From Okeania sp. SIO3B5 (GTDB taxonomy: Bacteria > Cyanobacteriota > Cyanobacteriia > Cyanobacteriales > Microcoleaceae): a stretch of 44,033 bases of DNA. Below are positions 1-44,033 of the stretch, one piece after another (within the stretch, counting starts at the first letter, position 1; every line of letters starts with the position of its first letter). The notes under the pieces are model-generated. The model had not been told where the DNA came from, did not search any database, and saw nothing but the letters and a program-made list of their open reading frames with translations. Made by a program: the position numbers and the translations under genes. The DNA lies in contig NZ_JAAHHG010000039.1 in NCBI RefSeq assembly GCF_010692555.1, positions 1 through 44,033 on the forward strand. The letters run 5' to 3'.

Positions 1-118
1 ATGTCCGGTTGAACAGTTATAAATAAACACTCAGAATTCAGAATTCAGAATTCAGAATTCAGGAGGGAAGAAAGAAGAAAAGAAGGAGAAAGTTTTTTAT
101 CACTAATTATCCGGACAT
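1..118. mobile_element. MITE-like TIR element, CCGGACAT family, copy 1
   Basis: The element begins ATGTCCGGTTGAACA and ends TAATTATCCGGACAT, so the termini are inverted repeats. The interior holds tandem heptamers (unit CAGAATT, about four copies) and a purine-rich stretch. A second copy of the same length and ends lies at 7994-8113, which supports a mobile unit. No coding capacity. It starts at the window edge, so a target duplication cannot be checked. Confidence 0.6.
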
Positions 119-568
119 GATATAATACCATTTCTCAACAATTTTTCTACATTTTCTTGAGTAGGGGAGTAGGGGAGTAGGGGAGTAGGGGAGTAGTAAA
201 CATAAGAACAATTAAAATTAAATGAGCTGCTAATCAGCAAAAAAGTCATTTAACCTGTTTTAATTACTTAATAACTGAAGTGCTGTATAAGTATAGCATT
301 ACTTTTGGGAATTGGTATAAGGAAAAAGGAAGAAGGAAGAAGGAAAAATCTTGTGTTGTTTGAGTTTTATGCTTTTGATATGTCCGTACCTTTTCCTTCA
401 ACTGCTATACCCAAAACTTTGTTATACTTACAATTGTTGGTTTTATATATACTGTTAAAATCAGGCTGATTGCGATAGCATAACTTTTTCAAATTGGTAT
501 AATATCAATTCTGTTGGTATCATTAGTATAAACGCTTAAGTTTTCTTGTTAATTTTTTTCTTCTGATA
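119..568. repeat. Gene-free stretch with short tandem repeats
   Basis: No gene seen. It contains an 8-bp tandem (GGGAGTAG, 158-195) and a heptamer tandem (AAGAAGG, about 322-345). The heptamer is followed by a segment (about 345-412) ending TCCTTCAACTGCTATA. The same segment follows different simple repeats at about 3310-3380 and 7530-7600, so this is probably a decayed repeat element. Confidence 0.45.
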
Positions 569-1450
569 TTAAAAAGACTTTCTCTCCTCCAACCAAATTA
601 ATAAATCCTCCAAATTATTAAAATCTAAAACAGCTTCAGCTAAATTATCTAAGTCAGTAGCAGATAAATAATCAAATTGGCGACTAATCTGATTAGAAAT
701 TTCACCAAATCTTTTGTTGAGTTGACGCATTAATATTTCTGATTTAGCAGCAGTTATTCTTCCTCTTTCGTCTTGCAAAGCCATGCCCCGTCGGTCTACT
801 TGGTCTAATTCTTCTAAAGAAAAATTGGCTTGATTAGCAATATTTAAAGCACGTTCTATCTCTGGCACTTCTCCCAATTTTTCTGGAATTGTTTCTAAGT
901 AAGATGTTTCTTTGAGGAAATAAATCCACTTATCTATTAATGTCTGTATCTCTGCTAAACTTTTCTGAAATTTTGGTAATTGTACAAAGATTAATTTTAA
1001 TACATTAGATTTATATTCAAAAGATTCATCTTCCTCTTTAAAGACAAATTTAGTCACGACTTTCTCAGTTTCTCCGAACATAATAAAATCAGTTATTGTT
1101 ACAGCAATTACTGGATTTAGTAAATGGTAACGTTCCCCTCTATCTAATTGATTAGCATAAGTTTTAGAGAGATTATAAGCTACTCGTTTATCAAAAGCAG
1201 TTGTGGTGGCTATTTGCATTTCAATAATCACAATTGAATTGTCTTGCAAAACTGCTTTAACATCTAAATAAGTTTCTTTTAAAGTGATAATTTGACCAGG
1301 GGTGTATGGATTGATAATTGTCAGGGATTTGATGGTATTTTCACCATTATAAATAATCGCATTTAAAAAGCTGATTAGTATATCTTGACTTTGGTCAGAA
1401 CCGAAGATTCTTTTAAAAGCATAATCAATTTTGGGGTTAATAAATCTCAT
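569..1450 (-). CDS. Rpn-family PD-(D/E)XK nuclease / putative transposase
   Basis: Protein of 293 residues if started at the ATG giving MRFINPKIDYAFKRIFG, the canonical N-terminus of the Rpn/PDDEXK_2 family. The frame is open 36 nt further upstream, but those residues do not look like family sequence. About 60 residues in come an acidic stretch and the core IVIIEMQI (E-x-Q variant of the D/E-x-K motif), followed by RVAYNLSKTYANQL, as in the family. Rpn proteins promote RecA-independent recombination and are often annotated as transposases; they are solitary and very common in cyanobacteria. The C-terminal part is helical with LNKRFG and LEERKSF. Neighbours on both sides are repeats, so no operon is evident. 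Complete and apparently intact. Confidence 0.9.
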   Translation of the reverse strand: MRFINPKIDYAFKRIFGSDQSQDILISFLNAIIYNGENTIKSLTIINPYTPGQIITLKETYLDVKAVLQDNSIVIIEMQIATTTAFDKRVAYNLSKTYANQLDRGERYHLLNPVIAVTITDFIMFGETEKVVTKFVFKEEDESFEYKSNVLKLIFVQLPKFQKSLAEIQTLIDKWIYFLKETSYLETIPEKLGEVPEIERALNIANQANFSLEELDQVDRRGMALQDERGRITAAKSEILMRQLNKRFGEISNQISRQFDYLSATDLDNLAEAVLDFNNLEDLLIWLEERKSF

Positions 1451-1887
1451 GGTATTTTTTAATTTATTTAAAGTAAATGTTTTCACACTAATGCCGCTAC
1501 GCGGAAGTTAAAAGCGAGTGCTAATTGGCGAGGTTTCCTCAGAATGTAAGACGCACTCAAGACAGTCAAAAGTTAAAAGTCAAAAATATTGATTGGTAAG
1601 GTTTTTAGGATTTTGTAACTGGTTAGTTATTTCTGCCATCCTGCACTAATAATATCATGTCCGCTGGTATCATTTGTGTAAAAATTATGGTGAATATTTA
1701 CAGGAAATTTAAGTTTTTTTCAGGCTTTTAAGCCTTCTTCTTTCTTCTTTGCCGGACTTGACATACTTGATATAATAGGCGTTCACTTTTTCATTAATTT
1801 AAGCGAGCGATCGCTTATTTGTTAGGTAAGGAATTAGGGGTAATTTTCCATGGTTTTAATTAATCAAACAAACTTTCTCTTTCCTAT
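1451..1887. repeat. Gene-free repeat-rich stretch upstream of the Rpn gene
   Basis: No gene is visible. It begins with sequence (GCTACGCGGAAGTTAAAAG, about 1495-1513) that recurs at about 24153-24170. In both places it is followed by AAAAGTCAAAAG-type heptamers and GTTTTTAGGATTTTGTAACTGG, indicating a dispersed repeat. A HIP1 site is present at about 1804. Confidence 0.4.
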
Positions 1888-2028
1888 ATATAATTGGGTG
1901 CATCTCATATTTGCAAAAATACTTTTTTTACTATATATATATTCCCTGTTCCCTGTTCCCTGTTCCCTGTTCCCTAAAAGCGATAATTTTTTGGCTTTAT
2001 TCACGCATTGAGATGCACCCATATAATT
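1888..2028. mobile_element. MITE, GGGTGCATCTCA family with 8-bp TSD, copy 1
   Basis: The element proper is 1896-2020, starting GGGTGCATCTCA and ending TGAGATGCACCC. It is flanked by an exact 8-bp direct repeat ATATAATT at 1888-1895 and 2021-2028, the signature of cut-and-paste insertion. The interior has CCCTGTT heptamers and a conserved AAAAGCGATAA...TTTGGCTTTATT segment shared with copies at 27414-27527 and 33542-33663. Non-coding, about 125 bp, so it needs a transposase in trans. That transposase is not in this window. Confidence 0.8.
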
Positions 2029-2131
2029 AGACATCTCCAATAATAAAAAATCAAATCAATTATCGTACATAAATTATCAGTTATTTCTCCCTATTCCCTA
2101 TTCCCTATTCCCTCTTTTCTGAAGATGTCTA
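2028..2131. mobile_element. Small TIR element (TAGACATCT ends)
   Basis: TAGACATCT at 2028-2036 is matched by AGATGTCTA at 2123-2131, enclosing 86 bp that end in CCCTATT heptamers. It directly abuts the target duplication of the neighbouring GGGTGCATCTCA element. Only one copy was recognised in the window, so mobility is less certain than for the other families; a long-stem hairpin is the alternative. Confidence 0.4.
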
Positions 2132-2155
2132 TTTAGCAACTTTCTCAATTTCTTT

Positions 2156-2653
2156 TCAAGACTGTAAATTTTTTAAAATTTTATTTGCTAAAGAGCCAAA
2201 AGATTGACCTAATTGTTTTTTCAAACGCCATCTTTGAAAAGCCTTTTCATATTCTTCTCCTTCAATTTGAAAAGTTTTCCAGGCATCTAAAGCTAACCAT
2301 AATCCCCACAATAATAAAATTGGTAAAGACCAGGAAAGAGTATGAGCAGTTACTAAATTCAGCAACAATAAAAATGAATTTACGATGCCATATTTAATCA
2401 AACTTTGCTTTAATTTGTCTCGACGAACTTGATTAAAAAGTTGTTTTTCCTGAAATTCACTCCGGTGGGAAAGCCATTCTTGTTCTGCTGCTGCTAAGTC
2501 TTCTGGAGAAATACCCATCTCATGAGCAATTTCTAATACTTGTGCTCTTGTTAGTTCACCTCCTTCAGAGCGACGTGCTAGGGCAATTTGCAGAATTTGT
2601 TGGGCATCGTCTTGATCATAAGTTTGGGTAAGTTGGTTTTGTTGGTTTGTCAT
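2156..2653 (-). CDS. 2TM-domain membrane protein
   Basis: Protein of 165 residues starting at ATG. Residues 1-65 are hydrophilic and helical (repeated Gln/Asp, then ALARRSEGGELTRAQVLEIA and EMGISPEDLAAAEQEW), a segment that resembles the short helical module preceding 2TM domains in cyanobacteria. Residues 88-128 form two closely spaced hydrophobic helices (IVNSFLLLLNLVTA and WSLPILLLWGLWLALDAW), followed by a basic amphipathic tail. The W-x-L-P-I-L-x-W-G-L-W pattern is typical of the 2TM domain. Family function is unknown; it probably sits in the cytoplasmic membrane with both ends inside. Monocistronic as far as can be seen; the downstream side is a TIR element. Confidence 0.85.
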   Translation of the reverse strand: MTNQQNQLTQTYDQDDAQQILQIALARRSEGGELTRAQVLEIAHEMGISPEDLAAAEQEWLSHRSEFQEKQLFNQVRRDKLKQSLIKYGIVNSFLLLLNLVTAHTLSWSLPILLLWGLWLALDAWKTFQIEGEEYEKAFQRWRLKKQLGQSFGSLANKILKNLQS

Positions 2654-3160
2654 AACTTTATTGCTTAAATTTTAGAATTATTTCTATAGCAATTCCCATA
2701 CTGGTGAGGTACAAAATTTGTTTGTTTTAGGGAGTAGGGAGTAGGGAATAGGGAATAGAAAAGAAGAAAAACAACTGTACCTCAGTAATTTGAGAAACGC
2801 TATATCATATATTCTAGCTTGCTATGGATATCAAAGAATAACAATAGTAGATTTCTCCCCTGTCAATAGGTGAAATTTCTACTGGATATTATTTGTAATC
2901 AACACTACAAAAAATGATAGTTATATCAAAATTTAGCAATCTTATTTGAGTTGTGAGATATTGTAGATTTTAGGGAATAGGGAATAGGGAACAGAGAATG
3001 AGAAAAACCGAAGCAATAACAATTATTGCGAATTATTTAGGATTGCTATAGAAAATATTTTATACAGAATATATGTCTTTTTTGTTTTTAATTATCTTAA
3101 ATATTTACTTGATGAATTGTCTCTGAAGTTATATACCAGAAGAAAGAAGGAAGAAAGTCA
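2654..3160. repeat. Gene-free stretch with two dispersed TIR-like repeats
   Basis: The segment at about 2690-2806 starts TATAGCAATTCCCATACTGGTGAGGTACA and ends TGTACCTCAGTAATTTGAGAAACGCTATA, enclosing heptamer runs. The segment at about 2928-3052 contains TTGAGTTGTGAGATATTG and ends GGATTGCTATA, matching the termini of the elements at about 9849-10008 and 16257-16422. No coding sequence recognised. Confidence 0.4.
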
Positions 3161-3317
3161 GTTTTTAGTTATCTAGGAGAGAAAGAAAGTTTTTAGTTAT
3201 CTAGGAGAGAAAGAAAGTTTTTAGTTATCTAGGAGAGAAAGAAAGTTTTTAGTTATCTAGGAGAGAAAGAAAGTTTTTAGTTATCTCAGTGTTTAGTTAT
3301 CTAGGAGAGAAAGAAAA
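3161..3317. repeat. 28-bp tandem repeat, four full copies plus partials
   Basis: The 28-bp unit (beginning GTTTTTAGTTATCTAGGAGA, followed by eight purines) starts at 3161, 3189, 3217, 3245 and 3273 with essentially no change. The fifth copy is interrupted, and a further partial unit begins near 3291. It ends about 100 bp upstream of the DUF262 gene. Perfect copies imply recent slippage or unequal exchange. Confidence 0.8.
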
Positions 3318-3418
3318 ATCTAATTTTGTCTGAGTTTTAATATTTTGATAGGTCTTAACTTTTCCTTCGACTGTTATAATATACTTTTAGGTTTAAAGAA
3401 ACTACTTAAAACAAAAAT

Positions 3419-4537
3419 ATGCCATTAAAGTCGAAAGCTACTAATAATAAACCAAACATAACTAAAGAACAAAAAGAAGCTGCTGAAGCTGAGATTAGGG
3501 AAAAGCAAAAGGCTGTTAATTATAGAACAACGGAATATCCAGTAGAAGTTCTGGTTCAAAAGTATATGAAAGGAAAAGAAGACGATACTAATGAGTTATT
3601 TATACCTGATTATCAAAGAGAGATGATTTGGGATGAAGAAAGGCAGTCAAAATTTATTGAGTCTGTATTTTTAGGATTACCAATACCTCCGGTATTTGTT
3701 GCTGATATTAATGATCAAGAAAATGAAGAAGATGAAGCTCGTTTAGAAATTATTGATGGTACTCAACGTATTCGTACCCTAACTAGATTTATTAAAAATG
3801 AACTCAAACTATGTGAATTGAAAAAGTTAAGTCAACTCAATAATTTTAGATTTGAAGACTTACTTCTTTCTCGTCAGAGACGCTTCAACAGGGCTACTGT
3901 TCGGATAATTCAACTAACAGAAAAAGCAGATGAAGAAACGCGACGAGATATTTTTGAAAGAATTAATACAGGTAGTATTCAGTTAAATGAAATGGAAAAA
4001 CGTAGAGGTATATTACCAGGAAAAGTTACTGATTTAATTGAAGAATTATCAAAATCACCAAAATTTAGGAATCTTTGTTCTTTTTCTTCAGCAGCTATTA
4101 AGCGACAAGATCCTCAAGAATTTGTACTACGTTTTTTTGCTTTCTTGGATAGGTATGAAAATTTTGATAGTAAGTTAGGAATAATTAATTTTCTTGATGA
4201 GTATTTGAAAAATGCTAATGATGATAAAAATATAGACTTAGAGAAAATGCAGCATGAATTTGAAACAATGATAGAATTTGTAGAAGAAAATTTTCCCAAT
4301 GGTTTTTGTTCAGGTAAAAAATTAAATCAAACAACTACTAGGATTAAATTTGAATCTCTTTCTGTAGGTGTTGCTCTTGCTTTGAGAGAAAAAAATAATT
4401 TTCACTATCAAGGAGATGATTTGCTTAATTCTCCTAAGAGTAATTTTCAAAATTACACGAAAGGTGATGCAAGTAGTTCCAATAAAAAGGTAATTCGACG
4501 CATTGAATATGTTAGAGATCGACTGTTAGATAAATAA
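3419..4537 (+). CDS. DUF262 (GmrSD-N / ParB-like fold) protein
   Basis: Protein of 372 residues. After a charged N-terminus, residues 63-95 read PDYQREMIWDEERQSKFIES, then GLPIPPVFV, the DUF262 core. Residues about 110-118 (LEIIDGTQR) occupy the position of the DGQQR motif, with T replacing the first Q. DUF262 domains are ParB/sulfiredoxin-like and in GmrS, BrxU and SspE couple NTP binding to nucleic-acid attack. This protein lacks the C-terminal DUF1524 HNH domain of GmrSD, so it would not itself carry that nuclease. The stop TAA overlaps the ATG of the next gene (TAATG), so the two are almost certainly translated together; DUF262 + MAE_28990-type HEPN is a recurrent bacterial pair. Inferred role: regulatory or NTP-sensing half of a defence or toxin-antitoxin module. 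Confidence 0.88.
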   Translation: MPLKSKATNNKPNITKEQKEAAEAEIREKQKAVNYRTTEYPVEVLVQKYMKGKEDDTNELFIPDYQREMIWDEERQSKFIESVFLGLPIPPVFVADINDQENEEDEARLEIIDGTQRIRTLTRFIKNELKLCELKKLSQLNNFRFEDLLLSRQRRFNRATVRIIQLTEKADEETRRDIFERINTGSIQLNEMEKRRGILPGKVTDLIEELSKSPKFRNLCSFSSAAIKRQDPQEFVLRFFAFLDRYENFDSKLGIINFLDEYLKNANDDKNIDLEKMQHEFETMIEFVEENFPNGFCSGKKLNQTTTRIKFESLSVGVALALREKNNFHYQGDDLLNSPKSNFQNYTKGDASSSNKKVIRRIEYVRDRLLDK

Positions 4538-5259
4538 TGACAAGCATATCATTTGTATTTGAAGATTTTAATGAACGCTCTAAAGAAGTCAGTGAATATT
4601 TGACTTTTATCAATGATTTACAGAAAGAAAAAATGAAATTAATTACAGAAAGTCAAGAAAATAGTAGACCTAAAAAAATAGACAAGGGGTTAGAAGATAC
4701 CTTGAAAGCAAGTGCTTATTTATTGCTTTACAATTTAATAGAATCGACAATGAGAAATGCTATTGAAGCCATATTTGATGAACTAAAAAATCAAGGTGTT
4801 TCATTTGACCAAATTAGACCGGAGTTAAAAAAAATTGTACTTGATAATCTTAAGCAGAGAAATTCCGATAAAATTACTGAGAAAATCAAAAATATATCTC
4901 TTGATATTATTACTATAGTATTTGATAAATCGGTATTTGAAGAAGGAGAACTATTGTTTGGAAATGAAAAGCTATTTTCTGGTAATTTTGATGCTAGAAA
5001 GATTAAAACAGTAGCTAAAGAGTATGGATTTTCTTCGCAAACAAAAACTGATAGTAGGGATTTATTAATAGTTAAAACTAAAAGAAAAGATTTAGCACAT
5101 GGCATTAAATCTTTTGCAGAAGTAGGAAGGGAGAAAAGTGTTGATGAACTAATAAAAATTCAAGATAAGGTAGTAGAATATTTGAGACAAATTCTGGAGA
5201 ATATTGAAACGTATTTAGACAATCAAGACTATTTAGACTCATCTACAAATACTCTCTAA
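4537..5259 (+). CDS. MAE_28990/MAE_18760-type HEPN nuclease
   Basis: Protein of 240 residues with ATG at 4537 overlapping the upstream stop by one base. Mostly helical. Residues about 64-85 (ASAYLLLYNLIESTMRNAIE) are the family-typical first HEPN helices. Residues about 184-189, RKDLAH, supply the Rx4H metal-independent RNase motif of the HEPN superfamily. Family knowledge: proteins of this type are predicted RNases encoded beside DUF262 genes. Inferred role: effector or toxin that cuts RNA when released by its partner. The motif is intact, so the module is potentially active. Downstream DNA (5260-5414) has no gene, only a C-rich simple repeat (about 5336-5385, CCGCGTCCCCGTGT-type units). Confidence 0.85.
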   Translation: MTSISFVFEDFNERSKEVSEYLTFINDLQKEKMKLITESQENSRPKKIDKGLEDTLKASAYLLLYNLIESTMRNAIEAIFDELKNQGVSFDQIRPELKKIVLDNLKQRNSDKITEKIKNISLDIITIVFDKSVFEEGELLFGNEKLFSGNFDARKIKTVAKEYGFSSQTKTDSRDLLIVKTKRKDLAHGIKSFAEVGREKSVDELIKIQDKVVEYLRQILENIETYLDNQDYLDSSTNTL

Positions 5260-5414
5260 TATTATGTTCAGATTATAAAATATAATTCAATACTGAAATT
5301 TTCTTCACATAAAATGGCCGAAACCGTTGCTTTTTTCCCCCCATCTCCGCGTCCCCGTGTCTCCGCGTCCCCGTGTCCTACCCTCCACCAACCAATTTGT
5401 TCAGCAGACCCTAT

Positions 5415-7082
5415 TTACTCTCTCCAACGACCAGAACGAAGAATACTAATAATTAACCACAACCCAAGAAAACTAGCTACTGCAAATAAAGCTTCACTTA
5501 ACACAGATAACTGACTACTTTGAGAACCCGCAGTTACAATAGCAGCACCAATAATTAACGAACCTACAACCACACTAAAAGATAGTCTATTAGCTGACTT
5601 ATCTACACTAATAGCCAAAGGTTCAATATCTTTTAAAGTCAAATTCCACTTCAATGTTTCAGAAGTAACTCTATCTAAAAGTAAGTCTAATTGACGAGGT
5701 GACTCCAAAGACAAATTCTTCACATCAATAGCTGTTCTTAATAATGTTTGAACTGGATCTTCCCCTAATAACTGTCGCCGAAATAGATCCGTCATTAATG
5801 GCTTAATCTCATCCAAAAGATTAAGTTGAGGATAGAAACTACGAGCGACACCTTCCAAATTTGCTAAAGTTTTGGAATACAAACCCAAATTACTAGGCAA
5901 CTTAATTCTGTTATTACGACATAATTGTAATATGTCATAAAAAACTTCAGAAAAATTGATTTCAGCCAAGCTCAGATTATAATATTTCCGCAGCATTTTG
6001 CTATACTCATTTTCCACCTTAGCTAAATTTGGTGGTTGAGCGACTTCTGCCATTTGTAGAGTTAACTGAGTACATCTTTGAGCATCTAGATCGACGATCG
6101 CTAATAATAATTCCGTTAAATTCTCCTGACTACGAGGATCGAGGCGACCTACCATTCCACAGTCTAACAAAGCAATGCGCCCATCTTCCAGATAAAATAT
6201 GTTCCCAGGATGAGGATCAGCGTGAAAAAAACCAGTGATATAAAACTGTTGAAAGAAAGCACGACATAATAATGTGGAGAGTGCTTGCTTTTCTGCATCT
6301 ACATCCCCATTATTGTTAATGCCTTTGACCTTCGCTGATAAGATAGGTTTACCATTTAGCCATTCGAGAACTAATATTTTCGGAGTTGTTAGTTCCCAAT
6401 ATACTTTCGGAAGCATTATTTGCTTGGGATAAAACCACTTACTGGTAGATAAGTCTCGACGTAGTTCATCGGTATAACCAGCTTCCTTGGTGAAATCAAG
6501 TTCAGCTTTCAGAGCAACACTAAATTCTTCCGCAAGAGAAACTATATCGTAGTCATTGCCAAAATCTGTGAATGAAACCAATTCAGCTAAACTTTTTAAC
6601 AGGGATGTATCTTTGTCAATTATTCTGTCAATACCAGGACGTTGAACTTTTAGAGCTACTTCCGTACCATCTTTTAAGGTCGCTTTATAAGTTTGAGCGA
6701 TGGAACCCGCTGCTACACACTCAGTATTAATATCGCTAAATATTTCTTCTAGAGGTTGGGATAATTGTTGACGAATTAGAATTTCCACTTCTGACCAAGG
6801 TACTGCTGGTACATTAGCTTGCAAACTTGACAAGGTGTCAATATAGTCTGCTGGTAATAAGTCTGGACGGGTACTAAGTAGCTGGCCGAGCTTTACATAT
6901 ACTGGGCCTAAATCTACCAGAATATTGCGTAGAACTTCTGGTGTTGGTATATCTGGTTCCCCAGTTTTGCCCCCTGTCAGAAGGGTTTTCATATAGCCCC
7001 AACCGTTACGGAAGACAATTTCGACTATTTCAGCTCGGCGAGAATTAGTTGCTGTCAGGCTAGATAACACGGGGCCTCCCAA
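5415..7082 (-). CDS. ABC1-family atypical kinase (AarF/UbiB/ADCK-like)
   Basis: Protein of about 551-555 residues with all ABC1 hallmarks: VKLGQ (K-x-G-Q) near residue 64, ALKVQRPG (nucleotide-binding Lys), LDFTKEAG, HADPHPGNIF (catalytic loop) and LLDCGMVGRL (metal-binding Asp, replacing DFG). The C-terminus has two hydrophobic helices (VVVGSLIIGAAIVTAG and LFAVASFLGLWLIISIL), so it is membrane-anchored. Relatives support quinone/isoprenoid lipid metabolism; in cyanobacteria and plastids they act on prenylquinones. No ATG is available at the proper position. The frame opens with TTG (7082), while GTG at 7070 has GGGAGG four bases upstream and is the better start. The frame is closed upstream by a stop inside the hairpin of a TnpB-element relic, so the original promoter or 5' end may have been replaced. 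Confidence 0.92.
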   Translation of the reverse strand: MGGPVLSSLTATNSRRAEIVEIVFRNGWGYMKTLLTGGKTGEPDIPTPEVLRNILVDLGPVYVKLGQLLSTRPDLLPADYIDTLSSLQANVPAVPWSEVEILIRQQLSQPLEEIFSDINTECVAAGSIAQTYKATLKDGTEVALKVQRPGIDRIIDKDTSLLKSLAELVSFTDFGNDYDIVSLAEEFSVALKAELDFTKEAGYTDELRRDLSTSKWFYPKQIMLPKVYWELTTPKILVLEWLNGKPILSAKVKGINNNGDVDAEKQALSTLLCRAFFQQFYITGFFHADPHPGNIFYLEDGRIALLDCGMVGRLDPRSQENLTELLLAIVDLDAQRCTQLTLQMAEVAQPPNLAKVENEYSKMLRKYYNLSLAEINFSEVFYDILQLCRNNRIKLPSNLGLYSKTLANLEGVARSFYPQLNLLDEIKPLMTDLFRRQLLGEDPVQTLLRTAIDVKNLSLESPRQLDLLLDRVTSETLKWNLTLKDIEPLAISVDKSANRLSFSVVVGSLIIGAAIVTAGSQSSQLSVLSEALFAVASFLGLWLIISILRSGRWRE

Positions 7083-7096
7083 TGAGTGACGTTCTT

Positions 7097-7466
7097 CTAC
7101 ATCAAATCAAAGATTATGATGTAGGCTTCCCAACCTCACGGATAGGGATTTCTGTTTCAAAGGGAGTGCAACCACTTAACCCTCCGCAGACAGAGACGAT
7201 GAGACCCACCGCCTTTTTGTACTGAACAATTGTGTACTCCGATACGTTCCCTCAAGAGTTTTACCTTTTCACGGGCTGACTAGAACTTCTGAATTGAACC
7301 CCATACTCTATATCGTTTTCATGGTTATCTCAGGTGCGTATTACCGCTACTCCTGATATAATCACCAATAACACAAAAAAGTACACAATGCAAGAAATTA
7401 AGTGGACGCTACGCGGTTTATTGTTGGTCGGCAATTCCCCTCCCGTTAACTTATGTATAACGGGAG
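7097..7466 (-). mobile_element. Internally deleted IS200/IS605-type (tnpB) element, about 370 bp
   Basis: One end is a perfect hairpin CTACATCA...TGATGTAG (7097-7124). The other is CTCCCGTTA...TAACGGGAG (7440-7466), preceded by GGTCGGCAATTCCC and followed by GACCCC, exactly as at the tnpB-distal end of the larger element at 19869-21268. The loop at 7105-7116 (AATCAAAGATTA) is also shared with that element. Both ends are retained but only the last tnpB codons remain inside, so this looks like a non-autonomous derivative (a palindrome-associated element). Confidence 0.65.
7114..7230 (-). pseudogene. tnpB 3' fragment
   Basis: On the minus strand this reads KAVGLIVSVCGGLSGC, a short linker, and ends VGKPTS followed by TAA at 7114-7116. 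It aligns with the tail of the TnpB gene at 19902-21162 (NEVGIILSACGGLDGS...). Only the post-zinc-finger tail survives, with no RuvC residues. The stop codon lies in the loop of the terminal hairpin. Confidence 0.65.
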
Positions 7467-7804
7467 ACCCCTTGCCAACATCAAAGTTGGATTGATATTT
7501 GCTTTATGGCAGAAGGCAGAAGGCAGAAGGAAAAATCTGGCGTTATCTGAGCTTTCTGCTCTCGATCTTTCCTGACCTTTGTTTCGACTGCTTTACCTAT
7601 AGAACCCCTAACCGTATCTTGATAAATACCAAGTTTTTTTATCTAGGAGTCAGGAGACAGCTATACTGGAGACAGGAGTCAAGAGGGAAAAGGGAAGAGG
7701 GAAGAAGGAAGAGGGAAGATGTGGGCAGAGATAATACAAAAAATTCAACTCCTTGAGATGATTTTTCCTCAAAATTGATGCGCGAAAAGACTTGACTACC
7801 ATAA
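7467..7804. repeat. Gene-free stretch of simple repeats
   Basis: No credible gene. CAGAAGG heptamers occur at about 7507-7532, followed by the same unique-looking segment that follows other simple repeats at 345-412 and 3317-3380. GAGGGAAGA-type repeats follow at 7682-7722. Confidence 0.4.
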
Positions 7805-8176
7805 TTAGGGCTTGCTGAAAAAGTCTTATGGGTGAGGGTAGGAGACAGCTATACTGGAGACAGGAGGAATGGGGAATTTAGAGGAGGTAGGAGCTAAGTT
7901 TTATCCCTTAATTTTTCTGCCCAACTCTTACACAAATACTAACTTTTTGAGCTTTCTTAGCCGAAAATATGGTACTTTTTTTCAACTTATATCATGTTCG
8001 GTTGAATACTTATAATATCTGTTGATCGAAGGCAGGAGGCAGAGGGCAGAAGGCAGAAGGGAAAGAGCAAGGTTAGAAGGCAGAAGGTTTTTTATAACTG
8101 ATTATCCGAACATAATATTAATAAGGCTGAAACTTTTATCTGTAAATACTTTTAGATTTAATCAGCAAACCCTAAT
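7805..8176. mobile_element. MITE, TTAGGGTTTGCTGA family, copy 1 (carries a nested element)
   Basis: The left end is TTAGGGCTTGCTGAAAAAGTC and the right end is TTAATCAGCAAACCCTAA. Interior landmarks shared with the other copies are GGAGACAGGAG repeats, TTTTTCTGCCCAACT, CTAACTTTTTGAGC and TTTTATCTGTAAATACTTTTAGA. The element is split by a complete CCGGACAT-family element at 7994-8113, giving a clear order of insertion. Other copies lie at 11852-12099, 12971-13203, 23718-24025 and 24383-24811. Confidence 0.7.
7994..8113. mobile_element. MITE-like element, CCGGACAT family, copy 2 (nested)
   Basis: It begins ATGTTCGGTTGAATA and ends GATTATCCGAACAT, with CAGAAGG heptamers inside. Both ends have shifted together from CCGG to TCGG/CCGA, so the inverted-repeat pairing is kept. 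It interrupts the TTAGGGTTTGCTGA element, whose halves continue on either side. Confidence 0.6.
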
Positions 8177-8630
8177 TATATAGATCTCAAATGGGTTCTA
8201 TAAGAACAATCTGATATAAAGCAAGGAAAGAGTTGGTTAGGACAGAGATTGATGATGAACCTGAGATAGAGAAAAGCTTTTACCACTGTTCCCTGTTCCC
8301 AACTCCGGTGTTCCCAGCTCCGGTGTTCCCTGTTCCCTGCTATATCTAAAATATTAGGATAGCGCCGATCGTAAACTGGTGCATTGTGAGTAACTTTCAT
8401 TTCAGCTATAGACTTTTTTTTCTTTATCTATACTGACTTTTAAACATTTTATCCGAAATAAAATGTATCAGTTATCAGTAAAACAAAAACTTTTGACTTT
8501 TTATTTTTGACTTTTGCTTTAATGAAAAGTATCTATTTTGACAGCAAGAAAACTATAAATTACACAAATTTCTGCTTTACATTATTCCCAAAGTTCTTTA
8601 TATTTATTTTATAATCAATAAAGATATGTA
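8177..8630. other. Gene-free stretch
   Basis: No credible gene. A short interval (about 8285-8337) holds CCCTGTT and CCAGCTCCGGTGTTC tandem units; the same CCGGTGTTCCCAG unit recurs at about 30182-30212. The rest is A+T-rich with no recognisable signal. Confidence 0.3.
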
Positions 8631-8994
8631 GTCAGGAATCCCAGGACTAAAGTTCAAGGGGTTGGACAGACGGCTCGAAGTCTTTGCCAGCCAACACCTG
8701 ACTAGCCTTATACCTTTGCAGTCTAAGTTACAGGTCAGTGTTAAAGTTCCTATCTTGAGATGCTCTGCCAGTCCCATGCTCTAGAACTCAATGGTTAAAC
8801 AGGCATAGTTGGTTAAGCCAGTACCTTTGACATAGTACCGACCTATAGCATTGTCATTTCGGCTGCCGATCTTTATTTATCCCCTAGCTAAAGCTAAGGG
8901 TAGTCTTCAAATATAAGATAAGAAATTCCCAGGGGCATTTACTGCCGAGGGAATAGTGAGCTGTGCCGTACAGCCAGTATTGGTTAATCCAATA
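8631..8994 (+). ncRNA. Candidate structured RNA or leader upstream of the 88-codon gene
   Basis: This stretch is visibly richer in G+C than its surroundings and has a chain of paired segments. GTCAGG (8631) pairs with CCTGAC (8697), enclosing GTTGG/CCAAC and AGAC/GTCT. CCCCTAGCT/AGCTAAGGG (8881-8900) pairs with one mismatch. TTCCC+GGCA pairs with TGCC+GGGAA (8926-8953). GCTGT/ACAGC (8960-8974) and TATTGG/CCAATA (8978-8994) follow. It ends about 70 bp before the ATG at 9065. It does not match RNase P RNA, tmRNA, SRP RNA or a cobalamin riboswitch. The strand is a guess, since hairpins read on both, and a decayed mobile-element end is the main alternative. Confidence 0.3.
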
Positions 8995-9064
8995 TCAAGA
9001 TAAAAGCTGTTTCATTTTTCTACAGTTTTTTTCGTACGGTTTACAAATTACTGAAGTATTTTAG

Positions 9065-9331
9065 ATGAATAATATAGAATCTGTCGCAATTGAACGGTTT
9101 CAGACTCAGAGTCCTATAGATTTAGACAGTTGTCAGTTAAACCGCGAGTTAGTTGGGTCTAGGGTAGTAATGGTGATTGACTGCCCGTCTACAGAAAAGT
9201 GCCATCAGCTTTGGCGCGATCGCTACCTATTAATGCGTCGGTGTTTAGATTTATGGTTAGCTCATCAAATCGTAATTAGTTATAAGGGACATCCTTATGG
9301 TCGTACTCCAATGCGTCAATCTTTAGCCTGA
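9065..9331 (+). CDS. Small conserved-looking protein of unknown function
   Basis: 88 residues, not recognised. It begins with ATG and ends before a hairpin followed by T-rich DNA (9403-9443), which fits a short transcription unit. The chain has a central hydrophobic strand (SRVVMVIDCPS), a W/R-rich helical stretch (CHQLWRDRYLLMRRCLDLWLAHQIVISY) and a basic C-terminus (GHPYGRTPMRQ). There is no signal peptide or membrane span. A HIP1 site lies inside the reading frame, and codon use looks like a real cyanobacterial gene rather than a chance frame. Its neighbours are all repeats, so context gives no function. Confidence 0.6.
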   Translation: MNNIESVAIERFQTQSPIDLDSCQLNRELVGSRVVMVIDCPSTEKCHQLWRDRYLLMRRCLDLWLAHQIVISYKGHPYGRTPMRQSLA

Positions 9332-9402
9332 TTATTTTTTGAGTTAGATTATATTTATAGCAATTTTCATACTGATGAGGCGCTATATAAATCATACCTG
9401 GC

Positions 9403-9443
9403 GGTGCGCAGTGACGCACCGTTATTATTTTTTGTAAATTTTT
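9403..9443 (+). terminator. Putative intrinsic terminator after the 88-codon gene
   Basis: GGTGCG-CAGTGA-CGCACC (9403-9420) is a perfect 6-bp stem, followed by a T-rich tract (GTTATTATTTTTTG). It lies 72 bp past the stop codon. Confidence 0.5.
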
Positions 9444-9448
9444 AGTTA

Positions 9449-9539
9449 CAGGACTTACGGAAAAGCACTAATTATAGTGGTTGCATTGGCAACAATGAAC
9501 AATTTATACACTAGATGTAGCGGTGCTGCGTAAGTCCTG
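9449..9539. mobile_element. MITE with CAGGACTTACG ends
   Basis: CAGGACTTACG at 9449-9459 is matched by CGTAAGTCCTG at 9529-9539, giving 91 bp in total. GTTA occurs immediately left and one base away on the right, compatible with a short target duplication. These ends are common on IS and MITE elements in cyanobacteria. Confidence 0.6.
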
Positions 9540-10190
9540 AGTTAGAAATAATTTTGTTAAAAATTTGAAACTATTACTCCTATTGTCTATTGCTTTAATA
9601 TTTTCTATACAACAGGAAATAGGGAATAGGAAATAGGGAATAAAATATACTTTTGTATTTGAGCAGTCAATCTAAAAATAATTTTTCCTACTATTTAAAC
9701 TGACTATCAAATATACAATTAATTTTGCTTGACTACTTAGTAAAAATATATAAAGGAAAGTTGAAATAAGTAAATTTTGGATGTACTTTCTCAGACTAAC
9801 GCTTATTAAAAACTTATTTCTGGCTACTATATCGCGATGATTCTTACTATAAATCAGGAATCTAGTTGTGAGAATTGAGATGTTCCTTAAAAGTATAGAA
9901 TATAGCAATTATGATATTCATATAATCTGTTTTTTTTCTTCTTCTCTGTTCCCTGTTCCCTGTTCCCTAAAAGTTAGCAATATCTCACAACTCAAGTCAT
10001 ATTCCTATATATAATTATTCAAAGTTTATTCTAAATAATAAATACTCAAAAAGAGAGAAGTGTTAAATAATTTGTCAAAAATTCAAGCATATAGATAAAA
10101 AGTATGAAATTGTTACTGATAACTGATAACTGATAACTGATAACTGAGATGACCCATTTTTCCTGATTTCAAGATATTTCAAGATATTTT
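9540..10190. repeat. Gene-free stretch with a TGTGAGA-family repeat and heptamers
   Basis: A dispersed repeat at about 9849-10008 runs from AATCAGGAATCTAGTTGTGAGAATTG to CAATATCTCACAACTCAAGTCAT, with CCCTGTT heptamers inside; it is related to 16257-16422. GATAACT heptamers occupy 10117-10146 just before the McrB-like gene. No gene recognised. Confidence 0.45.
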
Positions 10191-11276
10191 ATGCACAACG
10201 AAAATATAACTGCTAAACCTATTCAGAAAATTCTATTTGGCAGTCCAGGTACAGGCAAAAGTTATAAAGTGCGAGAGATAGCAACTAATTCGTTGGGAAT
10301 TAAATGGCATGAACAAACAAAATCATTAGAAAACACAATTAAAACAGTTTTTCATCCTGAATATACTTATGCTGATTTTGTCGGAAAATTATTGCCACAG
10401 ACTATCGGTAGTTCGGTTATATATAAATTTTATCAAGGTCATTTTTTACGAGCATTAGGATTAGCTTACAAAAATTTAATTAATAATAGTAATGAGAATG
10501 TGCTGTTAGTAATTGACGAATTAAACCGAGGTAATGCTGCTGCTATATTCGGTCCTATTTTTCAATTATTAGATAGAGAAACAGATGATTGGTCAACTTA
10601 TGATGTTAATTTATCAGAGTTAGAAATAGTGGCTTTGTTAGGATCTATGGGGTATGATGCTCAAACAACTGATAAAAATATACAAGTGGATGGAAGTAAT
10701 TTTGATGTTTTTTGTAAGATGACAAAGATGAATTTAGAGATGAGTGATAATCAGGATGGTTTAAGGGTATTAGAAAATTTGACAAGTCAGAGAATTTCTA
10801 TTCCTAGAAATTTATCAATTATTGCGACGATTAATACTTCGGATGAGTCGATTTATTATCTGGATAGTGCCTTCAAGCGGAGATGGGATTGGGAATATGT
10901 GGATGTGCCTGGTTATGGAATAGAAAAAATTAAAGATGTAGCGATCGAGGGTAGGGATGAGAAATGGGTTTCTTTTGTGAATAAGTTGAATGATTTTATT
11001 AAGGTCAATCATCATCTAATTCGTCGCATTGAAGATAAACAAATTGGGGTTTGGTTTTTGAAGTCTGAAGATAATCAAGTTACTAAAGAATCTATAGAGA
11101 ATAAGTTAATGTTTTATCTGTGGGATAGTGTATTTCCTAGAGATAGAAGACCTTTGGAAGATTTATTATCAAAAGGGGATAAACAAAGTATTAAATTAAT
11201 TACATATTCTGATTTTATTGCTTTATCTGATGATTTTATTGATGCGATTATTTCTTGTGAATGGTTGACTTTTTAA
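10191..11276 (+). CDS. McrB-like AAA+ NTPase (restriction/defence)
   Basis: 361 residues comprising one AAA+ module. Walker A is GSPGTGKS (17-24), Walker B LLVIDELNRGN (about 105-115), sensor-1 IATINTSD (about 210-217), followed by YYLDSAFKRRW with the arginine-finger region. The DELNRGN and INTSD signatures are specific to the McrB/LlaJI.R1 group, which hydrolyses GTP and drives a partner McrC-type nuclease. There is no N-terminal DNA-recognition domain (such as DUF3578 or EVE), so it is much shorter than E. coli McrB and specificity must lie elsewhere. The expected nuclease partner is 2 kb downstream on the same strand. That distance is unusual, since the pair normally overlaps, and the interval is full of repeats. 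Confidence 0.92.
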   Translation: MHNENITAKPIQKILFGSPGTGKSYKVREIATNSLGIKWHEQTKSLENTIKTVFHPEYTYADFVGKLLPQTIGSSVIYKFYQGHFLRALGLAYKNLINNSNENVLLVIDELNRGNAAAIFGPIFQLLDRETDDWSTYDVNLSELEIVALLGSMGYDAQTTDKNIQVDGSNFDVFCKMTKMNLEMSDNQDGLRVLENLTSQRISIPRNLSIIATINTSDESIYYLDSAFKRRWDWEYVDVPGYGIEKIKDVAIEGRDEKWVSFVNKLNDFIKVNHHLIRRIEDKQIGVWFLKSEDNQVTKESIENKLMFYLWDSVFPRDRRPLEDLLSKGDKQSIKLITYSDFIALSDDFIDAIISCEWLTF

Positions 11277-11851
11277 CTGATTTTATTTTTGGCTGTTTAT
11301 AGAGGATATTTAATACAGAAAAAGGTAGAGGATAGAAGGAAAGAGTTCAATAATTTAGAATTAATAATTTAGAATTACCTCTCCTTTTCAAGGAGAGGAT
11401 TGGGTTAAAAGGAATTTTTTTCTTCTCTTGGTCGATTGGATATGGCGAGGAGACTCACTCTTATCAGAGCCGCTCCGCTTTATATGTTGCGGAGCAAAAC
11501 GCCATCCCTCGACCGCTTTTTTCTCCATTAATGGAGAGGCTTTATACCTTAATTTTTCGGTAGGATTTTCAACCAGATTTAGTATTATAAAAATTGTTAC
11601 TTAATTTGCTCGTAATTTCTTTAACAATTTCTCGATCGCTTGAGTTTTTTTTACAACTGATAACTGATAACTGAAATGACCTGTTTTAGCAGATTTGGTG
11701 GTAACAATTACCCAATTATTAGAAACCAGTAATTAAAGGTATAGTTGGCAGTAGTTTTACCGATAAATTGTGGTTTAAAGCCTCCCCTTTTAAGAGGAAA
11801 AAGAAAAAAAAATTCCTTTGAGTCAATCCTCTTATTTTCAAGGAGAGGTAA
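11277..11851. repeat. Gene-free stretch after the McrB-like gene
   Basis: No gene. It holds two copies of a dispersed sequence built on CCTCTCCTTTTCAAGGAGAGG (11381-11401; related sequence at 11776-11850) and GATAACT heptamers near 11657. A GC-rich hairpin GCTCCGC...GCGGAGC lies at about 11472-11496. The inverted copies suggest repeated element insertion. Confidence 0.4.
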
Positions 11852-12099
11852 TTAGGGCTTGCTGATTAAATCTAAAAGCATTAATATATAAATACTTTAG
11901 CCTTTTTGGGGTAGAAAAAAGTGCCTTGTATCACGTCTAAAACGCTCAAAAAGTTAGTATTTTAGGCACATAGTTGGGCAGAAAAGTCAAGGGACAATTC
12001 TTACTCCTATCTCCTCGCTTATTCCCATTTATTCTGTCTCCTGTCTCGAGTATAGCTGTCTCCTACCCAAGCAAAAAGACTTTTTTCAGCAAACCCTAA
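11852..12099. mobile_element. MITE, TTAGGGTTTGCTGA family, copy 2 (inverted)
   Basis: TTAGGGCTTGCTGATTAAATC on the left and GACTTTTTTCAGCAAACCCTAA on the right. Interior landmarks run in the opposite direction to copy 1 (CTCAAAAAGTTAGTATTTTAGGCA, then GTCTCCTGTCTC). About 248 bp, uninterrupted, the cleanest copy in the window. Confidence 0.75.
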
Positions 12100-12129
12100 T
12101 TATTGATTATTAATTATTAATTGTTTAAA

Positions 12130-12465
12130 CTCCTCTGAATTGAATTTAAAGGTAGTTGAAATGTTGTCAAATTTCTTCAATAAATTAAAGTGAAAATGAT
12201 TTGCTCTGATGGGGATAATCATGGCGCTCTACTACTACCAGGTGCAATAATTCTTATATTTTTTGTTGATACTAACTCTTGCCGTTGTTCGTGTAGTTTT
12301 ATTGCTTGTATCTAATAATTTTTCTCTTTATTCATACTTAATTCTCAGTAAATGTTGCGATCGAATTGAGGATGACTGTGGATATGTTCTAATATACTAC
12401 TGATAATTTCTAGACCAAAATAAGATTTTTGATTGTTAGATCGGGATTTATTTTTAGGAGACATC
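12130..12465 (-). other. Possible decayed reading frame, unrecognised
   Basis: On the minus strand an ATG at 12465 opens a 39-codon frame (MSPKNKSRSNNQKSY...FGLEIISSILEHIHSHPQ) ending at TGA/TAA near 12346. Protein-like sequence then continues past stops (IQAIKLHEQRQELVST, then IRIIAPGSSRAP). This could be a short gene plus a relic; the family is not recognised. It lies immediately beside the 60/63-bp tandem repeat. Confidence 0.25.
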
Positions 12466-12475
12466 TAGTAGCTTT

Positions 12476-12798
12476 GTTGCGTATGTCGCAATAGGAGTTT
12501 TTGCTTAGTTTGATATTTTTTTGGTAGTCGGTGGTTTTGTTGCGTATGTCGCAATAGGAGTTTTTGCTTAGTTTGATATTTTTTTGGCAGTCAGTGGTTT
12601 TGTTGCGTATGTCGCAATAGGAGTTTTTGCTCAGTCTGATATTTTTTTGGCAGTCGGTGGTTTTGTTGCGTATGTCGCAATAGGAGTTTTTGCTCAGTCT
12701 GATATTTTGGTAGTCGGTGGTTTTGTTGCGTATGTCGCAATAGGAGTTTTTGCTCAGTCTGATATTTTGGTAGTCGGTGGTTTTGTTGTGGATAAGAA
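12476..12798. repeat. 60/63-bp tandem repeat, five full units
   Basis: Units start at 12476, 12539, 12602, 12665 and 12725 with GTTGCGTATGTCGCAATAGG; a sixth degenerate start is at 12785. The first three units are 63 bp and the last two 60 bp, the difference being three T in a T tract. Because every length is a multiple of three, one frame encodes a repeating hydrophobic 20-mer (VAYVAIGVFAQSDILVVGGF) on plus, but the first two units carry TAG there. The inner sequence TTGCGTATGTCGCAA is nearly palindromic. Confidence 0.85.
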
Positions 12799-12970
12799 GT
12801 GAAGAAGAAATTCATATTTTGGTTTTATAATTACCGATTATCTGAGCTTAATATTAGTCTCTAAATTTATTGCCCTGGTTTATTTCAATCACTAACTATC
12901 TGGACTTAACATTAGTCCCTAAATTTATTTATCTGCTTTAATTCTTCCTTCTTCTCTCTCTTCTAGATAA

Positions 12971-13203
12971 TTATTGCTCTGCTGATTAATTCTAAAAGTA
13001 TTGACTGATATTGGTTTTAGCGTTTTAGACTTGAAAAAAGTACCAGCTTTTCGGTAGAAAAAACTCAAAAAGCTAGTATCTTAGGATGATTATTGCAGGA
13101 AAATAGAGAGACAATTCTTAACTCCTACCTCTTCTAAATTCCCATTTCCCCTGTCTCCTGTCTCCTACCCCAGCAAAAAGACTTTCCATAAGCAAACCCT
13201 AAT
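12971..13203. mobile_element. MITE, TTAGGGTTTGCTGA family, copy 3 (degenerate left end)
   Basis: The right end AAGCAAACCCTAATTA is intact. The left end has drifted (TTGCTCTGCTGATTAATTC). Interior landmarks are in the same orientation as copy 2: CTCAAAAAGCTAGTATCTTAGG, GAGAGACAATTCTTAACTCC and CCTGTCTCCTGTCTCC. It ends 28 bp before the nuclease gene start and may supply part of its upstream region. Confidence 0.6.
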
Positions 13204-13230
13204 TAAACACTTTCTTCCTTCCTCATAAAA

Positions 13231-15081
13231 ATGATAAATTTTGCCGAATTAAAACCTAGAGTTAATACTAAATATTCTTTTGTCGGCATTGAAAAAAAGG
13301 GAGGTAAGTTGATTTTTCATTTACCTAAAGGATTTACTCAGGATGACCCGAATATTAATAAATTTGACTTTAAATGTGAATTATTTTTCAAGCTCTATAA
13401 AGTTATGAAAATTGTGCAAAATATTTATCAAGAAAAAGGATATTTGCAGAAAAATATCAAAATTAATGATCGCGATGGTGTATTAAAACAGGAAGCAGGA
13501 AAAGAAGTTATTATAAACGATAATCAAGAAAGCATTTTTTATAGCAAACTTGATGCCTTAGATAATATTTTAGATGTCTACGATGAATTGAAAATATTAG
13601 CACTTGTCTCTCGTCTTAGTAAATCTGAAACTATAGACTATAGTAAAATTCATCGTTATCTTCACAAATCTACTTTCCTGAATAATGGTGCTATTTTTAT
13701 TGACTCTATTGATATACCTCGCCAACAAATATCTTATGAAGCTTCTGATATTGTGGCTATGTATTGTTATATATTTACTGAGATTAAACAAAAATTAGGC
13801 GAAAATGTTAATCCAGAAATTGCTGCTCTATCTGCTAGGTTTCGGCAAAAGTATATTGGGTATGAATATAGTCTGTTTAGCGAAAACCATTATTCCTTAA
13901 TCATCAATACTTTGACAGATGCTTTAGAAGCAATTGATAACTATACGGCGTTAAAAGACATAGATTATTGGGATTTTTATGATGCGGTTGAGAAATTTTT
14001 ATTTGGGGAATTGGATGATGTAGAAGATGGCAAAATATGGGGATTCAATAATTTTCATAGTGTTTGGGAGGGAATGTGTTTAACTTATCTGCTCAGATAC
14101 ACAAATCCATGTTTTGTCTGTTATCTGAATAGCCGATATATTGCTTCTGAAATAATTGCTCATTTGAATTACAAAAATAGAATTATTGATTTGAGTAAGA
14201 TTTTTCATGTCAACGGTAAGGATATTTTTCCCGATGCTGTAATTATTTCATTTCAGACTAAAAATAATCGCTCAAACTCCACACTCCCAGATTTAATCAG
14301 ACCTACAACTTCATATAAAATTGAAAAAATCAAAAATTGGAATGACTTACAGTACTACACCACCTTTAAATGCAATAAATATCAATTAAAAATTGCCCTT
14401 CTTAATCAAAACCCAGAACTAGAAAACCATACTTTTAACGAGTTAGCTAAATTCTGCAAACTTGAGGGAGATACACTGATAGTTAACTCCTTGCCAAATC
14501 AGTTTTATTCTTATTGGGAAATTTTGGATGACTTTAATCTCGAACAACTACAAATGATGGAAAACTTGAATCACATATTTTATCTAGCTCTTAAATTTGG
14601 CATCTTATCTCCCGATAGATTTTTTCAACGGTTTATTGATTATGTTTTGGGGTCTGAATATCTCCTTAAAGACAACATATTTTATCTGTCTCTCTTTCGG
14701 GATAAGGATAGACTCCGCTCTCTCAAAGAAATCAATCAAAGTTTTAGTAATTTCCTAAATAAAATTATGAATAAAATCTCTATTCAGGTGATTGATATTA
14801 AATATGCCAATTTTGATTATTATCTGAATCTAGGAAACCGAGAGGAAATTAAAAGTCGAAGTATTAGAAAACAATTTGTCTATGAGTATTTGATTCAAAA
14901 TTATCTGGAAAATTATCAAAGTACTGTTAAAAATTGGAGTATTAATAGTGAATTTTGGCTACCTACTTACAGAAAAAATTTACCAGCGCTTACTCCTGGT
15001 ACTAAATATATGGATGATTATGTGAAATTAACGGGGGTTAATATTATGAAAGTTATTGATAGTTATATTGAGGGGAAGTAG
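13231..15081 (+). CDS. LlaJI/McrC-like restriction endonuclease subunit
   Basis: 616 residues. The N-terminal half (to about 260) is mixed alpha/beta, as in McrC/LlaJI.R2 partners that bind the AAA+ ring. The C-terminal half has LlaJI-type landmarks: FNNFHSVWEGMCLTYL (about 273-288), GKDIFPDAVI (about 329-338, probable catalytic Asp), then VIDIKYANFDYYL (about 525-537; D-x-K of the PD-(D/E)XK core) and SIRKQFVYEYLIQNYL. Between the two catalytic elements sit roughly 185 residues, longer than a normal core, suggesting an inserted subdomain (starting near NRSNSTLPDLIRPTTS). Paired with the McrB-like gene at 10191-11276 it would make a GTP-driven restriction system. No methyltransferase is present, which fits an McrBC-type, modification-dependent logic or a decayed LlaJI locus. 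Confidence 0.78.
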   Translation: MINFAELKPRVNTKYSFVGIEKKGGKLIFHLPKGFTQDDPNINKFDFKCELFFKLYKVMKIVQNIYQEKGYLQKNIKINDRDGVLKQEAGKEVIINDNQESIFYSKLDALDNILDVYDELKILALVSRLSKSETIDYSKIHRYLHKSTFLNNGAIFIDSIDIPRQQISYEASDIVAMYCYIFTEIKQKLGENVNPEIAALSARFRQKYIGYEYSLFSENHYSLIINTLTDALEAIDNYTALKDIDYWDFYDAVEKFLFGELDDVEDGKIWGFNNFHSVWEGMCLTYLLRYTNPCFVCYLNSRYIASEIIAHLNYKNRIIDLSKIFHVNGKDIFPDAVIISFQTKNNRSNSTLPDLIRPTTSYKIEKIKNWNDLQYYTTFKCNKYQLKIALLNQNPELENHTFNELAKFCKLEGDTLIVNSLPNQFYSYWEILDDFNLEQLQMMENLNHIFYLALKFGILSPDRFFQRFIDYVLGSEYLLKDNIFYLSLFRDKDRLRSLKEINQSFSNFLNKIMNKISIQVIDIKYANFDYYLNLGNREEIKSRSIRKQFVYEYLIQNYLENYQSTVKNWSINSEFWLPTYRKNLPALTPGTKYMDDYVKLTGVNIMKVIDSYIEGK

Positions 15082-15161
15082 GGGAGTGGGGGAGTGAGGA
15101 GTAGGGGAGAAATAAACATAAGAATAATTAACATTATAAGTGCTTTCAGCATAAAGGATTT

Positions 15162-15692
15162 AGCGATCGCTTTTTCATATTACTGTTTTGATTGTGAGCT
15201 GCTGTTTTTGCATTGAATAAAAAGTCATGCGTAGGGGCGAACGACCCCCAACGGTACTTATACTATCATCATTTTTTTTGACGTGCAATGAGAAATCCAA
15301 CCTTTTTTCGGTGCTTCGTGCAATGACAGTTGTGGGTTTAAATTTGGGAGCTTGGCAATGACGATTTTGATGAGTGGCGGTCGTCGAATTTTACTCATCT
15401 ATATTAGCGATCGCTTTTCCATTTTACTGTGTTTATAGTGAGCTGCTGTTTTTGCGTTGAATAAAAAGTCATGCGTAGGGGCGAACAACCCCCAACTATA
15501 CTTAGACTATCATCATTTTTTTCCACGTGCAATGAGAAATCCAACCTTTTTTCGGTGCTTCGTGCAATGACAGTTGTGGGTTCAAACTTGGGTGTCTAGA
15601 AATAACGAAATGAGTAGCGAGGGTGGAATTTTGGTAATTATATTTAGCGATCGCTTTTCCATTTTACTGTGTTTATAGTGAGCTGCTGATTT
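15162..15692. repeat. Long direct repeat, units of 254 and 230 bp plus a partial third
   Basis: Units start with a HIP1-containing AGCGATCGC at 15162, 15416 and 15646. Shared blocks are GTGAGCTGCTGTTTTTGC, AAAAAGTCATGCGTAGGGGCG, AATGAGAAATCCAACC and CGGTGCTTCGTGCAATGACA. The third copy stops after GTGAGCTGCTG at 15692, directly before the ATG of the next gene. No coding sequence in the units. Confidence 0.8.
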
Positions 15693-15693
15693 T

Positions 15694-16170
15694 ATGATTG
15701 ATAAAGAATTATATGACTCTGATTTTATGATTGATAAAGAATTATATGATTTGCTAAGTTATGAGAATGTTTTGTATTTTTACCCCCATACTATGCTGGA
15801 AAATAAAATTGATAGTATTATGGAGAATAAAATTGAACTAGAATTTAAACGAGAATTACAAAAACTAAAATCTGAACTGCCACAGTCTAATCAACCAAAG
15901 GAAAATTTTCGGGCATCATGGAGAAGGAAACGTCCAGTTTGGAGTGATAAATTAAGAAATTTAATAATTAAATATCGCAATATTTGTCACGATTGGCAGT
16001 TGAATAATTATGATTTCTTAGTCTTAAAAGAGTATTATCATGCCAATGTTTTACTTCTAAATTGCCTCAACAGCGATTGCTATGTCAGTCGAGAAGTTCG
16101 ACAAGAAATAGAAGACACTTTATTATTACCAACTACTGAAATACAAAAACGCAAAACAGCAAGTCTCTAG
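15694..16170 (+). pseudogene. Orphan C-terminal segment of a NACHT-type NTPase
   Basis: 158 residues. From about residue 68 on (FRASWRRKRPVWSDKLRNL, then YRNICHDWQL, LKEYYHANVLLLNCLNSDCYV and EVRQEIEDTLLLPTTEI) it matches the C-terminal helical domain that closes many cyanobacterial NACHT conflict-system NTPases. No Walker motifs or sensor repeats are present, and upstream DNA is direct repeats, so the N-terminal 600+ residues are missing. The N-terminus has a 33-bp tandem duplication giving MIDKELYDSDFMIDKELYD, with two in-frame ATGs (15694 and 15727). It could be a remnant, or an expressed stand-alone helical domain; remnant is likelier. It lies on the same strand as the LlaJI/McrC-like gene, in a defence-gene neighbourhood. 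Confidence 0.65.
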
Positions 16171-16256
16171 TGATAAACATTCTCTAATTCCAGCAAAATC
16201 TCAATCAAAATCCAACTCCAAAATTGGCAATGTTTTGTTCAACTAAGGATTCATAT

Positions 16257-16422
16257 ATAGCAATCAGGAATCAGATGTGAGAATTGAAGTTTTCCTTTAA
16301 AGCATAGAATATAGCAGTTTTCTTATTCTTATATTTTCGTTTTTTCCCTCCATACCTATTCCCTCCATACCTAAAACAAAAGTCTCCAATATCTCACAAC
16401 TAAAATCATATTACTATAGAGA
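16257..16422. mobile_element. Dispersed TIR-like repeat, TGTGAGA family
   Basis: TATAGCAATCAGGAATCAG...TGTGAGAATTG on the left and CAATATCTCACAACTAAAATC...TACTATA on the right form imperfect inverted ends. The middle holds a CCTCCATACCTATTC tandem. Related copies are at about 9849-10008 and, partially, 2928-3052. Confidence 0.5.
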
Positions 16423-16449
16423 GAATGTGGGAGACATAAGGTGACAGTT

Positions 16450-16610
16450 CCCGTCGCTAAATCGGAGATTATAGCGCGGGCTTCTCGTTGACTCCCGGCA
16501 ACCCGGCGGACATTTCACGTTCGCGCAGCGGCTCCGCAGGAGCAACTTTGGTTTTACTTCCCCGTGCTGCCCCACCGGAGAAGGAGTAGAAAAAATCTCG
16601 CTCTACCTAT
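16450..16610 (-). pseudogene. tnpB 3' relic with terminal hairpin
   Basis: The hairpin CCCGTCGCTA...TAGCGCGGG (16450-16480) has loop AATCGGAGAT, matching other tnpB-element ends here. Minus-strand translation next to it reads APAEPLREREMSAGLP and NEKPAL, with TAA at 16469-16471 in the loop. This is the kind of tail seen after the TnpB zinc finger. Sequence beyond about 16610 no longer reads as TnpB. Confidence 0.5.
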
Positions 16611-17602
16611 TTTCCTTGAAAGTTTTACATACAAGCGGCTGCTGCAATTTCTGCACAATTCCTTGTAAAACCCCATACTTTCAGTAAATCTTTCTCCATA
16701 GACTTTTCCCGATTTACTCAAAACAGAAAAATCCAGAAATAGAGCGATCGCTCCAAGGAATTATAGTATGACAAAGCAATTAAAAAATTATTACTACTTA
16801 CAATTCTACTTTTTCAGAGTATTGCAAAGTAAGTTTCAAAAATAGAACTAAATCGCGATCGCTCAATATAGCTTTTACTAATCAAATACAGCTTTTAATA
16901 TTATTTATCTAAATCAAAGTAGCCTAATTTTCCCCAAATTATTACAAAATATTTCACGAGCTTGCGTTGTTTCAGCGATTTGGTACATAGTTTGTACATC
17001 AGATATTGTGCCAATGTTGTGTCTAAACCTAAGAAAAGACTCTTCAATACAAGGCTATAACCTAGTATTTTCGTTAATAGCACCTCAAATCTGCCAATTT
17101 TCAGCCGAGAGGTATAGCCTCAAAAAAACAAATTTTGAATAAGTACAAAAGTACCTCTGCAATAAGGAGGCTTAAAATATGGAACATTCTCTTTTTTTTA
17201 TCTCCTTAAAAGGGAAGGCTTTAGACCATAAATTTTCGATAAGAAGAGGGAGTTTATAAGATATTAAGGAGGAGAAAGTTTTTTGGTCACTAATTATCCG
17301 GAATGATACAAGGATAAAAAAGAAATAAATCCTTATGAGTCAATCCTATCTCTTCTAAAGAGAGACAATTGTTAATTGTTGAAGCAACACCTAAAACCCA
17401 GGTTCATTTCATTCTAGATTTTGGTAATAAATTTATTGATTTTCAGACAGCGAAAGATAAATTTCCTCAAGCTTGAAATAAGGAAGTTTCCTCAATACAT
17501 AAAATGGCACAGTTTAGAATAAAACCGCTCTGCCTAAAACCTCAAACCTTCTTCTACCTCTCAAGGCAATGAATTAATAGCTGATAGCTGACTGCTTACC
17601 TT
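16611..17602. other. Gene-free stretch before the TPR cluster
   Basis: No gene recognised. HIP1 sites lie near 16744 and 16853. From 17100 on there are dispersed repeats: CCTCTGCAATAAGGAGGCTT (recurs at about 24292), a CCTTAAAAGGG block, and a piece of a CCGGACAT-family right end (GGTCACTAATTATCCGG, 17283-17299). Confidence 0.35.
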
Positions 17603-19642
17603 CTACCAATTAAATTTGATACCCAAATATGCTTCTAAACGCTGATTATGAGGTTGAAAATAATCATTTAATTTTTGTCGAAGTGACTCACTAATAGAAG
17701 AATAAGAACCAGCATTTAATTTTGGATAGTCTGGTATTTGATAATCTGGCAAGCCTAGAAAGTCGAAAACTTGCTTCATGGTAGTTGCCGAGTCACGATA
17801 AAAGTCTTCACTTTTCAAAATTAGTAATTGTTCTCTAGGAAAAATAGCTAACCATTTCTTGAGGAATTCTACATATACGCCAGAAGCAATATAATCTCCT
17901 GCAAAATTCCAATAATTAGGATGAGAAATTTTGCTGAGTTTTTCAAGTTGAGAATTAATAGCTACTTCACAAGAACGAAATTCTTTATTTAAACGTACTT
18001 GATGATAGTAATGAGAAATTGCTCGATCGACAGGATTTCTCATAATGAGAATTAGTTTGGTTTTGGGAAAAAAATGAAAGATTCTACAGGGAGCATATTG
18101 AGCATCAAAATAGGTAATGCTTGCTTCTCCAGTTAAAAATTTTTTTGACTCTGAAATGGGAGGGAAATGTGCCCGATACCAATCTATACCTCTATGGAAA
18201 TTGAAAGACCAAAAATGTATTTCTTTTTTGATGGCAGGTAAGACTTGGGGATGTTTAGTTATATAGCTATAAAGAGAGGTGGTTCCTCCTTTGCCTACTC
18301 CAATAATTAGAAAGTTGGCTTCTGATAATTGTTCTGAATTCCAGTGTTGGTTAACAAAGGTGGGATGGGTTTTATAAATATAATTTTTAGAGGCTGTTTG
18401 ATAATATTTTATCGCTTCATTAATTCTGTCTACTTGAGTTAAAGCTTCTGCTAAGTTTAGGTAAGTGGAAACTGAATTATTTTGATTTTCAATAAGTTTC
18501 TGAAATAAATTTACTGTCTCCTCAAGTTTGCCTAATTTTTCAAAGGTTTCCCAGAGACGAGTATCAGACCACCAAGCAAAATCAGGATTAATTTCTATGG
18601 CACGATGGTAGGCAATAGAAGCTTCTAACCATTTTTGTTGTTGGGTTAAAGCTAATCCTAGATAATAGTAAGATTGACTATCTTGATTAGTTTCCACAGC
18701 AACATAATATGAGGTTAAATCTTGTTCTAGTTGAATTTTTTGCCGTAATATTTTCTCTAATTCCCGAAGGATATCTATTTGATATTTACTAGGGAATATT
18801 TCTCGCAACATATAATAGATAATGATGGCTCCAGAAATCTGATTTGCTTGTGCTAAAGCTGTGCCTAATTTTAGATATAGTTCTGGATTTTCTCTGATGA
18901 GATATAGTGCTGTTTGATAAATAGGATATTGGTCTGGATTTTTAATAGCTTGACAATAATAATTGATAGTTTCATCTAAATTTGATTGAGAAAGTTGGGC
19001 AAAAGCATCTCCTAACTGTAAGTGCATCCAAGGTAAATCTGGTCTAACTTGAGCAACCTCCAAATAAGTAGCGATCGCTTCATCTAATTTTTTTTGTTTA
19101 AGTAAAACATCTCCCAGACATTGGCGATACCAAACTACTTCTGGATTTAGTTTTATTGCTTGACGATATGCTATTTCTGCTGCTTCTAGTTTGCCAATTT
19201 GAAAAAGAATATCTGCTAATTTTTGATGAGTACCTTTAAGTTCTGGTTTGAGTTGAATTGCTGTTTGATAAGAAACAATGGCTTGCTCAAATTCCCCGAC
19301 ATTAACCAGTGCTTCTCCTAATTTATTGTAATCCCAATAACTATCAGGATTAATTTTAATAATTTGACGGTAAGCAACGACAGCTTCTGAGTATTTTTCT
19401 AGTTTAATTAGGGCATTTCCTAAGTTATGGTAAGACCAAGGAAAGTCAGGGTTTAGTTTGATGGCTTGACGGTAAGCTGTAATAGCTTCATCCCATTTTT
19501 GTAGTTTAGTCAAAGCTTGTCCTAATTTATAGTAAGACCAAGAAAAATTTGGGTTGAGCTTTATTGCTTGATGGTAGGCATTAACAGCTTTATCCCACTG
19601 TTGTTGTTCGAGAAATTTTTCTCCTAATTCGTAGTCATCCAT
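17603..19642 (-). CDS. TPR-sulfotransferase fusion (ST1)
   Basis: 679 residues, ATG start (MDDYELGEKF). Residues 1-420 are about 12 tetratricopeptide repeats with the consensus PDFPWSYHNLGNAL...AIxAYRQAIKLNP. Residues 443-679 form a carbohydrate-type sulfotransferase domain: KGGTTSL (451-457) is the PAPS 5'-phosphosulfate loop, KEIHFW (473-478) is shared with NDST/HS-type enzymes, and RNPVDRAISHYYH (535-547) is the 3'-phosphate site with Arg and Ser. It therefore should transfer sulfate from PAPS to a sugar hydroxyl or amine. No signal peptide, so it is cytoplasmic. It is the shortest of the four paralogues, lacking the N-terminal QKAExYLxQGK block. Eleven bases upstream of its ATG lies KLNWKT-stop, the end of a lost upstream paralogue. 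The last gene of the minus-strand series. Confidence 0.9.
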   Translation of the reverse strand: MDDYELGEKFLEQQQWDKAVNAYHQAIKLNPNFSWSYYKLGQALTKLQKWDEAITAYRQAIKLNPDFPWSYHNLGNALIKLEKYSEAVVAYRQIIKINPDSYWDYNKLGEALVNVGEFEQAIVSYQTAIQLKPELKGTHQKLADILFQIGKLEAAEIAYRQAIKLNPEVVWYRQCLGDVLLKQKKLDEAIATYLEVAQVRPDLPWMHLQLGDAFAQLSQSNLDETINYYCQAIKNPDQYPIYQTALYLIRENPELYLKLGTALAQANQISGAIIIYYMLREIFPSKYQIDILRELEKILRQKIQLEQDLTSYYVAVETNQDSQSYYYLGLALTQQQKWLEASIAYHRAIEINPDFAWWSDTRLWETFEKLGKLEETVNLFQKLIENQNNSVSTYLNLAEALTQVDRINEAIKYYQTASKNYIYKTHPTFVNQHWNSEQLSEANFLIIGVGKGGTTSLYSYITKHPQVLPAIKKEIHFWSFNFHRGIDWYRAHFPPISESKKFLTGEASITYFDAQYAPCRIFHFFPKTKLILIMRNPVDRAISHYYHQVRLNKEFRSCEVAINSQLEKLSKISHPNYWNFAGDYIASGVYVEFLKKWLAIFPREQLLILKSEDFYRDSATTMKQVFDFLGLPDYQIPDYPKLNAGSYSSISESLRQKLNDYFQPHNQRLEAYLGIKFNW

Positions 19643-19649
19643 CTCAAGT

Positions 19650-19862
19650 TTTCCAGTTAAGTTTCATCTATAAGCTTGATTCTAATTGAGGAATTTTAGT
19701 CATCTATATCTAGTTTCCTAGTTAAATTTCATATATTAAGTCTGATTCTAAGTTGTGAATTTCAGCTTGAGAGAAATATCTCAATTTTTGAGGCAGTAAT
19801 TTCCTGATAGGTGGATAAAGCCCTCCATTGAATTTCTGGCGATCGGGAATTTGATAGTGTGA
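19650..19862 (-). pseudogene. 3' fragment of a collapsed TPR-sulfotransferase gene
   Basis: Minus-strand reading gives HYQIPDRQKFNGGLYPPI, then LLPQKLRYFSQ, aligning with DYKIPDYKKLNLGSYPPI...LHQKLSNFFRP at the C-terminus of ST2. A second duplicated end (MKLNWKT-stop) lies just before ST1. The fragment stops abruptly at about 19862, where the tnpB element begins, and resumes at about 21296 beyond it. Confidence 0.7.
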
Positions 19863-21295
19863 AGTTCTCTCTCGTTAAATCAAAGATTATAACGGGAGCT
19901 TCTAAAACAGAGATAATTGAATCCAAGTTTCAGAAGTTTCTTGTCTCACAGGCTGACTACCGTCTAAGCCTCCACAAGCAGACAAGATGATACCCACCTC
20001 GTTTAATGCCTTATTTAATATGTTAATTGCTGCATTCTCGTCCCGATCTAAAACTACTTTACATTTAGGACAACAGTGAGTTCTAACTGACAAAGTTTTA
20101 GGTACTTTGTGGCCACAATTACTACAATTTTGTGATGTATTGTGAGGATTAACTTTAATCATAAGAACACCGCGTTTTACCGCCACTGCATTCAATTTTT
20201 CAATAAAAGCTCCCCAGGCTACATCATAAATTGATTTTGATAATTTGCTATTTCTAGCTAAACCTTTAATGTTCAGGTTTTCCACAGCAATTAACTCATA
20301 TTCTTTAACTAACTTATGAGCTGTTTTATAGTGGAAATCTTCTCTTTGTCTGGCAATATGTTGATGTAATTTAGCTATTTTATTTTGTGCTTTTTTCCAG
20401 TTGTTTGACCCAATTTTTTTTCTAGATACTTTTTTTTGCTTTCTTGCTAAATTAGATTGAGATTTTCTATAGAATTTAGGTACAGGAACAGTCTCTCCAG
20501 TATTAGTAGTCAAAAATTCTTTTAAGCCGACATCAATACCTACAGCAGTTTTAATATTTTCTGTAGGAATTAGACTAGGAATCGACTTATCTTCTAAACT
20601 GAAACTTACATAATAACCATCAGCTTTTTTAGTTATAGTTGCAGTTTTTATCGTCATACCGTCTGGAATAGCTCTATGAACTATGACTCTCATAGCACCA
20701 AACCTCGTAGTAATTATTTGTTTACCATCAAATTTAATTACTGCTTTAGGATGATTGACTCTACTGAAACAAAATGACCTTAACTTTCCTAATTTTTTAA
20801 ATCTTGGTCGTCCTCCACGCTTACCAGTTTGATCGGGTATTAACCAACGTTTCCAGGCTTTATCTAGTCTTTGTAAATTAATTTGCTGAACTTCGTATGG
20901 AGATTTCTTTGTAGTCAGGAAATAACTGTTTTGTCTGTTTAAGTGCTGATTGTTGAAAATAATAATCTGGCTTGCCAGAAATCTCACCAATAGGACATGA
21001 TACTATTGAGCATCGGTCTACTTGACATCTGGTTCTGTTTAACCAGTCCAAGCGTTGACCGAGGGCATAATTCCAATGCCTCCTTAGCAGCTCTAGCCAA
21101 TAATCAATTTTGGCTGACTGTCCAAGAGTAGGCTTGATTTTGTAGCAATGAGTAATTATCATAATTCTTATACTACTCTTTACTGCTATATTTGAAAATC
21201 AATCGACACCTCCACAAAGCAAGCTGTCGGCAATTCCCCTCCCGTTAAATCAGAGATTATAATGGGAGACCCCGAGACCGTATCTAGTTGGAAAT
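19863..21295 (-). mobile_element. IS200/IS605-type element with tnpB only (IS1341-like)
   Basis: Hairpins close both ends: CTCTCGTTA...TAACGGGAG (19869-19898) after the tnpB stop and CTCCCGTTA...TAATGGGAG (21239-21268) before its start, with loops AATCAAAGAT and AATCAGAGAT. There is no Y1 transposase (tnpA), so it would depend on one elsewhere. Precise ends are not fixed. The flanks TTTGATAGT and ACTATCAAA belong to a disrupted sulfotransferase sequence, which shows that the element inserted into that gene. Confidence 0.7.
19902..21162 (-). pseudogene. tnpB: RNA-guided nuclease TnpB, single frameshift
   Basis: ATG at 21162 opens MIITHCYKIKPTLGQSAK, the usual TnpB N-terminus, and continues to LFPDYK. 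One extra base near 20907 (AAAGAAA on the minus strand) throws it out of frame. The next frame carries on with KSPYEVQQINLQRLDKAWK to the stop at 19902. Joined length is about 421 residues, normal for TnpB. The catalytic parts are intact: GIDVGL (RuvC Asp), VENLNIKGL (Glu), zinc finger CSNCG...CPKC and DRDENAAINIL (last Asp). It is either a young pseudogene or restored by frameshifting. TnpB is an omega-RNA-guided DNA endonuclease favouring element retention. Confidence 0.88.
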
Positions 21296-21414
21296 TTGCT
21301 AAACTATCAAATTCAGAAAATCAAAGACTCGTTTCATTATAGTTGTGGGAGAAACTAATAACTTCACCCTACTGTTTTTATCGAAATTTTTCTCCTAACT
21401 TTTAATCATCCACC
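21296..21414 (-). pseudogene. Other fragments of the collapsed TPR-sulfotransferase gene
   Basis: At about 21300-21347 the minus strand reads PTTIMKRVFDFLNL, the segment preceding PNYKIPDY in ST2 (TSMMKRVFNFLNL), i.e. the part missing from the fragment at 19650-19862. At about 21378-21407, three bases after the ST2 stop, it reads VDD-stop-KLGEKF, a decayed copy of the ST1 start (MDDYELGEKF). So a whole gene once stood here. Its TPR part and most of its sulfotransferase domain were deleted, and the tnpB element split the rest. Confidence 0.65.
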
Positions 21415-23661
21415 TCAAATTTTCCAATTAAATTTTATACCTAAATATTCCTCTAATTTTTGATTATGAGGTCGAAAGAAATTGCTCAATTTTTGATGCA
21501 GTGATTTATTGATAGGGGGATAGGAACCTAAATTTAATTTCTTGTAGTCAGGAATTTTATAATTTGGCAAATTCAGAAAATTAAAGACTCGTTTCATCAT
21601 GCTTGTTGGAGTTCGATAAAATTCTTCTGTGGGTAAAATTAGAAATTGTTCTTGAGGAAATATTCTCATCCAATTATGGATAAAATCTATGTATATGCCA
21701 GTGCCTAAATAATATAATTCATGATGCCAATAACTACTGTCTAAGGGGGAATTTTTATAAATCATTTGCCAATTTTCTAATTCTTGATTTAATGCTGTTT
21801 CTAAAGGGCGATTTTCTCTATTTATCCTTCGCCAATGATAGTAGTGAGAAATAGCTCTATCTACAGGGTTTCTCAACATAATTATTAATTTGATTTTGGG
21901 AAAGTAATTGAATATTCTGTCTGGTGCTTCCCAATTTCCTAAGTAACTAGGACTTGCTTCTCCAGTGATTAAATTTTGATGGTTTGGAATGGCAGGAAAA
22001 TGAGAGAGATACCAATTTATTCCTTTGTCAAAGTTCATCGACCAAAAATTTATTTCTTTGACAACAGGGGATAAAATTTGAGGATGTTGGATGAGATAAC
22101 TAAATAAGGAGGTAGTTCCTCCTTTTCCTACTCCAATAATTAGAAAGTTAGGATTTTGAATGTCTGTCAAATTCCACTGTTTTTGGTAAAGGGAGGGGTA
22201 AGATTTTAAAGTTTGTTGGTAACAAGCAGTTTGGTAATAAATAATTGCTTCATCTATTTGATTCTGTTTTGTCAGAATTTCTCCGAGATTTATATAGGAC
22301 AAATATGAATCTGGATTTTGTTGAATAAACTGCCGATATAAATTGACTACTTCATCTAATTTTCCGCAGCTTTCTAAAGTGTTCCATAAATTATAATTTG
22401 ACCAGGATAATTCAGGGTTAAGTTCTACAGCGCGCAGATAAACAATAGCAGCTTCATCCCACTTTTGTTGTTGAATAAAAGCATCCCCTAAAAATTGATA
22501 AATTTCAGAAATATTAGGTTGAATAGAAAGAGCTTTTTGATAAGAGGCGATCGCTTCATCTAATCTTTGTTGTTTTACTAGAGTATTTCCTAGATAATTC
22601 CATAGCCAATAGTTATGAGGATTTTTTTCAATTTCTTGGCGGTAGATTTTTTCTGCTTTTTCCCATTTATCTTGTTTGAGAAACAAATTCCATAAACATA
22701 AATGAGGTCTATCTATTTCTGGATTAAGTTCTATTGCTTTTAAGTAACTGGTAATTGCTTGGTCTGATTTTCCTGTAGTTTCTAGAACATCTCCTAATGA
22801 ATTATAAGACCAATAATAGTTAGGATTAATTTCTATGGCACGACGGTATGTTGTTATGGCTTCTTCCCAATTTTCTAATTTTAGCAAAGTATCTCCTAAT
22901 GAGTTATGAGACCAATAAGAATTTGGATTAATTTTGATGGCTTGATGATATTTGACAATGGCTTCTGTTTCTCTTTGTTGTTTGAATAAAACTTCTCCTA
23001 AATTATGGTGAGCAAAGTAGATTTTTGGATTAATTTCAATTGCTTTTTGCAGAGTTGTCTCAGCTTGGTCTAATTTACTTAATGTAATTAAAGTTTCTCC
23101 TAATTTATTGTGAGACCAGTAGGAATTAGGATTAATTTTTATAGCTTTTTGGTAGGCAGTTACTGCTTCATGTAAATTATCTTGTTGAGTCAGTGCTTCT
23201 CCTAATTTTTCGTAAGATAAATAAAAATCCGGATTCAATTTAATCCCCTGTCTAAATGCTGTAGTTGCCAAATCCCATTTTGATAGTTGAATAAAGCTCT
23301 CTCCCAGTTTCTGATATGACCAAGAAAAATCAGGGTTAAGTTCTATAGCACGTTGATATGCGGTGACAGCTTTTTCCCACTGTTGAAGTTGCATTAAAGC
23401 TTCTCCTAATTTGTGATAAAACCAGGAAAAATTAGGATTAAGTTGAATGGCATTTTGGTAAATAGTAATAGCCTGTGAAAAATTTTCTTCTTGGAGGTAA
23501 ATATCTCCCAATTTTTGGTAAATTCCCCAATGTTCAGGTTGAAGTTCTATAATTTTTTCATAAGAAGCGATCGCTGATTCTATTTTGCCTTGGGATAAAT
23601 AATTTTCTGCCTGTTTTTGGTATTGCAATGCGATAGTTTGTAAGTCTGTGCTTGAAGACAT
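21415..23661 (-). CDS. TPR-sulfotransferase fusion (ST2)
   Basis: 748 residues, ATG start. N-terminal leader YQKQAENYLSQGK, then about 13 TPRs (to about 485). The sulfotransferase domain covers 505-748: KGGTTSL (513-519), KEINFW (535-540), RNPVDRAISHYYH (about 598-610). It is closest to ST1 (both GVGKGGTTSL and FWSxNF), forming one subtype distinct from ST3/ST4. C-terminal YLGIKFNWKI is the common family end. The stop is followed three bases later by the relic start of a lost paralogue, showing that these genes were once packed tail to head. Confidence 0.9.
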   Translation of the reverse strand: MSSSTDLQTIALQYQKQAENYLSQGKIESAIASYEKIIELQPEHWGIYQKLGDIYLQEENFSQAITIYQNAIQLNPNFSWFYHKLGEALMQLQQWEKAVTAYQRAIELNPDFSWSYQKLGESFIQLSKWDLATTAFRQGIKLNPDFYLSYEKLGEALTQQDNLHEAVTAYQKAIKINPNSYWSHNKLGETLITLSKLDQAETTLQKAIEINPKIYFAHHNLGEVLFKQQRETEAIVKYHQAIKINPNSYWSHNSLGDTLLKLENWEEAITTYRRAIEINPNYYWSYNSLGDVLETTGKSDQAITSYLKAIELNPEIDRPHLCLWNLFLKQDKWEKAEKIYRQEIEKNPHNYWLWNYLGNTLVKQQRLDEAIASYQKALSIQPNISEIYQFLGDAFIQQQKWDEAAIVYLRAVELNPELSWSNYNLWNTLESCGKLDEVVNLYRQFIQQNPDSYLSYINLGEILTKQNQIDEAIIYYQTACYQQTLKSYPSLYQKQWNLTDIQNPNFLIIGVGKGGTTSLFSYLIQHPQILSPVVKEINFWSMNFDKGINWYLSHFPAIPNHQNLITGEASPSYLGNWEAPDRIFNYFPKIKLIIMLRNPVDRAISHYYHWRRINRENRPLETALNQELENWQMIYKNSPLDSSYWHHELYYLGTGIYIDFIHNWMRIFPQEQFLILPTEEFYRTPTSMMKRVFNFLNLPNYKIPDYKKLNLGSYPPINKSLHQKLSNFFRPHNQKLEEYLGIKFNWKI

Positions 23662-23717
23662 ATTTGATTTATAGAGTAGTCAGAAGTTTGACATAATTGT
23701 AATATAGTAGTCCTATT

Positions 23718-24025
23718 TTAGGGTTTGCTGAAAAAGTCTTTTTTTAGGAGTAGGGGAGTGGGGGAGTGGGGGAGTAGGGGAGTAGGGGAGTGGGGGAGTA
23801 GGGGAGTAGGGGAGTGGGGGAGTAGAGAGTAGTTAGGAGGAAGAGAGAATAGAATTTATAGAGGAGGTAGTCGGATAGATTTGTTCCTTGGTTTTTATGC
23901 AATTATTCTGCCTTTTATGCTAGCTTTTTGAGTGTTTTGGGCTAAAAATATGGCAATTTTTTCAACCCAAAAAAAGCTTTAACCAATATCAGTAAATGCT
24001 TTTATATTTAATCGGCAAGACCTAT
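23718..24025. mobile_element. MITE, TTAGGGTTTGCTGA family, copy 4
   Basis: Left end TTAGGGTTTGCTGAAAAAGTC, right end drifted (TTAATCGGCAAGACCTA). About 75 bp of GGGGAGTA/GGGGAGTG tandem repeats sit where other copies have GGAGACAGGAG. Same orientation as copy 1; interior landmark CTAGCTTTTTGAGTGTTTTGGGC. Confidence 0.6.
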
Positions 24026-24382
24026 TTTATAGCGGTTTTAATTAACATATAATCCAACTATTTCTATAACTTCTACTACCTTTAGAAATATCTATAATTT
24101 TTACTCTAGTCAATATGAGTGAAAACCTTTAGAATTGCGAACAAAATTCTAGTGTCGCTATGCGGAAGTTAAAAGTCAAAAGTTAAAAGTTAAAAGTATT
24201 GATTTGTAATTGTTTTAGGATTTTGTAACTGGCCATTTCAGTTATCAGTTAGCCTCCTCCGGAGGAACTGCGTTAACAGTTATCAGTACCTCTGCAATAA
24301 GGAGGCTTGAAATATAGAATATCCTCTTTTTTATCCCCTTAAAAGGGGAGGCTTTAGAGCAAATTTTTTCAGTAATAATTAA

Positions 24383-24811
24383 TTAGGATTTGCTGAATAA
24401 AGTATGATACCAATTTGAAAAAAGAATACTACAAAAAGGTAGACCTTACTCGAAGATTATTAAAAATAGCTATTCCAGTTAATTTTAGATAGTTGTTTAT
24501 ATTGTTTTTCCCTTTTTTTCAATATTTATCCCTTTTTCCTTTTTTTCTCTTCCTTCTTTCTTTCTTCTACCATTTGTAACAAACATTTATCAAATTGGTA
24601 TGAGTGCTAGGGGTAGGAGTCAGGAGTCAGGAGAAATGGGGAATTTAGAGAAGGTATAAGTAAGAATTGTCCCTCAATTTTTCTGTTCTTGATTTGCCCA
24701 AAATGCTAACTTTTTGAACGTTTTAGACCAAAACAAGCGCACTTTTTTGGAATCTCAGAAGGCTAAAGCATTTATCTGTCAATGCTTTGATAATTAATCA
24801 GCAAACCCTAA
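24383..24811. mobile_element. MITE, TTAGGGTTTGCTGA family, copy 5 (split by another element)
   Basis: Left end TTAGGATTTGCTGAATAAAG, right end TTAATCAGCAAACCCTAA. The copy is interrupted at 24407-24601 by an ATACCAATTTG-family element and continues with GGAGTCA heptamers, CTAACTTTTTGAACG and TTTATCTGTCAATGCTTT. Confidence 0.65.
24407..24601. mobile_element. MITE, ATACCAATTTG family, copy 1 (nested)
   Basis: Begins ATACCAATTTGAAAAAAGAAT and ends AACATTTATCAAATTGGTAT, 195 bp. The whole element is a near reverse complement of the copy at 30383-30578, including the AGGTAGAC...CTATTCCAGTTAATTTTAGATAG interior, which proves a defined mobile unit. Confidence 0.75.
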
Positions 24812-24862
24812 TTATTAATTATTAATTATTAATTATTAATTGTTTAAAGCCTACTCCCTTCT

Positions 24863-27013
24863 TTAATTCCAGTTAAATTTTATGCCAAGATACTCTTCTA
24901 ATTTTTGGTTATGAGGTTGAAAGAATTCAGAAAGTTGATGACGCAGACTAGCATTTATTGGAGGATAAGAACCAGGATAATAATTTTTATATTCTAAGAG
25001 TTGATAATTTGGTAAACCTAGAAAATCAAAAACTTGTTTGGTTGTTGCTTCAGGATTTTCATACATATCCTCGCTTTTCAATATTAAAAGTTGTTCTCTA
25101 GGAAATATATTCATCCATTCTTGAATAAAAGATAGATATAAACCTAAACCTAGATACCTCGTTTTTTTTCCTTGCAAAAGATTAGCATTGCCTTGAGATT
25201 GATTAATCATTTTTTGTAATATTTTTGTTTCGGCAGCAATTACTTCTGCAAAACTTCTTTGTTCTTGTCCTAGTCGTTTATCCATATAGTAGTGAGAAAC
25301 AGCTCGCTCTATAGGATTTCTTAATATAGCGATTAACTTAATTTTGGGAAAATAACTAAATAGTTTATTTGCTGCTTCTACAGAATACATATAGTTAGGA
25401 GTTGCTTCTCCTGTAACAAAATTTTGTTGTTCTGGAATTGCCGGAAACTGAGATAAATACCAATCAATTCCCTTGTGAAAGTTAGCATCAAAAAAGTGCA
25501 TCTCTTTTTCTACGGCGGGTAAAATTGATGGATGTTTAGTCAGATAAAAATAAAGAGATGAAGTACCCCCTTTAATTGTGCCAATAATGATAAAATTTGG
25601 TTTTCCTAATTCTGTAAAATTACCATATTTACTGATAAATTCTGGATGAGTTTTGGAGATTTTTATAGATAAAACTTTTTGATAATAACTGCTAGCTTCT
25701 TGAGCTTTACCTTGTTTGGTCAGAATATTAGCTAAATTCAAATAATGCCCATCAAATTCTGGCTTAATCTTCATAGCTTCTTGGTAACAGTTAATCAAAT
25801 TATCTAATTGCTTTTGATTTAATTTAACTAGCTGATAACTGTGAATAGATCTGAGTTTATTATAAGCAAGGAAAAAATCAGGTTGCAATTCAATAGCTTT
25901 AATATAATAAGCGATCGCTTCCTCTGAATTCCCTTTTTCTAAAAGAGCATCTCCTAAATCTTTATTAACCCAAGGTAAATCTGATTTAAAATCTCTGGCT
26001 TTTTGATAATAAGTAATCGCTTCATCTATGAATCCTTGTTTGTGCATTACATAACCTAACTGATAATAATACCAGTAAGCATTAGCATTTATTTCCAGGG
26101 CACTTTTATAAACTATCGCCACTTCATCCCATTTTTTTATTTTGAGTAATACTTCCCATAAATTATGATAGTACCAATAATTATCAGGGTTAATATCTAT
26201 AGATTTTTGATAGGCAACAATAGCCTCATCCCATCTTTTTAATTTAGTTAAAGCTTTCCCTAAATTTTGATGATAATTTGATACTTTGTGGTTGAGTTTA
26301 ATCGCATTTTCGTAAGCAATTACAGCTTTATCCCATTGTTTTAGTTCTAGTAAAGCATTACCTAAATTGTTATATAAATCGCTAGAGTTAGGATTATTTT
26401 CAATGGCACGTTGATAAGTATGTACGGCTTCATTCCACTGTTTGAGTTGCATCAATGCTTCTGCAAGTTTGTGATATGACCAAGGAAAATCTGGTTTTAA
26501 TTCTATGAATTTATGATAACTATGTACAGCTTCATTCCACTGTTTGAGTTGCATCAAAGCTTCTGCAAGTTTGTGATAAGACCAAGGAAAATCTGGTTTT
26601 AATTCTACGACTTTACGGAAAGCATTAGTAGCTTCATCCCACTGTTTGAGCTGCATCAATGCCGTACCTAATTTTTGGTAAGACCAGGGAAAATCTGGAT
26701 GAAATTTTATAGCGTTGCGGTAACTTACTATTGCTAAATTCCACTGTTTTTTTTGAGAATATAGATTGCCTAAATTTAAATGAGCTTGACTAAAATTGGG
26801 ATTAATTACAATGGCTTTTTGATAATATTCTTGAGCTAACTCCTGGTTGTCCATTGCTTCGACTATTCTGCCTTTTGTGTTACAAACTAAGGCTAAATCT
26901 TCTAGTTTTTTGAGGGCTTCATTACAGATTTTATCGGCCTGATTTAATTTTCCTTGAGCTAAGTAGGATTCTGCTTTTTGGTTTAAATCTACTACTGATA
27001 TTTTTTGGTTCAC
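24863..27013 (-). CDS. TPR-sulfotransferase fusion (ST3)
   Basis: 716 residues, GTG start. The position is supported because NQKISVVDLNQKAESYLAQGK aligns with the ATG-started N-terminus of ST4 (NHQIFVLDLHQESESY). About 12 TPRs (to about 455) include two consecutive repeats whose 102-bp coding units are nearly identical (about 26418-26622). The sulfotransferase domain is 473-716: KGGTSSL (481-487), KEMHFF, RNPIERAVSHYY (about 569-580), and SEDMYENPEATTKQVFDFLG near the C-terminus. KGGTSSL and FF define the second subtype, with ST4. Some TPRs are irregular around residues 385-415. Probably cytoplasmic; the acceptor is unknown. Confidence 0.9.
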   Translation of the reverse strand: MNQKISVVDLNQKAESYLAQGKLNQADKICNEALKKLEDLALVCNTKGRIVEAMDNQELAQEYYQKAIVINPNFSQAHLNLGNLYSQKKQWNLAIVSYRNAIKFHPDFPWSYQKLGTALMQLKQWDEATNAFRKVVELKPDFPWSYHKLAEALMQLKQWNEAVHSYHKFIELKPDFPWSYHKLAEALMQLKQWNEAVHTYQRAIENNPNSSDLYNNLGNALLELKQWDKAVIAYENAIKLNHKVSNYHQNLGKALTKLKRWDEAIVAYQKSIDINPDNYWYYHNLWEVLLKIKKWDEVAIVYKSALEINANAYWYYYQLGYVMHKQGFIDEAITYYQKARDFKSDLPWVNKDLGDALLEKGNSEEAIAYYIKAIELQPDFFLAYNKLRSIHSYQLVKLNQKQLDNLINCYQEAMKIKPEFDGHYLNLANILTKQGKAQEASSYYQKVLSIKISKTHPEFISKYGNFTELGKPNFIIIGTIKGGTSSLYFYLTKHPSILPAVEKEMHFFDANFHKGIDWYLSQFPAIPEQQNFVTGEATPNYMYSVEAANKLFSYFPKIKLIAILRNPIERAVSHYYMDKRLGQEQRSFAEVIAAETKILQKMINQSQGNANLLQGKKTRYLGLGLYLSFIQEWMNIFPREQLLILKSEDMYENPEATTKQVFDFLGLPNYQLLEYKNYYPGSYPPINASLRHQLSEFFQPHNQKLEEYLGIKFNWN

Positions 27014-27413
27014 TGTTTTTTGATTGAATTAGGGTTTGCGTATGGAAAGTATTTTTGCTGGGGTAGAAGACAGGAAACAGGAGAAATGAGAATGAGCTAG
27101 GAGGTAAAGAATGCTATGTCTGATTGGGTGAGGACCCACCCCTAACCCCTCCCAGGAGGGGAAGTGTGGGAAGTTTGGGAGCTGTGGGGAGAGTAAAAGT
27201 AGGAAAAATCTGTACTAACCAACTAATAATTGTCAAAAACAAACTTTTAATCTTGTTAAATATTTGACTGTTTAAGTATAGGAGAGTTGCTCAAAATTCC
27301 CGTTACAAAAATAACTTCTGACTTCTGACTTCTTACTTCGTTAACCCCTACTCCAGCGCAGCAAAGGAATTTTGTACCTCACGCTTTTTGGGAATTGCTA
27401 TACTTCTAATAAT
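27014..27413. repeat. Intergenic remnants of repeats
   Basis: About 27022-27110 holds a truncated TTAGGGTTTGCTGA-family piece (TTAGGGTTTGCGTATGGAAAG, GACAGGAAACAGGAG). At 27361-27403 there is half of a TGTACCTCA...GGAATTGCTATA repeat (compare 2690-2806). No gene. Confidence 0.4.
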
Positions 27414-27527
27414 GGGTGCATTTCATATTTATAAAAATACTTTTTTCCTATATATTCCCTGTTGCCTTTCGGAGCTATTGCCTAAAAGCGATAAATTTTT
27501 GGCTTTATTCAAAATAGAGATGCACCT
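27414..27527. mobile_element. MITE, GGGTGCATCTCA family, copy 2
   Basis: GGGTGCATTTCATATTTATAAAAATAC on the left, AAAAGCGATAAATTTTTGGCTTTATT and AGAGATGCACC on the right. The right end stops about four bases from the stop codon of the deacetylase gene. An 8-bp match CTTCTAAT is found on both flanks but not exactly adjacent on the left, so the duplication is degraded. Confidence 0.65.
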
Positions 27528-27530
27528 CTT

Positions 27531-29378
27531 CTAATTAATAATTTCTGAAATAGTTTTAAAAGTATAACCCTGAGCGGTCAATTTTTGCAGAATAATTTCT
27601 GTCGCTTCTACTGTTTTAACACTAATATCGTGCATCAATACAATGAAACCTGGTTTGACATTTTCTATAACATGATTAGCAATTGTTTCTGAGTCTTTTT
27701 CTTTCACATAATCCTTTGAGTCAATATCCCACAAAATCAATTGTTTTTGCATCTCTGATAGCAAATCCATTAGATATAAATTACCCAGACCAAAAGGAGG
27801 TCTAAATTTGATTTTACCAGTTATACCTAACTGATATAAAAGCTCATCAGTCTTACTAATTTCTATTCTAATTAATTCTGGATCTTCCTGAGATAAATCT
27901 GGATGAGAAAATGAATGATTACCTAATTCATTTCCTTTAGCTAGTATCAATTTTGCTAGTTTTTGATACTTTTGAATCTTTTTGCCCAGAGTAAAAAATG
28001 TAGCCCGAGCTTGGTAAAAATCTAATATCTTGAGAATTTGATTAGTATAAGGAGGATTCGGTCCATCATCATAAGTTAAAGCGATCGCTTTTTCTTTTAT
28101 CTTTACCTGTTTTATCCCAAAATAGTTATATTTTGGTTTGATTTGTAAGGCTTTTTGCATATATTTTTGTGCCTCAGACCACTTTTTTTGTTGTAAGTAA
28201 ATATTTACTAATTTTTCGTAATCCCAAAAAGAGCCTGAACTAATTTCTAAAGCTTTTTGATAATGGGATATTGCCTCTTCTTGCTGACCTAATTGTTGTA
28301 AAACATCTCCTAATTTTTTGTAAAGTTCGGGTGTGGGTTTATGAGTAATAGCTTGTTTATATATTGATACTGCGTCAGACCATTTTTCTAACTTTGTTAA
28401 AGCTTCTCCTAATTTACGATAAGACCAATTAGATTCAGGGTTAATTTCAATAGCACGATAGAAGTTAACTATGGCTTCATTCCACATTTTTAACTCAAAA
28501 AAAGTATTTCCTAAATTATGATAAGCAAAATATAAGTCTGGTTCTATTTTAATTGCACGTTCATAAGCTGCTATGGCTTCTTCATACCTATAAATTTTCA
28601 AGAGGCAGCATCCTAGAGAATATTGATTCCAGTAAAAATTGGGTCGTATTTCTATTAATATTTGGTAAATTTCTACTGCTGCTGACCACTTTTCAAGCTG
28701 CATTAAAGCATTACCTAAATTTTTGTAAGCTAAATAAAAATCTGGTTTAAGTGTGATGAAGCAACGGTAAGTAACAACTACTTTTTCCCACTGTTTTAGT
28801 TCTATTAAAGCTTCCCCTAATTTATGGTAAGACCAGGGAAAATTTGGATTTAGTTCGATGGCTTTTTGATAGGCAATAATAGCTTCATCCCACTTTTTTA
28901 ATTCCAGGAATGCTTCTCCTAATTTATGGTAAGACCAGGGAAAATTTGGATTTAGTTCGATGGCTTTTTGATATGTAATGACAGCTTCATCCCATTTTTT
29001 TAATTGCAAGAATGCCTCTCCTAATTTGTGATAAATTCCTGCTTGATTTGGGTTTAACTGAATTGCTTGATCGTAACTATCAATTGCAGCTTGCCATTGT
29101 TGTTGTTGGAGAAATAAATTACCTAAATTAATATGAGCTTCTAATAGGTTTAAATTTATAGCGATCGCTTGTTGATAATTTTCTTTTGCTAATTCTAATT
29201 TACCCATTGCCTGTAATACTTTTCCTTGGGTATTATGAGCTGGGAAAAAGTTAGGTGATTCTGTTAAAATTCTTTGACAAATTGCATAAGCTGCTTCGAA
29301 TTTTCCCTGAGATAAGTAATTTTCTGCTTGCTGTTGTTGTTGGAATGCTACAGCTTGAATATTTTTGTTTAAAGACAT
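27531..29378 (-). CDS. TPR-polysaccharide deacetylase fusion (NodB/CE4)
   Basis: 615 residues from the ATG at 29378 (MSLNKNIQAV). The frame is open four codons further to a TTG inside the adjacent MITE, so that start is unlikely. Residues about 17-415 carry a QQAENYLSQGK leader and about 11 TPRs. Residues 431-615 are a complete NodB homology domain: TYDDGP (435-440, motif 1 Asp-Asp), HSFSHP (488-493, metal-binding His), RPPFG (526-530), LWDIDSKDY, and IVLMHD (about 580-585, catalytic-base-assisting His). It should remove N- or O-acetyl groups from a sugar polymer using a divalent metal. NodB enzymes are usually exported, but there is no signal peptide here. Its first 150 residues are nearly those of ST4, pointing to module exchange. 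Confidence 0.92.
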   Translation of the reverse strand: MSLNKNIQAVAFQQQQQAENYLSQGKFEAAYAICQRILTESPNFFPAHNTQGKVLQAMGKLELAKENYQQAIAINLNLLEAHINLGNLFLQQQQWQAAIDSYDQAIQLNPNQAGIYHKLGEAFLQLKKWDEAVITYQKAIELNPNFPWSYHKLGEAFLELKKWDEAIIAYQKAIELNPNFPWSYHKLGEALIELKQWEKVVVTYRCFITLKPDFYLAYKNLGNALMQLEKWSAAVEIYQILIEIRPNFYWNQYSLGCCLLKIYRYEEAIAAYERAIKIEPDLYFAYHNLGNTFFELKMWNEAIVNFYRAIEINPESNWSYRKLGEALTKLEKWSDAVSIYKQAITHKPTPELYKKLGDVLQQLGQQEEAISHYQKALEISSGSFWDYEKLVNIYLQQKKWSEAQKYMQKALQIKPKYNYFGIKQVKIKEKAIALTYDDGPNPPYTNQILKILDFYQARATFFTLGKKIQKYQKLAKLILAKGNELGNHSFSHPDLSQEDPELIRIEISKTDELLYQLGITGKIKFRPPFGLGNLYLMDLLSEMQKQLILWDIDSKDYVKEKDSETIANHVIENVKPGFIVLMHDISVKTVEATEIILQKLTAQGYTFKTISEIIN

Positions 29379-29383
29379 ATCTA

Positions 29384-29670
29384 ATACCAATTTGATAAAT
29401 GTTTGCTACAAATAATTTTCTAGGTGTTAGGTTTTAGGTTTTAGGTGGTAGGTTTTAGGTTTTAGGTGTTAGGTTTTAGGTGGTAGGTGCTAGGTTTTAG
29501 GTGGATTATTGGTAAAAATCCTCTTATGAGCAAGGAGAAACAAGAAAAAATTTTCATCCTTTGTCAATCCTATCCGTTTTCTTTCCAGAGGTAGTTATTA
29601 ATTATTAATTATTAATTATTAATTTTTGAATAGCCAGTTTATTTGTAACATTCTTTTTTCAAAATGGTAT
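29384..29670. mobile_element. MITE, ATACCAATTTG family, copy 2
   Basis: Begins ATACCAATTTGATAAATG and ends ATTCTTTTTTCAAAATGGTAT. About 90 bp of TTTTAGG-type repeats and TTAATTA heptamers make it longer than other copies. It starts five bases upstream of the deacetylase ATG, so it supplies that gene's immediate 5' region. Confidence 0.65.
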
Positions 29671-29871
29671 TATACCAATTCCCAAAAGCAATATCTATGC
29701 TTCAGTCATACTTCAACAGTCAAATATTTACCAAGATTCAAAGTCTTCTTTTGACAATTATTAGTCGGTTAGTATAGATTTTTCCTACTTTTAACCCCTC
29801 CCCACACTTCCCATACTTCCCACACCAATCATACATAGCATTCTTTTTGAGAAATGGTATTATACCAAATT

Positions 29872-30051
29872 GATAAATAGTTGCTACAAATATCTAGGGT
29901 ATTTCTTAGGAGTCAGGAGTCAGGAGTCGTATGGGAATGTCTTTAATGCCATTTTTTAGGGTTTAAACTACCTTTTTAGTCAAAAGGACATTTTCTATAA
30001 AGTCTTTTTATCGCTCTTACTATTCGTAACATTCTTTTTTCAAATTGGTAT
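29872..30051. mobile_element. MITE, ATACCAATTTG family, copy 3
   Basis: ATACCAAATTGATAAATAG to ATTCTTTTTTCAAATTGGTAT, 180 bp, with GGAGTCA heptamers. Its interior (CTAGGGTATTTCTTAG, TTTAAACTACCTTTTTAG) matches the copy at 38464-38655 rather than copies 1 and 4, so two interior subtypes exist. Confidence 0.7.
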
Positions 30052-30382
30052 TATAGAGGAGGTAGTCGTAAAAATTGTCCCTTGATTTTTCAACCATAAT
30101 CGTTCCAAAATATAGCAATCCTAAATAGGTTGCGGGTAATCAAAAAGTAAATAAAAAAACTGAAACTCTTACCTGTTCCCAGATCCGGTGTTCCCAGATC
30201 CGGTGTTCCCTAAAAAGCAGTAAGATTTTTGACACGAATAAAATAGGATTTCTATACTAGCTTTTTGAGCTTTTTGAGCCAAAAAGCTGGCATTTTTTTA
30301 AACCAAAAAATGCTAAAACCTTAGAGAATAAAGATGTAAATAACTGATTTTATACCAAATTTAAAAAAGGTAGTTACATCTT

Positions 30383-30578
30383 ATACCAAGCGTGATAAAT
30401 GTTTGTTACAAATGGTAGAAGTAAGAAAGAAGGAAGAGGAAAGAAGGAAGAAGGGATAAATATTGAAAAAAAGGGAAAAACAATATAAATAACTATCTAA
30501 AATGAACTAGAATAGCTATTTTTAAGCATATTCGAGCAAACTCTACCTTTTTGTAGCATTCTTTTTTATAATTGGTAT
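30383..30578. mobile_element. MITE, ATACCAATTTG family, copy 4
   Basis: ATACCAAGCGTGATAAATG to TTCTTTTTTATAATTGGTAT, 196 bp, near reverse complement of the nested copy at 24407-24601. Contains AAGAAGG heptamers. Confidence 0.7.
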
Positions 30579-30760
30579 TAGTTGATGATTTCTTCCTACA
30601 ATAAAAAAATATAAATTCCATAAATTCTAACAATTCAACCTTTTTTCCTCTTTAATATTTCTGTTTTTCTTTCCCTATTCCCTATTCCCTATTCCCTATT
30701 CCCTGTGCCATGACTGTAGCAATATTTTATGAAATTGCTATTAGAAGGAGTTACAACAAA

Positions 30761-33112
30761 TTATTCCCAGTTAAACTTCATACTTAAATATGCTTCAAGC
30801 TTTTGATTATAGGGCTGAAATAATTCAGAAAGTTGACGACGTAAGCTACCATCAATTGGAGGATAAGAACCAGGGAAATACTTTTTATATTCTAATAGTT
30901 GATAATTTGGTAGACCTAAAAAATTAAAAACTTGCTTGGTTGTCGCTGCAGGATTTTCATACATATCCTCACTTTTCAATATTAAAAGCTGTTCTCTAGG
31001 GAAAATATTTATCCATTTTTTCAGAAAATGTATGTATAAGCTTCCCCTGAAATAGACTGACATTTTGTTGATTAGTCTTTGATAATTTTGAGGGTTGTCG
31101 TTTAGTTCTGTAAGAATTTTCATTTCTTGGGGTACAAATTCTGTAAATTCCTTTGACTCTTTTCCCAATTTTTTAGCCATATAAAAGTGAGAGATTGTTC
31201 GATCTACTGGGTTTCTTAAAATAGCAATTATCTTAATTTTGGGAAAGTTATCCAATAACTTTTTTCCTACTTCATCAGAATATATATAGTTAGGACTAGC
31301 TTCTCCAGTTATAAATTTTCCCTGCTGAGGTAGTTGGGGAAAATGTGCCAAATACCAATCTATTCCTTTGTGAAGTTTCTTAGTAAAAAAATTGATTTCT
31401 TTTTGTAGAGCAGGAATTACATTGGGATGGTGGCATAGATAATTGTAAAGCGATGATGTTCCCCCTTTAGGTGTGCCAATAATGATAAAGCTTGGTTGGC
31501 CAGGTTGTTGAGAATTCCAATGATTTTTTACAAATTCTGGATGAGATATTAAAAGTTTGTTATAGGTAGCTTTTTGATAATAATTAATTGCTGTATCAAG
31601 TTCGCCCTTTTCTGTAAGAATGTCTGCCAAATTTATATATGCTTCTGGAAAGTTTGGTTGTCGTTGAATTACTGTTTGATAACATTGAATTAATTGTTCT
31701 AATTGAGTAGGTGTGATTTGAGCTATTTTATAAATATAAATACCTCTTAATTTTTCATAAACTTCAATAGCATCTGGCTGTAGTTTAATTGCGTTTAGAT
31801 AACAAGCGATCGCCTCCTCTGACTGACCTGCTTCCAGTAAAGCATGTCCTAATAAATGATAAAACTGATGCCAGTCTGATTTTATTTCTATTGCTTTTCG
31901 GTAACAAGCGATCGCTGATTCTATTTTCCCTTGTTTTCTTAGTGCAGTTCCTAAATGTTGATAATACCAAGGATAATTAGGGTCATTTTCAATTGCATAG
32001 CGGTAAGTTTCTATAGCTTTATCCCATTGCTTTAATCCCATAAAAATTTCTCCTAAGTTGTGATGAGACCAATAAAAATCTGGTTTGATTTTAATGGCCT
32101 GACTGTAGGCAACTATAGCTTGATTCCATTTTTTTAACTTTACTAAAACTATCCCTAAATTTTGGTAAGTAAAATATAAGTTAGGGTCAATTTCAATTGC
32201 TCGTTGATAAGCTGCTATAGCTTCTTCATATCTATAAAGTTTAAATAGAGCTTTTCCTAAATTATTATGATACCAGTAATTATTGGGATGAATTGCAATA
32301 GCATTTTGATATATTTCTACAGCTTCTGACCACTTTTCTAGTTTGATTAATTTGTCTCCTAACTTAATATATAACTGATAGGAATCAGGATTAATATTCA
32401 CTGCTTGACGATAAGCTGCTAAAGCTTCCGACCAATTTTCCAGTTCTATTAAGGCATCCCCTAGATTTTTGTAAGACAAATATAAATCTGGTTTAAGTTC
32501 GATGAAGTGACGATAAGCAATGACAGCTTCCTGCCAATTTTTCAATTCCATCAAAGCTTTTCCCAATTTATTATAAACCCAGGGAAAATCTGGCTTGAGT
32601 TTAATAAAATTACGATAGGCATTAATAGCTTCCTGCCAATTTTTTAGTTCCATCAAAGCATCGCCTAGTTTATTGTAAGACCACGGAAAGTTTGGCTCTT
32701 TTTCTATAGCTTTACGATATGCATTAACAGCGTTATCCCACTTTTTTAATTCTAGTAATGCTTCTCCTAATTTATGATGAATTTTTCCTTGGTTTGGGTT
32801 TAACTGAATTGCTCGATCATAACTCTCAATTGCAGCTTGCCATTGTTGTTTTTGAGTAAATAAATTACCTAAATTAATATGAGATTCTACTAGGTTTGAA
32901 TTTATAGCGATCGCTTGTTGATAATTTTCTTTTGCCAATTCTAATTTACCCATTGCTTGTAAAACTTTTCCTAGAGTATTGTAGACAGGAGCAAAGTCCT
33001 CTTGTATCTCTATTATTTTTTGACAGATAATTTTTGCTTCATCTAATTTTCCGAGAGTGAAGTAAGATTCTGATTCTTGATGTAAATCTAATACAAATAT
33101 TTGATGATTCAT
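30761..33112 (-). CDS. TPR-sulfotransferase fusion (ST4)
   Basis: 783 residues, ATG start, the largest sulfotransferase of the set. Leader HQESESYFTLGK, then about 14 TPRs (to about 530). The sulfotransferase domain is about 541-783: KGGTSSL (549-555), KEINFF (571-576), RNPVDRTISHFY, and SEDMYENPAATTKQVFNFLGLPNYQLLEY, almost identical to ST3. Residues 45-150 are almost those of the deacetylase fusion (GKVLQAMGKLELAKENYQQ). An atypical 50-residue linker (about 450-490, IYKIAQITPTQLEQLIQCYQ) between TPRs also occurs in ST3, another sign of common descent. It probably sulfates the same glycan as ST3 at the same or a related position. Confidence 0.9.
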   Translation of the reverse strand: MNHQIFVLDLHQESESYFTLGKLDEAKIICQKIIEIQEDFAPVYNTLGKVLQAMGKLELAKENYQQAIAINSNLVESHINLGNLFTQKQQWQAAIESYDRAIQLNPNQGKIHHKLGEALLELKKWDNAVNAYRKAIEKEPNFPWSYNKLGDALMELKNWQEAINAYRNFIKLKPDFPWVYNKLGKALMELKNWQEAVIAYRHFIELKPDLYLSYKNLGDALIELENWSEALAAYRQAVNINPDSYQLYIKLGDKLIKLEKWSEAVEIYQNAIAIHPNNYWYHNNLGKALFKLYRYEEAIAAYQRAIEIDPNLYFTYQNLGIVLVKLKKWNQAIVAYSQAIKIKPDFYWSHHNLGEIFMGLKQWDKAIETYRYAIENDPNYPWYYQHLGTALRKQGKIESAIACYRKAIEIKSDWHQFYHLLGHALLEAGQSEEAIACYLNAIKLQPDAIEVYEKLRGIYIYKIAQITPTQLEQLIQCYQTVIQRQPNFPEAYINLADILTEKGELDTAINYYQKATYNKLLISHPEFVKNHWNSQQPGQPSFIIIGTPKGGTSSLYNYLCHHPNVIPALQKEINFFTKKLHKGIDWYLAHFPQLPQQGKFITGEASPNYIYSDEVGKKLLDNFPKIKIIAILRNPVDRTISHFYMAKKLGKESKEFTEFVPQEMKILTELNDNPQNYQRLINKMSVYFRGSLYIHFLKKWINIFPREQLLILKSEDMYENPAATTKQVFNFLGLPNYQLLEYKKYFPGSYPPIDGSLRRQLSELFQPYNQKLEAYLSMKFNWE

Positions 33113-33533
33113 TTTGATTTAGAGACTTCCAAGTAATACAATATTCTATCTACTCAAAATCAGGGAATAGAGAATAGGGGAAAAAATTGAGGATGTATTT
33201 CAATTTTTCTTTAATGTAGGAAAGTATTGATATTTAACTGCTAGTCAATTATCTTTACCTTAATCTCAAATTTAATTTTGGTCAATTTTTCCATCAGTTA
33301 ACTCATCAGTAATTTTTTTTAACGATTATGGGCATAAAATAAAGATATCTTATTGATAATTTTCTGGCTCCCTACTGTCTAATCTTAAGAAGATAATTTA
33401 TCAAAATAATATGGGTCTAAAACCCCGCCTTTTAAGGCAAAATATTTTTGGATAGTTGCTCAAATCCCCGTTACAAAAATAACTTTTGACTTCTGACTTC
33501 GTTAATCCCGGCAACTTTGTGACTGTTAATATT
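33113..33533. other. Gene-free stretch between ST4 and the GT61 fusion
   Basis: A+T-rich, no gene. A short heptamer remnant GGGAATAGAGAATAGG lies at 33163-33178. Sequence at about 33454-33515 (GTTGCTCAAA...CCCGTTACAAAAATAACTT...CTGACTTC) also occurs at 27287-27345. Confidence 0.35.
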
Positions 33534-33671
33534 ATCTAAGTGGGTGCATCTCATATTTGCAAAAATACTTTTTTCCTATATATTCCCTATTCCCTATTTC
33601 CTATTCCCTATTGCCTGTTGCCTGTTGCCTAAAAGCGGCTTTATTAAAAATTTAGATGCACCCATCTAAGT
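33534..33671. mobile_element. MITE, GGGTGCATCTCA family with 8-bp TSD, copy 3
   Basis: The element is 33542-33663 (GGGTGCATCTCA ... TTAGATGCACCC). Exact 8-bp duplication ATCTAAGT at 33534-33541 and 33664-33671. The right duplication contains the TAG stop codon of the GT61 fusion, so the element landed exactly at the end of that gene without altering the protein. Interior CCCTATT and GCCTGTT heptamers. Confidence 0.85.
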
Positions 33672-36419
33672 TAACTCAACTTCTGCTAATTTCAGAATTT
33701 TTCGTAGCTTCTTTATATCCACAATAATATCTGGTGTCCATGATGGTTTACCTGAGTTGTCATCCTCAAACTTTTCACCTATTAAATAGTAATGTGAAAG
33801 ATGGCAGAAACTACTAATCTTCCAATATATAGCATTAATATATTTGGGAGAAAAGATTTCAATTACTTTAGTTCCTAAACTACAAAAAACTAAGTTTGTT
33901 AGCCCAGCACCATGAGGTGCTACAATGACTTTAACTTTTGCCATCAATGCAGCTTGCTCTACTACAGAAAATGATTCTAGAGTTAAGCTAGTAAAACCAA
34001 ACTTTTCCAATAAACTGACTACTTCATCCTCATTCAAAATTCTGCGCCATGAGGCTAATTTTCTACTAATAAATATTCGTTCTGGCGACTCTGATAATTT
34101 CCTGATATTCTCCGACTTTAAAAATAGATTCCTGATAAATTCACAACCCCATTTAGAAACTCTGATGCTACCTTGTTTATTTGTGAATGATGGTACTATT
34201 AATTTGTTCGCTTTTATATGAGGGATAAATCTACTTTCAATAATTTTTTCTTGAGGAATTTCTAGTGCTTCTAGTGTTTCTTTATGAAATTTTTTATCGC
34301 ACTTGCTAAATACAAATTTATCTATCTTCGATATCCAGCCACTTCGGCGTAATAAATCCATTCTGACAACTACATCAAACATCCAATGATAATATATATT
34401 TCCTCCCCATTTTGCAGATAAAAATGCTACCGTACCATTTATATAATGAATGGCAGGTAATTCGACGGAGGATAAAATTGTCTCTGCACAACCTGTGGAA
34501 ATATCTCCGACTAACTTATTGTCTGAAGTAATAACTGCACTTGTGCCTAAATCAACACAACCTCTTCCTTCTGGAACTATAGCAACAAATGCTGTACCTG
34601 AGTTCACTTTTGTAGCTCGGAAACGGTGATGTACATTTTCATCTATTGTTTGAGTTGGCAATAGATTTACTTCAGTATTTGAATAGATATTTATCCGAGT
34701 AATATCTGTTTTTGTCGAGTCTGAATTAACTTCCCAATCTCCTGTTAAATTGAAAAACTTTTTTAGCCAATCTTCTGGTAATTTTTCTTGAGTTATCCAC
34801 AATTTACCTGCTGCTTGGCGACCTTGTTTTTTGAGGATATATCCTATTTTTTTATGAACATCATAATAATTTGGTCTTATTTTCAAAGCTTTGATTAAAC
34901 ATGGTATGGCTTCAGACCAATTCTGCTGTTGAATATAGGCATTTCCTAATGCTCCATAATGCCAACAAGATTTGGGATTAATTTCGATTGCTTTTTGGTA
35001 GGAAGCGATGGCTTCATCTAATAAACCTTTTTGTTGTAAAACATCTCCCAATTTTCTGTGAAATAAATTATTATTTGTTTCTAATTGAATGGCACGATTA
35101 TAAGCTATTATTGCTTCATCCCATCGTTTAGTTTTTTCTAGTGCTGTACCGCAGCTATAGTTTAACCAAGAAAAGTTTGGATTAATTTCGATTGCTTTTT
35201 GGTAAGAAGCGATGGCTTCATTTAATAAACCTTTTTGTTGTAAAACATCTCCCAATTTTCTGTGAAATAAATTATTATCTGGCTCTAGCTCTATGGCACT
35301 ACGGTAAGTAATAATTGCTTCATCCCACTCTTGAAGTTTTGCTAATATTTCTCCTAACTTGCGGTACCATTTTATTTGTTTTGGTTCTATTTCTATTAAC
35401 TTCCGATAACAATTGATAGCTTGAGTATCCTGACTTAATTTTTGTAGATTATCTGCTAATTTAGAATAAGACCAAGTTAAATTTGGATTTATTTTTACTA
35501 TCTGTTGACATAAGTTGATGGCGGTTTTTAATTTTCCTTGTTGTTCTAGAATATTGGTTAATTTGCGGTAGATGTTCCAGGCATCATATTTAAGTTCTAT
35601 CGCCTTTTGATAATATTTTTCTGCTGCATTTAATTCTCCTTTTTTTTGTATAATATCCCCTAAATTATTATAAGACCAAGGAAAATTTGGATTAATTTCC
35701 GTAGTTAGGTGAAAGTTATTAATTGCAGCATCTATATCTCCTATTTCTTGAAAAAATTTCCCTAGTTTATGCCGAACTAAGTACAGTTCTGGTTTCAGTT
35801 CAACTGCTTTTTGATAATAATTTATTGCTTCAGTTAACTTTCCTTGTTTAGCAACAGCATCGCCTAATTTTTGATAACCATTTGCCAAAGATGGATTGAA
35901 TTTTATAGCTTGCTGGAAAGAAGCGATCGCTGATTCTATTTCCCCATTTTCTAGCAAACTTTTCCCCTGTTTTAAATATTCTGATGCTTGAGGATATTCA
36001 GCTTCTAAATTTAATGCTTTTTCCTGACAAACTCTTGCTAATTCTATTTTTCCTATTTGTTGCCAGATTTTTCCTAAGTTCCGATAAAAACCTGGTACAT
36101 TTGGTTTGATTCCGATGGCTTCTTGGTAAGATTTTATTGCTAATTGCCATTGTTGTTTTTGGGCATATAAGCTGCCCAAATTTGCATGAACTTCTGCCCA
36201 TTCTGGCTGTTGATTTATTGCTTTGAGATACCATTCTTTTGCTTTGTCTATTTCACCCATTTTGTGGAAAATATTTCCCAATGTTTTATAGATAGGTAGA
36301 AAATCTGGCATTATTTCTAATGCTTGGTTACAAGCTAATATTGCCTCTTCTAATTTTCCTTGAGTTAAATATAATTCTGCTTTTTGAGATAAATTTGTTA
36401 GATTTATTTGTTTGTTCAT
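33666..36419 (-). CDS. TPR-GT61 glycosyltransferase fusion
   Basis: 917 residues from the ATG at 36419 (MNKQINLTNLSQKAELYLTQGK), chosen because it aligns with the starts of ST3/ST4; an ATG five codons upstream (36434) is also open. About 15 TPRs to residue 540. Residues about 575-917 are a GT61 (DUF563, EOGT/xylosyltransferase-like) domain: SAKWGGNIYYHWMFDVVVRMDLL (about 668-690), ISRKLASWRRILNE, and APHGAGLTNLVFCSLGTKVIEIF with the family's HGAGLTN signature. GT61 enzymes add xylose, arabinose, GlcNAc or related sugars to protein or polysaccharide. Two TPR-coding stretches about 204 bp apart (34979-35078 and 35183-35282) are nearly identical. No signal peptide. A decayed duplicate follows upstream. 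Confidence 0.9.
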   Translation of the reverse strand: MNKQINLTNLSQKAELYLTQGKLEEAILACNQALEIMPDFLPIYKTLGNIFHKMGEIDKAKEWYLKAINQQPEWAEVHANLGSLYAQKQQWQLAIKSYQEAIGIKPNVPGFYRNLGKIWQQIGKIELARVCQEKALNLEAEYPQASEYLKQGKSLLENGEIESAIASFQQAIKFNPSLANGYQKLGDAVAKQGKLTEAINYYQKAVELKPELYLVRHKLGKFFQEIGDIDAAINNFHLTTEINPNFPWSYNNLGDIIQKKGELNAAEKYYQKAIELKYDAWNIYRKLTNILEQQGKLKTAINLCQQIVKINPNLTWSYSKLADNLQKLSQDTQAINCYRKLIEIEPKQIKWYRKLGEILAKLQEWDEAIITYRSAIELEPDNNLFHRKLGDVLQQKGLLNEAIASYQKAIEINPNFSWLNYSCGTALEKTKRWDEAIIAYNRAIQLETNNNLFHRKLGDVLQQKGLLDEAIASYQKAIEINPKSCWHYGALGNAYIQQQNWSEAIPCLIKALKIRPNYYDVHKKIGYILKKQGRQAAGKLWITQEKLPEDWLKKFFNLTGDWEVNSDSTKTDITRINIYSNTEVNLLPTQTIDENVHHRFRATKVNSGTAFVAIVPEGRGCVDLGTSAVITSDNKLVGDISTGCAETILSSVELPAIHYINGTVAFLSAKWGGNIYYHWMFDVVVRMDLLRRSGWISKIDKFVFSKCDKKFHKETLEALEIPQEKIIESRFIPHIKANKLIVPSFTNKQGSIRVSKWGCEFIRNLFLKSENIRKLSESPERIFISRKLASWRRILNEDEVVSLLEKFGFTSLTLESFSVVEQAALMAKVKVIVAPHGAGLTNLVFCSLGTKVIEIFSPKYINAIYWKISSFCHLSHYYLIGEKFEDDNSGKPSWTPDIIVDIKKLRKILKLAEVELT

Positions 36420-36681
36420 TTTGAGCTGAGTCATTTCAGTTATCAGTTATCAGTTATCAGTTATCAGTTAACAGTACCTCCTCCAATAGGGAAGCAAGAA
36501 AATACTGAATTTTATTTTTGTTTATCCTCTTTAAAGGGGAGACTTGAAACCTAATTTTTTGGTCCTATAGCAAAGAACAAGTTAGTTAGGACTGCTGATG
36601 ATGAACTTGAGTCAGAGAAATGCTTTTTCTACTGTTCCCTGTTCCCTGTTCCCTGTTCCCTGTTCCCTGTTCCCTGCAATA
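36420..36681. repeat. Heptamer-rich spacer between the two GT61 copies
   Basis: CAGTTAT heptamers (about 36436-36470), a CCTCCAATAGGGAAGC...TTTAAAGGGGAG dispersed repeat (36477-36545), and six CCCTGTT heptamers (about 36634-36675) directly after the downstream gene end. No gene. Confidence 0.5.
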
Positions 36682-37647
36682 CTAAATTACTTTTGCTAAT
36701 TCCATGATTTTTAATAGCTGTTTTAAATTGACAATTATATCTGGTGCCCATAACTGTTTTTCTAAATTATCATTATCACAAAAATCCCCTAATAAATAAT
36801 AATGTGAAAGACTACAAAAATTACTAATCCGCCAATATAAAGAATTAACATACTTGGGAGAAAAAATTTCAATTACTTTAGTTCCTGGACTACAAAATAC
36901 GATGTTTGTTAATCCAGCTCCATGAGGTGCAATAACAACTTTAGCAGCAGCCATATATGATGCTTGTTCTGCTATTGACATTGATTCTAAGGTTAGACTA
37001 ACAAAGCCAAATTTCTCTAACAAATTCACAACTTCCTCCTCATTAAGAACTCTACGCCATGATGCTAGCTTTCTACTAAGATATATACGTTTTGGCCGAT
37101 GAGATACTTCATTAATATTTTGAGGTTTCAAAAATAAATTTCTGAGAAACTCACAACTCCATTTATTCACCCATATTCCTCTTTGTTTAGCCGAACATGA
37201 AGGCACTATTAATTGTTTGGCTTTTATGTGAGGATATAATCTACTTTCGATTATTTTATCTTGGGAAATTCCCAATGCTTCTAAACTTTCTTTCTGAATT
37301 TTTTTTTCGCAACTACTAAAAATAAACTTATCTATCTTAATATCTGTTCGGCGTAATAAATCTATCCGTGCCACTACATCAAACATCCAGTGAAAATAAT
37401 TTTTTTCTCCCCACTTTGCTGACAAAAAAGCTACATTTTCATTTATGTAGTAAAAGCGTCTAATTTTTTTTTCTTCTAGAATTTAACCTAGTTTTTTGTA
37501 AGGCAAAGGATAATTTGGATTGATTTCTATAGCAAGCTTAAATTCTATAATAAATAGCTGTATCTAACTCTCCTATTTCTTGAAATACTTTTCCTAGTTT
37601 ACGATGAGCTATAAACAAGTCTGGTTTCTTTTCTATTGCTTGATTTC

Positions 37648-37775
37648 ATTAATGGATAATGGATAATTACCTCTGGTTAAAACCGTTACGGAATTGAATA
37701 TAAGGAAATATTATTTCTTTTTTCCCCTTAAAAGGGGAGGCTTCAAGGCGCGAATTATTTAATTATTAATTATTA
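37648..37775. mobile_element. Dispersed repeat inserted in the GT61 pseudogene, copy 1
   Basis: Starts CATTAATGGATAATGG and runs through CTCTGGTTAAAACCGTTACG, GAATATAAGGAAATATTATT and CCTTAAAAGGGGAGGCTT to ATTAATTATT heptamers. It is nearly identical to the copy at 38068-38222, and both interrupt reading that otherwise matches the intact paralogue. Confidence 0.6.
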
Positions 37776-38067
37776 GGTGAGTCTTTTTTTCAACTAAAGC
37801 ATCCCCTAATTTTTGATAGGTATTTGCCAAAGATGGGTTGAATTTTATGGCTTGATGGAAATGAGTTATCGCTGATTTATTTCCCAATTTTCTAGCAAAC
37901 TTTTTCCCTGTTTCAAATATTCTGAGGCTTGAGGATATTCAGCTTCTAAACTTAATCCTTATTTGTGACAATCTCTAACTAATTCTATTTTTCCTATTTG
38001 TTGCCAGATTTTCCTAAGTGCCGAGAAAAACCTAGTAAATTTGGTTTTATACTGATGGTTCCTTGTT

Positions 38068-38222
38068 CATTAATTGATAATTTATAATGGATAATGGATA
38101 ATTACCTCTGGTTAAAACCGTTACGGAATTGAATATAAGGAAATATTATTTCTTTTTTTTTCCTTAAAAGGGTCAGTTTTAAACCAGAATTATTTAATTA
38201 TTAATTATTAATTATTAATTAT
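38068..38222. mobile_element. Dispersed repeat inserted in the GT61 pseudogene, copy 2
   Basis: Same core as 37648-37775 with a longer TTAATTA heptamer tail (about 38190-38222). The pseudogene resumes right after it with TTGGTAAGATTTTATTGCTAA, matching position 36125 onward of the paralogue. Confidence 0.6.
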
Positions 38223-38463
38223 TTGGTAAGATTTTATTGCTAATTGTCACTGTTGTTTTTAGGTATATAAGCTGCCCAAATTTGCATGAACTTCTGCCCA
38301 GTGTGGCTGTTGATTTATTCCTTTGAAATACCATTCTTTTGCTTTGTCTATTTCACCTATTTTGTGAAAAATATTTCCTAATTTCTAAGCATTTCCTGCG
38401 GAATGCTGCTCAAACAGCGGTCAGCGGTCAGCTATCAGCTTTATGACAAAAAAATGAGGTCTA

Positions 38464-38655
38464 ATACCAAATTAATAAATGTTTGCTACAAATAGTTAGG
38501 GTATTTATTCTAATTTATAATTTATAATTCAGAATGCAGAATGGATAGATTTAATGCTATTTTTGATGTTTAAAATTACCTTTTTCGTGAAATTTACTTT
38601 ATATAAAAGTATTTTTATGGTGCTTATTATTCATAACATTCTTTTTTTAAATTGC
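38464..38655. mobile_element. MITE, ATACCAATTTG family, copy 5 (right end degenerate)
   Basis: ATACCAAATTAATAAATG at the left, ATTCTTTTTTTAAATTGCT at the right. The interior matches copy 3 (TTAGGGTATTTATTC, TTTAAAATTACCTTTTTCG). It lies between the GT61 pseudogene and the divergent GT2 gene. Confidence 0.6.
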
Positions 38656-38979
38656 TCTAAAGCCTCCCCTTTTAAGGAGATGAAAAAATATTTAGTTCAG
38701 TATTTCAAGCTTCCAGCTTTAGTCGGAAGTACTGATAACTGATAACTGATAACTGAAATGACCTTTAGTGGACAATTTAAGTTCGTTGTTCTTGTGTTTC
38801 AATTTGCTGATAATAGGGATAGGGTGTAAGCTTATTTAGTATCAAATATCTTTAGTAACCGGATTTACTATAAATAGGATTTTAATCACTAAATCCCTAA
38901 AAGTGAAAAATATCTTTGCTTTTTCATTTTCTAGGAAATAGCAAAACAAAAGTAGCTAAATTAAAAATATATAACTATC
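38656..38979. other. Intergenic region before the triple-GT2 gene
   Basis: It contains a CCTCCCCTTTTAAGG dispersed repeat and GATAACT heptamers (about 38730-38757). The remaining 220 bp, A+T-rich, should hold the promoter, but no convincing -10/-35 pair could be assigned by eye. Confidence 0.35.
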
Positions 38980-41898
38980 ATGTCCCAAGCTTTTCTAACT
39001 CCAAAAGTAAGTATAATTATCCCAGTATATAATTGCGAACTTTACATCGCCCAAGCAATAGAAAGTGTATTTAAACAAACCTATACTAACTATGAAATTA
39101 TTGTTATAGACGACGGTTCCACAGATAATATCCGTCAAGTATTACAACCATACATGACAAAAATTCGCTATTTTTATCAAGAGAATAAAGGATTATCTGC
39201 AACTCGTAACCGTGGCATTAAATTGGCAAAAGGAGAATTAATTGCTCTCCTTGATGCTGACGATCTATTTCTCTCTTATAAACTGACAGAACAAGTTGCT
39301 ATTTTTGATGCTCAATCAAATATTGGTTTAGTACAAAGTGGGTGGCGAGTTGTAAATGAAAAAGGAGAAAAAATTCAAGATATTGAACCTTGGTATAAAT
39401 CTCCAGAATTAGATTTAGTAAGTTGGTTAAAATGGAAAACTACTAATCCTAGTGGGATGATGTTTCGCAAAGAATGGTTAGAAAAAGTAGGTGGGTTTAA
39501 TGAAAAATTACGCAGATTAGAAGATTTTGATATTGTCATTCGATTAGCTTTAGCAGGTTGCCAAGCCGCTTGGTTTCCTAAAGTAGCTGTATGTTATCGT
39601 CAACATAGCAGTAATATGACGCGCAATTTACTTGCTCAAACAGCAGTAGAAGAAAAAATTTTAGATGAACTTTTTTCTAACCCCAATCTTCCTCCAAAAA
39701 TTCAACAACTAGAAAAGGAGTTACGCTACGGTTCCCTAATTTGGAATTGTTGGTGTTTATATAAGTCTAGCTACTTTGCTGAAATGGCTGATTATTTATA
39801 TAAATCTTTAAAATTTTCCTCTTTTTCCGTTCTTAAAACTATCTGTAATTGGCTCTATTATTTTCAATATTATGCTGCTCTAGAAAACTATGATTTTAAT
39901 TCTGTATTTTTCCATCAATTACCAGAATGGCAAAAATTAATAACTCAAGTAATTCCTAATGGTTTACCACTGGTTAGCATTGTAATTCCTACCTACAATA
40001 ATGCCAATTATATTCTTACAGCTATTAAAAGTATCCTGGCTCAAACTTATACTATTTATGAAATTATTGTTGTTGATGATGGTTCTACCGATAATACTTA
40101 TCAAGTTTTGGAACCCTACCTCAATCAAATTAAATATGTATATCAAGAAAATCAAGGACCATCAAAAGCGCGGAATCATGGCATAGAAATAGCTCAGGGA
40201 GAATATATTGCCTTTCTGGATGCCGATGACTTTTTTCTACCCGAAAAATTAGCCGAACAAGTAGGATGTTTTGCAGAAGATTCTACTTTAACTATGGTGC
40301 AAAGTGGTTGGAGATTTGTTGATGAAAAAGGTCATACTATTAAAGATGTAAAACCTTGGGAAAATGGTGCAGAATTAGACTTAGAAAATTGGTTAATCTG
40401 GCAAGCAACTTTGCCCAGTGCAATGATGTTTAGAAGTGAGTGGTTAAAGCTTAATGGTGGGTTTGACCAAAGATATTTTGGTATTGAGGATTTAGAAATA
40501 GTTTTGCGCTTAGGTTTATCCGGGAAAAAAGCTACTTGGTTACCGAGAGTTTCTGTCTGTTATCGACAGCGTAATAGTAGTGTTTCTGGATTAGAAAATC
40601 GACAAAAAATCACTCAAGAATTGGAAAAATTATTAGATGATTTTTTTAGAAAACCTAATTTACCTGCCTCAATACGTCAAATAGAAAATCAAGTAAAATA
40701 TCGCTCCTTACTTTGGAATTCTTGGCGCTTATATCAGGCAGGTAACTTTTCCGAAATGGCTGCTTATTTGCAGAAATCTTTAACTTATACTTCCGCTTCT
40801 ACTACAGAAGCAATTTATACTTGGATAGAATTATTTAGCAAACTTGCTCGTCAAGAAGGAAATCAATTTAATGCCTATAATTTTAGTCAATTACCAGAGT
40901 GGAAAAAATTAATTAGTAATATTTTTAATCCCGTAGTACCGAGAGTCAGCGTAATTATTGCCACTTATAATAATGCCCACTATATATTAGAAGCGATCGC
41001 CAGCGTTTTTAATCAGACTTATACCTCTTATGAAATAATCGTAATTGATGATGGTTCTACAGATAATACCCGCGAAGTTTTAGAACCTTATTTAGATAAA
41101 ATTCGCTATATTTATCAAGAAAATAAAGGAGTATCCCACGCCCGAAATTTAGGTTTAGAAATGGCAGGGGGAGAATTTATTGCTTTTCTAGATGCTGATG
41201 ACTTTTTTCTACCAGATAAACTAGCAAAACAAGTAGCTCTTTTTGATACTCGTCCTTCTCTTGGTATCGTGCATAGTGGTTGGCGTTTAGTTAATGAAAA
41301 AGGGGATAAAATTTCTGATATAGAATTATGGCATGGTTCCCTAGAATTAGATTTAGAAACTTGGGTAGTTTGGAAACCTGTAACTATCTCTATGATGTTT
41401 CGTAAAAGTTGGATAAAAAGTGCAGGAGGTTTTGATACTCGTTGGCATCATGGAGAAGATATAGATTTAGTATTGCGTTTATCTGTAAATGGTTGTGAGG
41501 CAGTTTGGTTGGCAAAAGTTACTTATTGTTATCGTCAACATCATCGGAATGCTACTAGAAAATCTACTCATCAAGCTGTCAGTATGATGTCTGTTTTAGA
41601 TAACTTTTTTAACAGACCAAATTTATCAACATCTATTCGTAAATTAGAGGGAAAATCTCGTTATTATACTTTGAGTTGGTTAGCATGGCAGGCACATCGA
41701 AATGAGGATTTAGTTGAAATGAGTAAATATCTACGACAAGCTGTAAAATATACTCCTTTATCTATGACAGAAACTATTTATCATTGGATTGATAGTTTTA
41801 ATAGTCTTTATCAACAATATGGTTATGAATTTGATGCTTATGATTTAACAAATTCGGATATTTGGCAACAGTTAATGTCAGATATTTTTGTGAAATAA
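38980..41898 (+). CDS. Triple-domain GT2 family glycosyltransferase
   Basis: 972 residues comprising three tandem copies of a complete GT-A glycosyltransferase of about 320 residues each. Domains start at about residue 10 (VSIIIPVYNCELYI), 331 (VSIVIPTYNNANYI) and 654 (VSVIIATYNNAHYI). Each has IIVxDDGSTDN (nucleotide site), ALLDADD or AFLDADD (DxD metal site), SGWRxVxEKG, and an ED motif (LEDFDIVIRL, IEDLEIVLRL, GEDIDLVLRL) followed by VxxCYRQ. The middle copy has LE in place of FD after ED. All three look catalytically competent. Each is followed by a helical tail with W-x-Y/LYxxxxFxEM. No transmembrane segment. Inferred role: assembling an oligosaccharide with repeated or multiple linkages, upstream of the sulfation/deacetylation genes. 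Divergent from the TPR cluster. Confidence 0.92.
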   Translation: MSQAFLTPKVSIIIPVYNCELYIAQAIESVFKQTYTNYEIIVIDDGSTDNIRQVLQPYMTKIRYFYQENKGLSATRNRGIKLAKGELIALLDADDLFLSYKLTEQVAIFDAQSNIGLVQSGWRVVNEKGEKIQDIEPWYKSPELDLVSWLKWKTTNPSGMMFRKEWLEKVGGFNEKLRRLEDFDIVIRLALAGCQAAWFPKVAVCYRQHSSNMTRNLLAQTAVEEKILDELFSNPNLPPKIQQLEKELRYGSLIWNCWCLYKSSYFAEMADYLYKSLKFSSFSVLKTICNWLYYFQYYAALENYDFNSVFFHQLPEWQKLITQVIPNGLPLVSIVIPTYNNANYILTAIKSILAQTYTIYEIIVVDDGSTDNTYQVLEPYLNQIKYVYQENQGPSKARNHGIEIAQGEYIAFLDADDFFLPEKLAEQVGCFAEDSTLTMVQSGWRFVDEKGHTIKDVKPWENGAELDLENWLIWQATLPSAMMFRSEWLKLNGGFDQRYFGIEDLEIVLRLGLSGKKATWLPRVSVCYRQRNSSVSGLENRQKITQELEKLLDDFFRKPNLPASIRQIENQVKYRSLLWNSWRLYQAGNFSEMAAYLQKSLTYTSASTTEAIYTWIELFSKLARQEGNQFNAYNFSQLPEWKKLISNIFNPVVPRVSVIIATYNNAHYILEAIASVFNQTYTSYEIIVIDDGSTDNTREVLEPYLDKIRYIYQENKGVSHARNLGLEMAGGEFIAFLDADDFFLPDKLAKQVALFDTRPSLGIVHSGWRLVNEKGDKISDIELWHGSLELDLETWVVWKPVTISMMFRKSWIKSAGGFDTRWHHGEDIDLVLRLSVNGCEAVWLAKVTYCYRQHHRNATRKSTHQAVSMMSVLDNFFNRPNLSTSIRKLEGKSRYYTLSWLAWQAHRNEDLVEMSKYLRQAVKYTPLSMTETIYHWIDSFNSLYQQYGYEFDAYDLTNSDIWQQLMSDIFVK

Positions 41899-41934
41899 GA
41901 AGGAAGAAGGCTATTTATTAATCCACATTCTGCA

Positions 41935-42178
41935 CCAAAAAATAAAGTAGCGATAGCCTGTTTTATCTATGTCAATATTGACTGTATTTTTGGTGTCGGA
42001 ATTTATCGTCCTAATTCTTGAGCAGTTTAATACCATTCTTGTATAATTATTTCTACCTGAATTGCAGTGCTTATTGATAGGTTTCTCCATCAGCAATACA
42101 ACCTGGTAATTCTGGAACTTCTGCTATAAATGCTCTTGTTTCTTGACTCCAGTAGAGGATTATTTGGTAGTGTTGCAT
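41935..42178 (-). pseudogene. hicB antitoxin relic
   Basis: From ATG at 42178 the minus strand reads MQHYQIILYWSQETRAF, then EVPELPGCIADGETYQ, the classic HicB/UPF0150 start. Stops follow (TYQ-stop-ALQ), although later sequence still resembles the family (NGIKLLKN...). Non-functional. Confidence 0.75.
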
Positions 42179-42189
42179 TGGCTTAATTT

Positions 42190-42262
42190 TCTAGATGATA
42201 TTTGATAATAATTGCACGAATTTGTTGGATTTGATATGCTTTTGCTTGTGAGTCTTAACAAA
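42190..42262 (-). pseudogene. hicA toxin 3' relic
   Basis: Minus-strand SQAKAYQIQQIRAIIIKY ends at TAA just upstream of the hicB relic, as expected for the C-terminus of HicA (the mRNA interferase) in a hicA-hicB order. The catalytic N-terminal part is gone. Confidence 0.45.
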
Positions 42263-42386
42263 TTCTGGCAATATTGATATGTAATTTGGTAATAATAAAG
42301 GTTGTAGGGATGTTCAGTGGAACGTTTCTGTGGAAAAATAATTATTTTGATTCTTTTATATTTGTAAATTAATTAGGAAAAAAGTT

Positions 42387-43220
42387 ATGGCATCTGATTT
42401 GAACGATTTAATCATAAATCACAGGGACTTAGAAGAATTAACAGGTATTCAGTACATATATAACTCTGAAGAACTAATGAATTTGGCATATGGGTCATTT
42501 ATAATTGATAGTTATTCTGTTTCAGAAGAGGTTATTCGGCCATCTTTAGTCCGAGGTGCAAAAGCAAGAGAGAACTTGTACCAAAAAAAATGCAAGAAAA
42601 TACAGTTTCGTTATGGTTTAATCTTTCTTGCGTGTACGGTGAGTGTCCTCTCATTTTTGGTTTTTTTTGTAGCCCTAACATCCCTTGATTGGGGTCTTGT
42701 AGTATCTGCTATATATATTATTCCCATTGTTGGATGTCTAGTTGCGAGTATTGTGTCTCATAAGGTATTACCTTTAACTCGTTGCATAGGTTCTTTATTT
42801 ACTACTAAATCTGCCAAAAGAAAGTGGAAACAATGGGCTGATTCTTTACAACCAACCCCATTAGGAACATTGATAGATGAAGTCTATAATTACAACAAAA
42901 TTGTAGAGCAGTTTATCAAAAATGTTCAGGTTATAGACCAACTAAAGGCAGTCGGTAATCCGGTGGAAGTTAAGGATAGAGATCAAGTAATTAAAGCATT
43001 TAGAAACATTAAATCAGATTTAGAGAGGGCAATAAAAACAGAAAAAATACTCAGAGAAAACCCCGATTTTAAGCCAGAGGAATTTTCCATAGATTTGACA
43101 TTTTTAAGAGCTGTAAGGTTTGAAGAAAAAGCTCAAACTTACGCCGAGTTTGTTAACGATGCAATAGAAATTGGTCTGAGAGTACAGGAGGAAATGAAAA
43201 ATTTGCAGAATTGGAGTTAG
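42387..43220 (+). CDS. Two-TM membrane protein of unknown function
   Basis: 277 residues, not recognised. ATG follows AGGAAAAAAGTT, a plausible ribosome-binding site. Residues 1-70 are soluble and acidic. Residues about 76-98 (GLIFLACTVSVLSFLVFFVALTS) and 102-124 (WGLVVSAIYIIPIVGCLVASIVS) form a transmembrane hairpin. Residues 125-277 are a charged helical, possibly coiled-coil domain (EKILRENPDFKPEEFSIDL, RFEEKAQTYAEFVNDAIE). No catalytic motif is evident. Flanked by toxin-antitoxin relics, with nothing to link it to the glycan cluster. Codon use looks like a real gene. Confidence 0.7.
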   Translation: MASDLNDLIINHRDLEELTGIQYIYNSEELMNLAYGSFIIDSYSVSEEVIRPSLVRGAKARENLYQKKCKKIQFRYGLIFLACTVSVLSFLVFFVALTSLDWGLVVSAIYIIPIVGCLVASIVSHKVLPLTRCIGSLFTTKSAKRKWKQWADSLQPTPLGTLIDEVYNYNKIVEQFIKNVQVIDQLKAVGNPVEVKDRDQVIKAFRNIKSDLERAIKTEKILRENPDFKPEEFSIDLTFLRAVRFEEKAQTYAEFVNDAIEIGLRVQEEMKNLQNWS

Positions 43221-43295
43221 AGATATTCTAATGCTGCGCGATTGCCTCCGGCACAGCGAAGCTATCGCTCAACTACTAACCTCTTCCTATCTATG

Positions 43296-43613
43296 TTATT
43301 GAATATAAATAACATTACCCTTGTTCAGACTTTCTAAAGCTTTATTTACTTCAATCATTAAAGATTTCAACGTTGCCAGACGGTTATCTTTAGCAATTAA
43401 AACGATTATTATTAAATCAATTTTCTGAAGATTTTGTTGTGAAGTTAAACTTTGATCTATTTTGATAAAAGCATCAAAACTTGATGATGCTAATTTTAAC
43501 AATTCTCCATTTTTTATTCCTGCCCAACCTTGTTATGGAACTGTTATTACTTGATGATTTATAATTTCTCTTTTGAGCTTTTTAGGTAAGCATTCATCGA
43601 GCAATATTTTCAT
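43296..43613 (-). pseudogene. DUF5615 PIN-like toxin with nonsense mutation
   Basis: From ATG at 43613: MKILLDECLPKKLKREI...HQVITVP, then TAA (43533-43535), then QGWAGIKNGELLKLASSS, F-DAF-IKIDQ and on to the stop at 43296. Without the single stop the chain is 105 residues with the DUF5615 landmarks (LLDECLP, GWAGxKNGELL, DAFxxIDQ). The first 20 nt overlap the end of the DUF433 gene, the standard arrangement. The toxin is inactivated while its partner remains. Confidence 0.82.
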
Positions 43614-43821
43614 AAGTTTGTTTCAATAATGTCTCTTGAGCTAATTTTAATAGAGAAACTGCTTGTTCTTGAGTCACCGTAGGAAAATCATCAAGAAAAT
43701 CTGCTATAGTTTCTCCTGCACTTAAATAATCAATAAAGGTTTTAATAGGAACGCGAGTATTTTTAAAGACTGGTGTACCTGATAATATTTCTGGAGATAT
43801 TTCTATTAAATTATTGTTCAT
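43594..43821 (-). CDS. DUF433 antitoxin-like protein
   Basis: 75 residues from the ATG at 43821 (MNNNLIEISPEILSGTPVF); the frame is open ten codons further upstream, but family members start here. Typical DUF433: GTPVFKNTRVPIKTFIDYL, AGETIADFLDDFPTVTQEQAVSLL, a small helix-turn-helix-like fold. It normally represses or neutralises a DUF5615 toxin encoded immediately downstream with overlap. Here the partner is broken by one stop codon, so this gene is an orphan antitoxin. Confidence 0.88.
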   Translation of the reverse strand: MNNNLIEISPEILSGTPVFKNTRVPIKTFIDYLSAGETIADFLDDFPTVTQEQAVSLLKLAQETLLKQTYENIAR

Positions 43822-43929
43822 AGTTTTTGCTGCTCTATAAAACTGATACAAAGCGTCACATAACGTGACTACTTGATGTTTACTTCCTGCTTCTTGTGAG
43901 GCCGTCGGCGGTTACTCATCCACAGGCAT

Positions 43930-44033
43930 TCATGCACAGGCATTCACGGTCGAGCCGACCGCATTTCTTAAATTTATACTGGCGTTTAAATCTCTATCTA
44001 TTGACAACCCACAATCAGAGCAATTATAAGTCC
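43930..44033 (-). CDS. TnpB-type transposase/nuclease, 3' end (runs off the window)
   Basis: Minus-strand reading from the window edge gives TYNCSDCGLSIDRDLNASIN, then LRNAVGSTVNACA-stop (TGA at 43930-43932). CxxCG followed by DRDLNAxxNL is the second zinc-finger knuckle plus the last RuvC Asp of TnpB. The tail differs from the other tnpB copies here, so it is a different element. Only 34 codons are visible. Confidence 0.75.
   Translation of the reverse strand, partial: TYNCSDCGLSIDRDLNASINLRNAVGSTVNACA

Follow-up and report, generated by a model that had tools for sequence, protein, structure and literature searches.

What could a row of genes that join TPR arrays to several different carbohydrate-active enzymes be decorating, and do its members belong to one system? 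The question is raised by a locus of Okeania sp. SIO3B5 (GCF_010692555.1, contig NZ_JAAHHG010000039.1, forward strand), of which we analysed a stretch of 44,033 nt, hereafter the window. Pfam searches and open reading frames confirmed the picture drawn by the first-pass annotation, namely six minus-strand TPR fusions (four sulfotransferases, one CE4 deacetylase, one GT61 glycosyltransferase) and a divergent three-domain GT2 protein (PF00535 three times on the plus strand). They added to it a seventh ORF in the row, a GT61 at 36682-37425, and a TnpB gene that interrupts the series of TPR fusions:

17603-19642, minus: ST679, TPR (~11 units) plus heparan-sulfate-type sulfotransferase (Pfam Sulfotransfer_1, TPR profile)
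19902-20990, minus: TnpB, an RNA-guided endonuclease whose gene has been inserted between those of ST679 and ST748
21415-23661, minus: ST748, TPR (14 units) plus sulfotransferase (Pfam Sulfotransfer_1, TPR profile)
24863-27013, minus: ST716, TPR (12 units) plus sulfotransferase (Pfam Sulfotransfer_1, TPR profile)
27531-29390, minus: CE4 protein, TPR (11-12 units) plus CE4/NodB deacetylase (Polysacc_deac_1, E 6e-28)
30761-33112, minus: ST783, TPR (15 units) plus sulfotransferase (Pfam Sulfotransfer_1, TPR profile)
33666-36434, minus: TPR-GT61, TPR (15 units) plus GT61 glycosyltransferase (GT61, E 6e-29)
36682 to ~38381, minus: what is left of a second, degraded TPR-GT61 (ORF 36682-37425 is its GT61 tail, with broken TPR pieces upstream)
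38980-41898, plus: GT2x3 protein, divergent from the row (PF00535, three stretches)

Thus, four PF00685 genes (E 4e-21 to 2e-16) lie together with GT61 and GT2 in one window, which also contains many simple repeats. As had been claimed, membrane Wzx/Wzy genes are missing from the locus: none of the 18 window ORFs of at least 120 aa matched these families, on a contig that ends at 44 kb, and no ABC export gene was found among the same 18.

A hydropathy scan of the six TPR proteins revealed no evident signal peptide or transmembrane stretch (best 19-residue hydropathy at most 1.39), and a home-made profile counted 11-15 TPR units in each. AlphaFold2 modelled the CE4 protein as a continuous 12-repeat superhelix (residues 3-417, pLDDT mostly >90) and ST748 with a mean pLDDT of 85; in the CE4 fusion the TPRs were modelled and the CE4 domain was not, probably because the alignment placed sulfotransferase domains there. 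Taken together, these predictions describe six soluble, probably cytoplasmic TPR superhelices with one catalytic end each. Among natural proteins of solved structure, human O-GlcNAc transferase (OGT; 1W3B) was the best match to the window TPRs (E 2e-54), a likeness that is generic, as designed TPR proteins score higher. The kind of array is shared, as proposed, but the single common leader is not: in a tree of the first 150 residues, GT61 leaders fell on one side of a branch (support 100/100) and ST748 and ST679 formed a clade (100/99), with ST783, CE4, ST716 and ST902 emerging from one unresolved node. Nor are such fusions a specialty of the locus, for TPR fusions with other enzymes turn up throughout the genome, and we rejected a restriction to the window.

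The catalytic ends are of carbohydrate-acting families. Against solved structures, the sulfotransferase domain matched heparan sulfate 3-OST-5 (3BD9, E 3e-35) and NDST1 (1NST, E 6e-29), with 1T8T also matched by window domains, which bears out, at the level of family, a carbohydrate-directed, heparan-sulfate type. Alignment columns K27, E50, R111 and S119, which we take to be the PAPS-binding and catalytic residues, are invariant in all four window sulfotransferases. ST679 and ST748 belong to a broad clade of 24 rows (100/97) that contains the sulfotransferases of RTX operons; ST716 and ST783 share a sulfotransferase clade, and both are weakly placed. Orthologues of ST679 and of ST748 occur in relatives and are retained in four other Okeania loci.

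For the CE4 domain, the nearest solved relative is a peptidoglycan GlcNAc deacetylase (PgdA, 2C1G), with which it aligns, and its sequence holds TYDDGP, HSFSH, RPPF and LMHD, presumably the motif set of metal-dependent CE4/NodB deacetylases. No TPR-CE4 ORF occurred in the 71 named loci; among the matches listed from 61 genomes of the family, only that of the window has a frame >383 aa; and in 386 genomes of the phylum nine matches reached E ≤1e-45, the eight others with frames of 243-283 aa. This rarity refers to the close CE4 subfamily, more distant subfamilies possibly having TPR fusions as well. We therefore rejected CE4 as a conserved member of the system, since among the genomes searched it is fused in this one only.

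How different enzymes came to sit on similar arrays is illustrated by ST783, a chimera whose leader is of the Okeania ST902 type and whose body is of the Trichodesmium ST887 type. ST891 of MO_207.B10 matches it at 73-90% identity from approximately nt 720 of ST891 through its end, spanning TPR and sulfotransferase, and the junction zone of ST783 shows divergence of its own. The source genome may be a metagenome assembly; an assembly error is an unlikely origin of the mosaic, given the extent of the ST891 match and the divergence at the junction. The CE4 leader is common to ST783 and ST902, and in one relative a GT10 lies behind a GT61-type leader. At the level of sequence, these cases show that catalytic ends have been swapped through recombination within TPR arrays, and the idea of interchangeable catalytic modules held up.

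Do the members of the row belong together? In eight near-complete genomes, 17 of 40 GT61 genes lay within 10 kb of a PF00685 gene, compared with a mean of 0.78 and a maximum of 7 in 5000 rotations. A TPR-GT61 followed by a TPR-sulfotransferase, with 0-2 genes between them, occurs in Okeania, Trichodesmium, Microcoleus, Kamptonema, Tychonema, Laspinema and Moorena loci. Co-occurrence beyond chance, which the first-pass annotation had predicted, thus holds for GT61 and sulfotransferase fusions, which are not scattered singly. This argues against a loose collection in which every fusion works by itself, with its own, unrelated acceptor (a lipid, a small molecule or a different protein), and the row arose by local duplication. 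Such an account would accommodate the genome-wide scatter of TPR fusions to other enzymes and the leaders that genes hold in common via duplication and recombination, but duplication by itself puts no different enzymes side by side, and we consider it improbable. Far less credible still is a decaying array that does little and has been disrupted by repeats and TnpB: the degraded second TPR-GT61, the TnpB insertion and the many simple repeats fit it, yet six long frames are intact, the four sulfotransferases keep their invariant residues, and ST679 and ST748 orthologues are maintained in the other Okeania loci.

A hint of the acceptor came from the neighbours of homologous genes. In the same genome, the C374 locus has an RTX gene beside a TPR-GT61, and all 13 evaluable loci of this type, from Okeania and two other genera in its family, have an adjacent RTX gene (L225 and L227, cut by contig ends, were not counted). 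Outside the family, where 20 of 24 matches were taken (G121, G159, G330 and G283, with frames of 401-623 aa, were left out, and L242, likewise cut, was not counted), an RTX neighbour accompanied eight of nine evaluable close homologues, L239 being a close TPR-GT61 locus without one, and none of ten distant TPR-GT61s. In the eight genomes, an RTX gene lay directly upstream of 9/31 TPR-GT61 genes, as compared to 0/9 unfused GT61 and 1/169 control genes (Fisher p = 0.07 and 1.5e-7, respectively). Because many of these loci are orthologous and some occur in more than one set, the p values treat the loci as more independent than they are, and counts from different sets should not be summed. Over whole regions the difference was weak (11/34 GT61 regions versus 6/39 random ones, one of 40 drawn having been dropped for overlap with a test locus), RTX genes being common in these genomes; the link stands out only among immediate neighbours on the same strand and within a single GT61 subfamily. 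With enough flank, one of five TPR-GT61 genes of the own genome had an RTX gene directly upstream, and TPR-sulfotransferases had none (0/10 in the eight genomes, 0/5 in the own genome). To call RTX genes we used a motif of our own making (GGxGxDx plus a hydrophobic residue, two or three copies), and Pfam confirmed two of these genes; those near homologous TPR-GT61 genes encode 174-441 aa, and the motif search found none in the window or on C279.

The most complete arrangement is that of Microcoleus vaginatus (L103), where RTX, GT61, GT61 and sulfotransferase follow each other on one strand, the first GT61 starting 277 bp past the RTX gene and further genes abutting or overlapping. The window resembles the last two parts of this operon (GT61, sulfotransferase) without an RTX gene of its own. 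Its GT61 shares only 46% identity with the GT61 that adjoins the RTX gene at C374 and groups, weakly (90/76), with the second GT61 of RTX operons; the solved relatives, EOGT and POMGNT2, which both act on protein O-glycans, were matched weakly (E 0.006-0.011). The RTX neighbours suggest that a surface-type calcium-binding protein is the thing decorated by the TPR enzymes. Oscillin and SwmA are described as glycosylated RTX proteins of the surface, a group that, with oscillin as an example, has been connected with the gliding motility of filamentous cyanobacteria (PMC3034196).

We tentatively favour, as having a nearly even chance of being right, a system in which TPR-guided enzymes act in the cytoplasm on an acceptor destined for export, which they glycosylate, deacetylate and sulfate; an RTX glycoprotein like oscillin is a plausible candidate for it. 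Judging by their families, the GT61 would add a sugar, the CE4 enzyme strip N-acetyl groups and the heparan-sulfate-type sulfotransferases sulfate, while the TPR part would hold on to a long acceptor in extended form ahead of its export, as in O-GlcNAc transferase, so that no flippase or polymerase would be needed. The likeliest acceptor would be an unfolded RTX-type surface protein that leaves by type I secretion and becomes an oscillin-like anionic glycoprotein; it is because RTX genes adjoin homologous TPR-GT61 genes that we infer it to be an RTX protein. The window row would then be the expanded, recombining half of a glycan-modification system, detached from its RTX part. Crossovers in the repetitive arrays join leaders to new catalytic ends, and the modification pattern could consequently differ between species.

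The main rival is a polysaccharide acceptor: a cytoplasmic TPR-enzyme assembly whose product, a polysaccharide or a lipid-linked glycan, would be built, deacetylated and sulfated there, with the export machinery encoded elsewhere. This is a real possibility, albeit on the doubtful side. Carbohydrate-type sulfotransferases, a CE4 domain nearest to a peptidoglycan GlcNAc deacetylase, multi-GT2 neighbours, the TPR fusions to GT10 and methyltransferase that homologous rows also hold, and the precedent of synechan, a sulfated cyanobacterial polysaccharide (PMC8205485), all speak for it. Against it stand the lack of Wzx/Wzy or ABC export genes among the 18 window ORFs scanned and the fact that the one non-enzyme gene recurring beside homologous TPR-GT61 genes is an RTX gene. 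This neighbour speaks for a protein as acceptor no less than for a free polysaccharide. Multi-GT2 genes recur next to TPR-sulfotransferase/GT61 loci of relatives; this is consistent with ordinary polysaccharide synthesis and counts against the RTX-acceptor reading.

Several known systems share parts with the row. OGT likewise fuses a long TPR superhelix to a glycosyltransferase, but of family GT41, whereas the row has GT61, CE4 and sulfotransferase ends on several single-enzyme proteins; GT41 was absent from the best 25 Pfam families of each protein, and PF00685, PF01522 or PF04577 lay behind the TPRs. NDST pairs deacetylation with N-sulfation. The sulfotransferase domains of NDST and the heparan sulfate 3-O-sulfotransferases are homologous to those of the row, in which a deacetylase adjoins the sulfotransferases; NDST has both activities in one polypeptide, while CE4 and sulfotransferase are here carried on separate genes, their products being bacterial, TPR-fused and soluble. 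Glycosylation of HMW1C-type and serine-rich-repeat adhesins takes place in the cytoplasm, by enzymes of other families than the row's, and we know of no sulfation or deacetylation in it; soluble bacterial enzymes that glycosylate adhesins have been described (PMC10507012, PMC5063993). The xss cluster of Synechocystis 6803, which makes the established sulfated polysaccharide synechan, combines sulfotransferases with glycosyltransferases, as the row does, but has Wzx/Wzy/PCP genes, and neither Wzx nor Wzy was found among the 18 window ORFs scanned; the main text of its paper contains neither 'TPR' nor 'tetratricopeptide' (PMC8205485). Oscillin is given as 646 aa in PMC3034196, and the RTX proteins beside TPR-GT61 are shorter, their glycosylation being putative only. 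A further paper mentions genes for RTX, glycosyltransferase and TPR proteins, each in a context of its own (PMC10811720), and the few open-licence papers judged by title and abstract did not concern a TPR-fusion architecture of this kind.

To our knowledge, no described enzymes attach glycan to oscillin-type RTX proteins. The RTX/TPR-GT61/TPR-GT61/TPR-sulfotransferase operon offers candidates, and the question is open to a gene-removal test. The TPR-enzyme row is perhaps a toolkit for sulfated glycan production, and the exchange of catalytic ends between repeat-protein holders at the DNA level would be a natural route to varied surface chemistry. More speculative, and somewhat unlikely, is that recombining TPR enzymes (GT61, GT10, methyltransferase, CE4 and heparan-type sulfotransferase) make proteoglycan-like coats in cyanobacteria by glycosylating and sulfating, in the cytoplasm, RTX surface proteins that are then secreted. 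In the window, on this view, a deacetylase has been captured beside heparan-type sulfotransferases, and N-deacetylation with subsequent N-sulfation may have evolved independently of animals.

A last observation concerns the PWSYxxLGxAL signature by which the arrays had been recognized. In 'PWSY', a variant of the TPR, the residue at repeat position 2 is Trp. By a profile that was built from window units and is hence biased, its share is 52% of window units, 18% of the same genome's other TPR-GT61/ST units, 33% of the same genome's other TPR units and, in eight other genomes, 32% in TPR-GT61 and 65% in TPR-ST. The residue counts are no more than suggestive of an aromatic ladder in the TPR groove.

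The window corresponds to contig C323 in an 11.06-Mb genome of 789 contigs, whose closest named relatives are Okeania genomes (the sulfotransferase domain of ST679 is 95-97% identical in SIO2C9, SIO1I7, SIO2B3 and O. hirsuta). Six minus-strand genes at 17603-36434 each join a TPR array to a C-terminal enzyme, i.e. four Sulfotransfer_1 domains (PF00685; ST), one CE4 deacetylase and one GT61 glycosyltransferase, with a TnpB gene breaking up the row:

17603-19642, minus strand, TPR-sulfotransferase ST679
21415-23661, minus strand, TPR-sulfotransferase ST748
24863-27013, minus strand, TPR-sulfotransferase ST716
27531-29390, minus strand, TPR-CE4 deacetylase
30761-33112, minus strand, TPR-sulfotransferase ST783
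33666-36434, minus strand, TPR-GT61 (window GT61)
36682-38381, upstream of the window GT61, second, degraded TPR-GT61 (GT61 tail with TPR pieces upstream of it)
38980-41898, divergent from the row, gene with three GT2 domains

Hydropathy revealed no evident signal peptide or membrane stretch in the six TPR proteins. Structure prediction suggested a 12-repeat superhelix for the CE4 protein, and 14 repeats plus an alpha/beta domain for ST748 (mean pLDDT 85). In a SIO2C9-type relative (L142:16143-18589), a TPR-GT61 is likewise shortened and adjoins a TPR fragment.

The first-pass annotation had proposed a TPR-scaffolded glycan-modification cluster with interchangeable catalytic modules; the gene cluster proved real and non-random, and its interpretation was borne out in part. 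Across 71 named loci chosen via the sulfotransferase domain, we counted 102 TPR-ST, 57 TPR-GT61 and no TPR-CE4 ORFs, a few genes being counted twice since some loci overlap. TPR-GT61 followed by TPR-ST, with 0-2 genes between, recurred in Okeania, Trichodesmium, Microcoleus, Kamptonema, Tychonema, Laspinema and Moorena. Of 40 GT61 genes in eight near-complete genomes, 17 had a PF00685 gene within 10 kb, whereas 5000 position rotations averaged 0.78 and never exceeded 7 (contigs except C1 set at arbitrary offsets); as these genomes represent four genera, the loci are not independent. Window-type sulfotransferase domains were matched in 60 of 61 family genomes (E 1e-20 or better), and many of the listed frames, with or without TPRs, span 500-944 aa. 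The host genome carries a second cluster on contig C279, made up of a TPR-ST, a TPR-GT61, a TPR fragment with GT61 and, at 34 kb, another TPR-ST. Several of its other contigs also encode TPR-GT61 proteins, and further TPR proteins end in different enzyme domains, which were recognised by eye from the protein tails without Pfam. C279-type clusters of Okeania and Trichodesmium contain, adjoining TPR-sulfotransferases, a TPR-only protein of 448-471 aa (L071, L072, L074, L076, L078-L081, L083, L084 and L086), possibly an enzyme-free adapter. Locus L023 (G000:C734:8000-27000) holds several free-standing sulfotransferases and an unfused GT61, and no TPR.

The modules proved literally interchangeable, as the annotation had claimed, given the leader/end mosaics and varied TPR fusions that follow. 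Four other Okeania genomes share the order GT61, ST902 (a TPR-ST, 849 aa in one), ST748, ST679; the corresponding order in the window is GT61, ST783, CE4, ST716, ST748, ST679. In the sulfotransferase-domain tree, ST783 paired (100/99) with ST887, a TPR-ST from Trichodesmium erythraeum; ST716 was sister to the pair (100/100), and ST902 lay elsewhere. A tree built on the first 150 residues put ST887 within the GT61 class (100/100) and ST783, CE4 and ST902 across that branch, with no finer resolution. At the DNA level, ST783 was in register 81-92% identical to ST902 over nt 61-480 (versus 59-64% to ST887), and from nt 781 to the end 80-92% identical to ST887 (versus 42-67% to ST902), placing the crossover zone inside the TPR array. 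The same leader, 79-91% identical to ST902 over nt 121-600, precedes a deacetylase end in the CE4 gene. In Microcoleaceae MO_207.B10, the gene adjoining a TPR-GT61 combines a GT61-type leader, whose first 900 nt or so are 69-82% identical to this neighbour, with a GT10 fucosyltransferase end, and comparable rows in Moorena, Tychonema and a Pleurocapsales genome include TPR-methyltransferases. Ends were evidently exchanged by recombination within the TPR repeats. The ST domains of ST716 (24866-25651) and ST783 (30764-31549) share 77-88% identity across their final 300 nt but 46-74% elsewhere, a pattern resembling local gene conversion.

The nearest relatives of the CE4 domain are free-standing deacetylases from a single other genus in the family (frames of about 240-290 aa), with 49-54% identity where intact; its identity to the two further CE4 proteins encoded in the host genome is 32-38%. 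The TPR-CE4 fusion was confined to the window both among the matches listed for 61 family genomes and among the 9 matching of 386 phylum genomes; a duplicated TPR leader seems to have captured the deacetylase recently. The CE4 motifs are intact, and among solved structures the domain most resembles a peptidoglycan GlcNAc deacetylase. The sulfotransferase profile matched heparan sulfate 3-O-sulfotransferases, NDST1 and 3RNL (labelled just Sulfotransferase) far more strongly than small-molecule sulfotransferases (E 3e-35 versus 7e-5 or worse). GT61 gave weak solved matches only (EOGT, POMGNT2), and the best natural match of the TPR part was human OGT, a resemblance generic to TPR.

A small RTX gene (GGxGxDxL repeats) adjoins TPR-GT61 in 18 of the 71 named loci, many being too short to tell; it lies downstream in two Moorena loci and otherwise upstream. 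Both RTX proteins tested contained Pfam HemolysinCabind. In two Trichodesmium loci, an RTX gene lies 3-4 kb from a TPR-ST. Considering genes with enough flank in the eight near-complete genomes, RTX was directly upstream on the same strand of 9/31 TPR-fused GT61, 0/9 unfused GT61 and 0/10 TPR-ST genes, and of 1/169 genes in random regions (Fisher p = 1.5e-7 versus random genes, 0.07 versus unfused GT61). The signal was weaker at region level (any RTX ORF in 11/34 GT61 versus 6/39 random regions). In the host genome, an RTX gene adjoins the TPR-GT61 on contig C374; among its genes with enough flank, one of five TPR-GT61 and none of five TPR-ST genes had RTX directly upstream. Follow-up loci were selected solely by homology to the C374 GT61. 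RTX lay 66-1720 bp upstream in 13/13 evaluable loci from Okeania, the genus of T. erythraeum and one further genus (two more were cut by contig ends). Outside the family, close homologues (at least 51% identity) had an adjoining RTX gene in 8/9 evaluable loci from five families, one with RTX downstream and probably the Moorena locus L118 again, versus 0/10 for distant homologues (40-44% identity). The RTX association is therefore that of one TPR-GT61 subfamily, matched at the 51% threshold in 21/386 genomes. A second RTX-linked GT61 type has frames of about 1700-2360 aa (L018, L231-L235); in L018, GT61 precedes the TPRs and upstream sequence is absent. In L243-L245 (genus g12, family f2), the RTX/TPR-GT61 pair has an opposite-strand neighbour, a sulfotransferase ORF truncated by the region edge.

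Microcoleus-type operons run RTX, TPR-GT61 of the RTX-linked subfamily, a second-type TPR-GT61, and TPR-ST. The window GT61 appears closer to the second type (a weak grouping, 90/76) and is 46% identical to the C374 GT61, and ST679, ST748 and the operon ST fall within one broad clade (100/97). Since the RTX gene and first-type GT61 sit separately on C374, trees and gene order suggest that the window is the operon's other half, split off and expanded, and it may still serve an RTX protein.

RTX proteins fold only upon calcium contact outside the cell, and the TPR superhelix of OGT holds peptides. By analogy, in the reading we favour, the TPR superhelices would hold an extended polypeptide, on which the enzymes would work in the cytoplasm while it is kept unfolded until export. 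RTX proteins are exported by type I secretion, and the cyanobacterial RTX surface proteins oscillin and SwmA are reported to be glycosylated (PMC3034196). Such an acceptor would account for a set of soluble enzymes that lacks flippase and polymerase genes. The data establish the architectures, the co-clustering, the mosaicism and the RTX adjacency of the homologous subfamily; the acceptor, the reactions and the role of the TPRs are deduced from them. The alternative acceptor, a polysaccharide or a lipid-linked glycan, nevertheless remains a strong candidate, given the multi-GT2 genes alongside TPR-ST loci and the lack of an RTX gene in the window. A search of open-access papers, leaving out most of the subscription literature, turned up no description of the TPR-fusion architecture. 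What the analysis adds to the annotation is evidence that catalytic ends were swapped, and the RTX gene next to one subfamily of TPR-GT61.

Elsewhere in the window, GmrSD_N and HEPN_MAE_28990 genes lie side by side (3419-5259), resembling a defence pair. At 13231-16170, a 616-aa ORF that matches no Pfam family but has relatives in three Okeania loci is followed by a short ORF with NCH2 (NACHT C-terminal domain). Tandem arrays comprise 5.0 copies of 28 bp (3148-3286) and 5.1 copies of 63 bp (12473-12788; 96% matches), and several heptamer repeats lie between genes.
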